Origin: Microbacterium salitolerans
Lineage (GTDB): Bacteria; Actinomycetota; Actinomycetes; Actinomycetales; Microbacteriaceae
Assembly (NCBI RefSeq): GCF_019720895.1
Contig: NZ_JAHKSH010000001.1
Location: 558,001-622,000 of the forward strand
DNA length: 64,000 bases
Reading direction: 5' to 3'
Part shown: positions 1 through 64,000 of the stretch, piece after piece
Layout: the number at the start of each line of letters is the position of its first letter
How positions within the stretch are numbered: position 1 is the stretch's first letter
The notes under the pieces: generated by a model
The model's input: the letters and a program-made list of their open reading frames with translations, nothing else
The model's database searches: none
What the model was told of the DNA's origin: nothing
Program-made: the position numbers and the translations under genes

Positions 1-282
1 GTATCGATCCGGTCGTCGTGCGAGGCCGTGCCGTGATCCGCATGCCTGAGCTTCGCCGACTGCTCGACGAGCCGCGACGTCGTCGGCGGCACTCCCGCAA
101 CATGACGCAGTCGATTCTGGCGAGTTGGGGGTGCTGGAGCCTGTTTTCGCTGTTTCGGCGGTGGATTGACTGCGTCATGACGGCGGGTCAGCGTGTTCAC
201 AATCACGGAATGCGGCCGATTTGTCCACAATCAGGGGTTCTGTCCCGACGCCGGCGTGCGAAACCGAGCACGCTTGCCGGGT
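1..282. other. Left-edge non-coding stretch with a GACTGCGT inverted repeat
   Basis: I can assign no gene here. Short open stretches in two frames run in from the left edge and stop near positions 36 and 49, so the tail of an upstream gene is possible but cannot be identified. The main structure is an inverted repeat at 101-179, listed separately. The open frame from position 18 has an arginine-rich, low-complexity translation and runs out of frame into the next gene, so I treat it as spurious. Confidence 0.4.
101..179. repeat. GACTGCGT-family inverted repeat (family A)
   Basis: CATGACGCAGTC at 101-112 is exactly complementary to GACTGCGTCATG at 168-179, a 12-bp perfect stem around a 55-nt loop. 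The same core recurs at 1203-1214, 1301-1392, 14438-14453 and 18161-18229, always between genes. No transposase is nearby. Confidence 0.75.
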
Positions 283-1170
283 ATGACCAGGATCGAGTCG
301 CCCCGCAGCGCGTCGTATCAGGACCTGAGAGCCGAAGGGATGACGCGCGAGTCCATCCGGGCCGGCGTCGGCGCCGGGCAGCTCTTCCACGCGCGACGCG
401 ATGTGTACGTCCAGGGCGATCTCTCCGATCGAGTGCTCCAGGCGGCGCGGGTCGGCGGCAGGCTCGACTGCGTGTCGCTGCTGCGCACGAGCGGGGTCTA
501 TGTCCTGGCCGCGGAGGAGGCGCTGCACGTTCAGATCCCACGCCATCGTTCGCGGCTGAGGTCCCCCGGGTCACGAAGGGTGAAGCTCGACGGCACCGCG
601 CACCGCGTCGTCATCCACTGGCGAGATGATCCGTCGGATGCCGACGCCCTGTTCGCGGATCCCGTGCGCGCCGTCGCCCAGGCCCTCATCTGCCAGCCGG
701 TGCGCCCCGCGATCGCGACGCTGGACTCGGCCCTCAACACAGGATTCATCTCGGAGCAGGACCTCGACGCCGTCTTCGAGACGATCCCGCCGCGCCGCCG
801 TTCGATGCGCGCTGCCATCGACGGGCGGGCCGAGGCGGGGTCCGAGACCTTCGCGCGACTGATCTGTCGCACGTTCGGCCTCAGCGTCGAGCTGCAGGTC
901 GAGATCCCGAACGTGGGCCGCGTGGATCTTCTAGTGGACGGGTGGATCATCGTGGAATGCGACAGTCATGCTTTCCACGGCGGGTGGGAGGCGCAGGAGC
1001 GCGACCGGCGTCGCGATCTCGCGGCCGCCCAGCTGGGGTATTCGACCCTGCGCCCGACGGCGAACCACCTCAGCTGGGAGCCTCATCTCCTCCGCGACGC
1101 GCTGGCCGGTCTGCTCGCTCGCGGTCCCCGCCGACAGGACGCAGTCAGGTTGCGCCGGAAGCGGCGTTGA
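283..1170 (+). CDS. DUF559 / Vsr-like endonuclease-domain protein (AbiEi-like family)
   Basis: This is a 295-residue protein of a family common in actinobacteria. The N-terminal half resembles the winged-helix region of AbiEi-type antitoxin-like proteins. The C-terminal part (about residues 213-260) carries a PD-(D/E)xK-type nuclease core, seen as VDLLVDGWIIVECDSH, in which the Asp and Glu would bind metal, as in the DUF559/Vsr fold. The start at 283 was chosen because the open frame can extend to 193 but the extra 30 residues look non-coding; no clear ribosome site precedes either start. The gene stands alone and is bracketed on both sides by family-A inverted repeats (101-179 and 1203-1392), which may point to a selfish or defence role. 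The fold is fairly clear; the biological function is unknown. Confidence 0.7.
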   Translation: MTRIESPRSASYQDLRAEGMTRESIRAGVGAGQLFHARRDVYVQGDLSDRVLQAARVGGRLDCVSLLRTSGVYVLAAEEALHVQIPRHRSRLRSPGSRRVKLDGTAHRVVIHWRDDPSDADALFADPVRAVAQALICQPVRPAIATLDSALNTGFISEQDLDAVFETIPPRRRSMRAAIDGRAEAGSETFARLICRTFGLSVELQVEIPNVGRVDLLVDGWIIVECDSHAFHGGWEAQERDRRRDLAAAQLGYSTLRPTANHLSWEPHLLRDALAGLLARGPRRQDAVRLRRKRR

Positions 1171-1202
1171 CTGGCGCTCATCCGCCTTCTGGGGGACATT
1201 CT

Positions 1203-1214
1203 GACTGCGTCATG
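1203..1214. repeat. GACTGCGT-family half element
   Basis: GACTGCGTCATG here is identical to the right arm of the 101-179 inverted repeat. It lies 32 nt after the endonuclease-domain gene and has no partner arm close by. Confidence 0.6.
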
Positions 1215-1300
1215 TTCGGGACGCCGGCCTCACCCGGCGCCGGGCCGCACCTCGATACCGTCCTCACTCGGCGCCGGACCGCGCCCGGGCACGCGGCGTC

Positions 1301-1392
1301 CCGCAACACAACGCAGTCGATCCAGGGCTTCGAGGAGCCGAACGGCCCTCCAACCCGCCTACATCGAACCGATTGACTGCGTTGCGTTGCGG
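1301..1392. repeat. GACTGCGT-family inverted repeat with 21-nt arms
   Basis: The 21-nt left arm (1301-1321) and right arm (1372-1392) are complementary at 19 of 21 positions around a 50-nt loop. Both arms contain the family core (ACGCAGTCGAT / TTGACTGCGTT). The right arm ends 10 nt before the end of the lipoprotein gene on the opposite strand, so it could also act as that gene's transcription end. Confidence 0.75.
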
Positions 1393-1401
1393 CGGCGCGG
1401 C

Positions 1402-1917
1402 TCACTCCCGGATCACGGCGCCGTCGGGTGCCATCACCCACCAGATCCCGCCCACGGCCTGGCCCGTGACGTCACCGGGCTCGGCGTCGCCCGCGAAGTA
1501 GTAGAGCGGCCAGCCGTCGAGGGTGAGCTGGGTGGATCCGTCGGTGCCCGTGATTGTGCCGACCTCCGCCGTGACGCCGGTGGCCTCGATCTCCGCCGTG
1601 TCCTGGTCGGTCGTCACGGGCGGCCAGTTCGCGAGGCAGTCGCCGGCGCACGTGCTCTCGCCCGAGCCCTGCTCGTCGTCGTCGAACATGTACACGGTGA
1701 GCCCCTCGCCGTCGACGACGATCTCGCCGAGCTCGGAATCCGCGGTGGAGAGCGCCGTCATCTGCGGGTCGTCCATGGGCTCCTCCTTCATGGGCTCCTC
1801 CTCGGCGGGCGCGCCGTAGCCGCCGCCCGGCGTGCTGGAGGCGTCGCCGCAGCCGGCGAAGCCGAGCACCAGCGCGATCGCGGCGCCCGTGACGGCTGCT
1901 CGTGTGGTGGACAGCAT
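1402..1917 (-). CDS. Lipoprotein with COG4315 / PF03640 secreted repeats, ECF-regulated
   Basis: This 171-residue protein has a signal peptide with a clear lipobox (FAGC) followed by a Gly/Glu/Pro-rich linker. Two segments have the YMFDDD / YYFAGD pattern of the 'secreted repeat of unknown function' family (COG4315, PF03640), and a Cys pair is present (CAGDC). It should be anchored outside the cytoplasmic membrane; the biochemical role is unknown. The start at 1917 was preferred over 1932 because AGGAGG lies 6 nt upstream of it. The gene is the last of a sigma / anti-sigma / lipoprotein group and also has its own predicted ECF promoter (1960-1987), so it is probably a direct target of the neighbouring sigma factor. 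Confidence 0.8.
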   Translation of the reverse strand: MLSTTRAAVTGAAIALVLGFAGCGDASSTPGGGYGAPAEEEPMKEEPMDDPQMTALSTADSELGEIVVDGEGLTVYMFDDDEQGSGESTCAGDCLANWPPVTTDQDTAEIEATGVTAEVGTITGTDGSTQLTLDGWPLYYFAGDAEPGDVTGQAVGGIWWVMAPDGAVIRE

Positions 1918-1959
1918 GATGTTCCTCCTCATCGAGGACCTCGTTGGTCCGCTGTGGGG

Positions 1960-1987
1960 AACACGAGGCGCCCGGCCCGAAGGTTCA
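1960..1987 (-). promoter_or_regulatory. Predicted ECF promoter for the lipoprotein gene
   Basis: On the minus strand TGAAC (1987-1983), 15 nt, then CTCGTGTT (1967-1960). Layout and spacing match the two divergent elements at 3198-3255, differing only in the last base of the -10-like box. It overlaps the end of the anti-sigma gene. Confidence 0.65.
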
Positions 1988-2677
1988 CCGGGCGTCGGAA
2001 TCCGTGAGGTCGCCCTGCAGCAGCACGGCGCCGTTCTCTATCGACCGCACCTCGATCGCGGCGATCTCCTCGGGAGCGAGCTCGGTCCCCGCGCTGAGCT
2101 CCGCCGTGGATCCGGCGTATGCGCGCCACGTCGACAGCTCGCTCTCGGTGCCGTCGTCTGCGACCACGACGAGGGCGTATCCCCACCCGTCGCCGGGGGC
2201 GCCCGCGACGGCGTCGTACCGGCACGTCATGTCGATGCGCGTGCCCCACGGCACGTCGACGAGATCGACGGACGCCGACACGGGCACGTCCACGACCGCG
2301 TCGAGGGCGAGCGTCTCGCCCGGCGGATCATCGGGAGTCAGCAGGGGGATCACGACGACGGCCGCGAGCACGATGACCGCCGCCGCGCTCGAGACGCCCC
2401 ACACGAGCCGGCGACGGCGTCGGGTGCGCGCGCTCGCGAGGTCGATGACCCGCGCGCGGGCCTCGGCGTCGTCCTCCGCCGCGGTATCCGGTTCCCGAGC
2501 CTCCGCCCTCTCGCGGGGGACGCGCGAGAGCAGGCCGGGGAGGGGGGCGAGCTCGGCGACCGACGCGCGGCAGGCGGCGCACTCCTCGAGGTGCGCCTCG
2601 AAGAGCGCGCGGTCGGCTGGGCTCAGCGCTCCGAGGATGTACGCGGCATCCCATTCGGCGACCTGTTCGTGCGTCAT
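1985..2677 (-). CDS. Zinc-finger anti-sigma factor, RskA-like
   Basis: This 230-residue, single-span membrane protein should hold the co-encoded ECF sigma factor inactive. Its N-terminus contains the anti-sigma zinc motif H-x3-C-x2-C (His29, Cys33, Cys36). A positively charged stretch precedes a transmembrane helix at about 91-113, and the C-terminal domain of about 115 residues would lie outside the membrane, as in RskA. The start at 2677 overlaps the sigma stop codon (ATGA), which implies translational coupling. An open frame extends upstream to 2998, but that extension lies opposite coding sequence and is arginine-rich, so I rejected it. Release of the sigma factor by regulated proteolysis is known for RskA relatives and is inferred here. 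Confidence 0.85.
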   Translation of the reverse strand: MTHEQVAEWDAAYILGALSPADRALFEAHLEECAACRASVAELAPLPGLLSRVPRERAEAREPDTAAEDDAEARARVIDLASARTRRRRRLVWGVSSAAAVIVLAAVVVIPLLTPDDPPGETLALDAVVDVPVSASVDLVDVPWGTRIDMTCRYDAVAGAPGDGWGYALVVVADDGTESELSTWRAYAGSTAELSAGTELAPEEIAAIEVRSIENGAVLLQGDLTDSDAR

Positions 2678-3180
2678 CGCGTCACTCCCTTCTCCTGCAG
2701 TGCGAGGCGCAGCGCGCGCAGTCCGTAGTGCAGCCGCGACTTGACGGTGCCGACGGGCACGTCGATCTCCGTCGCGATCTCGGCGACGGTGCACCCGCCG
2801 TAGTAGGCTCGGACCACGACGTCGCGGTGCGCGTCGCTCAGTGATCGCAGGGCCTCCTCGATGAGGATCGCGTCGAACACGGCGTCGGTGGCGTCGCGAG
2901 CGGCGGAGTCCGGCGGATCCGCGACGGCGTTCTCGTGGCGGCTGTGCGCGCTGCGCGCCTCGTCGACGACGAGGTGTCGCGCGACCGTGAACATCCACGA
3001 GCGGACAGATGACGGATCCTCAGCGAGGATCCGCGGTGTGCGCCACGCGCGCAGCAGGGTCTCCTGGACGACGTCGTCGGCGCCCGAGACGTCGCCCGTG
3101 AGGTGCACGACGTATCGGCGCACGGGGGCCGCGTGCGCGTCGAAGAGCGCGCCCAGGCGCTCCGCGTCGTCGTCGGCCAT
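2674..3180 (-). CDS. ECF-family RNA polymerase sigma factor
   Basis: This 168-residue protein has the size and architecture of an extracytoplasmic-function sigma factor: sigma region 2 in the first half (DVVQETLLRAWR, then SWMFTVARHLVVDEAR) and region 4 in the second (LSDAHRDVVVRAYYGG, then a helix-turn-helix around VAEIATEIDVPVGTVKSRL). It should direct polymerase to promoters with a GAAC-type -35 box. GGGAGG lies 7 nt before the ATG. It is first in the group with the anti-sigma factor and lipoprotein, and its own upstream region carries a matching ECF promoter (3198-3225), so positive autoregulation is likely. Confidence 0.9.
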   Translation of the reverse strand: MADDDAERLGALFDAHAAPVRRYVVHLTGDVSGADDVVQETLLRAWRTPRILAEDPSSVRSWMFTVARHLVVDEARSAHSRHENAVADPPDSAARDATDAVFDAILIEEALRSLSDAHRDVVVRAYYGGCTVAEIATEIDVPVGTVKSRLHYGLRALRLALQEKGVTR

Positions 3181-3197
3181 CTGCCACCTCCCGGGGT

Positions 3198-3225
3198 GAC
3201 ACGAGACAGCCCGCGCCCGGGTTCA
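3198..3225 (-). promoter_or_regulatory. Predicted autoregulatory ECF promoter of the sigma operon
   Basis: Minus strand: TGAAC (3225-3221), 15 nt, CTCGTGTC (3205-3198). It faces the sigma gene and is back to back with an identical bipartite element on the plus strand, the two -35-like boxes being only 2 nt apart. Confidence 0.7.
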
Positions 3226-3227
3226 TC

Positions 3228-3255
3228 TGAACTCGCACGAGTTCTGGCTCGTGTC
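3228..3255 (+). promoter_or_regulatory. Predicted ECF promoter of the divergent membrane-protein gene
   Basis: Plus strand: TGAAC (3228-3232), 15 nt, CTCGTGTC (3248-3255), followed 6 nt later by the ATG at 3262, so the transcript would be leaderless or nearly so. The -35 part lies inside an almost perfect palindrome at 3229-3244. Confidence 0.65.
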
Positions 3256-3261
3256 CTGAGT

Positions 3262-3741
3262 ATGGACCTGAATGAGTTCGACGTCATGGGGCTGCCGCTG
3301 CATCCCCTCATCGTCCACGCCGTCGTCGTGCTGCTGCCGCTCGCCGCGCTCGCGCTCGTCGTGGGAACGCTCTGGCCGGCGGCGCGCCGGCGCCTCGGTC
3401 TCGTGACCCCCGCGCTGGCGCTGCTGGTGCTCGTGCTCACGCCGATCACGCTGCTGTCGGGCGAGACGCTCAAGCAGGAGGTGGGCCCGGTGCCCTCGGT
3501 CCTCGTGCACGAGGATCTCGCCCGGATGCTCCCGCCATGGGCCATCGCGCTCGCCGTCGTCGCGGCGCTGCAGTGGGCGTGGTTCCGCTGGCGCCCCACG
3601 CCGCTTCAGGGGAAGAAGCCCCCGGCATCCCATCGGGCGCTCACGGTCGCGCTCGCCGCGGCCGCGATCGTCGTCGCCGTCGGGAGCACCGCCCTGGTCG
3701 TGCTCATCGGCGAGGCCGGCGCCCGTTCCGTCTGGGGGTGA
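3262..3741 (+). CDS. DUF2231-type integral membrane protein
   Basis: This 159-residue protein has four predicted membrane segments (about residues 14-36, 43-66, 90-108 and 125-150) and the family-like start GLPLHPLIVHAVVVLLP, with His residues at the membrane edge. That fits the DUF2231 family (PF09990), whose function is unknown. The start at 3262 was chosen because it lies 6 nt after the predicted ECF -10 box; the open frame extends to 3103 but would run through the divergent promoter. The promoter suggests co-expression with the sigma operon and its lipoprotein, so the four genes probably serve one envelope-related response. Confidence 0.75.
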   Translation: MDLNEFDVMGLPLHPLIVHAVVVLLPLAALALVVGTLWPAARRRLGLVTPALALLVLVLTPITLLSGETLKQEVGPVPSVLVHEDLARMLPPWAIALAVVAALQWAWFRWRPTPLQGKKPPASHRALTVALAAAAIVVAVGSTALVVLIGEAGARSVWG

Positions 3742-3763
3742 GCGCTCCCGCGCCGCGAATCCC

Positions 3764-4369
3764 CTAGAGCGGCGCGGTCACGAACTGCTGGATGTGCTGA
3801 CGCGACTCCGCGACCATGTCGACGTCGAAGCCGGTGAGCCACAGCACCTCGAGGCCCTCGGTCATCGCCAGGCACGACAGTGATGCCGCGTGCGGGTCGA
3901 GGTCGCTCGGGGCGTCGCCGTCTTCGATCGCCTCGCGGAACGCCTTCTCGAGGCCGTCGAGGACGAGCCGCTGCCGCGCTTGGAAGTGCGCGTGCGCCGG
4001 GTGGTCGGGGTTCAGGGCCTCCGTGGAGAGCATGCGATAGGCCTGGATCATTCCGCGCTTGTCGAGCTGCGTCGTCGTGATCTCCGGCAGCGCGCGCAGG
4101 AAGTCGGCGCCGCGCTTGCCGGCGATGATGGCCTGGGCCTGCTCGTCGCGCCGGTCGAGCACGGCTTGCAGCAGCGCCGTCTTGCCGCCCTTGAAGTGGT
4201 GGAGGACCCCCGTCTGCGTCATGCCGACGCGCCGGGCGATCTCGCTGACCGAGCCGGCCGTGTACCCGAGCTCGGAGAACACCGCGAAGGCCGCCTCGAG
4301 GATCTGCTCTCGTCGGGCGGCGGATTTTCGGTACTCGCCTCGGCGGTACTCGACCGTTGAGCCTGCCAT
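3764..4369 (-). CDS. TetR-family transcriptional regulator of the glycoside operon
   Basis: This 201-residue protein has a typical TetR N-terminal helix-turn-helix (about residues 20-66, with ARRVGMTQTGVLHHFKGGK as the recognition region) and a helical ligand-binding remainder. It is divergent from the ABC transporter / glycosidase operon starting at 4511. A perfect palindrome TTCACGTGAA (4390-4399) lies between its predicted -35 and -10 boxes, fitting autoregulation, and repression of the divergent operon is inferred. The -10 box TAGCGT (minus strand, 4383-4378) is 8 nt before the ATG, so the mRNA may be leaderless. The inducer is unknown; a rhamnose-containing glycoside or its product is the obvious guess. 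Confidence 0.85.
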   Translation of the reverse strand: MAGSTVEYRRGEYRKSAARREQILEAAFAVFSELGYTAGSVSEIARRVGMTQTGVLHHFKGGKTALLQAVLDRRDEQAQAIIAGKRGADFLRALPEITTTQLDKRGMIQAYRMLSTEALNPDHPAHAHFQARQRLVLDGLEKAFREAIEDGDAPSDLDPHAASLSCLAMTEGLEVLWLTGFDVDMVAESRQHIQQFVTAPL

Positions 4370-4389
4370 GGGGATCGACGCTAGCAGGG

Positions 4390-4399
4390 TTCACGTGAA
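4390..4399. promoter_or_regulatory. Candidate TetR operator palindrome
   Basis: TTCACGTGAA is a perfect 10-bp palindrome within the spacer between the predicted -35 and -10 of the tetR gene. Confidence 0.45.
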
Positions 4400-4428
4400 A
4401 TTGTTACACATCCTCGAAATTGAAAACA

Positions 4429-4458
4429 TTGACGTCTCTACATTTTCAGTGTTAGCGT
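4429..4458 (+). promoter_or_regulatory. Predicted promoter of the ABC/glycosidase operon
   Basis: TTGACG (4429-4434), an 18-nt spacer, then TAGCGT (4453-4458) lie in an unusually AT-rich 60-bp patch upstream of the binding-protein gene. An imperfect inverted repeat (TGAAAA ... TTTTCA) overlaps the -35 box and spacer and could be a second regulator site. Confidence 0.45.
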
Positions 4459-4510
4459 CACGGCAGCTCGGATCCCCGGGCGCTCTTCAACGGCGAAAGA
4501 GGTGGCGCAC

Positions 4511-6034
4511 ATGCGTCGACGGATCACAGCAGTCGCGGTGGGAGCCGCCGCGGCACTCGCACTGACGGCCTGCTCCGGCGGATCCACGGGCGGCGGGTCG
4601 ACAGCCGGCGGATCCACGGAGGGCGGCAGCCTGCGCATCGGCGCGGTCGTCGACGTCACGACGTGGGATCCCGGCGAGGGGGCGTGGGGCAACGAGGCCC
4701 TGTACTTCCAGTCGGTCTACGACACGCTGCTGCGCATGAGCGCCGACGGCGAGATCGAGCCCGGGCTGGCCGAGACGTGGGAGTACGACGACAGCCGCAC
4801 GACGCTGACGCTCGACCTGCGCGACGGCGTCACGTTCTCGGACGGCGAGGAGCTCACGGCCGAGGCGGCCGCCGAGAGCGTCCTCGCCTACCGCGATGGG
4901 GCCGCTCCCAACGCGGGGTACCTCTCGGACGTCGAATCGGTCGAGGCCGCCGACGAGAACACGGTCGAGATCCGCCTCTCGCAGCCGAATCCCGCGCTCG
5001 AGGCCTATCTCACGCAGAACGCGGGCGTCGTCGGATCCCCGTCGGCAGCCGACCCGGCGACCACGCCCGTCGGGTCCGGTCCGTACGTGCTCGACCTCGA
5101 CGCGTCGATTCCCGGATCCCGCTACGAGCTCACGGCGCGTGAGGACTACTGGGACGAGTCCGTCCAGCACTACGACGCGATCACCATCAACTTCTACGCC
5201 GACGCGACGGCGACGCAGAACGCCCTGCGCGACAACCAGGTCGACTACTCGAACCTGAACAGCGTCTCGCAGCTGCCCGACGCCGAGGCGGCTGGGTACA
5301 CGGCCCATCACGCCCCGGTGAACTGGAAGGGCTTCATCCTCTCCGACCGCGAGGGAACCGTGAATGAGGCGCTCGGCGAGGTGAAGGTGCGGCAGGCGTT
5401 CAACTACGCGCTCGACCGCGAGGCGCTGCTCGAGGCGATCGAGAGCGGTCACGGCGAGCCGACGACGCAGATCTTCGGCATCGAGACCGCCGCCTACGAC
5501 GAGTCCCTCGAGGACCGCTACCCGTACGACCCCGAGAAGGCGAAGGAGCTGCTCGCCGAGGCCGGCTACCCGGACGGCGTCGAGATCGTGCAGCCGCAGA
5601 CGAGCTTCACCCCGGCGTCCGACTACGAGCTCGTCTCGGACATGCTCGCGGAGTCGAACATCGAGATGGTCGCCGACCAGGTCGGATCCACCTTCATCGG
5701 CGATCTGCTCGGCGGCAAATGGGGCGCGTTCCAGTTCGGCCTCAATCAGGAGCCCCTGGCCTGGCAGACGTATCAGCTGGCGGTCGCCCCGGACGCGGCG
5801 TGGAATGTTCAGCACGTCGTCGACCCGACCGTCGAGGAGCTCGCCGAGCGCATGCGCCACGGCGGGGACGACGCCGATGCGGCGGCGCAGGAGCTGAACG
5901 AGCACCTCGTCGAGCAGGCCTGGTTCGCCCCGATCTACCGCGTCGACGGCGTGATCGTCACGGGTGAGGGCACCACGGCCACGCAGAAGGTCGGCGAGGC
6001 CGTGCCGAACCTCTGGGACATCCTTCCCGAGTGA
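4511..6034 (+). CDS. ABC transporter substrate-binding lipoprotein (SBP_bac_5 family)
   Basis: This 507-residue extracellular binding protein has a signal peptide ending in a lipobox (LTAC) and a Gly/Ser-rich tether (about residues 20-43). The body has the oligopeptide/nickel-type family 5 pattern, such as GLAETWEYDD and VTFSDGEELTAEAAAESV in the first 120 residues and VRQAFNYALDREALLEAI near the middle. Family 5 proteins bind peptides, nickel or oligosaccharides. The start at 4511 is preferred over a GTG at 4502 because AGAGG lies 8 nt before it. It heads an operon with two permease modules, two ATPase modules and glycosidases, so the likely ligand is a glycoside or oligosaccharide rather than a peptide. 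That is inferred from context. Confidence 0.88.
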   Translation: MRRRITAVAVGAAAALALTACSGGSTGGGSTAGGSTEGGSLRIGAVVDVTTWDPGEGAWGNEALYFQSVYDTLLRMSADGEIEPGLAETWEYDDSRTTLTLDLRDGVTFSDGEELTAEAAAESVLAYRDGAAPNAGYLSDVESVEAADENTVEIRLSQPNPALEAYLTQNAGVVGSPSAADPATTPVGSGPYVLDLDASIPGSRYELTAREDYWDESVQHYDAITINFYADATATQNALRDNQVDYSNLNSVSQLPDAEAAGYTAHHAPVNWKGFILSDREGTVNEALGEVKVRQAFNYALDREALLEAIESGHGEPTTQIFGIETAAYDESLEDRYPYDPEKAKELLAEAGYPDGVEIVQPQTSFTPASDYELVSDMLAESNIEMVADQVGSTFIGDLLGGKWGAFQFGLNQEPLAWQTYQLAVAPDAAWNVQHVVDPTVEELAERMRHGGDDADAAAQELNEHLVEQAWFAPIYRVDGVIVTGEGTTATQKVGEAVPNLWDILPE

Positions 6035-6043
6035 TCGACCGGC

Positions 6044-6070
6044 AGGTGGGGCGCGATCTGCGCCCCACCT
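6044..6070 (+). promoter_or_regulatory. Intercistronic stem-loop after the binding-protein gene
   Basis: An 11-bp perfect stem (6044-6054 with 6060-6070, 5-nt loop) lies between the binding-protein and permease genes. Such structures often stabilise the upstream message and lower expression of permease genes; that role is inferred. Confidence 0.5.
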
Positions 6071-6090
6071 CCTCCGACGAAGGCTGAGAC

Positions 6091-7032
6091 ATGCTGAGAT
6101 TCCTCCTCCAGCGGATCGCGTCCGGCGCGGTGCTGCTGATCGCGCTGGCGGTGCTGGCGTACTTCCTGCTCCGGATGGGCACCGCCGACATCGCCCAGCA
6201 GATCGCCGGGCAGACCGCCGGACCCGAGCAGGTCGCGCTCATCGAGGAGCGCTTCGGCCTCGATCGTCCCCTGCTCGAGCAGTTCGCGATCTGGGCCGGG
6301 TCGGTCTTCGCAGATGACATGGGCCGGTCGTGGTTCACCGGCCAGCCCGTCGGCGCGACGGTCTTCGGACGCACGGGCGTCACCGTCACACTCGCGATCG
6401 GATCCGTGCTGCTCACGGGCGTCTTCGGCGTGATCCTGGGCGTCGTCGCCGCCACGCGTCGTGGCGCCCTCGACCGCGTCGTGCAGATCCTCGCGGTGCT
6501 CGGCCAGGCGATCCCCGGGTTCCTCATCGCCGTCGGCCTCGTGCTGCTGTTCGCGGTGCGACTGGGCTGGTTCCCGGCGACGGGCTACACGCCGATCGGC
6601 GACTCCGTCACGGGGTGGCTGCAGTCGATCACCCTGCCGATCCTCGCGCTCGCCCTCGGGTCCGTCGGCGGCGTGGCGCAGCAGGTGCGCGGATCCGTGC
6701 TCGACGTGCTCGGTCGTGATCACGTGCGCACGCTGCGCAGCCGCGGACTGCCGGAGAACCGCGTCGTGTACCGCTACGTCCTGCGCAATGCGGGAGGGCC
6801 CGCGCTCAGCGTGCTCGGTCTGCAGTTCGTCATCATCCTGTCGGCGTCCGTCGTCGTCGAGCAGGTCTTCTCGATCCCGGGCCTCGGCCCCATCGCCCTC
6901 ACGAGCACGATGCAGGGCGACGTGCCGCTCGTCATGGGCATCGTCCTCGTCATGGGCGCGATGGTCATCGTCGTGAACCTCCTCGTCGACCTGCTGCAGG
7001 GCGTCATCAACCCGAAGGTGAGGCTGTCATGA
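6091..7032 (+). CDS. ABC transporter permease, DppB type
   Basis: This 313-residue inner-membrane permease has the DppB/OppB layout: a first membrane helix at about 9-29, a periplasmic loop containing ERFGLDRPLLEQF, and five more helices. The cytoplasmic EAA-type loop appears around DHVRTLRSRGLPENRVVYRY. It should form the channel together with the permease half of the next protein. Its stop codon overlaps the next start (ATGA), so the two are translationally coupled. Nothing in the sequence identifies the substrate. Confidence 0.9.
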   Translation: MLRFLLQRIASGAVLLIALAVLAYFLLRMGTADIAQQIAGQTAGPEQVALIEERFGLDRPLLEQFAIWAGSVFADDMGRSWFTGQPVGATVFGRTGVTVTLAIGSVLLTGVFGVILGVVAATRRGALDRVVQILAVLGQAIPGFLIAVGLVLLFAVRLGWFPATGYTPIGDSVTGWLQSITLPILALALGSVGGVAQQVRGSVLDVLGRDHVRTLRSRGLPENRVVYRYVLRNAGGPALSVLGLQFVIILSASVVVEQVFSIPGLGPIALTSTMQGDVPLVMGIVLVMGAMVIVVNLLVDLLQGVINPKVRLS

Positions 7033-8789
7033 CGACGACCCTCGTCACCACGATCGCCCGCAGGGGCGGCCGCGATCACGTCTTCGCGCGCCTCGTGCGC
7101 CACCCGCTGGGCGCGCCCTCGATCCTCTTCCTCGCGCTCGTCGCGGTCGTGGCGGTCGCCGCGCCGTGGCTCGTCCCGATGGATCCCACCGCCACCGACG
7201 TGCAGAACGTGTTCGGCCCTCCCGGAGACGGTCACCCGCTCGGCACCGACAGCGCGGGCCGCGACGTGCTGTCGCGGCTCATCATCGGCACGACCTACTC
7301 GCTCGCCGGCGGCCTCGTCGTCGCGATCGTCGCGGCCGTGATCGGCGTGACGGGCGGTCTCATCGCCGGCTACTTCAGCGGGTGGACCGACACCGCCGCG
7401 TCCTGGCTGACGTCGCTCACGATGTCGCTGCCGGGCATGGTCGTCCTGCTCGCGGCGCGCGCCGCGTTCGGCCCATCCATGTGGCTGACGATGGCGCTGT
7501 TCGGCGCGATCATCTCGCCCACCTACTACCGCGTCGTCTACAACTCCGTGCGGGCCGTGCGCAACGAGCTGTTCATCGACGCGGCGCGCACGAGCGGGCT
7601 CACGACTCCGGCCATCATCGGCCGCCACGTGCTGACGGCCGTGCGCGCCCCGATCATCCTCCTCACCTCCGGCATCATCGCGGGCGGCATCGGCATGATG
7701 GCCGCGCTCGACTTCCTCGGCCTCGGCTCGCCCGACACCCCGACCTGGGGTCAGATGCTCAGCGAGGGCTTCTATCAGCTGACCCGGGCGCCCCAGCTCG
7801 TGCTCTGGCCCGCCCTCGCTCTCGGACTCACGATGATCGCGCTCGTCCTGCTCGGCACGGCCCTGCGCGACGAGCTCGAGGGATCGCATGGATCCGCGAA
7901 GGGCGCCCGCACGGCCTGGCACGCCGAGCGCGCGCCCGAGAAGGCGATCGCCCACGACGACGGCCAGGGGGATCCGATCCTCGAGATCGCGGATCTCGCC
8001 GTCGCCTACCCGGGCGACGAGGGCTGGAAGACCGTGGTCCACGATGCGAACCTCACGGTGCGCCGCGGCGAGGTGCACGGCCTCATCGGCGAATCGGGAT
8101 CCGGTAAGTCGCAGACGGCGTTCGCCGTGCTCGGGCTGCTCGCGACGGGCGGTCGGGTGGTGCACGGATCCATCCGCTTCGACGGGCAGGACGTCGCATC
8201 GCTCTCGCCCCGCGACATGAACCGGCTGCGCGGATCGCGCATCGCGTACGTGCCGCAGGAGCCGATGTCGAACCTGGACCCCGCCTTCACGGTCGGCGAC
8301 CAGTTCACGGATCCGCTCCGCATCGTCCACGGCATGTCGAAGGCCGAGGCGAAGAAGAAGGCCCTCGACCTGCTCGCCACGGTCGGGATCCCGGATCCCG
8401 AGCGCACCTTCCGCGCGTATCCGCATCAGCTCTCGGGCGGCATGGCGCAGCGCGTGCTCATCGCGGCGGCCGTCGCGACGGAGCCCGACCTGCTCATCGC
8501 CGACGAGCCCACGACGGCCCTCGACGTGACGGTGCAGGCCGAGGTGCTGGATCTGCTGCGCGATCTCCGCGAGGCGATCGGCATGTCGGTCCTCATCGTC
8601 ACCCACAGCTTCGGCGTCGTCGCCGACGTCTGCGACCACGTCTCGGTGATGCAGCACGGCGCGATCGTCGAGACCGGCCCGTGCCGCAGCGTGTTCGCGG
8701 ATCCGCGCCACGAGTACACCCAGCGTCTGTTCGCGTCCGTCCCTCGGGGCGAGCCGCGCGGGAGCCTGAGAGAGGGGACGGCCTCATGA
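7029..8789 (+). CDS. Fused ABC permease (DppC type) and ATPase (DppD type)
   Basis: This 586-residue protein joins two usually separate subunits. Residues about 1-285 are a DppC-like permease (GHPLGTDSAGRDVLSRL, then a LDFLGLGSPDTPTWGQML segment). After a charged linker at about 286-312, residues 313-586 are an ATPase with Walker A GESGSGKS (354-361), signature LSGGM (about 468) and Walker B LLIADEP (about 490). The C-terminal region keeps the oligopeptide-transporter tail pattern HEYTQRLFASVP. The fusion fixes a 1:1 ratio of permease and ATPase. Both ends overlap neighbouring genes by 4 nt (ATGA). Similar fusions are known in actinobacteria, so this is probably a stable architecture and not a sequencing error. 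Confidence 0.9.
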   Translation: MTTTLVTTIARRGGRDHVFARLVRHPLGAPSILFLALVAVVAVAAPWLVPMDPTATDVQNVFGPPGDGHPLGTDSAGRDVLSRLIIGTTYSLAGGLVVAIVAAVIGVTGGLIAGYFSGWTDTAASWLTSLTMSLPGMVVLLAARAAFGPSMWLTMALFGAIISPTYYRVVYNSVRAVRNELFIDAARTSGLTTPAIIGRHVLTAVRAPIILLTSGIIAGGIGMMAALDFLGLGSPDTPTWGQMLSEGFYQLTRAPQLVLWPALALGLTMIALVLLGTALRDELEGSHGSAKGARTAWHAERAPEKAIAHDDGQGDPILEIADLAVAYPGDEGWKTVVHDANLTVRRGEVHGLIGESGSGKSQTAFAVLGLLATGGRVVHGSIRFDGQDVASLSPRDMNRLRGSRIAYVPQEPMSNLDPAFTVGDQFTDPLRIVHGMSKAEAKKKALDLLATVGIPDPERTFRAYPHQLSGGMAQRVLIAAAVATEPDLLIADEPTTALDVTVQAEVLDLLRDLREAIGMSVLIVTHSFGVVADVCDHVSVMQHGAIVETGPCRSVFADPRHEYTQRLFASVPRGEPRGSLREGTAS

Positions 8790-9610
8790 GCCTTCTCGAG
8801 ATCGCCGACCTCGTCGTCGAGTACCCCGGCCGCGGATTCCGTGCGAAGCCCTTCCGCGCCGTGCAGGGGGTGTCGCTCGACATCCGCGCAGGTGAGACGG
8901 TCGGGCTCGTCGGCGAGTCCGGATCGGGCAAATCGACGATCGGCCGCGCGATCCTCGGGCTCGCGCCCGTCACGTCCGGCACGATCTCCTACGCGGGCGA
9001 GGACATCAGCCACCCGACGCCCGCGAGGCGCCGCGAGCTGACGCGCGACCTGCAGGTCGTGTTCCAGGATCCGTACTCGTCGCTGGATCCCACCATGACG
9101 ATCGGCGACATCCTCACCGAGCCGCTCATCGCGCGCCGGACGCCGAAAGCCGCCGCCCAGACCCGCGTGCGAGAGCTCCTCGACGTGGTGCAGCTGCCGT
9201 CCGACACGATCGAGCGGCGTCCGCGCGACTTCTCGGGCGGGCAGCGGCAGCGCGTCGCGATCGCCCGCGCGCTCGCGCTCGATCCGAAGCTCATCGTCGC
9301 CGACGAACCCGTCTCGGCGCTCGACCTGTCGACGCAGGCCCGCGTGCTCGAGCTGTTCACCGAGATCCAGGAGCGCACGGGCGTCGCCTACCTGTTCGTC
9401 TCGCACGACCTCGCCGTCGTGCGCGAGATGGCGCATCGCGTCGCGGTCATGCGCCGCGGCGAGATCGTCGAGTTCGGCGACGGCGATGCCGTCACGAGCC
9501 ATCCGCAGCATCCCTACACGCAGCGACTGCTGCTGTCGTCTCCCGTGCCCGACCCCGTGGCACAGGAGAAGCGCCGGACCGCGCGCAGGGCACTTCAAGG
9601 AGAGACATGA
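8786..9610 (+). CDS. ABC transporter ATP-binding protein, DppF type
   Basis: This 274-residue ATPase is the second nucleotide-binding subunit of the importer. It has Walker A GESGSGKST (about residues 46-54), a Q-loop at VFQDPYSSLDP, signature FSGGQ, Walker B LIVADEP and an H-loop in FVSHDLAVV. The C-terminus has the family tail HPYTQRLLLSSP. The start at 8786 was chosen because ATGA overlaps the preceding stop and GAGGGG lies 7 nt upstream; the 35-residue upstream extension is out of context. It overlaps the next gene by 4 nt as well. Confidence 0.92.
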   Translation: MSLLEIADLVVEYPGRGFRAKPFRAVQGVSLDIRAGETVGLVGESGSGKSTIGRAILGLAPVTSGTISYAGEDISHPTPARRRELTRDLQVVFQDPYSSLDPTMTIGDILTEPLIARRTPKAAAQTRVRELLDVVQLPSDTIERRPRDFSGGQRQRVAIARALALDPKLIVADEPVSALDLSTQARVLELFTEIQERTGVAYLFVSHDLAVVREMAHRVAVMRRGEIVEFGDGDAVTSHPQHPYTQRLLLSSPVPDPVAQEKRRTARRALQGET

Positions 9611-10833
9611 CCTTCCCCAAGGACTTCTACTGGGGCGTCGCGAGCGCCGGCCACCAGAACGAGGGCGACAACTCCCACAGCGACATCTGGACCCTTGAGC
9701 ACACGGATCCCACGCTGTTCCGCGAGCCGAGCGGATCCGCCTGCCGCGCCTACGACATGTGGGAGACCGACCTCGATATCGTGCGCGACATGGGGCTGAA
9801 CGCCTACCGGTTCAGCGTCGAGTGGGCGCGCATCGAGCCGACGCGCGGCGCCATCGACACCGCCGCCCTCGACCACTACGAGCAGGTCGTCGACGGCGCG
9901 CTCGAGCGCGGCATCACGCCCCTCATCACGTTCTGCCACTTCGCGGCGCCGCACTGGTTCGCGGCGTCGGGATCCTGGATCGGCCCCGAGGCGCCCGACC
10001 TGTTCGCGGCGCACTGCGACCGCGTCATGGAGCGCATCGGCGACCGGATCGGCGCGGGGATCACCCTCAACGAGCCGAACCTCGAGCAGGTGCTGCAGTC
10101 GCTCGGACACATGCCGCCGGAGGTCGAGACGCAGAAGAAGGCGATGCTCGCGCAGGCGGCGAAGGACGCCGGCAGCGACTTCTACTACGCGGCGAACATC
10201 ATCCCCGCCGACGATCAGGAGCTGCTGCGCGACGGCTTCCTCCGTGCGCACCGTGCAGGGAAGCAGGCGATCAAGGCCCGCCGCGCCGACCTGCCCGTGG
10301 GCATCTCGATCGCGATCGGCGACGAGATCGCGATGGCGGGCGGCGAGGAGCGCCGTGACGCCAAGCGCGAGAAGGTCTATGACTTCTGGCTGCGCGAGGC
10401 CCGGAACGATGACTTCATCGGCGTGCAGAACTACGAGCGCGTCTGGCACGGACCCGACGGCGAGGTGTTCCCCGAGGGCCCGCGCAACGGCATGGGCACC
10501 GTCATCTCGCACGCGTCCGTCGCGGGTGCGGCGCGCTACGCGCACGACGTGTCGGGGGTGCCGGTGCTCGTGAGCGAGCACGGGATCCAGTCCGACGACG
10601 ACGCCGTCCGCGCCGACTTCATCCCCGCCGCGCTGGCCGAGCTCGCGCTCGAGGTCGACCGCGGCACGCCGATCTTCGGCTACTGCCACTGGACCCTGAT
10701 GGACAACTTCGAGTGGATCTTCGGCTACGGAGCCAAGCTCGGACTCGTCGAGGTCGACCGCGAGACGTTCCAGCGCACCCCGAAGCCCAGCGCCGGCGTC
10801 TACGCCGACGCCGTGCGCCGATACCGTTCGTGA
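9607..10833 (+). CDS. Family 1 glycoside hydrolase (beta-glucosidase-like)
   Basis: This 408-residue cytoplasmic enzyme (no signal peptide) belongs to GH1. It starts with the family pattern FYWGVASAGHQNEG, has the acid/base Glu156 in TLNEPN and the nucleophile Glu324 in LVSEHG (most members have TENG), and ends with the conserved WTLMDNFEWIFGYG and GLVEVD blocks. GH1 enzymes are retaining beta-glycosidases. At 408 residues it is shorter than the usual 440-470. It overlaps the ATPase gene and is followed by an esterase and an alpha-L-rhamnosidase, so it probably removes a beta-linked glucose from an imported glycoside after or before the rhamnose is cut off. Exact sugar specificity cannot be read from the sequence. 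Confidence 0.88.
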   Translation: MTFPKDFYWGVASAGHQNEGDNSHSDIWTLEHTDPTLFREPSGSACRAYDMWETDLDIVRDMGLNAYRFSVEWARIEPTRGAIDTAALDHYEQVVDGALERGITPLITFCHFAAPHWFAASGSWIGPEAPDLFAAHCDRVMERIGDRIGAGITLNEPNLEQVLQSLGHMPPEVETQKKAMLAQAAKDAGSDFYYAANIIPADDQELLRDGFLRAHRAGKQAIKARRADLPVGISIAIGDEIAMAGGEERRDAKREKVYDFWLREARNDDFIGVQNYERVWHGPDGEVFPEGPRNGMGTVISHASVAGAARYAHDVSGVPVLVSEHGIQSDDDAVRADFIPAALAELALEVDRGTPIFGYCHWTLMDNFEWIFGYGAKLGLVEVDRETFQRTPKPSAGVYADAVRRYRS

Positions 10834-10834
10834 C

Positions 10835-11776
10835 ATGAAGGTCGAACGGATCCCGCTGCGCGACGGGCGCGACGACGTCACGCTGACCACCTATGTGCTC
10901 GATGACTCGGGGGAGATGCTCGACGGGTCCCCGCGGCCCGCCGTGCTGATCCTGCCGGGCGGCGCGTACCTCACCTGCTCCGACCGCGAAGGCGAGCCCG
11001 TCGCGCTCGCCTTCGCATCGCTCGGGTACCACGCGTTCGTGCTGCGCTATTCGGTGTACGGCGATGCGGATCCGATGCAGGACCTCGAGCCGCGCGAGCG
11101 CTCGCAGTTCCCGCACCCGCTCGTCGACGTGGGTCTCGCGATGCGCGAGATCCGCGATCGGGCGGAGGAGTGGCGTGTGGATCCCTCCCGCATCGTCGTG
11201 TGCGGGTTCTCGGCCGGCGGCCACAACGCCGCGATGTACGGCACGCACTGGGACAAGCCGGTCATCACCGACGCGGTCGGCGAGGGGCTGCGGCCGGGCG
11301 CGCTCATCGTGAGCTACGCGATCACCGACTACGTCGACGTCGCCGAGCGCGCCCGCGAACAGGGTGCCGTCGAGCAGGCGATCCGTCGCGCCGCGGCTGT
11401 CGCCTACCTCGGTACGACGGAGCCCGGCCACGACGCGCTCATCGCCGCGAGCCCGGCGCTCCTCGCCGACGAGAGCACTCCGCCGTCGTTCATCTGGGCG
11501 ACCGGCGCCGACTCGCTCGTCCCCGCTCGCCACAGCCTGAGATTCGCGGCGCGTCTCGCCGACGTCGGCGTGCCGTATGAGCTGCACGTGTACGAGCAGG
11601 GCCGCCACGGCCTGTCGCTCGCGACGCAGGCGAGCGCCGGCTCCCGCGGCGACCTCGACTCCCGCGCGGCCGACTGGTTCCGGCAGGCGTCGTCGTGGCT
11701 GGAGGCGCGCTTCGCCCTCGACGTCCCCGAGCTCTCCGCCTGGGAGCGCCGACCCCTCCGAGAGGACCCCCGATGA
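10835..11776 (+). CDS. Alpha/beta-hydrolase, carbohydrate-esterase-like
   Basis: This 313-residue cytoplasmic hydrolase has an oxyanion motif PGGAY (41-45), nucleophile Ser126 in GFSAGG, and plausible acid and base residues Asp226 (TGADS) and His258 (GRHG). The pattern matches the BD-FAE / acetyl-xylan-esterase-like group of the alpha/beta-hydrolase superfamily. It starts 1 nt after the GH1 stop and overlaps the GH78 gene. In this operon a likely job is removal of acetyl or other acyl groups from the glycoside before the glycosidases act. A lipase or peptidase role is less likely from context. Confidence 0.78.
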   Translation: MKVERIPLRDGRDDVTLTTYVLDDSGEMLDGSPRPAVLILPGGAYLTCSDREGEPVALAFASLGYHAFVLRYSVYGDADPMQDLEPRERSQFPHPLVDVGLAMREIRDRAEEWRVDPSRIVVCGFSAGGHNAAMYGTHWDKPVITDAVGEGLRPGALIVSYAITDYVDVAERAREQGAVEQAIRRAAAVAYLGTTEPGHDALIAASPALLADESTPPSFIWATGADSLVPARHSLRFAARLADVGVPYELHVYEQGRHGLSLATQASAGSRGDLDSRAADWFRQASSWLEARFALDVPELSAWERRPLREDPR

Positions 11777-14373
11777 TCGCCATCGACCGCCTGTCCGCTG
11801 AGCACCACATCGAGCCGATCGGCATCGGCGAGGCCGCCCCGCGCCTGTCGTGGGTGACATCCGCCGAGGCCGCGGGCTGGCACCAGGCCGCGTACGAGAT
11901 CGCGTCGGGTGACGAGACGACCGGCCGCGTCGAGTCCGTCGAGCAGGTGCTCGTCGCGTGGCCCTTCGCCCCGCTCGCCAGCCGCGAGCGCCGCGAGGTG
12001 CGGGTGCGCGTCTGGGGCGACGACGGATCCGCGAGTGACTGGAGCGCGCCGCTCGCCGTCGAGGCGGGCCTGCTCGACCCGGCCCTGTGGGAGGTCGAGA
12101 TGGTCACGCCGGCGCTGCCGGAGCCGGGCGAGGGCGGCGAGCCCGCGGCGCTCCTGCGCGGCGAGGTGGAGCTTCCCGCCGGCATCGTCGCGGCGCGGAT
12201 CCGCGCGACGGCGCACGGCGTCATGACGCTCAGCCTCAACGGATCCACCGTCGGCGACGACGTGCTCCACCCCGGCTGGTCGACGTACGAGAAGCGCCTG
12301 CGCTTCCGTACATGGGACGTCACGGACCTCGTCCATCCCGGCGCCAACGCGATCGGCGTGCATCTCGCCGACGGCTGGTTCCGCGGCTACCTGGGCTTCG
12401 GCGGCAAGCGCGCGATCTACGGCGACACGACCGCCGCGCTCGTCCAGCTCGAGGCGACGCTCTCCGACGGCTCCGTCGTGGTGCGCGGAACCGACGGATC
12501 CTGGCGGTCGACTCTCGGACCCGTCACCCGCGCCGACCTCTACATGGGCGAGACCTATGACGCGCGCCGCGAGATCGCCGGCTGGGACGAGCCGGGCTTC
12601 GACGACGCGGACTGGAGCGCGGCGACGTCCGTGCCGTTCGACACAGCGACGCTTGTGCATCCCGACGGCCCGCCGGTGCGCCGCATCGAGGAGCTCGCGG
12701 TCGTCGAGGTCATCACGACGCCGTCCGGCCGGACGATCCTCGACGTCGGCCAGAATCTCGTCGGCCGCGTGCGCGTCCGGGTGCCGGCGATGGATTCCGG
12801 ATCCGTCGTCACTCTCCGCCACGCCGAGGTGCTCGAGGACGGCGAGCTCGGCACGCGCCCGCTGCGCGCCGCCCGCGCGACCGACGAGATCGTCTCGGCC
12901 GGGGACCCGTTCGTCTACGAACCGCAGTTCACGTTCCACGGCTTCCGGTACGTCGAGGTGACAGGGTGGCCCGGTGAGATCGACCCGGGTGACTTCACTG
13001 CCGTCGTGACGCACACCGACATGCGACGCCTTGGCGAGTTCGAGGCCTCGGACGCCGACCTCGGTCGCCTGCACGAGAACATCGTGTGGGGCATGCGCGG
13101 CAACTTCCTCGACGTGCCGACCGACTGCCCGCAGCGCGACGAGCGGCTCGGCTGGACGGGCGACCTCGCCGTGTTCGCCCCGACCGCGGCGTTCCTCTAC
13201 GACACGTCGGGCATGCTCGGCGGTTGGCTGCGCGACCTCGAGGCCGACCAGGCGGACGACGGCAACGTGCCCCTGTACGTGCCGAGCTTCTCGGCGTCCG
13301 ACGACCTGCCGCCACTTGACGCCGAGGCCGGCTGGGGCGACGCCGCGACGATCGTGCCCTGGACGCTCTACGAGCGCACGGGCGATGCGGGCGTCCTGCG
13401 GCGCCAGTGGGCGTCGATGACGGCCTGGACCGACCGCTTCGCGGCGCGCGGCGGCGACGACCTCGCATTCGAGGGGGGATTCGCGCTCGGCGACTGGCTC
13501 GACGCGGCCGCCCCCGACGACCAGCCCTGGGCGGCGCGTCTGCCGTGGCAGCCCGTCGCGGTCGCATACCTCGCTCAGACGGCGCGCATCATGCGCGATG
13601 CGGCGCGCGTGCTCGGCGAGATCGCGGCAGCGGAGACGTACGGCGCGCTTTTCGATCGGGCCGCGCGGCGGTTCCGCGAGGAGTACGTCACGCCGACCGG
13701 CCGCGCGGCGTTCCCCTCGCAGACGGCGTACGCCCTGGGGATCCGCTTCGGGCTGCTCGACGAGGCCCAGCTCGCGCACGCGGGCGACCTCCTCGCGCAG
13801 CAGGTGGTCGCCGACGACTACCGGATCGGATCCGGCTTCCTCGGCACGCCCCACGTCGCCGACGCGCTGGCCGACACGGGTGGCGGTGCGACGGCCTGGG
13901 AGCTGCTGATGCAGAAGGAGTGCCCGTCGTGGCTGTACGCCGTGACGATGGGCGCGACCACCGTCTGGGAGCGCTGGAACTCGATCCTGCCCGATGGATC
14001 GATCAACCCCGGCGACATGACGAGCTTCAACCACTACGCGCTCGGCGCGGTGGCCGACTTCCTGCACCGCCGCGTCGCGGGCCTCGCGCCGGCCGCACCG
14101 GGCTACCGGCGCCAGCGGATCGCGCCGCTCCCGTCGCCGCACCTCACGTGGGCGCGGGCATCGCACGAGACGCCCTATGGTCGCGCGGCGGTGAACTGGA
14201 CGCTGGATGGGGCGGACTTCACGCTCGACGTCACGGTTCCGCCGTCGACGACGGCCGAGATCCGGCTGCCCGATGGATCCGCGCCGATCGAGGTCGCGTC
14301 GGGCACGCACACGTTCGCCTGCCGCTTCCTCGCCCCCGAGCCCGCCCGCCCCGCGGCCGCGTTCGGCGCGTGA
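11773..14373 (+). CDS. Family 78 alpha-L-rhamnosidase
   Basis: This 866-residue protein has the multidomain layout of bacterial alpha-L-rhamnosidases: N-terminal beta-sandwich domains with WSTYEKRLRFRTWDVTD and the HPGANAIGVHLADGWFRG stretch, an (alpha/alpha)6 barrel, and a C-terminal beta domain. The catalytic region DCPQRDERLGWTGD (451-464) and Glu733 in TTVWERWNS match the general acid and base positions described for GH78. The reaction is hydrolysis of terminal alpha-L-rhamnose, with inversion. There is no signal peptide, so the substrate must be imported. The start at 11773 overlaps the esterase stop (ATGA); an extension to 11695 is not supported. Confidence 0.9.
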   Translation: MIAIDRLSAEHHIEPIGIGEAAPRLSWVTSAEAAGWHQAAYEIASGDETTGRVESVEQVLVAWPFAPLASRERREVRVRVWGDDGSASDWSAPLAVEAGLLDPALWEVEMVTPALPEPGEGGEPAALLRGEVELPAGIVAARIRATAHGVMTLSLNGSTVGDDVLHPGWSTYEKRLRFRTWDVTDLVHPGANAIGVHLADGWFRGYLGFGGKRAIYGDTTAALVQLEATLSDGSVVVRGTDGSWRSTLGPVTRADLYMGETYDARREIAGWDEPGFDDADWSAATSVPFDTATLVHPDGPPVRRIEELAVVEVITTPSGRTILDVGQNLVGRVRVRVPAMDSGSVVTLRHAEVLEDGELGTRPLRAARATDEIVSAGDPFVYEPQFTFHGFRYVEVTGWPGEIDPGDFTAVVTHTDMRRLGEFEASDADLGRLHENIVWGMRGNFLDVPTDCPQRDERLGWTGDLAVFAPTAAFLYDTSGMLGGWLRDLEADQADDGNVPLYVPSFSASDDLPPLDAEAGWGDAATIVPWTLYERTGDAGVLRRQWASMTAWTDRFAARGGDDLAFEGGFALGDWLDAAAPDDQPWAARLPWQPVAVAYLAQTARIMRDAARVLGEIAAAETYGALFDRAARRFREEYVTPTGRAAFPSQTAYALGIRFGLLDEAQLAHAGDLLAQQVVADDYRIGSGFLGTPHVADALADTGGGATAWELLMQKECPSWLYAVTMGATTVWERWNSILPDGSINPGDMTSFNHYALGAVADFLHRRVAGLAPAAPGYRRQRIAPLPSPHLTWARASHETPYGRAAVNWTLDGADFTLDVTVPPSTTAEIRLPDGSAPIEVASGTHTFACRFLAPEPARPAAAFGA

Positions 14374-14548
14374 CACGCGTGACCCCCGCCGTGCAGTGGA
14401 TCGGAGGTGGGGCCGGGTTCGGGCCCGACGGCGCCGAATCGACTGCGTTGCGCGGTGGGGTCGCCCGGGACCAGGGCGGGGCGAGTGGCGACGCAGGCTC
14501 CGAGGCACGGACAGCGCATCGGCGCGGCGGAAGACACAAGGAGAAGAC
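14372..14548. other. Intergenic gap with partial repeats of two families
   Basis: A GTGACACGCGTGACCC fragment just after the GH78 gene resembles the left half of the 52-nt palindromic family. A single family-A core sits at 14438-14453. AAGGAG at 14538-14543 serves the next gene. Confidence 0.45.
14438..14453. repeat. GACTGCGT-family half element
   Basis: ATCGACTGCGTTGCGC matches the arms of the 1301-1392 inverted repeat. No complementary arm is close by. Confidence 0.5.
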
Positions 14549-15367
14549 ATGACCTGGAGCCTGAAGCGCCGCGCCGCGGTGGTCGTCGACAACGACTGGG
14601 CGGGGGATCCCGATGGCCTCGTCGCGCTCGCTCATCACGCGCTGTCGCCGGCGAACGACGTCGTGCTCGTCACGAGCTCGTTCACGAGCCCGGTGTTCGG
14701 GGATCCGATGGGAACCGCCGCGCAGGGGGCCGCGTGGGCGCGCGAGCTGCTCGATCTGATCGGCGATCACGCCGGTGTGCCGGCTGTCGGCGGCGCTGAC
14801 GCGGCATTCGAACCGGCGGGGCGTGAGAGCGGGGCGGCGCGGGCGATCCTCGATGCGGTCCACGCGCACGGCGACGTCGTGCTCGTGTGCGGCGGCCCCC
14901 TCACGAACGTCGCCGACGCGCTCGCCGCGGATCCGTCGATCGCGCCTCGCGTGCGGCTCGCGTGGGTGGGAGGCTCGCTCGCCGACGTGTTCGAGTACAA
15001 CCGCGACACGGATCCGGCCGCCGCCGAGTTCGTCTTCTCACACGCGGATCTGCGGATCGACCGCTTCCCGCTCGAGACCTACCGGCTGATGGCGATCTCG
15101 GTCGCCGAGCTCGAGGACGGCCTCACCTCGTCGGGCGCCGTGGGGCGCTGGCTCTGGCAGAAGTACCTCGAGCTGCCGCTCCCGCCGCAGATCGATGTGG
15201 ATCCGGTCTGGCCACTCGGAGACAGCGTTCCTCTCGCCGTCACGGCACTGCCGCACGCTGCGGCCCGCTTCTCACCGGACGCCGCCGCCCACCGCACGTG
15301 CACGGACCTCGACACGCGCCTCATCATCGGCGACCTCTTCGCGCGCCTGCGCCTGCACGCGGCCTGA
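14549..15367 (+). CDS. Nucleoside-hydrolase-like protein
   Basis: This 272-residue protein resembles the inosine-uridine nucleoside hydrolase family. It has an N-terminal VVVDNDWAGDPDG in place of the usual DTDPGxDD calcium site, a middle segment VVLVCGGPLTNVADAL typical of the fold, and a C-terminal VDPVWPLGDS where family members place a substrate- or metal-binding Asp. The altered metal site means it may not act on common nucleosides. AAGGAG lies 5 nt before the ATG. It is last in the ABC/GH1/GH78 direction but separated by 175 nt of repeat-rich DNA, so it may be transcribed separately. Some family members act on other N-glycosides; which applies here is unknown. Confidence 0.7.
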   Translation: MTWSLKRRAAVVVDNDWAGDPDGLVALAHHALSPANDVVLVTSSFTSPVFGDPMGTAAQGAAWARELLDLIGDHAGVPAVGGADAAFEPAGRESGAARAILDAVHAHGDVVLVCGGPLTNVADALAADPSIAPRVRLAWVGGSLADVFEYNRDTDPAAAEFVFSHADLRIDRFPLETYRLMAISVAELEDGLTSSGAVGRWLWQKYLELPLPPQIDVDPVWPLGDSVPLAVTALPHAAARFSPDAAAHRTCTDLDTRLIIGDLFARLRLHAA

Positions 15368-15385
15368 CGGGCGGGCGCCGCTCGT

Positions 15386-15437
15386 GTGACGTGCGTGCCC
15401 CTTCTCGGAGCTGGGAGGGGTCGCGGGCGTCATCTGA
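15386..15437. repeat. 52-nt palindromic intergenic element (family B), copy 1
   Basis: It starts GTGACGTGCGTGCCCC and ends GGCGTCATCTGA; the two halves are imperfect inverted repeats. The same 52-nt layout recurs at least seven more times in the window. Confidence 0.7.
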
Positions 15438-15467
15438 AGCGGATCCGTGGCGGTCGCGCGCGCGAAA

Positions 15468-15519
15468 GTGACGCGCCCGACTCTTCCCGACGCCCGGAAG
15501 GGTCACACGCGTGACCTGA
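15468..15519. repeat. 52-nt palindromic intergenic element (family B), copy 2
   Basis: It starts GTGACGCGCCCGACTCTTCC and ends CACACGCGTGACCTGA. It lies 82 nt after copy 1, joined by a 30-nt linker with GGATCCGTGG and CGGTCGCGCG. Confidence 0.7.
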
Positions 15520-15598
15520 ACGAGTCGCGTCAACCGGACCCTTCTGACCTTTCCCGGCGCTGAGGCGGACGCAGGCGGTTCTTTCCGCGGGGCGGGGG

Positions 15599-16240
15599 CT
15601 ACCGCGACGAGATGGTGCCTTCGACGTGCGCGCGCATGCCGTCGAGGGTGGCGCGCATCATCGGCGTCATCGTGCCGTCGACGAACCACCGGAGTGCGGG
15701 CGCCAGGAGAGGCGTCGTCGGCAGGAGCGAGTACGTCCAGCCGAGGCGCGTGCCGTCACCGCGCGCCTCGTATCGGAACTCGGCAACGCCGTGCCGCACG
15801 ACGAACCGCTGCGGGCTCGTCAGCCCCCAGATGACGTAGCGAAAGTGCGCCGGATCGTCGGTGATGACCTGCTCGGCGAGATAGTGCCCGTCGGCGAAGC
15901 GCACGCGCCGGCGATCGCCCTCTCGATGGCCGGGATCCCAGGATCCGATGAGCGGCTCGGTCGATTCGACCGGCGGGAAGCCGCCGTCGAAGTCGATGAC
16001 ATCTTCGAGCGACAGGTTCGGGTCGCTCAGCAGATCGCGCGTCTCCGCGGGCGGCGCGGCGATGTCGATCGAGTGCGTCGTCGAGATGTACCCGTCGTCG
16101 AGGATCCGCGGCGCGGGTCCCGCGAAGTCGGGCGCGCGGCGGGGCGGCGCGGCCGCCCGCTGAATGACGACCGCGACGGCGACGACCGCGGCGGCGATGC
16201 TCACGACGATCCAGCGCCGCCGAGCGTGAGAGCGGGTCAT
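15599..16240 (-). CDS. Membrane-anchored SRPBCC (START-like) domain protein
   Basis: This 213-residue protein has one N-terminal membrane segment (about residues 10-29) followed by a soluble domain with the polyketide-cyclase/START-like pattern. Examples are SIDIAAPPAETRDLL at the start of the domain and TRLGWTYSLLPTTPLL near its end, with a long C-terminal helix. Proteins of this fold bind hydrophobic ligands; no catalytic role can be assigned. GGAG lies 6 nt before the ATG at 16240, and the long upstream extension of this frame lies in the divergent regulator gene and was rejected. A TTGACA-17-TACTGT promoter overlaps one of two TGACANTGTCA sites, so control by the divergent TetR protein is likely. 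Confidence 0.75.
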   Translation of the reverse strand: MTRSHARRRWIVVSIAAAVVAVAVVIQRAAAPPRRAPDFAGPAPRILDDGYISTTHSIDIAAPPAETRDLLSDPNLSLEDVIDFDGGFPPVESTEPLIGSWDPGHREGDRRRVRFADGHYLAEQVITDDPAHFRYVIWGLTSPQRFVVRHGVAEFRYEARGDGTRLGWTYSLLPTTPLLAPALRWFVDGTMTPMMRATLDGMRAHVEGTISSR

Positions 16241-16255
16241 GCGATCTCCTCTGGT

Positions 16256-16266
16256 TGACATTGTCA
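16256..16266. promoter_or_regulatory. TetR operator copy 1 (TGACATTGTCA)
   Basis: A perfect 5-1-5 palindrome flanked by GGT and CCC. Its centre is 42 bp (about four helical turns) from copy 2. It lies just downstream of the predicted transcription start of the SRPBCC gene. Confidence 0.65.
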
Positions 16267-16280
16267 CCCTGACGCGATGA

Positions 16281-16309
16281 ACAGTACGTCGCGAGGGTGA
16301 CAGTGTCAA
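16281..16309 (-). promoter_or_regulatory. Predicted promoter of the SRPBCC gene
   Basis: On the minus strand TTGACA (16309-16304), a 17-nt spacer and TACTGT (16286-16281). The -35 box overlaps operator copy 2. Confidence 0.6.
16298..16308. promoter_or_regulatory. TetR operator copy 2 (TGACAGTGTCA)
   Basis: A perfect 5-1-5 palindrome flanked by GGG and ACC. Together copies 1 and 2 form a larger inverted repeat with 18-nt arms and one mismatch. It covers the SRPBCC -35 box and is next to the regulator's own -10 box (TACGAT, 16319-16324). Confidence 0.65.
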
Positions 16310-16330
16310 CCAATCGCCTACGATGGGCGG

Positions 16331-16873
16331 ATGACCGGCACCAGAGACGCGCTCCTGGCCGCGGCCGTCGACCTTCTCGACGCCGACGGGCCCGCCGCCG
16401 TGACGATGCGGGCCGTGGGGGCGCGCGCGGGCGTCTCGCACAACACGCCCTACAAGCACTTCGCCGATAAGCAGGACATGCTCGCCGAGGTCGCGGCCCG
16501 CGAGCTCGGCGAGACCGCACGGATCCTGCGAGGGCACCGCGAGGACCCTGCGGCCGCGCTGGAAGCCGTCGTCACGCGCTCGATCGACCGACCTCATCGT
16601 TTCCGTCTCGTCTACGGCCGATGGACCGTGCCGTCCGAGTCGCTCGAAGCCGCCGCGGGAGAGGCATGGGCTGCACTGCTCGCGCTCGTCGAGGTCGCTG
16701 TGGCGGCGGGGCGCGTCGACGCACCGGATCCGGAGCTCGCCGCCAGCCTGATCCGCTCCGTCGCGCACGGCGCGATCGAGCTGCACCTCGGCGGGCACCT
16801 CGAGAAGGGCGACGGATCCCAGACCCCCCAGCGGATCATCGACGAGCTTCTCGCACGCCTCGCCCCCCGGTGA
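16331..16873 (+). CDS. TetR-family regulator, divergent from the SRPBCC gene
   Basis: This 180-residue protein has an N-terminal TetR DNA-binding domain (about residues 4-50, recognition region GARAGVSHNTPYKHF) and a C-terminal domain with the WHG-type pattern seen in part of the family. TACGAT is 6 nt before the ATG, so the message should be leaderless. The shared 90-bp intergenic region holds two copies of TGACANTGTCA, which this protein probably binds to repress both itself and the SRPBCC gene. The ligand is unknown. Confidence 0.85.
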   Translation: MTGTRDALLAAAVDLLDADGPAAVTMRAVGARAGVSHNTPYKHFADKQDMLAEVAARELGETARILRGHREDPAAALEAVVTRSIDRPHRFRLVYGRWTVPSESLEAAAGEAWAALLALVEVAVAAGRVDAPDPELAASLIRSVAHGAIELHLGGHLEKGDGSQTPQRIIDELLARLAPR

Positions 16874-16887
16874 TCCGGCGCGTTCGC

Positions 16888-16939
16888 GTGACGCCGATGA
16901 CCCTCCCCGGCGTTCGAAAGGGTCACGAGTGTCACCGGA
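16888..16939. repeat. 52-nt palindromic intergenic element (family B), copy 3
   Basis: It starts GTGACGCCGATGACCCTCCC and ends CACGAGTGTCACCGGA, downstream of the TetR gene. Confidence 0.7.
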
Positions 16940-16970
16940 GGGGATCCGTGCGCCGGTCGCGCGTGTTCGC

Positions 16971-17022
16971 GTGACGTGTACGACTCTTCGCCGGCCGCGG
17001 AAGGGTCGCGAGCGTCACCGGA
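16971..17022. repeat. 52-nt palindromic intergenic element (family B), copy 4
   Basis: It starts GTGACGTGTACGACTCTTCG and ends CGCGAGCGTCACCGGA. It lies 83 nt after copy 3; the 31-nt linker again contains GGATCCGTG and CGGTCGCGCG, as in the copy 1-2 pair. Confidence 0.7.
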
Positions 17023-17075
17023 TGGTGCCGCCGCTCGTCGTCTGACGCGTCCGGCCCTTCCCCCGAGGCGTCACC

Positions 17076-18125
17076 TCACCCGCAGTGCTGCTCCACGAGC
17101 GCCACGAAGCGGTCGATGTCGTCCTCGGTCGTGTCCCAGCTGGTGAGCCAGCGCACCTCGCGGGTCGCAGCGTTCCAGTCGTAGAAGCGCACGTGCTCGC
17201 GCAGGCGGTCGGCCACGCCGTCGGGCAGCGTCGCGAAGACGCCGTTCGCCTGGGTCTCCTGCGTGAAGGCGACCCCGGGGACGCGGCGCTCCTCGATGCG
17301 CGCGCGCAGCCGGGCGGCCATCGCGTTGGCATGGGCGCCGGCGCGGATCCACAGGTCGTCCTCGACGAGCGCGAGCAGCTGGGCCGACACGAAGCGCATC
17401 TTGCTGGCGAGCTGCATGGTGCTCTTGCGGAGGAAGTCGATGCCCGTCACGGCATGGGGGTTCAGGACGACGACGGCCTCGGCGCCCATGGCTCCGATCT
17501 TCGTGCCGCCGAAGCTCAGCACATCGACGCCGACGTCGCGCGTGAACGCCCCCAGCGGCAGGCCGAGCGCCGCCGCGGCGTTGGCGATGCGCGCGCCGTC
17601 CATATGCACGGCGAGGCCGAGCTCGTGGGCGGTGTCGGCGATGGCGCGGATCTTGTCGACCGCGTACAGCGTTCCGAGCTCGGTCGACTGCGTGAGCGAG
17701 ACCACCTGCGGCACGATCGTGTGGATCCCGCGGGATCCGGCGTGCGCGCGCACGAGTTCGGGCGTCAGCTTCGCGTCGGCTGTCGGAACCGGAATGATCT
17801 TGAACCCGCCGACCTTCTCGGGCGCCCCGCCCTCGTCGGTGTTGACGTGGGCGATCGCGGGGGCGATGACGCCGCCCCAGCGCGTGACCATGCTCTGGAG
17901 GCTGACGACGTTCGCACCCGTGCCGTTGAAGACGGGGAACACCTCGACGCCGTCGCCGAGCATCTCGACGAAGCGCGCGCGCAGGGCGTGCGTGTACGGA
18001 TCCTCGCCATACGCCATCGTGTGTCCGCCGCTTGCGAGCGCGACGGCCTCGAGCACCTCGGGGTGGGTTCCGGCGTAGTTGTCCGAGGCGAATCCGCGTC
18101 GGTCGGCGTCATGCAGTCGTTTCAC
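17076..18125 (-). CDS. ltaE: Low-specificity L-threonine aldolase
   Basis: This 349-residue PLP enzyme of fold type I cleaves L-threonine or L-allo-threonine to glycine and acetaldehyde. It has the family blocks FASDNYAGTHPEVLEA at the N-terminus, AHVNTDEGGAPE, the cofactor-binding Asp176 in HMDGARI and the Schiff-base Lys209 in SFGGTKIGAMGAEA. Length is normal. The start is GTG at 18125, placed 6 nt after TAGCCT (minus strand, 18137-18132), so it should be leaderless. It is a single gene between family-B and family-A repeats. Confidence 0.88.
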   Translation of the reverse strand: MKRLHDADRRGFASDNYAGTHPEVLEAVALASGGHTMAYGEDPYTHALRARFVEMLGDGVEVFPVFNGTGANVVSLQSMVTRWGGVIAPAIAHVNTDEGGAPEKVGGFKIIPVPTADAKLTPELVRAHAGSRGIHTIVPQVVSLTQSTELGTLYAVDKIRAIADTAHELGLAVHMDGARIANAAAALGLPLGAFTRDVGVDVLSFGGTKIGAMGAEAVVVLNPHAVTGIDFLRKSTMQLASKMRFVSAQLLALVEDDLWIRAGAHANAMAARLRARIEERRVPGVAFTQETQANGVFATLPDGVADRLREHVRFYDWNAATREVRWLTSWDTTEDDIDRFVALVEQHCG

Positions 18126-18160
18126 GGTCCCAGGCTACGGGGCGCCCATGCGTCCGAAGC

Positions 18161-18229
18161 CACGCAGTCGATCCGTTCGGGAGGGGGCGGAGCAGTCGGA
18201 TTCGGCCCCTCGGATCGCCGATTCGACTG
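18161..18229. repeat. GACTGCGT-family degenerate inverted repeat
   Basis: CACGCAGTCGAT at 18161-18172 and ATTCGACTG at 18221-18229 are complementary core segments, with a further AGCAGTCGGATT in the loop. It lies between divergent ltaE and the end of the GNAT gene. Confidence 0.5.
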
Positions 18230-18247
18230 AGCCGTGTCGCGCCGACC

Positions 18248-18742
18248 TCAGCGCACCATCCGCAGCTCCTCGAGCACCATGACACCGCGATCGTCGCGCT
18301 TGACCGCGCCGTCCAGTGCGAAGCCGGCCTTCTCGTAGAACGCGATCGCTCGGGCATTGCCCGTGAGGACCCACAGGTACGCCGGGTCCTGGCCGACCGT
18401 CGCGTGGATCAGTGGCCCGGCCGCGCCGGAGCCGTGTCGTTCCGGCGCGAGATAGAGGGCGTAGAGCTCGCGCGGCCGCGGCGGGCCCTCGTCGCGAGCC
18501 GCACCGCACGTCGAGAAGCCGATGACGGCGCCGTCCTCGACCGCGACCCAGGTGGATCCGCGTCCGTCCACGTCCGCGCCTGCGAGGATCCGCCGCCAGC
18601 GGTCGGCGCGCTGCCCGACATCGAGGGAGTCCAGGATGTCCTGCGGCATGAGGCCGCGATACGCGTGCTGCCAGGTGCGCACGTGCACGTCGGCGATGCC
18701 GTCGGCGTCGTCGGGAAGGCCCGGGCGGATCTCGAGTGCCAT
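18248..18742 (-). CDS. GNAT-family N-acetyltransferase
   Basis: This 164-residue protein has the GNAT order of motifs: an N-terminal LEIRPGLPDDADGIADVH, a central substrate-side segment, the acetyl-CoA-binding region around LYLAPERHGSGAAGPLI (Arg/Gly loop), and a C-terminal NARAIAFYEKAGF. The acceptor substrate cannot be told from sequence. TACGAT (minus strand, 18754-18749) lies 6 nt before the ATG with TTGTGA 17 nt further upstream, giving a leaderless transcript; this decided the start against the much longer open frame to 19327. Confidence 0.82.
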   Translation of the reverse strand: MALEIRPGLPDDADGIADVHVRTWQHAYRGLMPQDILDSLDVGQRADRWRRILAGADVDGRGSTWVAVEDGAVIGFSTCGAARDEGPPRPRELYALYLAPERHGSGAAGPLIHATVGQDPAYLWVLTGNARAIAFYEKAGFALDGAVKRDDRGVMVLEELRMVR

Positions 18743-18922
18743 GCGCGGATCGTATGGGGGTGCGGGCTCGATCACAACACACGTACGGCAGAACCGGCGA
18801 GCGGCGTGCGGATCCGCCGCTCGACACGGGTGCGCCGGCGAGATCTGCCGTCCTCCTGCACGCGTGACCCCGCGTGACGAGCCCGTGTGCGACGAGCCGA
18901 CCGCCCGACCTACGCTGGCGGG

Positions 18923-19444
18923 ATGACGGATCCGCGGTCTCAGGCGACGTATCAGGTGCGACTCGGATGGGGGGCCGATGCGCTCGACCTGCTCGAGCCG
19001 GCCGAGATCCTCGTCGTGGTCGACGCGATCGGGGCAGATGCCGCCCTCGCGCAGGCCGCCGCGGGACGGGCTGAGACGGTGTTCGCGGGCTCCCTGCGCA
19101 ACGCGACCGCGACGGCGCGGGCCGCGTACGACGCGCAGAAGGCGCGCGGCGGGCGCACGTCGATCGCGCTGATCCTCGCGGGCGACGGCGGTCGGTTCGC
19201 GGTCGAGGACTACCTCGCCGCCGGCGCGATCGCCGACGGGCTGAGCGCGCTCGGCATCGACCACACCGCCCCCGAAGTCGCCGTCGCCGGCGAGGGGTTC
19301 CACGGCCTGAAGCGCGCCCTCAAGCACCTGCTGTCAGCCAGCGCCACGGGGCTCGCGCTCGCCGCAGAGGGTCGTCGCGACGAGGTCAGAGCCGCGGCCG
19401 AGCTCGACGCCGAGCCGGAAGCGCACCTCCTCACCGCGAGCTGA
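18923..19444 (+). CDS. ComB-like (2-phosphosulfolactate phosphatase family) protein
   Basis: This 173-residue protein shows the pattern of the ComB family: VRLGWGADALDLLEPAEILVVVDAIG near the start, a GSLRNATATARAAYD segment, IALILAGDGGRFAVEDYLAAGAI in the middle and GLKRALKHLLSASATGLALA near the end. ComB of methanogens removes phosphate from 2-phosphosulfolactate, but actinobacterial members are widespread in species without coenzyme M, so the real substrate is unknown. It is at the short end for the family (often 220 or more). TACGCT lies 6 nt before the ATG, indicating a leaderless message. Confidence 0.6.
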   Translation: MTDPRSQATYQVRLGWGADALDLLEPAEILVVVDAIGADAALAQAAAGRAETVFAGSLRNATATARAAYDAQKARGGRTSIALILAGDGGRFAVEDYLAAGAIADGLSALGIDHTAPEVAVAGEGFHGLKRALKHLLSASATGLALAAEGRRDEVRAAAELDAEPEAHLLTAS

Positions 19445-19479
19445 CGCGCGCCCGACGCCCTCACGCCCCACCTGCAGCG

Positions 19480-19935
19480 GTGCGCGCCTGCGCGCAGGCG
19501 TGCGCCCCTGAGGGTCCCTGGGGTCGGATCTCTCCTGACCTATGCGCATCTCCTCGCAGAGGCACGGGTGGTGTGCGTGCCCGTGGGCAAGCGCGCTCGC
19601 GCGCCGCCGTGCATTCCTGAGGAGATGTGCGCTCCTGAGGATCCCTGACCCCGGATCCCTCCTCATCTGTGCGCATCTCCTCGCGGCGGCACGGGCGGTT
19701 TGGGGTCCCGGGGGGCACGCGTGCCTTGGTGTCGGCGTGCGCAGCCGTGCGTTCGTGAGGAGATGTGCGTTCCTGAGGACCCTTGGTCCCGGATCCGTCC
19801 TCCTCTGTGCGCATGTCCTCGTGGCGGCACGGGTGGTTTGCGCGCTCGCGCGCCGCCGTGCGCCCCTGAGGAGATGCGCGTTCCCGAGGAACCATTGCCC
19901 CGGATCCCTCCCCATCCGTGCACTTCTCCGCACGG
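19480..19935. repeat. Tandem repeat array, about 3.5 units of 111-138 bp, each able to fold into a hairpin (family C)
   Basis: Units begin with TGCGCATCTCCTCG at 19543, TGCGCATCTCCTCG at 19670, TGCGCATGTCCTCG at 19808 and a degenerate TGCACTTCTCCGC at 19919, with a partial unit before 19543. In each full unit this arm is complementary to a later GAGGAGATGTGCG-type arm, enclosing a GC-rich loop with GGCACGGGTGG and GCGCCGCCGTG, and each ends with a GGATCC-containing stretch. The array fills the whole gap between the ComB-like and SprT-like genes. Unit length and spacer variation do not fit CRISPR. Confidence 0.75.
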
Positions 19936-19943
19936 GGGCGGCG

Positions 19944-20435
19944 TCAGTCGCGCGGTGCCTGCGCCGCCAGGCGGTCGGCGCGGGTGATCTCGCGGCGGTG
20001 CCACTCGAACACGAAGCGCGGATCGAACCGCCGAGCGCAGGTGACACAGGACGACGCGCGCGTCGGCCGTCGGTGCCGGTACACGGTGTGGCCGTTGGGG
20101 CAGGTGCCGACCCAGGGGGCGAGCTCGGTGGCGGTCTCGCCGTGGTGGGTCGTACCGCCGACGTAGCCGATGTCGCGGGCGATGCGCTTCCACTCGGGTC
20201 CGTGGCCGGCGGCCGCCCCTGCGACGGCGTGCGCGACCTCGTGCAGCAGCGTCTGGTGGTTGTCGTCGTCGCTGAAGCGGGCCGCGAGGTAGCGCGAGAG
20301 CGAGATGCGCCTGTTTGTGTAGTTGCACAGGCCCGCGCGGCGCTTCGCGTTGTCGAATCCGAAGGTCCAGCTGTCGTCGAGGTGCATGCGGATGAGGGCG
20401 TGCGCCCATACCCTCACGCGATCCAGATCCGACAC
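19944..20435 (-). CDS. SprT-like zinc metalloprotease-domain protein
   Basis: This 163-residue protein has the zinc-binding active site HEVAH (His65, Glu66, His69) with a third ligand candidate His78, as in the SprT/Spartan family. A C-terminal zinc ribbon is seen (CPNGH, then CVTC). SprT-like proteins are implicated in DNA-protein crosslink processing in other organisms; the bacterial role is not established. The start is GTG at 20435, 6 nt after TAGCCT (minus strand, 20447-20442), so leaderless. Downstream of it lies the family-C repeat array. Confidence 0.78.
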   Translation of the reverse strand: MSDLDRVRVWAHALIRMHLDDSWTFGFDNAKRRAGLCNYTNRRISLSRYLAARFSDDDNHQTLLHEVAHAVAGAAAGHGPEWKRIARDIGYVGGTTHHGETATELAPWVGTCPNGHTVYRHRRPTRASSCVTCARRFDPRFVFEWHRREITRADRLAAQAPRD

Positions 20436-20530
20436 GGACCCAGGCTATGCCGAACCCCTGACATTCGACGAGCGCGCCTCACCCCGCCTTGCGAGCAGCC
20501 CGCGCCCCCCCCGCAAGGGGCCCGTCCCCG

Positions 20531-21724
20531 CTACCCTCGCGCCGCCCGCGTCGTCGCCGCGATCGCGAAGGCGGCGACGCTCATCGTGATTCCGCAGCCC
20601 ACGATGACGCGCGCGTCGATGATCCCGAGCATCGCGGCGCCTCCCGCGGTGATGAACACGGCGGGCAGCTGCAGCAGCATGTTGACGGTCGTGCCGACGC
20701 GACCCTGCAGCCGCGCGGGGGTCCGGATCTGCGACTCGGTGACGTACGCGATGACCGCCGCCGTCACCCCGAGCCCGATGACGGCGAGGCCGGCGCCCAT
20801 GAGCCACACGTCGTCGCCGAGCATCGGCGCGACGCCGACGGCCATGAGCAGCGCCCCGCCCGTCATGACGCGCACCCGCCCGAAGCGCGTCATGAGCAGC
20901 GCGCCGGTCAGTCCGGCGACGAGTCCGCCGAGCCCGATCATCGCCTCGAGCGGCCCCATCCACGCCGCCTCGACGCCCATGCGCTCGAGCACCGCGAATC
21001 CGACCGCGCTCGTGAAGGCGGCCGTGCTCGACAGCAGCATCAGCGACACCGTCAGGCGTCCGAGGGGAGCGGCCGTGAACAGGTGGCGGAAGCCGGCCGT
21101 GACCGAGCGCCAGAACGGATCCGGATCCTCCTCGACGGGCGACTCGGCGAACCGCAGGAGGGCGAACGCGAGGGCCGCGAGGGCGAAGGCGACGACCGCC
21201 GCTGCGACGATCGGAAGTGGGCCGGTCCACAGGTAGACGCCGGCCGCGACGAAGGGCAGGGTGAGCCGCAGCACCTGGTCGATCGACTGCAGCAGTGCGT
21301 TCGCCGGGCCGAGATCGTCGTCGCTCAGGAGGTCGCGCAGGATCCCGCCGCGGCATCCGGCGGTCGCGTACGACACGGCGGCGTAGACGACGACGCTCGC
21401 GTAGATGATCCAGAACTGCGACGGGTCCTGCACGAGGAAGAGCGGCACCAGGCCCGCCACCGCGACGGAGTACGACACGACGAGCATGCGGCGCCGCGAG
21501 ACGCGGTCGGCGAGCCGGCCGATCATCGGCGCGAACAGCGCGGGCACGCCGAACAGCGCGAAGGTGAGGGCGCCGAGCGCCGCGCTGGCCGTGAGCTCGG
21601 CGACCCACACGCCGAGGATGACCATGAGCAGCGAATCGGCGACGTTCGCCAGCGCCCAGCCGGCCACGACGCCCGCGAAGAGGCGGCTGCGGAGGCGGAC
21701 CTTCTCCGGCGCGACCGCGGTCAT
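20531..21724 (-). CDS. Major facilitator superfamily exporter
   Basis: This 397-residue integral membrane protein has about 12 transmembrane helices and the MFS loop motif GRLADRVSRRRML between helices 2 and 3. The layout fits drug-exporter-type MFS proteins (MFS_1/MFS_3). It starts at 21724, overlapping the stop codon of the ArsR-like regulator (ATGA), so the two are translationally coupled. The pairing suggests the regulator senses the exported compound, which is unknown. Confidence 0.82.
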   Translation of the reverse strand: MTAVAPEKVRLRSRLFAGVVAGWALANVADSLLMVILGVWVAELTASAALGALTFALFGVPALFAPMIGRLADRVSRRRMLVVSYSVAVAGLVPLFLVQDPSQFWIIYASVVVYAAVSYATAGCRGGILRDLLSDDDLGPANALLQSIDQVLRLTLPFVAAGVYLWTGPLPIVAAAVVAFALAALAFALLRFAESPVEEDPDPFWRSVTAGFRHLFTAAPLGRLTVSLMLLSSTAAFTSAVGFAVLERMGVEAAWMGPLEAMIGLGGLVAGLTGALLMTRFGRVRVMTGGALLMAVGVAPMLGDDVWLMGAGLAVIGLGVTAAVIAYVTESQIRTPARLQGRVGTTVNMLLQLPAVFITAGGAAMLGIIDARVIVGCGITMSVAAFAIAATTRAARG

Positions 21725-22284
21725 GACGGCGGCCGCTCGCTCCAGAGTGCGGACAGGAAGCGCACGTGACGCGCGTCGGCGGGGCGCTTCGCCGGATCCG
21801 CCGCGCGGTCGGCGAATCGGTCGAGGACGTGATCGATCTCCTCGGCGACGGCGGACAGCTCCTCGCGCGTCGCCCAGAAGCCGGCGTGGCGCTGATGGGA
21901 GGAGTGGGTCCACTCGGGGTCGTCGTCGGCGGCCGTGTCCATCCAGCGATCGAGGCTGCGCACCGACTCGGCGAGGAGTGCTCGGCCGGCCGCGAAGGTC
22001 GCCGCCAGGCCCTCGGCGTCGCCGGGCTCTGCATCGATCGTGACGGTGCCCGCGATCGCCTTCCAGGGCTTCTCCCGCCCCCGTCGTTCGCCCGGCTCGA
22101 GGTATCCGTACATCGCCAGCTGGCGCAGGTGGAAGGAGCAGCTGGCGACCGACTCGCCTGTCGCCGTGGCCGCCTCCGTCGCGGTCATCTCGCGCCCGTC
22201 GCGGAACAGCTCGAGGAGCCGCACCCGGAGGGGATGCGTGAGGGCCTTGATCTGCTCGGTCTGCGTCACACGCCGTTCTGCCAT
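21721..22284 (-). CDS. ArsR-like winged-helix regulator of the MFS exporter
   Basis: This 187-residue protein has an N-terminal winged helix of the HTH_20/ArsR type (about residues 5-75; IKALTHPLRVRLLELFRDG, then TESVASCSFHLRQLAMYGYL-like recognition helix) and a C-terminal helical domain of about 110 residues without metal-binding Cys/His clusters. It probably represses its own operon with the MFS exporter. The upstream region is AT-rich and holds three CTTTAG half-sites (22301-22330), a candidate operator. Confidence 0.8.
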   Translation of the reverse strand: MAERRVTQTEQIKALTHPLRVRLLELFRDGREMTATEAATATGESVASCSFHLRQLAMYGYLEPGERRGREKPWKAIAGTVTIDAEPGDAEGLAATFAAGRALLAESVRSLDRWMDTAADDDPEWTHSSHQRHAGFWATREELSAVAEEIDHVLDRFADRAADPAKRPADARHVRFLSALWSERPPS

Positions 22285-22300
22285 GTCGGCAGTATGTATC

Positions 22301-22330
22301 CTAAAGAACCCTTTAGCAAGATATCTTTAG
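22301..22330. promoter_or_regulatory. Candidate operator of the ArsR-like/MFS operon
   Basis: CTAAAG (22301-22306) and CTTTAG (22311-22316) form a perfect 6-4-6 inverted repeat. A third CTTTAG follows at 22325-22330, overlapping the palindrome AAGATATCTT. Such AT-rich sequence is rare in this window. Confidence 0.5.
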
Positions 22331-22384
22331 AATCATGCGAGGCTGCGTCCGAGCGTGGTGCCGCGGCCCGAGCGGCGCCTCGCG

Positions 22385-22942
22385 TCAGCTCGCGAAGATG
22401 CCGCGGTCCGTGGAGCGCTTGCGCTCGGCGGCGTCGATGAAGTTCATCGTGACCTCGAGCTGCTCGTCGTCGGCGCCCAGCTCCTGGCGGAGGAAGAGCT
22501 CGCGCTTGAAATCGCTGCGCGCCCCGGCGTAGTCGCCCGCGTCGTAGCGCGTCTTGCCGCGGTGGCTGTGGGCGAGGGCGCTGATGCGCGGCCAGCTCTG
22601 GCCCTCGGCCTCTTCGATGCAGGTCGTGAGCTCGGCTTCGGCGCGCGAGAAGGATCCGCGTCGCTGGTTGACGGTGGCGTGGAGGATCCGCGCGTGCAGC
22701 AGATCCTTGCGGGTGCCTGACATGCGCGCAAGGCGCACGGCGTGCTCGGCGATCTGCAGGGCCTCGTCGATCTCGCCGAGGACCTTGAGGAGCCAGACCT
22801 GCTCGAGCTGTGCGGGGAAGCTGCGCTGCCGGCGCACCTCGACGAGTCGTTCGTAGACGCCCTCGCGGTCGACGATCTCCTGCAGGGTCTCGGGGTCGTA
22901 TCCCTGGATGAAGCCCACGCCGCGTCCCTTCGTCCGTACCAT
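22385..22942 (-). CDS. TPR-like helical repeat protein
   Basis: This 185-residue protein is built of paired helices with tetratricopeptide character, such as LLKVLGEIDEALQIAEHAVRLA, RRGSFSRAEAELTTCIEEA and RYDAGDYAGARSDFKRELFL, each ending in an acidic/alanine pattern. It probably mediates protein-protein contact. The start at 22942 was chosen over 22957 because GGGGAG lies 7 nt upstream. No functional partner is adjacent: the neighbours are an ArsR-like regulator and a spermidine-synthase-like protein. Confidence 0.6.
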   Translation of the reverse strand: MVRTKGRGVGFIQGYDPETLQEIVDREGVYERLVEVRRQRSFPAQLEQVWLLKVLGEIDEALQIAEHAVRLARMSGTRKDLLHARILHATVNQRRGSFSRAEAELTTCIEEAEGQSWPRISALAHSHRGKTRYDAGDYAGARSDFKRELFLRQELGADDEQLEVTMNFIDAAERKRSTDRGIFAS

Positions 22943-23024
22943 CGTGCGACTCCCCATCCTGCCTGGTCACGGCGAGGTAACGGAATCGGCGCGCGGATCC
23001 GTCGTGAAACGTCCGGCGGATCCG

Positions 23025-23891
23025 CTACGAGAACAGCGATGAAGAGGGGCGGGGCGAGTCCGTCGCGTCGTCGTCGGCGACGGGCAGCGCACCCGCGATG
23101 AAGGTGTCGACCTCGCGACCCTCCGCGACCTTCGCGGGGTGAGGGCCGGCGGCCATGAGGCGCGGCAGCCAGTCGGTCGGCAGCGGCTCCGCGGAGGCGG
23201 CGAAGACGAGGTTGCCGAAGCGGCGGCCCTTGAGCACCTGCACCTCCGCGAGGATCGCGACGTGCGGCAGCACCTCGCGGATCGTCGCGGCCTGGCGCCG
23301 CGCGAACGCGAGCCCGGATCCGTCGGCGACGTTCACGAGCAGGATCCCGCGCGGAGAGAGCAACGCCGCCGCTTCGCGATAGAACGAGGTCGTGGTGAGG
23401 TGCGCGGGTGTCTGCGCCCCCGAGTAGACGTCGCTGACGAGCAGGTCGACGGTTCCACGCAGCGACGCAGGCAGCCGGGCGAGGCCGGCCCGGGCGTCGC
23501 CGAAGCGCACGCGGATCTGCGCATCGCGGGGGAGGGGGAGATGCTCCCGCACGAGGTCGACGAGCGGCTGCTCGAGCTCCACGACCTGCTGGCGAGAGCC
23601 GGGGCGCGTGTGGGCGATGTAGCGCGGGAGGGTGAGGCCGCCGGCGCCGAGGTGCACCGCCGTGACCGGCCCGTCGGGCAGCTGATCGATGACGGCCCCC
23701 ATCCGCGCCACGTACTCGAACGCGAGATACGCGGGGTCGGCCAGGTCGACGTGCGACTGCGGGGTGCCGTCGATGATCACTTCGGACCCGGAGCCGAACT
23801 CGCTCGGCCTGATCTCGGCGTTCGCCCCCGAGGCGAGACGCGCCTGGGGGAAGTCGGTGTCCTTGCGGCGCTGCCTGCCCATGAGGTCCAT
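23025..23891 (-). CDS. Spermidine-synthase-like protein
   Basis: This 288-residue protein has the Rossmann-type methyltransferase fold of the spermidine synthase family: VTAVHLGAGGLTLPRYI (nucleotide-binding glycine loop), QVVELEQPLVDLVREH (acidic end of strand 2), IRVRFGDARAGL and LLVSDVYSGAQTPAHLTT. The active-site Asp and Tyr typical of true spermidine synthases are not clear, and many actinobacterial members are of unknown function. The start at 23891 is tentative; 23882 is an in-frame alternative. A family-B palindrome lies directly upstream. Confidence 0.7.
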   Translation of the reverse strand: MDLMGRQRRKDTDFPQARLASGANAEIRPSEFGSGSEVIIDGTPQSHVDLADPAYLAFEYVARMGAVIDQLPDGPVTAVHLGAGGLTLPRYIAHTRPGSRQQVVELEQPLVDLVREHLPLPRDAQIRVRFGDARAGLARLPASLRGTVDLLVSDVYSGAQTPAHLTTTSFYREAAALLSPRGILLVNVADGSGLAFARRQAATIREVLPHVAILAEVQVLKGRRFGNLVFAASAEPLPTDWLPRLMAAGPHPAKVAEGREVDTFIAGALPVADDDATDSPRPSSSLFS

Positions 23892-23915
23892 TCTGACGTG
23901 CCCCCGGTCGCTCAC

Positions 23916-23967
23916 GTGACGCGCGTAACCCTTCCCGCGGCGGGGAGGGGTCGTCGCCGTCACCCGA
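23916..23967. repeat. 52-nt palindromic intergenic element (family B), copy 5
   Basis: It starts GTGACGCGCGTAACCCTTCC and ends GTCGCCGTCACCCGA, as a single copy between the spermidine-synthase-like gene and benE. Confidence 0.7.
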
Positions 23968-24033
23968 GGGCGCGGATCCCCGGGGTGCGCCCTTCCCGCG
24001 CGCGGTCCCTCGCCCGCCCTCTAATCTGGCGGG

Positions 24034-25188
24034 ATGCACGCGCGCTCGACGACCCTCGCCGGCATCACCGCCGCGCTCGCCGGCTTCGCGAGTTCGTCCG
24101 CCGTCGTGCTCGCGGGGCTCACGGCGGTCGGAGCGACGCCGATGCAGGCGGCGTCCGGCCTCGTCGCGCTCTGCATCGTGCAGGCGCTCGCGATGCTGTG
24201 GCTGTCGGCGCGCACGCGGATCCCGGTCCTCATCGCCTGGTCGACCCCCGGCGCCGCGCTGCTCGCGTCGAGCGCCGTCCCCGAGGGTGGCTTCGCGGCC
24301 GCGATCGGGGCGTTCCTCGTCACGGCCGCGCTGATCGTGCTGACGGGCCTGTGGCCGCTGCTGTCGAAGGCCGTCGCGGCGATCCCCGCACCCATCGCGC
24401 AGGCGATGCTCGCGGGGGTGCTCGTCGGCCTCTGTCTCGCGCCCGTGCGCGGCGTCGTCGATGATCCCGTCGCGATCCTGCCGATCGTCGTCGTCTGGCT
24501 CGTGCTCATGCGGTTCGCCGCGACCTGGGCGGCTCCCGCCGCATTCGCCGTCGGGCTCGGGATCCTCGGCGTCCAGGCGGTCGGCTCCGGCGGCGTCGAG
24601 GGGCGGATCCTCCCGGTGCTCGAGATCGTGCCCCCGACCTTCTCCTGGGGTGCGATCGTCGGGCTCGCGCTGCCCCTGTACGTGGTGACGATGGCGTCGC
24701 AGAACGTGCCGGGCTCCGCGATCCTCTCGTCGTACGGGTATCGCGTCCCGTGGCGTCACGCGATGACGGTCACGGGGCTCGGCACGGCGGTCGCCGCGCC
24801 GTTCGGCGGCCACGCGATCAATCTCGGCGCCATCACTGCCGCCATCACGGCGGCGCCCGACGCGCACCCCGACCCCGCCGAGCGGTGGAAGGGCGTGCGA
24901 ACCGTCGGCATCGCCTACCTGGTGCTCGCGGTGCTCGCGACGGCGCTCACCACCCTCACCGCGGTGTCGCCCGGCGTGCTCGCGGCGGTCGCGGGGCTGG
25001 CGCTGATCCCCACGCTCGTGTCGTCGATCTCGGGCGCCATCGCCTCGCCGGAGGCCGGACATCGCACGGCCGCCGTCGTCACGTTCCTCGTGGGCGCGAG
25101 CGGCATCGCGGTGTGGGGGATCGGTTCGGCGTTCTGGGCGCTCGCCGCGGGGCTCGTCGTCTACGGCGTCCTCGCCTGGCGGCGGTGA
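24034..25188 (+). CDS. benE: BenE-family benzoate/proton symporter-like membrane protein
   Basis: This 384-residue protein has about 11-12 hydrophobic helices and the BenE family signatures LIAWSTPGAALL near helix 3 and VTMASQNVPG in the middle, with FGGHAINLGAITAAI downstream. BenE proteins move benzoate or similar aromatic acids with protons. No aromatic-degradation genes lie nearby, so the substrate is uncertain. TAATCT lies 6 nt before the ATG, giving a leaderless transcript. Confidence 0.85.
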   Translation: MHARSTTLAGITAALAGFASSSAVVLAGLTAVGATPMQAASGLVALCIVQALAMLWLSARTRIPVLIAWSTPGAALLASSAVPEGGFAAAIGAFLVTAALIVLTGLWPLLSKAVAAIPAPIAQAMLAGVLVGLCLAPVRGVVDDPVAILPIVVVWLVLMRFAATWAAPAAFAVGLGILGVQAVGSGGVEGRILPVLEIVPPTFSWGAIVGLALPLYVVTMASQNVPGSAILSSYGYRVPWRHAMTVTGLGTAVAAPFGGHAINLGAITAAITAAPDAHPDPAERWKGVRTVGIAYLVLAVLATALTTLTAVSPGVLAAVAGLALIPTLVSSISGAIASPEAGHRTAAVVTFLVGASGIAVWGIGSAFWALAAGLVVYGVLAWRR

Positions 25189-25205
25189 CCCCCCCCGCCG
25201 CCGAG

Positions 25206-25235
25206 GTGACGGTCGTGACCATCTCCGCGTCTGAG
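25206..25235. repeat. Truncated family-B element
   Basis: GTGACGGTCGTGACCATC followed by a short TCTGAGG end: the left half plus the outermost right end of the 52-nt element. It opens a 309-bp gene-free stretch that holds only repeats. Confidence 0.45.
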
Positions 25236-25263
25236 GTGCTGGATCCGCCCGCTCGGCCTTCAC

Positions 25264-25315
25264 GTGACGCTCGTGCCCCTTCGTGCGGTGCGGAAGGTTC
25301 ATAGGCGTCATCTGA
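25264..25315. repeat. 52-nt palindromic intergenic element (family B), copy 6
   Basis: It starts GTGACGCTCGTGCCCCTTCG and ends ATAGGCGTCATCTGA. Confidence 0.7.
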
Positions 25316-25346
25316 GGGACCGCACCCTCGTGGCCGCGTCATTCGG

Positions 25347-25398
25347 GTGACGCGTGTGACGCTCAGCGCGGTGCTGAAGGGTCGACGGCGTCACCTGA
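25347..25398. repeat. 52-nt palindromic intergenic element (family B), copy 7
   Basis: It starts GTGACGCGTGTGACGCTC and ends GACGGCGTCACCTGA, 83 nt after copy 6, the same period as the two other dimers. Confidence 0.7.
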
Positions 25399-25417
25399 GG
25401 AGCCGGATCCACCCGAA

Positions 25418-25470
25418 GTGGCGCTCGTGACCCTTTCCAGCCGACCACGGCCCGCAGGGGTCACTCGGGA
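25418..25470. repeat. Family-B element, divergent copy 8
   Basis: It starts GTGGCGCTCGTGACCCTTTC and ends GGGGTCACTCGGGA, 71 nt after copy 7. It ends 28 nt before the stop of the next gene on the opposite strand. Confidence 0.6.
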
Positions 25471-25497
25471 AGGCGCCGGATCCGCCGTCCCTCGTAC

Positions 25498-26400
25498 TCA
25501 GCGCGCCGTGAAGCGGCCCGACGCGGTGAGGCGCCCGTGCGACGCGTCGATCGACAGGTCGGCGACGCGCAGGTCGTCGTCGCCGATCCGCTCCGTCCGA
25601 CCCGCGAGCTCGCGCAGACGCGGCCGCAGCGGCAGGATCAGCAGCTTGGTCAGGAGGTTGCGACTCGCGGCGGTGGCGCGGTGGATCGTGATCGTGCCGT
25701 CGCGGCCGGCCTCGACGTCGAGGCCGACGCGCACGGACATCGGCAGGAACCAGGCTCTCCCCGCCGCGCCGACCGTGAGCACGAAGCGCTGCTCGCTCGT
25801 GGGGCGCACCGCGAGCTTGAGGCGGCTCAGCGATGCGAGCCAGCCCATCCCCTGCTTCATCGCGGGGGCGACGATCGAGAACACGAGGTCGGCGAGGTCC
25901 TCCTGGCGCATCGAGAAGCGGAAGTCGCCCGCCGTGCGCGCATCGGACGCGTGCCCCAGGTCGAAGGTGCCGAGCAGCGCGTCGCCCTTCCGGACGACGA
26001 CCCAGTCGATCGGCGCCTTCGAGATGGTCGCGGATGCCCGGACCTCGTAGCCGTTCACGGTGACGGGATCCGCGCGGAAGCGCTTCTCTCCCAGGGTGCC
26101 GGTGGTGCGCGAGACGACCTCGTCGCGGGCGGGAGAGGGGATCCACGTCGCGTCGTCCTGCGCGAGCTTCGCCCCGTCGATGGTGACCTCGGCGCCCGTG
26201 AGGTCGGCGGAGACGCGCTCGAGGTCGGCCCGACGCGTGAAGGCCGACGAGCTCACGGTCACGCCGGGAGCCGCGTTCCAGCGCACGGACACGCCCGACT
26301 GCTCGGCGCGCGAGAGGAGCTGCACCACGCCCGTCTTGACGGTGGTGCCCGAAGCGGGCCAGGCTTTCGCGCTCGACAGGTGCCAGGGCCAACGATCCAT
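25498..26400 (-). CDS. Conserved hypothetical protein, possibly lipid-binding
   Basis: I do not recognise this 300-residue protein with certainty. It starts without a signal peptide, is rich in beta-type segments (VTVSSSAFTRRADLERVSAD, AEVTIDGAKLA, VTVNGYEVRASATI) and ends with a strand-rich region (DDLRVADLSIDASHGRL). This resembles, loosely, the tubular lipid-binding DUF2993/LmeA group, but the match is weak. TACGCT (minus strand, 26412-26407) is 6 nt before the ATG, so the message should be leaderless; the longer frame to 26493 was rejected for that reason. It is divergent from rpoB. Confidence 0.55.
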   Translation of the reverse strand: MDRWPWHLSSAKAWPASGTTVKTGVVQLLSRAEQSGVSVRWNAAPGVTVSSSAFTRRADLERVSADLTGAEVTIDGAKLAQDDATWIPSPARDEVVSRTTGTLGEKRFRADPVTVNGYEVRASATISKAPIDWVVVRKGDALLGTFDLGHASDARTAGDFRFSMRQEDLADLVFSIVAPAMKQGMGWLASLSRLKLAVRPTSEQRFVLTVGAAGRAWFLPMSVRVGLDVEAGRDGTITIHRATAASRNLLTKLLILPLRPRLRELAGRTERIGDDDLRVADLSIDASHGRLTASGRFTAR

Positions 26401-26486
26401 GTCCCCAGCGTATGGGAACGGAGGCGATCTGAGCGTGGGATCCGCGTGGTTATACCCGAGAGGAAAATCCGAGTCAACTACCGGGG

Positions 26487-26515
26487 TGGACATCGCGTGT
26501 CTCGTGGGGTATCGT
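26487..26515 (+). promoter_or_regulatory. Predicted rpoB promoter
   Basis: TGGACA (26487-26492), a 17-nt spacer and TATCGT (26510-26515). The resulting leader would be about 165 nt before the TTG start. A second weaker TATGGT box is seen near 26553. Confidence 0.5.
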
Positions 26516-26686
26516 GAATCTTTGCGCTCATTGGGTCTTCTATGCCTTCATATGGTGGTCGGCAGGACATTCGTGTGATCCCCGCAGATAGCGGCGCGGG
26601 TCACGGGACAGACACGACGAATGGGCGCACCTCACCCTGTCGGCAAGGAATCGAGAGACCCGTTCGGGTCCACGGAGGTCACCCTC

Positions 26687-30181
<3,495 letters not shown>

Positions 30182-30222
30182 TCCGCCGGCCGATTACCAG
30201 ATTTCCCACACAGGAGAGTCAA

Positions 30223-34098
<3,876 letters not shown>

Positions 34099-34116
34099 CC
34101 TGACGTGAGTCGCTGA

Positions 34117-34154
34117 CAGAAGACCCCCGGATCCTCGGATCCGGGGGTCTTCTG
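34117..34154 (+). terminator. Hairpin terminator after rpoC
   Basis: An 18-bp perfect stem (34117-34134 with 34137-34154) closed by a very tight loop and containing two GGATCC words. There is no T-run afterwards, as is common in high-GC actinobacteria. Confidence 0.8.
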
Positions 34155-34193
34155 CGTCGCGGCGCACGCCGCCTCCGCGGATACGCTGGAGCC

Positions 34194-34367
34194 ATGGCTA
34201 TCGGAGGGCGCAGCAGGGTCGCGACGGCGATCGGGACGATCGTGGTGCTCGCGGTGCTCGGCCTCCTGATCTGGGCGGCAGCGCCGTTTCTGCCGGTCGT
34301 GGGCGAGTGGCTCTCGTCGACCTTCTTCGGGTTCTTCGACTGGCTGCGCTCGCTCACTCCGGAGTGA
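34194..34367 (+). CDS. Small single-span membrane protein, 57 aa
   Basis: This 57-residue gene sits between the rpoC terminator and the next gene. The protein begins MAIGGRSRVATAIG, has one hydrophobic helix of about 20 residues (TIVVLAVLGLLIWAAAPFLP) and ends with an aromatic amphipathic tail containing STFFGFFDWLRSLTPE. TACGCT (34182-34187) is exactly 6 nt before the ATG, the same leaderless arrangement as many neighbours, which is the main reason to trust the call. Function is unknown. Confidence 0.6.
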   Translation: MAIGGRSRVATAIGTIVVLAVLGLLIWAAAPFLPVVGEWLSSTFFGFFDWLRSLTPE

Positions 34368-34488
34368 GTCGCCGACGCGCCCGAGATCGTCGTGCGCGAC
34401 GCGCGCGGCGAGGCGCCCGGCTGTGCCGGATCCCGCGGGTTAGTCTGCCGCGAGAGGGGAGAGACCCCTTCTGTGAGGAGTGCGTGCG

Positions 34489-35622
34489 ATGAGTGACGCT
34501 CAGGGTCCGAAGAACGACCAGAACGGCGAGCCCATCGAGGAGCCGGTGGCCTCGAGCGACGCTGTCGAGCAGGAGGCCGCGCCCACCGAGGTGGCCGCGG
34601 ACCCGACCCCGACGGGTGGCACGACGCGCGCCGAGATCGCGGCCGAGCGCCGCGCGGCGGACGAGGCGCCCCCGGCCGAGAATGCTCCGGCAGAAGCGGC
34701 GACGCCCGCGGCCGAGCCGGCCGATGACGTGGATCCGGCGGACGACGCCGCGCCCGCCGACTCGTCCCCGAGCGACCACGGTGACTCCTCGACGAGCGAC
34801 GAGCCCGACTACGAGGCCCTCGCCGCCGAGCTCGACCGCCTGGAGACCGAGACGGCAGCCGCCGCGCCGGTGGCCCCCGGCTCGCCGGAGCCCGCGGCCG
34901 ACGACAAGAAGGACCCCTGGTTCGAGCCGGCCAAGACCGAGACGTTCACGGCGAGCGAGCCCGCCCCGGGCGAGGCGCCCGTGGAGGAAGTGGTCGTCGC
35001 CACGGCGGTGACCGCGAGTGAGCCGACCCCGCCGGCGGCGGCGCCGGGACCGATCTTCGTGCAGGCTCCCGAGCCGCCCCGTACCCGCGGCAACCGCGGA
35101 GCGGCGGGCCTCATCGGCCTCGTGGGTGCTCTCGCGTTCGGCGTCCTCTACGCCGCCGCGACGTACGGCTGGTCGCTGTTCGCGGTCTACGTGGGATCCG
35201 AGCGCGCGACGGCGCTCGTTCCGATGTCGTTCGTCTCCGATACGCTCCTCGCCCCGCAGTTCTGGGTGACGATCATCGCGTTCTGGCTCGCGTTCTGGCT
35301 GCTCGGCGTGTTCGTCAACCGCGCGCGCTGGTGGTCGTGGGTCGTGCTGGGACTGATCGTCGCGCTGCTGACGTACGTCGGCTACCTGGTCGGCGTCTTC
35401 TTCGCGGCGCCGTTCTGGAACCTCACGTCCTCCGAGGGCGTCGAGCTGCTCATCAACCACGTCCTGCACCCGCTCGGGCTCATCGCCTTCATCATCGCCC
35501 GCGAGGTGACGATCTGGTTCGGCGCCTGGGTGTCCAAGCGCGGCGCGCGCATCACGAAGCTCAACGCCGAGGAGCGCGAGGAGTACGACCGCATCATGGC
35601 CGAGGGCCCCAAGGCCGACTGA
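34489..35622 (+). CDS. Membrane protein with long acidic Pro/Ala-rich N-terminal region
   Basis: This 377-residue protein has about 200 residues of acidic, Ala/Pro/Glu-rich, probably disordered sequence, followed by four membrane helices (beginning near GAAGLIGLVGALAFG, FWVTIIAFWLAFWLLG, WWSWVVLGLIVALLTYVG and LIAFIIAREVTIWFG). No enzyme motif is seen. The start at 34489 was chosen because GAGGAG lies 8 nt upstream; the GTG at 34480 overlaps that site. TAGTCT at 34441-34446 may be its -10 box. Function unknown; the layout resembles actinobacterial conserved membrane proteins near rpoBC. Confidence 0.65.
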   Translation: MSDAQGPKNDQNGEPIEEPVASSDAVEQEAAPTEVAADPTPTGGTTRAEIAAERRAADEAPPAENAPAEAATPAAEPADDVDPADDAAPADSSPSDHGDSSTSDEPDYEALAAELDRLETETAAAAPVAPGSPEPAADDKKDPWFEPAKTETFTASEPAPGEAPVEEVVVATAVTASEPTPPAAAPGPIFVQAPEPPRTRGNRGAAGLIGLVGALAFGVLYAAATYGWSLFAVYVGSERATALVPMSFVSDTLLAPQFWVTIIAFWLAFWLLGVFVNRARWWSWVVLGLIVALLTYVGYLVGVFFAAPFWNLTSSEGVELLINHVLHPLGLIAFIIAREVTIWFGAWVSKRGARITKLNAEEREEYDRIMAEGPKAD

Positions 35623-35657
35623 GGCGACGGTCATCCGCGAGGGGTAGTGTCGCGAGA

Positions 35658-36461
35658 ATGACCGATGATGCGCCCCTGATCGAAACGATGTCGGATCCCG
35701 CTGTGCAGCGGATCCTCGACGTCTCCCGCCGTGCCCGTGCGGCCACGAAGACCCTCTTCGTCGAGGACGTCGAGCCGGTGACCCACGCCGTGCGCACGGG
35801 CGTCGAGTTCGTCGGGGTCTACGCGGCCGAGACGTTCGACATGCCGAGCGACCTTCTGGCCGAGTTCGCCGAGCGCACCGTGCCGTTCTCGCGCGTCGCG
35901 ACCGGTGTCATGAGCCAGATGTTCAAGGGCGACCGTCGCCCGGCGATGTTCGCGATCGCCAAGGCGCCGCGTGCGCCGCGCATCGGCGACCTGCGCGAGG
36001 CATCGGGCGACATCGTGATCCTCGACGGCGCGCGCATCGTCGGCAACATCGGCGCGATCGTCCGCTCGGCCTACGGACTCGGTGCGGCGGGGGTCGTCCT
36101 CGTCGACAGCGAGCTCGACAGCGTCCTCGACCGCCGCGTCGTGCGGGCGAGCCGCGGATACGTCTTCTCGCTGCCGGTCGTCCTCGCGTCGCGCGACGAG
36201 GTGCGCGACCTCCTCGCGACCGGGATCCGGTCCGTCGCGGTCGACGCGAGCGGGTCGCTCTCGCTCGACGAGCTCGGCGCCGTCGACGAGCGTCTCGCCC
36301 TCGTGTTCGGCGGCGAGAAGGCCGGCCACTCGGGCGCGCTGGTCGCAGATGCATCCGACGCCGTGTCGATCCCGATGCGCCGCGACACCGAGTCGCTCAA
36401 CGTGTCGGTCGCGGCGGGCATCGCGCTCGCGGCGCGCACCACGGTCAACCTCTCGGAGTGA
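35658..36461 (+). CDS. tsnR: TsnR/NshR-like 23S rRNA 2'-O-methyltransferase (thiopeptide-resistance type)
   Basis: This 267-residue SPOUT (TrmH/SpoU) methyltransferase is close in length and sequence pattern, as I recall it, to the thiostrepton-resistance enzyme of Streptomyces azureus (269 residues), which methylates the ribose of A1067 of 23S rRNA. Shared blocks include SDPAVQRILDVSR and EDVEP in the N-terminal RNA-binding domain, NIGAIVRSAYGLGA (130-143, motif 1 with Arg136), ASRGYVFSLPVVL, GGEKAG (218-223, motif 2) and SIPM with ESLNVSVA (237-252, motif 3 knot). TAGTGT lies 7 nt before the ATG, so it is probably leaderless. No thiopeptide biosynthesis genes are in the window. Another TrmH-family target cannot be excluded. 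Confidence 0.8.
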   Translation: MTDDAPLIETMSDPAVQRILDVSRRARAATKTLFVEDVEPVTHAVRTGVEFVGVYAAETFDMPSDLLAEFAERTVPFSRVATGVMSQMFKGDRRPAMFAIAKAPRAPRIGDLREASGDIVILDGARIVGNIGAIVRSAYGLGAAGVVLVDSELDSVLDRRVVRASRGYVFSLPVVLASRDEVRDLLATGIRSVAVDASGSLSLDELGAVDERLALVFGGEKAGHSGALVADASDAVSIPMRRDTESLNVSVAAGIALAARTTVNLSE

Positions 36462-36474
36462 CGGAGGGCGCGAC

Positions 36475-36966
36475 ATGACGGGGACGCGCGGGGAGGGGCC
36501 ACCGCCCGGCGGCGTCCGCGCGCCGGTCATCGTCGCGTTCTGCGGCATGGGGTACCTCGCGCTCGTGATCTGCGGGCTGGGGGTGGTGAGCCTCGCGCAG
36601 GACGACGACGTCATCTCGACGCCCGACATCGGGATGCTCTCGGGATACATCGCCGTCGGAGCATCGGTCGCGGCATTCGCGCTGCTGCTGTGGGGCGTGG
36701 TCTCCTCGGAGCGGCCGTCGTTCTGGTCGACCGCGGGCATCGCCCTCGCCGCGGGAGCCGTCCACGCCCTGGCGCTCGGCGTGGCGGCGTTCGCGGCGAC
36801 GGGGGATCTCGGATCCGCCGGCGCTGCGATGAGCGAGGTGCTCCTGAGCTGGGTGTCGCCGACGATCGTCGTCACGGCGGCGATCGCCGCGTGGGCCGGA
36901 ATCGCCCTGCGGCGCACGCGCTCGGGCCGCCCGCGCTGGCCGTGGGAGGATCCCCGCGATCAGTGA
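36475..36966 (+). CDS. Four-helix membrane protein of unknown function
   Basis: This 163-residue protein has four hydrophobic helices (about residues 16-41, 52-76, 84-107 and 124-143) and a basic C-terminal tail ([12 protein letters not shown]). GGAGG stands about 6 nt before the ATG, and the gene starts 13 nt after tsnR, so the two are probably co-transcribed. I see no family motif. Confidence 0.6.
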
Positions 36967-37009
36967 CGCGGCATCGACGACGCCCGCGGCCGGGGCAGCG
37001 GGAGGCTCG

Positions 37010-37669
37010 TCAGGAGCCGCGCCCCAGGTCGCGCGGGTCGAAGGGCGCGTCGAGCGAGGTCGTCAGCTCCTTCAGCAGGGCGTCGACCTGAGGGTCCACG
37101 AACTCGCTGACGGCGGCGCGGATCCGCGAACTGTGCGTCGCGAGCAGGCGGCACACGTCGCGCCCGATCTCGTTCGCGTACTCGTCGGCGAGCGCGACCT
37201 CGTGGCGCAGCGCCGCCTTCGCGTCCTCGCTGAGCGGCGGCAGGGGAGGCGCGTCCCGCGCGGCCTCTTCTTCGAACCCCGCGATCGTGAAGAGGAACGG
37301 CTGCCCGGGAGCGGGCTCCGGGTCGAGGGGGAGGCCGTCGAACTCGGGATCCAGGTCTTCTCGCGGCCGGTAGGTGCGCGACTGGTTGCGGGCGGACTGC
37401 TGGTCGAGCTCGGCCTGGAGGAGCGGCAGGTTGTGCTCGGTGTACCCGGCGACACGCTGGTCGATGATCGTCTTGATGCGGGTCGAGAGACCGTGCTGCA
37501 CCCCGTGCGGCGCGTCCTCGTCGAGGCCGGCGGCGCGAAGGACGGGGGATCCGAGGCATCGGCGACACGGGGAGCGGCGCCCGCGATGCGTCGCCGGCTC
37601 CCAGCGGGGCAGCCAGCGGAGCCAGGCCTCGACGGCCTGGTTCACGCGGGTTTCGAGCGACCGCTCCAT
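37010..37669 (-). CDS. Conserved hypothetical actinobacterial protein
   Basis: This 219-residue soluble protein has an N-terminal basic region with a CRRC pair (about residue 36), a predicted helical middle ([19 protein letters not shown]) and a helical C-terminal half ([19 protein letters not shown] and later). No known domain is apparent. TACCCT (minus strand, 37682-37677) is 7 nt before the ATG, giving a leaderless message and a divergent arrangement with the str operon promoter. Confidence 0.55.
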
Positions 37670-37696
37670 ACCTCACAGGGTACGGGGGAGACGGCG

Positions 37697-37726
37697 TTTG
37701 CAGGGCGCGTGTCGCACACGTATGAT
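37697..37726 (+). promoter_or_regulatory. Predicted promoter of the str operon
   Basis: TTTGCA (37697-37702), an 18-nt spacer and TATGAT (37721-37726), the best -10 box in this part of the window. The leader to rpsL would be about 170 nt; I see no named riboswitch or convincing attenuator in it. Confidence 0.5.
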
Positions 37727-37903
37727 GGATCCGTGTGCGTGCACGCGCTTGTCGCGTGCCCGTACGCGAGGGATGGGACCTGCGAACAGGTTCACCCCCA
37801 CGGCATACCCACCGCAGTACATCCGTTCATTCGCTCGGATGGGTGGGTCGACGTGAAACATCACGCCCCGCTGTCACCGTGCAGCATTGAATCAAGGAGA
37901 AAC

Positions 37904-38272
37904 GTGCCAACTATTCAGCAGTTGGTTCGCAAGGGCCGCTCCGCCAAGGTCTCGAAGACCAAGGCGCCCGCCCTGAAGGCGAACCCGCAGCAGGCAGGTG
38001 TGTGCACCCGCGTGTACACCACCACCCCCAAGAAGCCGAACTCGGCGATGCGCAAGGTCGCTCGTGTGAAGCTCCGCAACGGCACCGAGGTCACGGCGTA
38101 CATCCCCGGTGAGGGCCACAACCTGCAGGAGCACTCGCTGGTGCTCGTGCGCGGTGGTCGTGTGAAGGACCTCCCCGGTGTGCGCTACCGCATCGTTCGC
38201 GGTGCGCTCGACACGCAGGCCGTCAAGAACCGTAAGCAGGCTCGCAGCCGCTACGGCGCGAAGAAGGGTTGA
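37904..38272 (+). CDS. rpsL: 30S ribosomal protein S12
   Basis: This 122-residue protein is a textbook S12: [12 protein letters not shown] at the start, [17 protein letters not shown] in the middle and [14 protein letters not shown] near the decoding-centre loop. The two lysines whose change gives streptomycin resistance (in PKKPNS and GRVKD) are wild type. The start is GTG at 37904 with AAGGAG 5 nt before it. First gene of the str operon. Confidence 0.98.
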
Positions 38273-38277
38273 GTTAG

Positions 38278-38748
38278 ATGCCTCGTAAGGGTCCGGCCCC
38301 CAAGCGCCCCGTCGTCAACGACCCGGTCTACGGCGCCCCGATCGTCACGCAGCTCGTCAACAAGATCCTCGTCGACGGCAAGAAGTCGATCGCCGAGCGC
38401 ATCGTCTACGGCGCCCTCGCGGGTGTCGAGGCGAAGACGGGCGGCGACGCCGTCGCGACGCTCAAGAAGGGCCTCGACAACGTGCGCCCCACGCTCGAGG
38501 TCCGCAGCCGCCGCGTCGGCGGCTCGACGTACCAGGTTCCGGTCGAGGTCAAGCCTCACCGTGCCAACACGCTCGCTCTGCGCTGGCTCGTCAGCTACGC
38601 GAAGGGCCGTCGTGAGAAGACGATGACCGAGCGTCTCATGAACGAGATCCTCGACGCGTCGAACGGCCTCGGTGCCGCGGTCAAGCGCCGCGAGGACACG
38701 CACAAGATGGCCGAGTCGAACCGCGCCTTCGCGCACTACCGCTGGTAA
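38278..38748 (+). CDS. rpsG: 30S ribosomal protein S7
   Basis: This 156-residue protein is a complete S7, with [12 protein letters not shown] at the start, [12 protein letters not shown] in the conserved RNA-binding region and [17 protein letters not shown] at the end. It starts 5 nt after rpsL and uses a GAAGG stretch at the end of that gene. In E. coli S7 is the autogenous repressor of this operon; whether that holds here is unknown. Confidence 0.98.
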
Positions 38749-38762
38749 GACACAGCGACTCT

Positions 38763-38803
38763 CGCCGGCCCCGGATCGCTCCGCGGGGCATCCGGGGCCG
38801 GCG
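38763..38803 (+). terminator. Intercistronic hairpin between rpsG and fusA
   Basis: A 14-bp perfect GC-rich stem (38763-38776 with 38790-38803, 13-nt loop) without a T-run. It may act as a partial terminator or RNA-stability element separating ribosomal-protein from elongation-factor expression. Confidence 0.55.
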
Positions 38804-38842
38804 TCCCTGCTTCATCCCTCTTCTCACGTAAGGAAACTCGAA

Positions 38843-40957
38843 GTGGCACAAGACGTGCTCACCGACCTCAAGAAGGTCCGCAACATCGGCATCATGGCCC
38901 ACATCGATGCCGGTAAGACCACCACGACCGAGCGCATCCTGTTCTACACGGGCGTCAACCACAAGATCGGTGAGACGCACGACGGTGGCGCGACGACGGA
39001 CTGGATGGAGCAGGAGCAGGAGCGTGGCATCACGATCACGTCCGCTGCTGTCACGTGCTTCTGGGATGGCTCCCAGATCAACATCATCGACACCCCCGGC
39101 CACGTCGACTTCACGGTCGAGGTCGAGCGCTCGCTTCGCGTGCTCGACGGTGCGGTCGCCGTCTTCGACGGCAAGGAGGGCGTCGAGCCCCAGTCCGAGA
39201 CGGTCTGGCGTCAGGCCGACAAGTACAACGTGCCGCGCATCTGCTTCGTCAACAAGATGGACAAGCTGGGCGCCGACTTCTACTTCACGGTCGACACGAT
39301 CATCAACCGCCTGAAGGCGAAGCCGCTCGTGATGCAGCTTCCGATCGGCGCCGAGAACGACTTCGTCGGCGTCGTCGACCTGCTGAGCATGAAGGCCTTC
39401 ACCTGGCCGGGCGACTCCAAGGGCGACGTCACGATGGGCGCCAAGTACGAGATCGAGGAGATCCCCGCCGACCTCCAGGAGCGCGCGCAGCAGTACCGCG
39501 AGCAGCTCGTCGAGGCCGTCGCCGAGAGCGACGAGGCCCTCCTCGAGAAGTACTTCGGTGGCGAGGAGCTGTCGATCGACGAGCTGAAGGCGGGCATCCG
39601 CAAGCTCACGATCGCGGGCGCCGCGTACCCCGTCTTCTGTGGTTCGGCCTTCAAGAACCGCGGCGTGCAGCCGATGCTCGACGCGGTCGTCGACTACCTC
39701 CCCGCTCCCATCGACGTGCCCGCCATCGAGGCGCACGACCCGAAGGACGAGTCGGTCGTCGTCGAGCGTCACGCCGACCGAGAGGAGCCGTTCTCGGCTC
39801 TGGCGTTCAAGGTCGTCACGCACCCCTTCTTCGGTCGCCTGACCTACATCCGCGTCTACTCCGGTCACCTCGACTCGGGCGCGCAGGTCATCAACTCGAC
39901 CAAGGGCAAGAAGGAGCGCATCGGGAAGATCTTCCAGATGCACGCCAACAAGGAGAACCCGGTCGACTCGGTCACCGCGGGCCACATCTACGCGGTCATC
40001 GGCCTCAAGGACACCACGACGGGCGACACGCTGTGCGACCCGACGCACCAGGTCGTCCTCGAGTCGATGACGTTCCCCGAGCCCGTCATCGAGGTCGCGA
40101 TCGAGCCGAAGACGAAGGCCGACCAGGAGAAGCTGGGTCTCGCGATCCAGAAGCTCGCTGAGGAGGACCCGACCTTCCGCGTTGAGAACAACGCCGAGAC
40201 CGGTCAGACCACGGTCAAGGGCATGGGCGAGCTCCACCTCGACATCCTCGTCGACCGCATGAAGCGCGAGTTCAAGGTCGAGGCGAACGTCGGCAAGCCC
40301 CAGGTGGCCTACCGCGAGACGATCCGCCGCGCCGTCGAGCGTCACGACTACACCCACAAGAAGCAGACGGGTGGATCCGGTCAGTTCGCGAAGATCCAGT
40401 TCAAGCTCGAGCCCATGGAGGTCGAGGACGACAAGATCTACGAGTTCTCCAACGCCGTCACGGGTGGCCGCGTTCCGCGCGAGTACATCCCCTCGGTCGA
40501 CGCGGGCTTCCAGGACGCGATGAACGTCGGCGTCCTCGCCGGCTACCCGATGGTGGGCGTCAAGGCGACGCTCGTCGACGGTGCGGCGCACGATGTCGAC
40601 TCGTCGGAGATGGCGTTCAAGATCGCCGCGTCGATGGGCTTCAAGGAGGCCGTCCAGAAGGCGAGCCCCGTGCTGCTCGAGCCGCTCATGGCGGTCGAGG
40701 TCCGTACTCCCGAGGAGTACATGGGCGACGTCATCGGCGACATCAACTCGCGCCGCGGACAGATCGACTCGATGGAAGACGGCCAGGGCGTCAAGGTCGT
40801 GAGCGCATTCGTGCCGCTGTCCTCGATGTTCGGCTACATCGGCGACCTGCGTTCGAAGACGTCGGGCCGTGCCGTGTACTCGATGGAGTTCAGCAGCTAC
40901 GCCGAGGTTCCCAAGGCGGTTGCCGACGAGATCATCCAGAAGGGCAAGGGCGAGTAA
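38843..40957 (+). CDS. fusA: Elongation factor G
   Basis: This 704-residue GTPase drives ribosomal translocation. The GTP-binding domain has G1 [12 protein letters not shown], switch region [19 protein letters not shown]3 DTPGHVD and G4 NKMD. Domains II-V are complete, with [19 protein letters not shown] in domain IV. The start is GTG at 38843, after AAGGA; the longer frame to 38672 overlaps rpsG and was rejected. Third gene of the str operon, followed by a strong hairpin. Confidence 0.98.
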
Positions 40958-40982
40958 CTCTCACCCTCCCCTGAAGGCTGCG

Positions 40983-41013
40983 GACGGGGGCCGACCGAGT
41001 GCCGGCCCCCGTC
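40983..41013 (+). terminator. Hairpin terminator between fusA and tuf
   Basis: An 11-bp perfect stem (40983-40993 with 41003-41013, 9-nt loop) about 25 nt after the fusA stop, without a T-run. It suggests tuf also has its own promoter. Confidence 0.65.
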
Positions 41014-41024
41014 CACACACGTAC

Positions 41025-41053
41025 AACTTCACACAGACTGTCTCTATTAGACT
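41025..41053 (+). promoter_or_regulatory. Possible tuf promoter
   Basis: AACTTC (41025-41030), 17 nt, TAGACT (41048-41053), in the AT-richer stretch between the fusA hairpin and tuf. The -35 box is weak. Confidence 0.3.
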
Positions 41054-41128
41054 GAAACAAACCCCGGAAGAGAGCCGGTCGCAATCCAGCGCCCGGTACT
41101 TCTCCCTGAGCGTCCTGAGGAGGACATA

Positions 41129-42322
<1,194 letters not shown>

Positions 42323-42342
42323 GACCTTCGGTCTCACTGAGG

Positions 42343-42382
42343 AGCGGGGCGGATCCTTCGGGATCCGCCCCGCTTCTTTTCG
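42343..42382 (+). terminator. Rho-independent terminator after tuf
   Basis: A 14-bp stem (42343-42356 with 42361-42374) with a TTCG tetraloop, followed by a T-rich TCTTTTCG tail. This is the most canonical terminator in the window. Confidence 0.9.
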
Positions 42383-42437
42383 TTGTCGTCACGCATTTCA
42401 CAGGGACGTGGCCATCTCGAGCGTCTAGCCTCCCCGT

Positions 42438-43169
42438 ATGACGTATGCCGACGACGACCGCAAGCCGCCGCGCAGTCGCCTGCGCGTGGGCCTCGCCACG
42501 CTGCTGTTCTTCATCTACCTGGCGTTCGTCATATGGGTGACCATGACGCCGAGCCTCGACGGGGTGGGCGTCGACTCCGTCGCAGACCGCGTCCTGCGTG
42601 TGCTGCACCGCGTGGGCGTGCCCGACGCGTTCGGCTACATGGAGCTGGAGTTCGTCGCGAACATCGGCATGTTCGTGCCCCTGGGGTTCCTCCTGGGCCT
42701 CGCGCTCCCCGGTTGGGGCTGGTGGCTCGCTCTGCTCCTCCTGCCCGCGTACTCGGGCGCAATCGAGTGGGTGCAGGGTGAGTACCTGGGCGGTCGCGTG
42801 AGCGACATGCGCGACATCGTGGCGAACTCGATCGGCGCGTGGATCGGCACGTTCGTCGCCGCGACGCTGCGCGGCATGGTGCATGCGCGAGACAGGAAGG
42901 TCCTGGATCGAGCCATGTGGCAGCGAGAGCGCGAGCGCCGCGCTGCTCGGCCGCCGCAGGAGCGGGTCGCCGCCCCGCCGCGCGCCCCCTATGTCGCCCC
43001 GGCGCGTGATCCGTATGCGTCCGCGCCGCGCGACGCCCAGGCCACGGCCGTGCTGGATCCGTATGAGCCCGCGCCACGCGGTGCGAACGACACCGCCGTA
43101 CTGGATCCGCAGGGATGGTCGGATCGCACGCCGACCGCCGAGACGCCTACGCAGCGCCTCCCGTACTGA
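42438..43169 (+). CDS. VanZ-family membrane protein with proline-rich tail
   Basis: This 243-residue protein has a VanZ-like domain (about residues 15-145) with four hydrophobic helices and the pattern EFVANIGMFVPLGFLLGLA and SGAIEWVQG, then RVSDMRDIVANSIGAWIG. A cytoplasmic C-terminal tail of about 90 residues is rich in Pro, Arg and Ala, with repeated TAVLDP segments. VanZ-like proteins have been linked to lipoglycopeptide tolerance in other bacteria; the role here is unknown. TAGCCT lies 6 nt before the ATG (leaderless). Confidence 0.75.
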   Translation: MTYADDDRKPPRSRLRVGLATLLFFIYLAFVIWVTMTPSLDGVGVDSVADRVLRVLHRVGVPDAFGYMELEFVANIGMFVPLGFLLGLALPGWGWWLALLLLPAYSGAIEWVQGEYLGGRVSDMRDIVANSIGAWIGTFVAATLRGMVHARDRKVLDRAMWQRERERRAARPPQERVAAPPRAPYVAPARDPYASAPRDAQATAVLDPYEPAPRGANDTAVLDPQGWSDRTPTAETPTQRLPY

Positions 43170-43178
43170 CGGCGCGCC

Positions 43179-43227
43179 GCGTACGCAGGAAGGCCCGGAC
43201 GCGATGTCCGGGCCTTCCTGCGTACGC
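43179..43227. terminator. Bidirectional terminator between convergent genes
   Basis: A 22-bp perfect stem (43179-43200 with 43206-43227) with a 5-nt loop between the VanZ gene and the DUF4012 gene, which converge here; it ends 5 nt before the DUF4012 stop. Confidence 0.85.
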
Positions 43228-43232
43228 CGGGG

Positions 43233-45200
43233 TCAGCAGCCTTCGACGGCGCCCGTCGTCGTGTTGACCATGGGGGTCGCCTGCAGGGCGGCCGGGCCGA
43301 ACTCGCCGTCGCCGGAGAAGGTCGCCGTGACCGTGGCGAGCTCGCTCGGGGCGAGATATGTCTCGAAGTACGCCACGGGCCGGTCGAGGTCGACCACGTC
43401 GTCGCGCTTGAGTTCGACGGCGCGGCCTTCGACCTGGACGCTCTCGATGGTCGTTCCGGGAGGGCCGTACACGTACACAGCGGTACGGAACTGCGACGAG
43501 CCCCAGGTGCCGCTCTTGACGTAGTCGGGCAGCGCGTCGGCCGCACCCTGATCGATGTCGAGGTGCAGCGTCGTGTCGACCTGGAAGTCGCTGCCGCTCT
43601 CGCGGCAGGTCTGCGCGACGTCGATGTTCGACTTCATGTAGTAGTCGATCTTCGACGCGGACTCGTCGCGGAAGTAGACGCCGACCGTGCTCTCGTCCTC
43701 GTTCGAGGCGGGAAGGATGCCCGAGACGCGCTCGTCGGCGATGTGCTGCTGGACCTCGTCGTCGTCGCTGTGGAAGAGCACGGATCCCTGGTCGATGCCG
43801 CGGGTCACGGCGTTCATCATCGTCAGCATGTCGAAGTCGGCGGCTGCGATCTTCTGGAAGACCTGGTCGGCCACGCTCGCGAAGAACGCGTCGACGACCT
43901 CGGGCTCCTCGTACGCGTTCCACTTCGTGTACACGTCGCTCAGCAGCATCTGCACGGCGTTGTCGCTCGTCATCGTCTCGCCCGTGGCGAGCTGGATGGG
44001 TCCGGTCGCCTCGAGGATGTAGCTGAGGGCGATCGGGTCGATGGCGACGACCCCGTCGATGTCCTGGTCGCCGACGTCGCGGTTCCAGAAGCTCGTCGTG
44101 AGCTCGGCCATCGTCGGGAAGTCGGGGCGGCTCGCGGTCGTGTTGATGTGCGTGACGAGATACTCGCTGTAGAGGTCGAGCGCGCTCTGCGGGACGTCGA
44201 CGTCGACGGGCACGCCCTCCTGGTAGCTTGCGCTCGACGCCTGCGCCGTGATCTCGAACGTGCCGCTGTCGACGTTGATGAGCGTCTGCGACGCGGCGGA
44301 TCCGCCGAGGCCGACGGACTCGGCGTTGTTCATGAACACGAGCAGGTAGTTGCGCGCCTCGTCGGCGCCCAGCAGGCTCGGCGCGACGCCGATGGCGGGG
44401 CCCGCGGTCTGCATGACGCCGTTGACCTGGTCGACGCCCGCGCGCACCGGACCGACGAGGGAGTCGGATTCGGCGACGCGCTCGATGTCGGCGGCCAGCG
44501 AGGTGATGTCGGGCTCGACGTCGGTGAGGATCGGCAGCAGACGCTGCAGGATGGGCTCTTCGCTGTCGGAGTCCATCTCGGTGAGAGCCGGGACGGCGAG
44601 GTCGTTGACGGCGACGTCGAGCGAGCGCGCGGCGAGCCGCACGCCCTCGAGGTTGTCGCCCGCCCACGGCACGAACTCGGCGAGACGCCACACGGGATCC
44701 CACCGGACGCTCGCCGCGGATCCGGCGTAGTCGCCGAGCACGGGGAGCGACGCCTGCATGCTGTCGGGATCCTGCTGCACGTGCGCGATGACCCGCTGGG
44801 CGGCCTCGAGGTCGCCCTTCACGATCAGGGCGCGCACGCCGAGCCAGATGGTGCACACGACGAGCACGATCAGGGCGATGACGATCGTGCGCTTCGTGTG
44901 CTTCGCGGTCCAGCGACGCCCCGTGCCGTCGGTGGGCTCGTCGGGGTCTGCGGACGCCGTGCCGGGTTCGGGGGCCACCGCCGGGGTCCCCAGTGCGGGC
45001 GTCGGCGCGTCTGCGGGCGCATCAGCCGCGCTCTGCGCCGGCAGGATCGTCGTCTCGGCGCCCTGCACGGGCAGCGCGGTCGTCGCGGCGTCTGCCGCCG
45101 GATCGTCGTCGCTCGCGGCCTCGGCCGCATCGAGACGCTCGCGCATGTCGCGGAGCTGCTTGCGGGTCAGGCCCGCGAAGGGATCGTTCTGATCTGTCAC
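43233..45200 (-). CDS. DUF4012 membrane-anchored protein of the polysaccharide locus
   Basis: This 655-residue protein has an acidic/alanine-rich cytoplasmic start (about residues 1-95), one membrane helix (TIVIALIVLVVCTIWLGV) and a large extracytoplasmic part with the DUF4012 features YLLVFMNNAESVGLGG and GVVAIDPIALSYILEATGPI. The latter resembles the LytR-CpsA-Psr-like core region of the family. DUF4012 proteins often lie in surface-polysaccharide loci; their activity is not established. The start is GTG at 45200, overlapping the stop of the upstream glycosidase (GTGA). It is probably involved in export or attachment of the glycan made by the neighbouring genes. Confidence 0.78.
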   Translation of the reverse strand: MTDQNDPFAGLTRKQLRDMRERLDAAEAASDDDPAADAATTALPVQGAETTILPAQSAADAPADAPTPALGTPAVAPEPGTASADPDEPTDGTGRRWTAKHTKRTIVIALIVLVVCTIWLGVRALIVKGDLEAAQRVIAHVQQDPDSMQASLPVLGDYAGSAASVRWDPVWRLAEFVPWAGDNLEGVRLAARSLDVAVNDLAVPALTEMDSDSEEPILQRLLPILTDVEPDITSLAADIERVAESDSLVGPVRAGVDQVNGVMQTAGPAIGVAPSLLGADEARNYLLVFMNNAESVGLGGSAASQTLINVDSGTFEITAQASSASYQEGVPVDVDVPQSALDLYSEYLVTHINTTASRPDFPTMAELTTSFWNRDVGDQDIDGVVAIDPIALSYILEATGPIQLATGETMTSDNAVQMLLSDVYTKWNAYEEPEVVDAFFASVADQVFQKIAAADFDMLTMMNAVTRGIDQGSVLFHSDDDEVQQHIADERVSGILPASNEDESTVGVYFRDESASKIDYYMKSNIDVAQTCRESGSDFQVDTTLHLDIDQGAADALPDYVKSGTWGSSQFRTAVYVYGPPGTTIESVQVEGRAVELKRDDVVDLDRPVAYFETYLAPSELATVTATFSGDGEFGPAALQATPMVNTTTGAVEGC

Positions 45201-47308
45201 TTCTTGTCCTCGATGAACACGGGGGAGCTGCCCACCGTGATCTTCACCTTGCCGTTGTTCGGCTTCATGGTCTGGGTGGATCCCCACATGGTCGTGACCT
45301 CGACGGGCCCGGACACCTCGAAGGTCGCCTCGCGGTCGCCCTCGATCGACCAGGCGGTGCGCACGGAGTCGCCGTCCTTGCCGAACTGGTACGCGTACAC
45401 GCCGTCGCCGGCCTTGACCGCCTGCGGGTCGTCGCGGCCGCCGAGCTCGTTGACGAGCAGCGCCTGCACGAATGCGGCGGGCTTGGGCGGCTGAGCGGCG
45501 ACTCCCGACTGCTTCTGCTCGAACATGCCGAAGTTGCCCTCGTGCGCGTTGGGGTCGGTGCTGTCGTCGATGAGGTCGTACCAGAAGAACTTCGAGGCGC
45601 CCTGCCCGAGGGCCGTCAGCTCGGCGCGCGCCAGGCGCTCGCCCTGGTCGGCGTACGAGACGTCCTGCCCCATCTCGGCGCCCGTCGTCCAGCCGAACTC
45701 GGTGATCCAGATCGGGATCTCGCCGCCCGCGGCGTTCATGTTCTCGCGGGCGTCGCCGAGCACGCTGCCGAGGCTCTCGGGGGTGTCGTAGATGTACTTG
45801 TTGTACGGGTGGAAGCTCGCGACGTCGGAGTTGTTGAGCGCCCCCGTGCCCCACAGACCGGCGAGCCACTCGCCGTCGTAGTTGGCGGTGCCGCCGACGA
45901 CGATGGGGATCTCGGGGTCGACCTCGGCGACGTGCCGGTCGGTCGACTCGATGAGCGGCTGGTAGCACTCGGGCGCGGATCCGCAGCCGCCGGGAGCGAA
46001 GCGCTCGTGGTTGAACTCGTTGAACACCTGCACGCCGACGACGTCGAACGTGCTGGCGATCGCGGCGGCGTAGCGGCCGAACGCTTCGACGGCCTCGGGC
46101 GAGGCGGGGCGCGCGCCGCCGTCGTAGAGCGGGTTCGTGTAGTTGACGATGCCGAGCAGGCCGATGCCGTGCGACGAGAACTTGCCGAACTCCTCGGTGT
46201 AGTGCGACGAGAAGCTGTACTGGCCCGGCGTCGTCTCGTTCTGATCCCAGAGGACGTCGTTGCGCGCCATGCTGAAACCGACGGCGCGGATGGGGTCTGC
46301 CGCGTCGACGTACCAGGACTGATCGGCGTGCGTCGCGACGCCGAGGCGCTTGTCGGGCGTGATGTTCGCGCCGTCGTAGTCGACGACGCCGAAGGGCGCG
46401 GTGACCTGGCCGCCCTGCGCGTCGGTGACGGAGAAGGTGTAGTAGCCCTGCGAGACGCCCTCGAGCGGGATGTTCGCGTACCCGCCCTCGACGGCCTTCG
46501 AGCCCTCGGCGACGACGTCGCCGCCCGTCGTCGTGACGGCCCACTTCGCGTCGCCGTCGGCCAGCGAGACGCCCATGGAGGCGCCGCGCTCGCGGAGGAT
46601 GAGCGAGTCGTTGAGGATGCCCCACTCGGAGGAGACGCCCTCGAAGGATCCGTTCGGCACGACGCTGTCGCCGCCGGCTGCGGGCACGAGCGCGATGTCG
46701 TCGATGCCGAGCCCGGAGACGGATCCCGTCACGCGGATCTCGACGGGGACGGCGCTGGCGCCCTGCGGAGCCGTGAACTCGCCCGTGACCTCGCTCCAGT
46801 CGCCGTTGATCTCGCCCAGGGGGATCTTCTTCTCGCCGACGAGGAACGTGGCCTCGACCGGCTGCGGCTTGCGCGTGCCCTGACGGACCTGGGCGGTGAA
46901 CTCGTACTTCTCGCCGGCCTGCACCGAGACCTCGGTGCGGAGCGCCGCGGTCGGCTCCGCGACCTTCGGGGCGTCGATGTAGGCGGACATCCGGCCCGCC
47001 GCCGCCTGCCCGATCTGCGGCATGATGTCGGCGATCTGCTTCTGGTCGGCGCCCTGCCAGCCGTCGATCGCCGCGTGCAGCGGCGTCGACACCGGCAGCG
47101 ACGCCACCTGCGGCGTCGGGGTGGGCGTCGGCGTCGGGGTGGGCGTGGGGGTCGGCGTCGCGGTCGGTGTGGGAGTCGGCGTCGGGGCCGCCTCCTCGGT
47201 CTGCCCACCGGTGGCGGCCGCCCACGCGATGCCCCCGCCGACGAGCGCGACGACGGCGGCGCCGGCGACGACGAGGAGGATGTTCCTGTTGCGCGGTGTC
47301 AGAGCCAA
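45197..47308 (-). CDS. Membrane-anchored clan-A glycoside hydrolase (GH39/GH5-like)
   Basis: This 703-residue protein has an N-terminal membrane helix (about residues 9-31), a Thr-Pro repeat linker (about 43-68), a beta-sandwich carbohydrate-binding-like region (about 80-300) and a TIM-barrel glycosidase domain. The likely acid/base is the Glu in VFNEFNHERF and the nucleophile the Glu in WITEFGWTT, the spacing of clan GH-A enzymes. The last 100 residues form another beta domain. The start is TTG at 47308. The enzyme would sit outside the membrane and trim or remodel the polysaccharide made by this locus. The exact family is uncertain. Confidence 0.75.
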   Translation of the reverse strand: MALTPRNRNILLVVAGAAVVALVGGGIAWAAATGGQTEEAAPTPTPTPTATPTPTPTPTPTPTPTPQVASLPVSTPLHAAIDGWQGADQKQIADIMPQIGQAAAGRMSAYIDAPKVAEPTAALRTEVSVQAGEKYEFTAQVRQGTRKPQPVEATFLVGEKKIPLGEINGDWSEVTGEFTAPQGASAVPVEIRVTGSVSGLGIDDIALVPAAGGDSVVPNGSFEGVSSEWGILNDSLILRERGASMGVSLADGDAKWAVTTTGGDVVAEGSKAVEGGYANIPLEGVSQGYYTFSVTDAQGGQVTAPFGVVDYDGANITPDKRLGVATHADQSWYVDAADPIRAVGFSMARNDVLWDQNETTPGQYSFSSHYTEEFGKFSSHGIGLLGIVNYTNPLYDGGARPASPEAVEAFGRYAAAIASTFDVVGVQVFNEFNHERFAPGGCGSAPECYQPLIESTDRHVAEVDPEIPIVVGGTANYDGEWLAGLWGTGALNNSDVASFHPYNKYIYDTPESLGSVLGDARENMNAAGGEIPIWITEFGWTTGAEMGQDVSYADQGERLARAELTALGQGASKFFWYDLIDDSTDPNAHEGNFGMFEQKQSGVAAQPPKPAAFVQALLVNELGGRDDPQAVKAGDGVYAYQFGKDGDSVRTAWSIEGDREATFEVSGPVEVTTMWGSTQTMKPNNGKVKITVGSSPVFIEDKK
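47108..47192 (-). repeat. Thr-Pro minisatellite inside the glycosidase gene
   Basis: Short imperfect units of GGCGTCGGGGTG type (plus-strand reading) encode a run of about a dozen Thr-Pro dipeptides. Such tracts can change length by slippage. Confidence 0.7.
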
Positions 47309-47411
47309 GATCCGGCGTCCCTTCGGAAGGCATGCGAACGGGGTTCATCATCGCATGGAGGTCTGACATTCGAAGGCATCGCGGACCGCACGCCGGTCAT
47401 AGGATGAAGCG

Positions 47412-48368
47412 ATGCCGACCTCCGCCCCGACCATCGACGCCATCGTGCCGGTGTACGGCGGGTGGGAGCACGTGGAACCGTGCCTCGCGGCGCTCGCCTC
47501 GCAGACGCATCCGGTGCGCGTCATCGTGGTCGACGACTGCGGGCCCGACGACACGGCCGACCGCGTCGCGCGTGCCTTCCCCGAGCTCACGCTCCTGCGC
47601 AACGAGGCGAACCGCGGCTTCGCCGCGACCTGCAATCGCGGCATCGCGCACGGCGACGGCGACATCGTCGTGCTCGTCAACAGCGACGTCATCGCCGAGC
47701 CGACGCTCATGGCCGACATCGCGACCGCGTTCGACGAGGCGTCGGACGAGGTGGCGAGCGTCTGTCCCCTCCTGATGCAGACCGACGGTTCCGTCGACTC
47801 GCTGGGCATCACCGCGGATCCCACCTGCGCCGGCTTCGTGCGATTCCACGGCGCCTCTCTCGAGCAGGCGCACCCGACGGATCCGCCCGTGCTCGGGCCC
47901 TACGGCGCCGTCGCCGCGTACCGTCGTCGCGCGCTCGACGAGGTCGGCGTGCTCGATGAGGGCATCTTCATGTACGGCGAGGAGCTCGACCTCGCGCTGC
48001 GTCTGCGCGCGGGCGGCTACGACACCGTCGCGCTCGACCGGCCGGGCGGCGTGCACATCGGCGGGGCATCGGCGGGCGAGGGTTCGCCGCGGCAGACCCG
48101 CCTGGCGGGCTTCGGCCGCGGGTACCTGCTGCGCGCGTGGGGCGTCCTGCGCACGCGCCGCGCCCTCGGTGCGATCGCGATCGAAGCCCTCGTGTGCGTC
48201 CGTCGCCTCGTGCTGCGGCGCGATCCCTCGGCGCTGCTCGGGCGCATCGCCGGATGGCGGGCGGCCCGGGGGGTCGTGCGCCCGCAGATCCCGGTCGCGG
48301 GCGTCGACCGATCGATCGGATTTCGCCGGGGGATCCGCATGCGGTCGCCGGGGTTCTGGACGCGCTGA
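47412..48368 (+). CDS. Family 2 glycosyltransferase
   Basis: This 318-residue GT-A enzyme has the family 2 pattern: AIVPVYGGWEHVEPCLAALASQ at the start, VIVVDDCGPDD, LLRNEANRGFAATCNRGI and the metal-binding LVNSDV (DxD-like), with MYGEELDLALRLR as the acceptor-side acidic motif. The C-terminal 60 residues are basic. TAGGAT lies 6 nt before the ATG (leaderless), and the gene leads an operon with a flippase and another glycosyltransferase. The sugar donor is unknown; rhamnosyltransferases of the WbbL type share this layout. Confidence 0.85.
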   Translation: MPTSAPTIDAIVPVYGGWEHVEPCLAALASQTHPVRVIVVDDCGPDDTADRVARAFPELTLLRNEANRGFAATCNRGIAHGDGDIVVLVNSDVIAEPTLMADIATAFDEASDEVASVCPLLMQTDGSVDSLGITADPTCAGFVRFHGASLEQAHPTDPPVLGPYGAVAAYRRRALDEVGVLDEGIFMYGEELDLALRLRAGGYDTVALDRPGGVHIGGASAGEGSPRQTRLAGFGRGYLLRAWGVLRTRRALGAIAIEALVCVRRLVLRRDPSALLGRIAGWRAARGVVRPQIPVAGVDRSIGFRRGIRMRSPGFWTR

Positions 48369-48369
48369 C

Positions 48370-49578
48370 ATGTCCCTCACGCGGCGCCTGCTGAGCTTCT
48401 CGACGATCCCCGCCTTCTCGGCGCTGATCCCCTTCGTCATCCTGCCTGTGCTCGCGCGCGCGGCCGGTGCCGACGCATGGGTCGCGATCGCCGTCGGGCA
48501 GTCGGTCGGCGGGTTCCTCGCCCTCGCAGTCGGGCTCGGTCTCAACGTGTCGGGGCCGACGCTCGTGGCCCTCGCCGCGGCCGACGAGCGGGCCGAGCTG
48601 TTCGCCCGCGGAACGCGCGCCCGTCTCGCGCTCACCCTGCCGGCGCTCGTGATCGGATCCGTCGTGGCGGGTGCGCTCGCGCCGCCGGCGCACGCGCTGT
48701 CGGCCGCGCTCATGGCGGTCGCGATCACGCTCGGCGGCCTCACCGCGAGCTGGTACCTCATCGGGCTCGGCACGCCCCTGCCGCTCATCGGCTTTGAGCT
48801 CGTTCCCCGCGCCGTCGCGACCGCGATCGGCGCCGTGATCGTCGTCGTGGGCGGACCGGTGTGGGCGTACCCCGTGCTGCTCATCGCCGCGATCATCGGA
48901 GGGGTCGCGGCGTATGCGCTGCGGGTCGTGCGCCCGCGCGACCTCGTGACCGGGTGGGCGGCGTCGGGGCGGTTCGCCCGCCGCCAGCTGTCGGCCGCGG
49001 CGACAGAGACCGTCAGCGGCGCCTACACGGCGCTCGCGGTGTCGCTCGTGACGGCGGGGGCGTCGACGTCGCAGGCCGCGACCTACGTCTCGGGCGACAA
49101 GCTGTGGCGCATGGGCCAGACCGTCGTCGGGGCCCAGGGCAACGCCCTGCAGGGGTGGGTCGTCGAGGACGATCGCGCGCACTTCGCCGCGCGGGCCCGC
49201 CGCGCCCTCCTCCTGCACGCCGCGCTCGGGGCGGTCGGGTTCGCGTGCTTCGCGATCCTCGGCCCCTGGCTCACCGGGGTCGCGTTCGGAGCCGACGTCG
49301 CGATCGACCGGCCCACCGCGGTCCTGTTCGGCGTCGCCACCTTCTGCGTGTCGATGTCGACGGCGACCGGGCGCCACGTGCTGATCGCGTGGGGGCGGCC
49401 GAGGCTCGTGTTCGCGAGCGTCGTGGCGGGCGCGATCGTGGGGATCCCCACGACCCTCGCGCTCGCCGGCCTGCACGGAGCGGCCGGCGGCGCGACCGGT
49501 CTCGCCGCTGCCGAGGCGATCGTGCTGATCATGCAGGTCGGCATGATCCTCGTCGAGCGTCGGAAGGTGCGCCGGTGA
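48370..49578 (+). CDS. Polysaccharide flippase (Wzx/MATE-like)
   Basis: This 402-residue protein has 11-12 predicted membrane helices and the general layout of lipid-linked oligosaccharide flippases (ARLLSFSTIPAFSALIPFVILPVLAR-like start; helices paired with short basic loops). It starts 1 nt after the glycosyltransferase stop, and its own stop overlaps the next start. The role, moving undecaprenyl-linked glycan units across the membrane, is inferred from context. Confidence 0.75.
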   Translation: MSLTRRLLSFSTIPAFSALIPFVILPVLARAAGADAWVAIAVGQSVGGFLALAVGLGLNVSGPTLVALAAADERAELFARGTRARLALTLPALVIGSVVAGALAPPAHALSAALMAVAITLGGLTASWYLIGLGTPLPLIGFELVPRAVATAIGAVIVVVGGPVWAYPVLLIAAIIGGVAAYALRVVRPRDLVTGWAASGRFARRQLSAAATETVSGAYTALAVSLVTAGASTSQAATYVSGDKLWRMGQTVVGAQGNALQGWVVEDDRAHFAARARRALLLHAALGAVGFACFAILGPWLTGVAFGADVAIDRPTAVLFGVATFCVSMSTATGRHVLIAWGRPRLVFASVVAGAIVGIPTTLALAGLHGAAGGATGLAAAEAIVLIMQVGMILVERRKVRR

Positions 49579-50711
49579 TGCGGGTCCTCGTCGTGGTGCT
49601 CAATTGGAACGGCGTCGACGACACGCTGGACTGCCTGGACGCGCTCGAGCAGCAGACGCACGAGGCGTTCGACGTGCTTGTGATCGACAACGGATCCGCC
49701 GGTGACGACGTCAAGCGACTGCGTGAGCGGGTGCCGGGTGTCGTCGCCGAGGAGCTGACGATCGATCGAGATGAGGGCGACGTCGGCGAATCCGTCAGCG
49801 TCTCGCGCGAATCTCCGCATCTCGGCGCACGGCGGCCCCGCCTCTCCCTCCACGAGGAGCCGGAGAACCTCGGCTTCGCGGGCGGCGTGAACGTGGGGAT
49901 CCGTCGCGCCCTCGACGAGGCGTACGGTGCCGTCGCCCTCCTCAACAACGACGCGATCCCCGAGCCGGGCTGGCTTTCGGCGCTCGACGCGGCACTCGAG
50001 CGCACCGGCGCCGCGATCGCGACGGGGCTCATGGTGCGGGCGTCCGACGACCCGGTGCTGCGCGGCACGATCGACACCGCGGGCGACGCGCTGAGCATCT
50101 GGGGGATGCCGTTTCCGCGCGGGCGCGGTCGCCCGCGCGCCGAGGCGCCCGGGGCCGGCCGCGTGTTCTCCGCGTCGGGTGGGGCCTCGCTCTTCCGAGC
50201 CGAGCTCTTCCGCGACATCGGCCTCTTCGACGCGACGTTCTTCGCCTACTTCGAGGACGTCGACGTGGGATTCCGCGCGCGCCTCTCGGGGCACGAGATC
50301 GTCTACGACCCGGCGGCGATCGTGCATCACCAGGTCGGCGCGACGAGCGGGCGGATCCCTGGATTCACGGTGCGCCAGACGTTCCAGAACCTGCCGCTCC
50401 TCCTGGTCAAGAACGTGCCGCGCGGTCTCCGGCACCGCATCTGGCCACGATTCGGCGTGCTGTTCGCGATGATGCTCGGCAAGGCCGTCGCGACCGGATC
50501 CGCGAAGCCCGCGCTCGCGGGACTCGGACGGGGCGTTCGCCTCGCCGCGACGCACGGCCGTCGTGAGCGCCGCCGGATCCAGGGCGGCCGGGTCGCGATC
50601 GCGGAGGACCTCGACGCGCTCCTCTGGCACGACCTCCCGCCCGAGCAGCACGGCATGCGCCGCCTGCTGACCGCGCCCTCTCGGCTGGTGTCGAGGGTCC
50701 GCCGCCGCTGA
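49578..50711 (+). CDS. Family 2 glycosyltransferase (rhamnosyltransferase-like)
   Basis: This 377-residue GT-A enzyme has VVVLNWNGVDDTLDCLDAL at the N-terminus, VLVIDNGS, ENLGFAGGVNVGI and LLNNDA as donor-site motifs, and FAYFEDVDVGFRARL as the acidic acceptor motif. The order matches WbbL-type rhamnosyltransferases. An insertion of about 30 residues separates the first two motifs. The start at 49578 shares one base with the flippase stop (TGATG). Confidence 0.85.
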   Translation: MRVLVVVLNWNGVDDTLDCLDALEQQTHEAFDVLVIDNGSAGDDVKRLRERVPGVVAEELTIDRDEGDVGESVSVSRESPHLGARRPRLSLHEEPENLGFAGGVNVGIRRALDEAYGAVALLNNDAIPEPGWLSALDAALERTGAAIATGLMVRASDDPVLRGTIDTAGDALSIWGMPFPRGRGRPRAEAPGAGRVFSASGGASLFRAELFRDIGLFDATFFAYFEDVDVGFRARLSGHEIVYDPAAIVHHQVGATSGRIPGFTVRQTFQNLPLLLVKNVPRGLRHRIWPRFGVLFAMMLGKAVATGSAKPALAGLGRGVRLAATHGRRERRRIQGGRVAIAEDLDALLWHDLPPEQHGMRRLLTAPSRLVSRVRRR

Positions 50712-50751
50712 GCGCCGGAACCGCGCTCGCTCCGCGTGCCGTGCGCTCAGG

Positions 50752-51789
50752 TCACGCGGGCCGCGCGCCGTCGTCGCCGAGCTCGCCGCGGAGGAAGACG
50801 GCCGCGACTTCGGCGTCGAACGCGTCGCGCTCGCGGGGAATCCGGGCGCGGTAGTCGGCCTGCGCCGCGAGGGCGGCCGCGGGGTCCGCGAGGACGGCGT
50901 CGAGCGCCCGCTTGGCGTGGAGCACGACATCGCCGCGGACCTCGACCTTGTGCGCCCGGGGGAGCGGCACGTCGACCCCGCCGGCGGCGGCCCCGCGGTT
51001 CGCGACGAGCACGATGCATCCCATCGCCGCGGCCTCGCGGGGCATGCGGTCCTTTCCGGGGTGGGTGCCGAGATCGAGGTAGACGAGCGATGTGCGCAGG
51101 GCCTCCGCGACGCCCTCGTGCGTCATCCCCTGCAGCGGGAGCAGCTCGATGCCGGGCCAGCGGCGCGCGAACTCGGTCATGATCTCGTGCGACTTCGCGG
51201 GGTTATAGGCGATGCGCGGGATCCGCCCGTCCGTCGTCACGTCGCCCTCCGCGAGCGGCGTGACGGGTGTGTAGTCGCTGAGCAGGGATCCGGGTCGCCC
51301 GAGGTGCGCGAACACGTGGCTCCACGCGTAGTGCGACTGGGCGAGGTGCCCGACGCGGCCGAGCAGTCTGTCCTCGCCGGTGAGCATGCCGCGCACGGCC
51401 CGCTTCGCGGCGCGCACCTGCAGCAGCGGTGCCCGATGCGTGCGGTGGCGCTCGATGGGCAGCCGCGTCGTCGCGTCGCGTTCGATGACGAAGCGCGGGG
51501 CGTAGTCGATCGACAGCCACCAGACGTACGGATCCGCTCGGCGCAGGCCCTTCAGAAGGAGCGCCTGCGTCTCGGGGACGACGACGGCGGATCCCTTCTC
51601 GTCGCGCACCTGCGGGGCCTCGGGGGCGTCGTAGTGGGCGTAGCGCTCGGCGCGCGGCGCGGACTCGGTGCCGGGAACGGGCACGAGGTAGGCCTCCTGC
51701 CCCTGGCGGCGCAGCGAGTCGACGAGCTGGTGCAGCGCCTCGGGGCCGCCGGTTGCGAGCCCGCGCGGGTAGTACACGTACGTCGTCAT
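50752..51789 (-). CDS. Glycosyltransferase, GT-B type
   Basis: This 345-residue protein begins MTTYVYYPRGLATGGPEALHQ, a GT-B-like N-terminal Rossmann start with a glycine-rich donor/acceptor loop. It ends with the GT4-like C-terminal segment THPGKDRMPREAAAMGCIVLV, where Glu would bind the nucleotide sugar. The middle is divergent. It overlaps the end of the upstream ligase gene (ATGA) and converges with the plus-strand glycosyltransferase 40 nt away. Donor and acceptor unknown. Confidence 0.72.
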   Translation of the reverse strand: MTTYVYYPRGLATGGPEALHQLVDSLRRQGQEAYLVPVPGTESAPRAERYAHYDAPEAPQVRDEKGSAVVVPETQALLLKGLRRADPYVWWLSIDYAPRFVIERDATTRLPIERHRTHRAPLLQVRAAKRAVRGMLTGEDRLLGRVGHLAQSHYAWSHVFAHLGRPGSLLSDYTPVTPLAEGDVTTDGRIPRIAYNPAKSHEIMTEFARRWPGIELLPLQGMTHEGVAEALRTSLVYLDLGTHPGKDRMPREAAAMGCIVLVANRGAAAGGVDVPLPRAHKVEVRGDVVLHAKRALDAVLADPAAALAAQADYRARIPRERDAFDAEVAAVFLRGELGDDGARPA

Positions 51790-53333
51790 GCGGATCCCTC
51801 CGTCGCGCGGGGCTGATCGGTGCGCGTCGGCATGAGCGCGAGCGCGGTGAGCACGGCGACGAACGGGGCGGTGTGGTTGTCGCCCAGGAACGTGGTCGTG
51901 TCTGCGAGGCCGTGCAGGAGGACCCAGGCGAGCCCGACGAACACGATCCCGGCACGCAGGGTCGGGGCCGCGAGCAGCGCGCCCCGGCGGGCCTCCGCGA
52001 TGCGCAGGACGCTGGCGACGAGCGGCACGGCGACGAGCGCGATCGTCAGCAGCAGGGCGACGATGCCGGCGTCGACCCACGCCTGCAGGAAGAGGTTGTG
52101 CGGCGGCCAGGTCTGCGTGGCGACGTCGGGGAAGTAATGGCCCCAGACGGCGACGATGTGGTTGCGCCAGTGGCCGAATCCGAACCCCTCGAACCAGCGC
52201 CCGGGAAACGCGTCGGCGACGACGCGCCAGAGGACGAGCCGGTCGCCGAGGGTCCCCTCGTGGAACGCCCCCGGTGCCACGCGTGCGACGACGGCGACCG
52301 CGGCGGCGACGCCCACCGCGATGACGGCCGCGATGATCGTGCCGAGGCGAGGGCGACGCACCCAGAACGCGATGAACAGCGCGGCGACGGGCAGCGCGAT
52401 GAGCAGCGCGAGGGCCGTCTTGGATCCGGTCGCGACGACGGCGACGAGTGACGCGACGAGCGTGACCAGGTGCAGCGCACGTCGGCGCGCGGAGAGCGCG
52501 GCCCACGCCGCGACGCAGGCGGTGATCGCGAAGAACAGCGCGGCCGTGTTGCCGTTGAGGAAGAACCCGCCCGACTTGTCGGGGGCGAGCACGTTCTGGA
52601 AGCCCGTCGGGTCGGTGGTCGCGAGGATCTCGGCGAACATCCCGCCCGCCGCTCCGGGCCGCACGGTGATGTCGTAGAACAGTCCCTGCTGCCCGACGGG
52701 GTCGCCGGCGAGCAGCACCTCGTCCTCCGTGATGCGCACGACGTCGGGCTCGGTGAACAGCGTCGCGGTGTGCGACAGGAGGTAGTGCGCCTCGAGCCCG
52801 GGGAAGAGGCGGAATGCGACGACCGCGAGCGCCGAGACGAGGATCAGCGGCGCGACGACGGCGATGGCCCACGGGAGGCCGTCGGCGTCGTGGGCGATGA
52901 CGTCGCGGGCGAGCAGGAAGACGGTCAGCGCGGCGCCGGCGAAGATGACGGGATACGCGGCGGATCCGAGCTTCTCGGACCACAGCACCGCGATCGCCTG
53001 CCACACGGCGAGGGCGAGCAGGAGCCAGACCCAGAGCGTGGATCCCGTGCGCACCCCGAGCAGGACGCGTCTCGATCGCCAGACGGCCGCGGGGAACAGC
53101 GCGCATGTCACCAGCAGCGCGACGGACGTGAACCCGAACGGCCCGAAGAACTGCACGACGCCGAGGACGAGGGTCGCGGCGAGCAGCCAGCGCGATCGGA
53201 GACGGAAGGCGAGGACGGCGACGGCGACCGCCGCGATCGCGACGAGGCCGAGGATGAGGACGACTTCGAGGGTCGACCGCGAGTCGAGAAACGACGGATC
53301 GGCCTGCAGTCGTGCCACGCGGTGAACCCCCAT
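51786..53333 (-). CDS. O-antigen ligase / polymerase-like membrane protein
   Basis: This 515-residue protein has about 12 hydrophobic helices, a large extracytoplasmic loop (about residues 190-270) and the ligase-family end region FEGFGFGHWRNH and NLFLQAWVDAGIVALLL (Wzy_C/RfaL type). Such proteins polymerise or ligate lipid-linked glycans. The start at 53333 gives a better N-terminus than the longer frame to 53384. TAAGAT on the minus strand about 17 nt upstream may be its -10 box. It completes the set flippase, transferases and polymerase needed for a surface polysaccharide. Confidence 0.8.
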   Translation of the reverse strand: MGVHRVARLQADPSFLDSRSTLEVVLILGLVAIAAVAVAVLAFRLRSRWLLAATLVLGVVQFFGPFGFTSVALLVTCALFPAAVWRSRRVLLGVRTGSTLWVWLLLALAVWQAIAVLWSEKLGSAAYPVIFAGAALTVFLLARDVIAHDADGLPWAIAVVAPLILVSALAVVAFRLFPGLEAHYLLSHTATLFTEPDVVRITEDEVLLAGDPVGQQGLFYDITVRPGAAGGMFAEILATTDPTGFQNVLAPDKSGGFFLNGNTAALFFAITACVAAWAALSARRRALHLVTLVASLVAVVATGSKTALALLIALPVAALFIAFWVRRPRLGTIIAAVIAVGVAAAVAVVARVAPGAFHEGTLGDRLVLWRVVADAFPGRWFEGFGFGHWRNHIVAVWGHYFPDVATQTWPPHNLFLQAWVDAGIVALLLTIALVAVPLVASVLRIAEARRGALLAAPTLRAGIVFVGLAWVLLHGLADTTTFLGDNHTAPFVAVLTALALMPTRTDQPRATEGSA

Positions 53334-53400
53334 CAGGTTGGTCAGCCCCCATCTTAGGATCCGTCTGCGCGGTTCCCGGGGCACGCGCCAGGCGTGTGGA

Positions 53401-54015
53401 TCAGTGCGGTGCGTTGGTTCTGCGCAGATACGGGCGGAGCAGGCCGATGAACGCTCGCATCGCCGCGACTCGGTCGACGGTCCCGGGCAGGAGGAGCGAC
53501 TGCTGGCGCAGTCCGTCGGCGAGAGCGATCAGCCATTGCGCGATCGTCTCGACGTCGATGCCGTCCGGCAGCGAATCCGTATCGATCGCGTTGCGGAGTT
53601 CGTCAGTCGTCAGAGCGATCAGGTCCTCGTAGCGGGCGACAAACCAGCCGTGGGCCGGGTGCTCGGCCGTGATGCTCTCCGAGGACAGGATCGCGAACAG
53701 CCGCATCAGTTCCGGCTGGCGCTCGTTCTCCTCCAGCGTCTCCACGAAGTTCGTGACGAAGTCGAGCCCATGGGGCGCGGCGTCGCGCGCCCCGTCTCGG
53801 CGGTGATCACGCTCCTGAAGCACGGCAAGCAGCAGGGCCTTCTTGCTCGGGAAGTGGTGCAGCAGGCCCGCCTGCGACAGCCCCGATGCGCTCGCGACGT
53901 CGCCGATGCTCACGCGATTGAATCCGCGTTCTGAGAACAGTCGCGTTGCGACGTCGAGGACCAGCTGCTTGCGTTCGTCGCCATGCGCGCGGGTGCGTCG
54001 TTCGCCGGTGGTCAC
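53401..54015 (-). CDS. TetR-family repressor of the sulfatase operon
   Basis: This 204-residue protein has a TetR DNA-binding domain at about residues 15-60 (FNRVSIGDVASASGLSQAGLLHHF) and a helical ligand domain. The start GTG at 54015 is 7 nt after TACAGT (minus strand, 54028-54023), the leaderless spacing seen at many genes here; GTG at 54024 would overlap that box. The divergent sulfatase promoter contains the perfect palindrome ACCGAGTACTCGGT, the likely operator. The inducer would be a sulfated compound or its product. Confidence 0.85.
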   Translation of the reverse strand: MTTGERRTRAHGDERKQLVLDVATRLFSERGFNRVSIGDVASASGLSQAGLLHHFPSKKALLLAVLQERDHRRDGARDAAPHGLDFVTNFVETLEENERQPELMRLFAILSSESITAEHPAHGWFVARYEDLIALTTDELRNAIDTDSLPDGIDVETIAQWLIALADGLRQQSLLLPGTVDRVAAMRAFIGLLRPYLRRTNAPH

Positions 54016-54047
54016 GTCGATCACTGTACGTCGTCGTTCCGGGCTTC

Positions 54048-54076
54048 TTGATAACTAACCGAGTACTCGGTAGGTT
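54048..54076 (+). promoter_or_regulatory. Promoter of the sulfatase-MFS operon
   Basis: TTGATA (54048-54053), a 17-nt spacer and TAGGTT (54071-54076). The leader to the sulfatase start is about 40 nt. Confidence 0.65.
54058..54071. promoter_or_regulatory. TetR operator palindrome in the sulfatase promoter
   Basis: ACCGAGTACTCGGT is a perfect 14-bp palindrome filling most of the -35/-10 spacer. Bound repressor would block RNA polymerase directly. Confidence 0.7.
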
Positions 54077-54121
54077 AGGCGAGTCGTCGAAGCAGACGGC
54101 AGACGCGAAAGGGCGGCGACG

Positions 54122-55909
54122 ATGCGCGCGATCATGGTGATGTTCGACAGCCTCAACCGGCGGATGCTCCCGCCGTACGGCGCGACGGACGTGTACGCGC
54201 CGAACTTCGAGCGCCTCGCGCGGCGGGCGGTCACCTTCGACACCAGTTACGCGGGGAGCATGCCGTGCATGCCGGCCCGGCGCGAGCTGCACACGGCGCG
54301 CCACAACTTCCTGCACCGCTCGTGGGGTCCGCTCGAGCCGTTCGACGACTCGACCATCGCGATGCTCGGCGGATCCGGCGTGCACACGCATCTCGCGACC
54401 GATCACCAGCATTACTGGGAGGACGGCGGTGCGACCTACCACACGCGGTACTCGACATTCGAGCTGTTCCGCGGGCAGGAGGGGGATCCCTGGAAGGGCC
54501 AGGTCGCGGATCCTGAGATTCCCGTCTCGCACGGCATGGCGGACGACCTCAAGCCCCGGCTGTGGCGCCAGGACTGGATCAACCGTGCGCACCTGACGGA
54601 CGAGCGCGATCATCCCCAGACTCTGACGTTCGACGCCGGCGTCGAGTTCCTCGAGACCAACGCCGACGCAGACGACTGGTTCGTGCAGATCGAGACCTTC
54701 GATCCCCACGAGCCGTTCTTCAGCTATGAGGCATATCGACGCCGCTACCTCGACTCGTCGGAGGGGCTGCACTTCGATTGGCCCGATTACGCGCGCGTCA
54801 CGGAGAAGGCCGTCACCGTCGAGCGGGCACGGGCCGAGTATCAGGCGCTCGTCACGATGTGCGACGCCTCGCTCGGGCGGGTGCTCGATGCGATGGACGC
54901 GCACGACATGTGGGATGACACGCTGCTGATCGTCAACACCGACCACGGCCTCATGCTGGGTGAGCACGGGTGGTGGGGCAAGAACATCCAGCCCTGGTAT
55001 GACGAGACGATCCACACGCCGCTGTTCGTCTCGGATCCGCGGGCACCGCAGGCGGCGGGCGAACGCCGCGACCAGCTCGTGCGCACGATCGACGTCGGCC
55101 CGACGCTCCTCGACTGGTTCGGAGTGGGTCCGACGGACCGGATGGAGGGCGAGTCGCTGCTTCCGGTCATCGAGGAGGGCGCGGGGGCGGCAGAGCTCGC
55201 GCTCTTCGGCATCTTCGGCGGGCACGCGTGCATCACCGACGGACGATACGTCTATATGCGCGCGGCGCGCTCCCTGGAGAACGCGCCCCTCTTCGAGTAC
55301 ACGCTCATGCCGACGCGCATGAACGGCTTCTTCAGCGGGCCAGATCTCGCCGCCGCCGAGCTCTCGGTACCGCTTCCGTTCACGCGCGGCATGCCCGCGC
55401 TCCGCATCCCTGCGAGCAGCTTCGTCTCGCCCGCGTCGTTCGGCACGCTGCTCTTCGACCTCGAGGAAGATCCCGGCCAGGTGCGTCCGCTCAGAGACGA
55501 CGACCTCGAGATGCGGCTCGCCACCGCGCTGCGCGACGAGCTCATGCGGCACGACGCGCCGGAGGAGCAGTTCGACCGTCTCGGGCTGCCCCGAACGGGT
55601 TCGCTCGCCGCGGTTCACCTGCTCGTGCGCGAGCAGTGGAGCGCGGCGATGGCGGCGCTCGAACCGGCCGCCGCGGCGGAGGATTTCGGCGACGCGGGGG
55701 AACGCCTCGACGTGCCGCTGCGCGATCTCCTCGCGGACGATGAGGCGCGTGCCGTCGTCGCGCGGCACGCGCCCATGCTCGTCGACGGAGGGTTTGCGTC
55801 GTTCGCTGTCGGCCTCACGCTCCTCCAGATCGCTGCGTTCGCAGTCGGGCTCCTCCCGCGCCCCCTGCTCGCCGCGCTCGCTGACGAGCTTTCCGCCGTT
55901 CTCGTTTGA
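54122..55909 (+). CDS. Sulfatase (formylglycine type, alkaline-phosphatase superfamily)
   Basis: This 595-residue enzyme hydrolyses a sulfate (or possibly phosphonate) ester. The signature PCMPARRELHTAR contains Cys49 of the C-x-P-x-R motif that is converted to formylglycine. Metal ligands are seen as Asp9 in MFDSLN and the Asp/His pair in NTDHG. There is no signal peptide, so it acts in the cytoplasm on an imported substrate. The last 100 residues form an extra helical region. It is first in an operon with an MFS transporter under a TetR repressor. No formylglycine-generating enzyme is in the window. Substrate unknown. Confidence 0.85.
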   Translation: MRAIMVMFDSLNRRMLPPYGATDVYAPNFERLARRAVTFDTSYAGSMPCMPARRELHTARHNFLHRSWGPLEPFDDSTIAMLGGSGVHTHLATDHQHYWEDGGATYHTRYSTFELFRGQEGDPWKGQVADPEIPVSHGMADDLKPRLWRQDWINRAHLTDERDHPQTLTFDAGVEFLETNADADDWFVQIETFDPHEPFFSYEAYRRRYLDSSEGLHFDWPDYARVTEKAVTVERARAEYQALVTMCDASLGRVLDAMDAHDMWDDTLLIVNTDHGLMLGEHGWWGKNIQPWYDETIHTPLFVSDPRAPQAAGERRDQLVRTIDVGPTLLDWFGVGPTDRMEGESLLPVIEEGAGAAELALFGIFGGHACITDGRYVYMRAARSLENAPLFEYTLMPTRMNGFFSGPDLAAAELSVPLPFTRGMPALRIPASSFVSPASFGTLLFDLEEDPGQVRPLRDDDLEMRLATALRDELMRHDAPEEQFDRLGLPRTGSLAAVHLLVREQWSAAMAALEPAAAAEDFGDAGERLDVPLRDLLADDEARAVVARHAPMLVDGGFASFAVGLTLLQIAAFAVGLLPRPLLAALADELSAVLV

Positions 55910-55944
55910 TCTTCGACAGGTACGCAACACGAAGGAGTGTTCAC

Positions 55945-57327
55945 ATGTCCCATCACTCGGCCGAACCGGCCGTCCCTCCCGTGACGACGACGACGATCCA
56001 GGCGTCGCGCCCCGCGCCGAAGGTGCCTCGGCGCGGATCGAACATGGTCGTACTCGGCGGGTCGATGATCGTCGACGGCGGCGAGAGCAGTCTCGTCAAC
56101 ACACTGTTCCCCGTCATCCAGGCGGCGCTTGGCCTCGCGACGAGCGCGCTCGGGATCCTGTCGGCCTCCGCTCGCCTGATCGGCGCGATCGCTGGGCCGC
56201 TCTGGGTGTTCCTCGCGCGCAGGCTCGGACGCAAGGTGGTGTTGGCGATCGCGACGGGATTCTGGGGGCTATGGGGCGTCGCGGCCGGCCTCTCGCAGGA
56301 CTTCGTTCAGCTCGTGGTCCTCTACACGATCATGGCCGCCGGGACCGCGGCTGCCCACGCGATCGTCCCCACTGTCATCTCCGACTCGTACCCCGACAGG
56401 TCGCGCGGTCGGGTCGTCGGCTGGGTCTACGGCGTCGTCGCCGCGGCGGGAAGCATCGCCGCTCCGCTCGTCGGTCAGCTTGCGAACGTCGAAGACGGCT
56501 GGCGGTACGCGTTCTTCATCTTCGGTGGCATCAACATGCTGTTCGGGCTGCTGATCCTGCTGTTCTACAAGGATCCCGGCGAGGGGGCGGCCGAACAGCA
56601 GCTCAGCGCATTCGATCAGAAGCAGCGCGACGCCACGGAGGCTGCCATCACCTGGGCGCGTGTTGTCGGGCTGCTGCGCATCCGCAGCTACGTCGTTCTG
56701 CTCGGCAGCCGTCTGCTTTCGAGCCACATGGTGCTCGCGGCCTTCGGCGTTGTGCTTCTCGTGAACACATATGGGTTCGAGACGCCCGTCGCAGCGACCG
56801 TGATGGCGCCGTTCGGGGTCGGGTACCTCGCAGGAACCATCGTCGGAGGGGTGGTCTCAGACGCCGTCAATCGCCTGAGCGTCAACTACGGCCGCGTCGT
56901 TTTCCTTCAGGTCGCGCAGGCGCTGTTTGCGGTCGTCGCCTACTTCGCCACGCAGTTCGACTACGGGTCGATCGTGCCCTTCCTCGCGCTGTTCGGTGCC
57001 GCGGGCCTCGCGCAGGGGTTGAATCCGGGCGTCAATCGGCCGCTCGTCATGGCGGTCGTGCCGCCCGAGTTGCGCGGCGCGGCGTTCGCAATCTTCGTCT
57101 CGGTCGTCGAGTCGATCGGATTCGCGATCTACACGCTCGTCGGCGGGTTTCTCGCCGACGCATACGGCCTGCCGGTGGTCATGCTCTGGATCGTCTGCGG
57201 CGTGATGCTCGCGAACGCAGTGTTCCTGTCGCTGCTCTACCGCCCCTTCCGTCGCGACCGTGAGGCGCTGCAGGAGGAACTCGACGCGCGTCGCGCGAGG
57301 ATCCTGGCGGAAGAGTCTGCCGACTGA
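55945..57327 (+). CDS. MFS transporter, partner of the sulfatase
   Basis: This 460-residue protein has 12 predicted helices with the MFS loop motif ARRLGRKVV after helix 2 and a second copy SDAVNRLSVNYGR between the halves. A hydrophilic start of about 40 residues precedes helix 1. GAAGGAG lies 7 nt before the ATG. It starts 35 nt after the sulfatase and probably imports the sulfated substrate; export of the product is the alternative. Confidence 0.82.
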   Translation: MSHHSAEPAVPPVTTTTIQASRPAPKVPRRGSNMVVLGGSMIVDGGESSLVNTLFPVIQAALGLATSALGILSASARLIGAIAGPLWVFLARRLGRKVVLAIATGFWGLWGVAAGLSQDFVQLVVLYTIMAAGTAAAHAIVPTVISDSYPDRSRGRVVGWVYGVVAAAGSIAAPLVGQLANVEDGWRYAFFIFGGINMLFGLLILLFYKDPGEGAAEQQLSAFDQKQRDATEAAITWARVVGLLRIRSYVVLLGSRLLSSHMVLAAFGVVLLVNTYGFETPVAATVMAPFGVGYLAGTIVGGVVSDAVNRLSVNYGRVVFLQVAQALFAVVAYFATQFDYGSIVPFLALFGAAGLAQGLNPGVNRPLVMAVVPPELRGAAFAIFVSVVESIGFAIYTLVGGFLADAYGLPVVMLWIVCGVMLANAVFLSLLYRPFRRDREALQEELDARRARILAEESAD

Positions 57328-57416
57328 CAGCGGTACGGGCGGGGGTGGCGCGGATTCGCCCCGCCGCTTCCCGCCAGGAAGTTCGCCGTTCGCGTGCGGT
57401 CAGAGAGAATCGACGT

Positions 57417-57875
57417 ATGCGCATCTCCGCCCGAGCCGACTACGCCGTGCGCGCGTCGGCTGAACTCGCCGCCCGCGACGACGAGACCCCGATCGCCGCC
57501 GAGGAGATCGCGCGCCATCAGGGGATCCCGCACCGCTTCCTCGAGGGGATCCTCAGCGACCTGCGGCGCGGCGGGATCGTGGCGAGCCAGCGCGGTTCCC
57601 GCGGCGGCCACCGGCTTGCACGGGAGGCGGCCGCGATCACGCTCGCCGATGTGATCCGAGCGGTCGACGGGCCGCTCGTGTACGTGCGCGACGAGCGCCC
57701 GTCCGATCTCGAGTTCGAGGGCGTGGCCGCGCCGCTCCTGCACGTGTGGGTGGCGCTGCGTGCCAACGTGCGCGCCGTGCTCGAGTCGGTGACGCTCGAC
57801 GACCTCGCGCGCGGCGACCTGCCGGAGGGGATCCGCGCCCTCACCGACGCCGACGACGCCTGGTCGCAGGACTGA
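57417..57875 (+). CDS. Rrf2-family regulator, CymR-like (no iron-sulfur cysteines)
   Basis: This 152-residue protein has the Rrf2 layout: winged helix in the first 70 residues (MRISARADYAVRASAELAAR, PIAAEEIARHQGIPHRFLEGIL, SQRGSRGGHRLAR) and a dimerisation helix. It contains no Cys, so it cannot carry the iron-sulfur cluster of IscR or NsrR. This points to the CymR type that senses cysteine/sulfur status through partner proteins or ligands. It lies directly before sulfite-exporter and sulfate-activation genes. An inverted repeat, TATYCCGA-N9-YCGGATWT, occurs in two promoter regions of this cluster and is its candidate operator. Confidence 0.8.
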   Translation: MRISARADYAVRASAELAARDDETPIAAEEIARHQGIPHRFLEGILSDLRRGGIVASQRGSRGGHRLAREAAAITLADVIRAVDGPLVYVRDERPSDLEFEGVAAPLLHVWVALRANVRAVLESVTLDDLARGDLPEGIRALTDADDAWSQD

Positions 57876-57922
57876 GGACCGCAGGATCCCGTCGCCCTCC
57901 GTGTCGTTCTTCTTAACTCTTC

Positions 57923-57950
57923 TATTCCGACCAAAATCATCGGATATGGT
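57923..57950 (+). promoter_or_regulatory. Candidate Rrf2 operator and promoter of the first TauE/SafE gene
   Basis: TATTCCGA (57923-57930), 9 nt, TCGGATAT (57940-57947), with the -10 box TATGGT (57945-57950) overlapping the right arm. A second copy with the same spacing is at 61095-61119. Confidence 0.6.
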
Positions 57951-57958
57951 CCATGTTC

Positions 57959-58861
57959 ATGAAGACACTCATCCTGCTCGCGCTCGTCGGCCTCGGCGCG
58001 CAGCTCGTCGACGGCAGCCTCGGCATGGCGTACGGCGTGACATCGACGACGCTGCTGCTCGCGATCGGCACGAATCCCGCCGCCGCCTCGGCGACCGTGC
58101 ACCTCGCTGAGATCGGCACGACGCTCGCGTCGGGCGCCGCCCACTGGAAGTTCGGCAACGTCGACTGGCGCGTCGTGGCGCGCATCGGCATCCCCGGGGC
58201 CATCGGCGCCTTCGCCGGCGCGACGTTCCTGTCCTGGTTGTCGACCGAGCTCGCGGGGCCTGTCATGTCGATCATCCTGCTCGGCCTCGGTCTCTACGTC
58301 CTGCTGCGCTTCACGGTGCAGGGGCTGCCGACGCGCAGCGACAAGCCGCTGCGGCGGCGCTTCCTCGTGCCGGTCGGCCTCGTCGGCGGGTTCATGGACG
58401 CCACGGGCGGCGGTGGATGGGGCCCGGTCGGCACGCCGGCGATCCTCGCGAGCGGCCGCATGGAGCCGCGCAAGGTGATCGGCACGATCGACACCAGCGA
58501 GTTCTTCGTGGCCGTCGCCGCGAGCATCGGCTTCTTCGTCGGCCTCTCGGGCGAGCGCATCGACTACACCTGGGCGCTCGCGCTGCTCATCGGCGGCGTG
58601 GTCGCCGCCCCGATCGCGGCGTGGCTCGTCCGGCTCGTGCCGCCGCGTGTGCTCGGATCGCTCGTCGGCGGCGTCATCGTGCTCACCAACTCCCGCACGC
58701 TGCTCAACACCGAGTGGATCGCGGCGCCCGCCCCCATCGCCTGGACGGTCTACGGCGTGATCCTCGCGGGCTGGATCGCTGCTGTCGCCTGGAGCGTGCG
58801 CGGCCACCTCGCGTCGAAGCGGATCGAGGCGGCGCGGATCGACGTGCACGAGCGCGCATGA
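57959..58861 (+). CDS. TauE/SafE-family sulfite/organosulfonate exporter 1
   Basis: This 300-residue membrane protein has 8 hydrophobic helices and the family repeats GAQLVDGSLGMAYGVTSTT near the start and GGFMDATGGGGWGPVGTPA in the middle. TauE/SafE proteins are thought to move sulfite or sulfonates across the membrane. The second ATG (57959) was preferred to 57953 because the -10 box TATGGT ends only 2 nt before the first. It follows the Rrf2 gene and is probably repressed by it. Confidence 0.8.
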   Translation: MKTLILLALVGLGAQLVDGSLGMAYGVTSTTLLLAIGTNPAAASATVHLAEIGTTLASGAAHWKFGNVDWRVVARIGIPGAIGAFAGATFLSWLSTELAGPVMSIILLGLGLYVLLRFTVQGLPTRSDKPLRRRFLVPVGLVGGFMDATGGGGWGPVGTPAILASGRMEPRKVIGTIDTSEFFVAVAASIGFFVGLSGERIDYTWALALLIGGVVAAPIAAWLVRLVPPRVLGSLVGGVIVLTNSRTLLNTEWIAAPAPIAWTVYGVILAGWIAAVAWSVRGHLASKRIEAARIDVHERA

Positions 58862-58866
58862 CGACG

Positions 58867-58902
58867 GCGGGCCGCCCTGCTCCGAAGAGGAGGGCGGCCC
58901 GC
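58867..58902. terminator. Bidirectional hairpin terminator
   Basis: A 12-bp stem (58867-58878 with 58891-58902, 12-nt loop) in the 56-bp gap between convergent TauE/SafE 1 and the APS-kinase gene. Confidence 0.7.
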
Positions 58903-58917
58903 GGCGTGTGCTGGGGA

Positions 58918-60030
58918 CTACTCGGCGTCGATCTCGGCGAGCTTCGCGAGGATGATGTCGACCGCGTCGTCGGGCTGTACGACCGAGGCGTCGATCGTCA
59001 GATCGGCGTCTGCCGGCACCTGGTACGGATCGCTGATGCCCGTGAACTCGCCGATCTCGCCGGCGCGCGCCTTCGCGTACAGCCCCTTGCGGTCGCGCTG
59101 CTCGCAGACCTCGAGGGGGGTCGCGATGTGGACGAGCACGAAGCGGCCGACGGCGTCGACGCGCTCGCGCATCTCGGCCCGCATCGCCTCGTAGGGGGCG
59201 ATGGGGGCGCACACGGCGATGCCGCCATGCTGGGCGACGAGCGCACCGACCCAGCCGACGCGCTGCACGTTGAGCATGCGGTCGTCGCGCGAGAAGCCGA
59301 GGCCCGCCGACAGGATGAGGCGCACCTCGTCGCCGTCGAGCAGGCTCACGCTGCGCTCGTCGACCTCGGCGAGCTTCTGCACGAGCAGCTTCGAGATCGT
59401 CGACTTCCCGGATCCCGACAGGCCCGTGAGGAGGAGCACGCGGCCGCGCGTGCGAGGAATGGGGGTCTCGACGACCGTGAGGTCGTCCGCGACGAGCGTG
59501 CGCGCGGCGGCGAGGGTCGCGTCGTGCGTCGACGCCGCCGGCAGGACGATCGCTGTGCGCGCGGCCTTCTCGACGGCGTGGATCGCCTGTGCCAGGGCGC
59601 GCGAGTCGCCGCGATCGAGCACGATCACCGGCGCGGATCCCTCCAGGGTCTCCGGAACGGATCCCGTCACGACCAGCGCGGATGCCGTGCGCTGGTCGGT
59701 GGTCGTCGCCCGCAGGTCCGTGCGGTCGCGGTGGCCGAGTTCGCGCCGGGCAGTGACGGATCCCGTCGCCGCGATGCGGATCGGCAGGTCGGGGGCCTCG
59801 CCCGTGCCGATCTGCTCAACCGCGGCAGGGCCGCCGCCCCTGTGCTCGACGGCGGACACGGCGAGCGATGCGATGTCGGTGCCCTCGGCGTCGCGCAGCA
59901 CGAGCTCATCGCCGGCGGACGCGTCGACGCCCGTCAGGGTGAGCGTCGCGACGCCCTCCCAGGCGCCGGCGAGCGCCAGCTCGATGTCGCGCTGCTGCGC
60001 GGCCGTGATCGTCACATCGTGCTGTGTCAC
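58918..60030 (-). CDS. cysC: Adenylyl-sulfate kinase with a relic ATP-sulfurylase-like N-terminal domain
   Basis: This 370-residue protein has a complete APS kinase at about residues 195-370: Walker A GLSGSGKST (203-211), LLDGDEVR, and the family segments GFSRDDRMLNVQRVG and FTGISDPYQVP. It would phosphorylate adenylyl sulfate to PAPS. The first 190 residues are not kinase; QQRDIELALAGAWEG and LVLRDAEGTDIASLAV look like the start of the PUA-like domain of ATP sulfurylase, while its catalytic HxxH-type motif is absent. The start is GTG at 60030, overlapping the stop of TauE/SafE 2 (GTGA). Sulfate activation itself is supplied by CysD/CysN nearby. Confidence 0.82.
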   Translation of the reverse strand: MTQHDVTITAAQQRDIELALAGAWEGVATLTLTGVDASAGDELVLRDAEGTDIASLAVSAVEHRGGGPAAVEQIGTGEAPDLPIRIAATGSVTARRELGHRDRTDLRATTTDQRTASALVVTGSVPETLEGSAPVIVLDRGDSRALAQAIHAVEKAARTAIVLPAASTHDATLAAARTLVADDLTVVETPIPRTRGRVLLLTGLSGSGKSTISKLLVQKLAEVDERSVSLLDGDEVRLILSAGLGFSRDDRMLNVQRVGWVGALVAQHGGIAVCAPIAPYEAMRAEMRERVDAVGRFVLVHIATPLEVCEQRDRKGLYAKARAGEIGEFTGISDPYQVPADADLTIDASVVQPDDAVDIILAKLAEIDAE

Positions 60031-61022
60031 TGAGATCCGCTCTCTTCCTTCGCGGGCGTCTCGCCCGAGTCGATCTTGCGCTCCTTCGCGAACGTCGCGG
60101 GGAGGCCGTGCACGCGGCGCAGGCCCATCCAGCCGACGGTCGCGGCGACGAAGGCCGCCGAGACGGCCGCGATGGTCCAGGTGACGTCGACCTGCAGCAT
60201 GCGCAGGCCCGCGGCGAGGAGCACGAGGGCCAGGGCACGGCGGACGATGCCGCTTGGCAGCGTCGACGACAGGCGCGCGCCGATGATGGCGCCCGGCACG
60301 CTTCCGATGATGAGGGGGATGACGATGCTCCAGTCGACGTCGCCGAACAGGAGGTGGCCGATCGCCGCCGCGATGACGAGCGGCACCGCCTGCACGAGGT
60401 CGGTTCCGACGAGGCGGTTCATCGAGAGCAGGGGGTAGAGGAGCATCAGCGCGATGATGATGAACGACCCGGATCCCACCGACGTCAGGCCGACCATGAG
60501 GCCGCCGACGATCCCGACGAGGAGCGTGGGGAGGATCTTCACCTTCACGTCGGCCGTCTCGCTGCGCTGCGTGTGCGTGCCGTACTGACGCTCGATCGCG
60601 CGGTTGCGCATGCCGATGAACGCGCGGAATCCCAGCAGCACTGCCGCGAGGAGCAGGACGACGCCGAGCGAGGTCTTCACGAACTCCTGCACGCCCGCCA
60701 GCTCGCCGACGGCGGAGATGATGAGCGCGCCGCAGAAGGCGGTCGGGACGGATCCGATCATCAGCCAGATCACGAGCTTCCAGTGCACCGTGCCCTTGCG
60801 CGCGTGCACCAGGGAGCCGGCCGGCTTCATGGCCGCCGACGTGATGAGGTCGCTCGACACCGCCGTCAGCGGGCTGACCCCGAATCCGAGGACGAGCATC
60901 GGGGTCATGAGGGCGCCGCCGCCCATCCCCGTGAGGCCGACGACGACGCCGACGCCCAGGGCGGCGATGATCATCGCCCAGTTCAGCCCCGCCAGCCACT
61001 CCATCACCAGAGCCCATTCCAT
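60027..61022 (-). CDS. TauE/SafE-family sulfite/organosulfonate exporter 2
   Basis: This 331-residue membrane protein has about 8 helices with the paired family motifs VVGLTGMGGGALMTPML and VGLTSVGSGSFIIIALMLL. A cytoplasmic loop of about 40 residues and a charged C-terminal tail are present. It differs clearly from exporter 1 and belongs to another subgroup. TACCGT (minus strand, 61036-61031) lies 8 nt before the ATG at 61022, giving a leaderless start and excluding the longer frame to 61655. It is translationally coupled to the APS kinase gene downstream. Confidence 0.8.
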   Translation of the reverse strand: MEWALVMEWLAGLNWAMIIAALGVGVVVGLTGMGGGALMTPMLVLGFGVSPLTAVSSDLITSAAMKPAGSLVHARKGTVHWKLVIWLMIGSVPTAFCGALIISAVGELAGVQEFVKTSLGVVLLLAAVLLGFRAFIGMRNRAIERQYGTHTQRSETADVKVKILPTLLVGIVGGLMVGLTSVGSGSFIIIALMLLYPLLSMNRLVGTDLVQAVPLVIAAAIGHLLFGDVDWSIVIPLIIGSVPGAIIGARLSSTLPSGIVRRALALVLLAAGLRMLQVDVTWTIAAVSAAFVAATVGWMGLRRVHGLPATFAKERKIDSGETPAKEESGSQ

Positions 61023-61094
61023 GAGGGCAAACGGTATCAGGGGGCCATGGCGATCTCGGTGTGCGTGAACCCGCGTGACAAGGGAAGGCGGGCG

Positions 61095-61119
61095 TATCCC
61101 GATGATTCCGGCCGGATTT
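61095..61119. promoter_or_regulatory. Candidate Rrf2 operator upstream of cysQ-cysD-cysN
   Basis: TATCCCGA (61095-61102), 9 nt, CCGGATTT (61112-61119): the same arms and spacing as the site at 57923-57947. It lies between the divergent TauE/SafE 2 and cysQ genes and could control both. Confidence 0.55.
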
Positions 61120-61170
61120 AAAGGACTGCGCCGGTTCCGGCTCCGCGTGTCGCGTGAGGTAAAGTCACCA

Positions 61171-61194
61171 CGTCGCCGTTCTGGCGACGCTTTT
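61171..61194 (+). promoter_or_regulatory. Leader hairpin with T-run before cysQ (possible attenuator)
   Basis: CGTCGCC (61171-61177), 5-nt loop, GGCGACG (61183-61189), then CTTTT. The arrangement is terminator-like inside the presumed cysQ leader. A TAAAGT box at 61160-61165 lies just upstream, so the hairpin may instead be the 5' end of the message. Confidence 0.45.
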
Positions 61195-61224
61195 CCCCTG
61201 CCTGCATCTGGAGGCCGCTTCTTC

Positions 61225-61995
61225 GTGACTGACTCGACGACTCTGACCGACGCACGTCTCGCACGCACCCTCGCGACGGAGGCCGCTCGCCGGCTCCTCG
61301 AGATCCGCGACGAGAACCCCGGTGTCGAGGGCAAGGCGCTCAAGGATCTGGGCGACCAGGGCGCGCAGGCGGTGCTCGCCGCGCGTCTCGCGGAGCTCGC
61401 GCCGAACGATGCCGTTCTGAGCGAGGAGGCCGCCGACAGCGAGGCGCGCCTCGCCGCGGACCGCGTCTGGATCATCGACCCCCTCGACGGTACTCGCGAA
61501 TACAGCGAGGGCCGCGACGACTGGGCCGTGCACATCGCGCTCGTCGTGAAGGGCGAGCTCGCGCTCGGCGCCGTCGCCCTCGGCGGCCCCGACGAGGTCC
61601 TCGTCTCGAGCGAGCTCGACGCGCACGCCGCGCCTCGCGGTGGAAAGATCCGCATCGCGGTGAGCCGCAGCCGGGCGCCTGAGCTCGTGAAGAGCGTGTC
61701 CGAGAGCCTCGACGCTGAGCTGGTCCCGATGGGATCCGCCGGCGTGAAGATCTGCTCGGTCGTGCGCGGCGAGGCCGACGCCTACGTGCACGGCGGTGGA
61801 CAGTACGAGTGGGACAGCGCCGCACCGGTCGCCGTCGCCCGTGCCGCCGGCCTGTACACCTCGCGCCTCGACGGCAGCGAGCTCGTGTACAACCAGCCCA
61901 ACCCCTACCTGCCCGACCTGGTGGTCTGCCGCCCGGAGATTCGGGATGAAGTGATGCACGCTATCGGCGCGGCTCTCGCGTCGCAGCCGGAGTGA
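61225..61995 (+). CDS. cysQ: 3'-phosphoadenosine 5'-phosphate phosphatase (CysQ, inositol-monophosphatase family)
   Basis: This 256-residue enzyme has the metal-binding motifs of the IMPase superfamily: SEEAAD (66-71, Glu ligands) and WIIDPLDGTREYSEG (82-96), with YEWDSAAPVAVARAAG near the end. CysQ removes the 3'-phosphate from PAP or PAPS and protects cells when sulfate is activated. The start is GTG at 61225, with GGAGG about 10 nt upstream. It is first in an operon with cysD and cysN, which supports the CysQ assignment over inositol monophosphatase. Confidence 0.88.
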   Translation: MTDSTTLTDARLARTLATEAARRLLEIRDENPGVEGKALKDLGDQGAQAVLAARLAELAPNDAVLSEEAADSEARLAADRVWIIDPLDGTREYSEGRDDWAVHIALVVKGELALGAVALGGPDEVLVSSELDAHAAPRGGKIRIAVSRSRAPELVKSVSESLDAELVPMGSAGVKICSVVRGEADAYVHGGGQYEWDSAAPVAVARAAGLYTSRLDGSELVYNQPNPYLPDLVVCRPEIRDEVMHAIGAALASQPE

Positions 61996-62005
61996 AAGGA
62001 GCCAG

Positions 62006-62917
62006 GTGTCCTCTGAAACGCATTACTCGATCTCGCAGCTGAAGCAGCTCGAGGCCGAGTCGATCCACATCATCCGCGAGGTGGTGGCGCAGCTCTCGAA
62101 GCCCGCGCTCATGTTCTCCGGCGGCAAGGACTCGCTCGTCATGCTGCACATGGCGATGAAGGCCTTCGCGCCCGCGCGACTGCCCTTCCCCGTCGTGCAC
62201 ATCGACACGGGCCACAACTTCCGCGAGATCATCGCCTTCCGCGACCAGTACGTCGAGAAGCACGGCCTCCGCCTCATCGTCGCCTCCGTGCAGGAGGCCA
62301 TCGATGCCGGCCTCGTGCAGGAGGAGCCGAACGGCTCCCGCAACCGCATCCAGACGCCGGTCCTCCTCGACACCGTCGAGAAGCACGGCTTCAACGCGAT
62401 GCTCGGCGGCGCCCGCCGCGACGAGGAGAAGGCCCGCGCCAAGGAGCGCGTGTTCTCCTTCCGCGACGAGTTCGGCCAGTGGGATCCGAAGAACCAGCGC
62501 CCCGAGATCTGGAGCCTCTACAACGGCCGCGTGCACCCGGGTGAGTCCATCCGCGTGTTCCCGCTGTCGAACTGGACCGAGCTCGACATCTGGCAGTACA
62601 TCAAGGATGACGGCGTCGAGATCCCGGACATCTACCTGGCCCAGGAGCGCGAGACGTTCGTGCGCGGCGGCATGGTGTTCGAGGCGAACGAGTTCTGCCA
62701 GCCGAAGGCCGGCGAGGAGGTCTCGACCCGCCTGGTGCGCTACCGCACCGTCGGCGACGCGACCCTCACCGCCGCGGTGGAGTCGGACGCGGATTCGCTC
62801 GAGAAGGTCATCGAAGAGGTCGCAGCGACCCGCATCACCGAGCGCGGCGCCACCCGTGGCGACGACCGTGTGAGCGAGGCCGCGATGGAGGACCGGAAGA
62901 AGCAGGGGTACTTCTAA
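62006..62917 (+). CDS. cysD: Sulfate adenylyltransferase subunit 2
   Basis: This 303-residue PP-loop enzyme forms adenylyl sulfate from ATP and sulfate with CysN. The PP-loop SGGKDS is at residues 38-43, HIDTGHNF and GGARRDEEKARAKERVFSFRD-like blocks follow, and the C-terminus has the conserved EDRKKQGYF. The start is GTG at 62006, with AAAGGAG upstream. The gene lies 10 nt after cysQ and 2 nt before cysN. Confidence 0.95.
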   Translation: MSSETHYSISQLKQLEAESIHIIREVVAQLSKPALMFSGGKDSLVMLHMAMKAFAPARLPFPVVHIDTGHNFREIIAFRDQYVEKHGLRLIVASVQEAIDAGLVQEEPNGSRNRIQTPVLLDTVEKHGFNAMLGGARRDEEKARAKERVFSFRDEFGQWDPKNQRPEIWSLYNGRVHPGESIRVFPLSNWTELDIWQYIKDDGVEIPDIYLAQERETFVRGGMVFEANEFCQPKAGEEVSTRLVRYRTVGDATLTAAVESDADSLEKVIEEVAATRITERGATRGDDRVSEAAMEDRKKQGYF

Positions 62918-62919
62918 AC

Positions 62920-64000
62920 ATGGACATGCTGCGATTCGCGACCGCTGGTTCGGTCGACGACGGCAAGAGCACGCTCATCGGCCGTCTGCTGTACGACTCG
63001 AAGTCGATCTTCGAGGACCAGCTCCTGAGCGTCGAGGAGACGAGCAAGAGCCGCGGCAACGAGTACGTCGACCTGTCGCTGCTGACCGACGGTCTGCGCT
63101 CCGAGCGCGAGCAGGGCATCACGATCGATGTGGCCTACCGTTACTTCGCGACGCCCAAGCGCAAGTTCATCATCGCCGACACCCCGGGCCACGCGCAGTA
63201 CACGCGCAACATGGTCACGGGCGCCTCGACGGCCGACCTCGCGGTCGTGCTGGTGGATGCGCGCAAGGGCGTCATCGAGCAGAGCCGCCGCCACGCGACG
63301 ATCGCGTCGCTGCTGCGCGTGCCGCACATCGTGCTCGCGGTCAACAAGATGGATCTCGTCGACTTCGACGAGAAGGTGTTCGACGAGATCCGCAAGGACT
63401 TCTTCGACTTCTGCACGAAGCTCAACGTGACCGACGTCACGGCGATCCCGATGTCGGCGCTGCAGGGCGACAACGTCGTCACGCGCAGCGACAAGACGCC
63501 GTGGTACGACGGCCCGTCGCTGCTGCACCACCTCGAGAACGTCTACATCGGCGCCGACCGCAACCTGCAGGACGTGCGCTTCCCGGTGCAGTACGTGATC
63601 CGCCCGCAGCAGAGCGACGTCATCGACTACCGCGGCTACGCGGGCCAGGTGGCGAGCGGTCTGATGCGCGTCGGCGACGAGGTCATCGTCCTGCCGTCGG
63701 GTCTCACCTCGAAGATCAAGGCGATCGACACGGGCGACGGCCCCGTGAACGAGGCGTTCCCGCCCATGTCGGTGGCGGTCCGCCTCGAGGACGACATCGA
63801 CATCTCGCGCGGCGACGTCATCGCGCGACCGAACAACCAGCCGCACGTGTCGCAGGACATCGACGCGACGATCTGCTGGATGGACGACGCGCCGCTCGTC
63901 AAGGGCAAGAAGTACACCGTGCTGCACAACAGCCGCGAGGCCCGCTGCGTCGTCAAGGAGATCCAGTACGAGCTCGACGTCAACTCGCTGCACCGCCACA
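62920..64000 (+). CDS. cysN: Sulfate adenylyltransferase subunit 1, cut by the window end
   Basis: The first 360 residues of a CysN GTPase are present and the gene continues past the right edge. G1 GSVDDGKST, the switch region SEREQGITIDVAYRYF, G3 DTPGHAQY and G4 NKMD are intact, followed by the EF-Tu-like domain II. CysN couples GTP hydrolysis to sulfate activation by CysD. The length expected for a CysN without a fused CysC is about 420-480 residues. An alternative start is the in-frame ATG at 62926. Confidence 0.95.
   Translation, partial: MDMLRFATAGSVDDGKSTLIGRLLYDSKSIFEDQLLSVEETSKSRGNEYVDLSLLTDGLRSEREQGITIDVAYRYFATPKRKFIIADTPGHAQYTRNMVTGASTADLAVVLVDARKGVIEQSRRHATIASLLRVPHIVLAVNKMDLVDFDEKVFDEIRKDFFDFCTKLNVTDVTAIPMSALQGDNVVTRSDKTPWYDGPSLLHHLENVYIGADRNLQDVRFPVQYVIRPQQSDVIDYRGYAGQVASGLMRVGDEVIVLPSGLTSKIKAIDTGDGPVNEAFPPMSVAVRLEDDIDISRGDVIARPNNQPHVSQDIDATICWMDDAPLVKGKKYTVLHNSREARCVVKEIQYELDVNSLHRH

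Follow-up and report, generated by a model that had tools for sequence, protein, structure and literature searches.

The window, that is the whole 64,000-nt stretch of DNA analysed here (1..64000), holds 154 copies of the palindrome GGATCC, and by exact count 80 of them form one dense stretch at 4470..26443 (starts from 4470 to 26438). Seventy-nine of these fall within 4,470-26,400, a mean spacing of 278 bp where independent bases at 70% GC would give about 2,960 bp. Seven copies are found just upstream of and inside a gene coding for a solute-binding protein (PF00496; 4470..5689), and thirteen others (7890..9975) are spread over an ABC-transporter gene (7029-8789), the following gene (8786-9610) and the start of a GH1 gene (from 9607). 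An earlier note on this DNA had counted about 7 copies by eye between 4.47 and 5.69 kb and about 13 between 7.9 and 10.0 kb, and both figures proved exact (4,470 to 5,684 and 7,890 to 9,970). For the whole window, a maximal-order Markov model predicts 89 copies, and an order-2 model predicts 17 once GGATCC is masked in its background.

GGATCC density across the genome and in presumably highly expressed genes

The iteration is confirmed far past the window, through the whole genome of this species, whose rpoB is 91% identical to that of Microbacterium sorbitolivorans: the 3.46 Mb hold 6,614 copies (1,913/Mb). Density along the genome is uneven, ranging over 28 stretches between 25 and 66 copies in 20 kb, and spacing is near-random (CV 1.04-1.11) with short spacings mildly in excess. 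Phase as well as coding and intergenic counts below were made on a 624 kb sample with 517 called genes, whose density (2,211/Mb) exceeds that of the whole genome, the window's GGATCC-rich contig making up more than half of it.

Within the window, genes for transcription and translation are poor in the word. First, rpoB and rpoC (26621..34098, forward strand), both presumably highly expressed, have one copy each and together 2 where the sample's mean coding density predicts 16.1 (Poisson P 1.5e-5). Second, rpsL, rpsG, fusA and tuf (37922..42322, forward strand) have 0, 0, 1 and 0 copies; the earlier observation of about one copy in each of rpoB and rpoC and none in tuf is thus correct. Over 500 genes, codon adaptation and GGATCC density showed no overall trend (rho -0.04), and only the most codon-adapted 5% (25 genes) were lower, with 1.29 copies/kb vs 1.93-2.60 in the other classes. 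We therefore rejected a link to codon adaptation as a general trend.

The excess concerns the exact word

By shuffling synonymous codons, we found GGATCC at 4.62 times its expectation (z 70), and still at 3.23 times (z 53) when codon-junction bases were fixed as well. No other palindromic hexamer is so over-represented: the runner-up reached an observed/expected ratio (O/E) of 1.77 among the six top-scoring palindromes listed for the synonymous shuffle, and runners-up reached at most 1.21 among those listed with >10 copies for the junction-preserving one. These shuffles took the place of a third-order Markov model in checking the two outcomes named beforehand as refuting a bias on the DNA word itself, by selection or mutation; O/E was not near 1 and the excess was not confined to one frame, which supports such a bias. 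All three reading frames are used, as the earlier note had it, with 481 copies as GGA|TCC, 331 as xGG|ATC|C and 340 as G|GAT|CC, each phase being enriched 2.5-11.4 fold in a within-gene shuffle and 2.5-4.3 fold with junction bases kept. Codon choice follows the word, also as proposed: GGA is used for 54.6% of 1,058 Gly before Ser vs 9.8% of 14,513 before other residues, and GAT for 57.3% of 847 Asp before Pro vs 15.1% of 10,785 otherwise. No clear trend over deciles of position within the gene was seen.

Intergenic DNA is about as dense as coding DNA (2,349 vs 2,186 copies/Mb in the 624 kb sample). The earlier note had placed the word both between genes and in terminators, and only the first part held: a search of 4,000-23,900 gave 2 terminator-like sites (2.5 expected by shuffling), and the listed hairpins had no GGATCC. 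In the pooled intergenic DNA of four high genomes (273 kb), we counted 618 copies vs 132 expected (O/E about 5), whereas its nine one-step neighbours stood at 0.78-1.46 of expectation in the same DNA, so that only the perfect word is strongly raised. GGATCG and further words one base off seemed depleted under the maximal-order Markov model; this was set aside, as the margin is inflated by GGATCC itself, and the apparent neighbour depletion under the codon null was set aside for the same reason. C precedes the word in most copies (749 of 1,380), and the bases on its two sides vary almost independently (chi2 17.6, 9 df, p 0.04).

Biased codon pairs, base composition or some longer dispersed repeat would account for the raw Gly-Ser excess and nothing more. 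Codon-aware ratios of 3.2-4.6 with an excess in each phase, together with the intergenic ratio and the near-independent flanks, refute explanations of this kind, which retain hardly any probability. Thus, what stands in several-fold excess is the exact double-stranded hexamer itself, rather than any codon pair, reading frame or longer repeat.

The word comes and goes between related species

GGATCC density is bimodal among 367 genomes of the genus: 22 exceed 1,500/Mb and 340 stand at or below about 582/Mb, with 5 between 650 and 1,010/Mb and none between 1,010 and 1,540. In another genus of the family (g35), all six sampled genomes are high, and in a draw of 396 genomes from the phylum, only the present genome (G000) and G164 exceed 1,000/Mb; all these densities were calculated by hand with genome sizes rounded to 0.1 Mb. 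The word is thus raised in one other genus besides two clades of this one. Among hexamers with at least 15 expected copies, it ranks first in the same four high genomes whose intergenic DNA was pooled above, which represent three groups (O/E 3.27, 3.47, 3.13 and 2.85), whereas the low relative G306 has an O/E of 0.67. In an rpoB tree, G306 falls inside a high clade with support 90/98, on a branch that is not starred and with a failed composition test, and 6% of bootstrap trees unite the high group as one clade. G306 has apparently lost the word, a loss that the rpoB tree does not force. Clades A and B share 13 sites vs 9.8 by chance in four overlapping tables, too few to decide on a common origin. 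A gradient from origin to terminus was strong in G342 (rho -0.66 over 18 stretches); with 20 stretches each, neither G034 (rho -0.26, p 0.26) nor G613 (rho -0.08) showed it, and it was rejected as a general feature. Together, these data show that GGATCC abundance comes and goes between related species of the genus.

We also compared single sites between species. Between G451 and G406, 104 of 160 gap-free GGATCC sites are identical, although the flanks of the identical sites stand at 82.5% identity (0.825^6 = 0.31), and conserved Gly-Ser pairs are written GGATCC in 36 of 50 in each species; both speak for maintenance of the word. The contrast with other palindromes is modest: in this pair of species, GTCGAC, GAGCTC and CTCGAG are conserved at 71%, 64% and 81%, with better conserved flanks. 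Changed sites differ by one base in 13 cases and by two or more in 43, a clear shortage of one-base differences that is weaker in G000/G342 (23 by one base and 75 by more one way, 46 and 70 the other way) and in G000/G164 (11 and 19, 18 and 29). For CGATCG and GGCGCC, losses by one change are about equal to losses by more.

Methyltransferase, repair and phage candidates

A search for a GATC or GGATCC methyltransferase had been proposed as a check, and three type II-like family searches in the present genome yielded a predicted candidate, one orphan PF01555 enzyme; PF00145 and PF02086 had no match there. Its presence does not track GGATCC density. The enzyme is found in 335 of the 367 genus genomes, high and low alike, with no match in 2 of the 22 high ones (both drafts), and GGATCC-poor G306 has an 88% identical copy. 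It is absent from 7 of 29 genomes above about 575/Mb vs 25 of 338 below (12 of these 32 were identified by eye, by elimination from the list). Absence is commoner among dense genomes, the wrong direction for a simple cause, and we rejected presence of the enzyme as such.

It is improbable that GGATCC rose in the high lineages because the orphan enzyme had altered its specificity there. Within the genus, none of the 20 aligned high orthologues carries Arg at residue 115 (G000 numbering; 9 T, 11 H), as against 24 of 32 aligned low ones. However, the high orthologues come from two clades only and are hence not independent, several low species lack Arg115 (G306 has T; G435, G411 and G323 H; G404 and G623 S; G308 K; G325 G), the residue does not track density beyond the genus, and the presumed target-recognition region is nearly invariant among the rows listed. 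Residue 115 was thus rejected as a specificity switch.

In the model of Elhai, methylation-directed mismatch repair makes and keeps such palindromes by ratcheting near-sites to perfect ones, which explains those HIPs that coincide with the target of a methyltransferase (PMC4390886). This is very improbable here. First, 19 of 20 family genomes searched, ten high ones of the genus and two of g35 included, gave no MutS_V match, the lone match (G126) being partial, while the E. coli and Synechococcus controls were both positive; with MutS not found, the published model does not apply as written. Second, intergenic DNA shows no deficit of one-step neighbours. Third, the sole candidate methyltransferase does not track density.

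Phage Phlyer, which we take to be a B3 phage and whose record reads Pipefishvirus, has 87 copies vs 48 expected in 59 of its 69 kb, and is almost devoid of GCCGGC, CCGCGG and GGCGCC. Since it carries IbrA and IbrB genes along with extra GGATCC, we considered these genes as agent and rejected them: other phages with an IbrA-like gene are nearly free of the word (Salgado 0 vs 11.5 expected, Nebkiss 1 vs 15.1, a Bacillus phage 0 vs 3.0). Subcluster B3 mycobacteriophages are described as having an unexplained genome-wide excess of this same hexamer, in actinobacterial phage DNA (PMC4841201); in Phlyer the excess is weaker than here.

Discussion

The earlier note had likened GGATCC to HIP1 of cyanobacteria, and the likeness holds for its behaviour and not for its form. 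As described in PMC4390886, HIP1 (GCGATCGC) is a GATC-centred palindrome of coding and non-coding DNA that far outranks other words and that some lineages have lost; HIPs stand at about 1,000-2,000/Mb, or around 500-2,500/Mb for the class in its broad sense, and both ranges include the density found here. However, HIP1 proper is a cyanobacterial octamer, whereas GGATCC is a hexamer with nearly independent flanks in an actinobacterium where MutS was not found and no methyltransferase matches abundance by its presence. GGATCC resembles the broad HIP class of Elhai (2015) in being the top hexamer, dense, and found in genes, whatever the frame, as well as between them. A further trait of that class is an enzyme in the genome that can methylate at part of the word, for which the PF01555 orphan would be the candidate. 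The GC content of GGATCC is 67%, below the at least 75% common to alternative HIPs, a descriptive and not defining trait with one exception (PMC4390886). It is contained in one of these, GGGATCCC, the dominant octamer of Synechococcus JA-3-3Ab and JA-2-3B (PMC4390886), in which the word includes the outermost G and C, whereas here the left base is mostly C.

Taken together, our observations suggest, with a probability of about 0.6, that GGATCC is a HIP-class palindrome of which each copy is weakly favoured as the target of a sequence-specific DNA-binding or DNA-modifying protein. A single copy would bring little advantage: for a five-fold excess, scaled selection is about ln 5, and strong coding constraint may override it. 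The conserved orphan beta-class methyltransferase of the family is a candidate agent, with a second factor deciding abundance, although we consider this doubtful. Binding or methylation could serve marking, segregation, repair or uptake. These data do not distinguish selection from a drive towards GGATCC itself (biased gain).

DNA uptake sequences are dense, lie in all frames and between genes, and are sporadically gained and lost between relatives; those of Haemophilus and Neisseria repeat a short word about once per kb in genes and spacers, are lineage-specific and are tied to competence. GGATCC resembles them in density, in placement and in its sporadic, lineage-specific occurrence, and its near-random spacing is compatible with an uptake signal or another protein-binding signal without methylation, spread by uptake drive or kept by selection on binding. 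Yet the known uptake sequences are, to our knowledge, longer and non-palindromic, and we regard this alternative as unlikely, if less so than a change in enzyme specificity.

HIP-type palindromes might recur beyond cyanobacteria without MutS-type repair, GGATCC having risen separately in several lineages of the Microbacteriaceae as a protein-read word that is lost when selection lapses; we put this forward tentatively, at somewhat less than even odds. In these genomes, a DNA word thus determines part of the codon usage (GGA before Ser, GAT before Pro). The reason for HIP1's existence is treated as an open question in PMC4390886. In the present genus, some species have the word and their relatives lack it, one species within a high clade has apparently lost it, MutS was not found, and type II-like methyltransferases are few, so that the cause of such a palindrome can be tested here by comparison and gene removal.

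GGATCC is in genome-wide excess

The earlier note had likened the palindromic hexamer GGATCC to the cyanobacterial highly iterated palindrome (HIP) HIP1, and its by-eye counts were exact on recount; the whole window holds 154 copies. By counting the word over the 3,457,863 bases of the Microbacterium salitolerans genome (G000), we found 6,614 copies, that is 1,913/Mb. The excess is real and genome-wide. In a 624 kb sample of G000 (the window plus 28 stretches, each of 20 kb), biased toward the window's contig, itself GGATCC-richer than the remaining genome, the density was 2,186/Mb in genic and 2,349/Mb in intergenic DNA. The 517 genes called there, with 84% of the sample covered, carried the word in all three reading phases (481, 331 and 340 copies).

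Then, we weighed chance and codon usage. Shuffling synonymous codons within the genes of the sample gave an expectation of 249 copies against 1,152 observed. Restricting the shuffle to positions sharing neighbouring bases gave 357, a conservative null because its codon counts are already inflated by GGATCC. In G000, the glycine codon GGA was used at 54.6% before Ser versus 9.8% otherwise, and the aspartate codon GAT at 57.3% before Pro versus 15.1% otherwise. Also, pooled intergenic DNA of four GGATCC-rich ("high") genomes (273 kb) held 618 copies, where an order-2 Markov model with GGATCC masked predicts 132. We put the probability that the excess lies at the level of the word itself at about 0.97.

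The favoured unit is the exact hexamer. Its nine one-step neighbours stood at 0.78 to 1.46 of expectation in intergenic DNA, and CGATCG, AGATCT and TGATCA were not elevated in the four high genomes (0.59-1.10 of the codon-shuffled expectation). The bases flanking GGATCC were nearly independent of one another (chi2 17.6, 9 df, p 0.04), and its spacing was near random with short distances mildly over-represented.

Some genes are nearly free of the word. First, rpoB, rpoC, rpsL, rpsG, fusA and tuf together hold 3 copies, with 2 in rpoB and rpoC against 16.1 expected. Second, ten further rpoB sequences from the high clade, including one identical pair, carry between 0 and 2 copies apiece. Across 500 genes, codon adaptation and GGATCC showed no general trend. 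On contig C1 of the high genome G342, GGATCC density drops away from dnaA (rho -0.66, 18 stretches), a gradient not seen in the high genomes G034 or G613.

Distribution among relatives

Among 367 genomes of the genus, 22 exceed 1,500 GGATCC/Mb, five lie at 650 to 1,010 and 340 at about 582 or less, these densities resting on genome sizes rounded to 0.1 Mb. In a family sample of 299 genomes, all six of genus g35 reach 1,732-1,956/Mb, and other genera have single intermediate or high species (e.g. G151, 1,411/Mb). In a phylum sample of 396 genomes, densities above 1,000/Mb were confined to G000 and G164, two members of this genus. Against the codon null, observed/expected was 3.27 in G000, 3.47 in G342, 2.85 in G613 (second genus clade) and 3.13 in G034 (g35), compared to 0.67 in the low relative G306. 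Seven named low Microbacterium-group loci, when pooled, held 35 copies against 36.4 expected and no comparable palindromic hexamer. The rpoB of G000 shares 91% identity with its counterpart in Microbacterium sorbitolivorans CGMCC 1.15228. The rpoB of the high genome G451 is identical to the M. sorbitolivorans gene, and G451 very probably belongs to that species.

Known systems and a candidate methyltransferase

HIPs have been described in cyanobacteria, and the GGATCC excess is of this kind in appearance. Among the papers listed by searches of the open literature, at most 30 per search and with most subscription papers outside it, we found no report of it in Microbacterium or other actinobacterial chromosomes. 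The main text of Blow et al. 2016 (PMC4752239) has no mention of GGATCC. One report describes GGATCC as likewise in excess in B3 mycobacteriophages (PMC4841201). The palindromes described in Caldithrix belong to a longer repeat (PMC5317091).

The Pipefishvirus mycobacteriophages Phlyer (L345, L346) and Yahalom (L350) are almost devoid of GCCGGC, CCGCGG and GGCGCC (0-1 in Phlyer against about 63-95 expected) and have GGATCC in excess (87 against 48 expected in Phlyer). Both carry IbrA/IbrB-like genes at their left end. In Arthrobacter phage Salgado and a Bacillus phage (L347, L348), adjacent genes annotated as ParB-like, PAPS-reductase-like and methyltransferase look, from annotation, like a DNA modification module.

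In G000, a PF01555 profile search returned one gene, while PF00145 and PF02086 searches gave no match. This orphan gene (contig C5:332745-333704; locus L113:1372-2337) is flanked by lipoate-ligase and F420-dependent oxidoreductase genes. Its 321-residue product carries the motifs DPPF and FAGSGTTG and has a strongly conserved C-terminal half. Its best sequence matches among solved structures are M.RsrI and CcrM, and it is therefore probably a beta-class adenine methyltransferase. It is near-universal in Microbacteriaceae, with orthologues in 335 of the 367 genus genomes and in 27 of 30 genera tried, high and low alike. In its tree, a gene tree whose change count was made without low rows, high genomes fall into three clades, with low ones between the genus's two. 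As the agent of the excess it is a candidate rather than an established cause, and such a role is less likely than not. MutS_V was not found in 19 of 20 genomes tried. The published model of methylation-directed mismatch repair creating and keeping HIPs (Elhai 2015, PMC4390886), as written, is not open to this organism.

Maintenance and loss of GGATCC sites

By comparing the high genomes G451 and G406 at 160 gap-free GGATCC sites (2 gapped sites left out), we found full identity at 104, a single difference at 13 and at least two at 43. Flanks of the identical sites were 82.5% identical, a rate at which six independent bases would give 31%. Control palindromes were likewise conserved above their own flanks, but in better conserved surroundings. 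Their losses were mostly single changes for GAGCTC (38 kept, 20 one, 1 more), GTCGAC (65, 17, 10) and CTCGAG (46, 9, 2), but not for CGATCG (50, 20, 23) or GGCGCC (29, 20, 21). The shortage of one-base differences was weaker in other high pairs, with 80 kept, 23 one and 75 more between G000 and G342, or 80, 46 and 70 from the other side. Two-step differences, for example GGATCC against GGGTCG or CGACCC, can amount to two synonymous changes. If GGA or GAT is disfavoured alone and favoured only within GGATCC, such differences would be expected. Maintenance very probably acts on the exact word.

The low relative G306 (2.6 Mb, GC 64%) is without GGATCC excess. In the rpoB tree it is nested in the high clade (support 90/98, the branch not starred), and 6% of bootstrap trees unite the high group as one clade; its rpoB has a long branch and deviating base composition. 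Only 0 to 8% of GGATCC sites were kept against G306 in five comparisons. The placement in the rpoB tree reads as a loss of GGATCC in the G306 lineage, albeit not a proven one, and this genome recalls the loss of HIP1 in symbiotic cyanobacteria.
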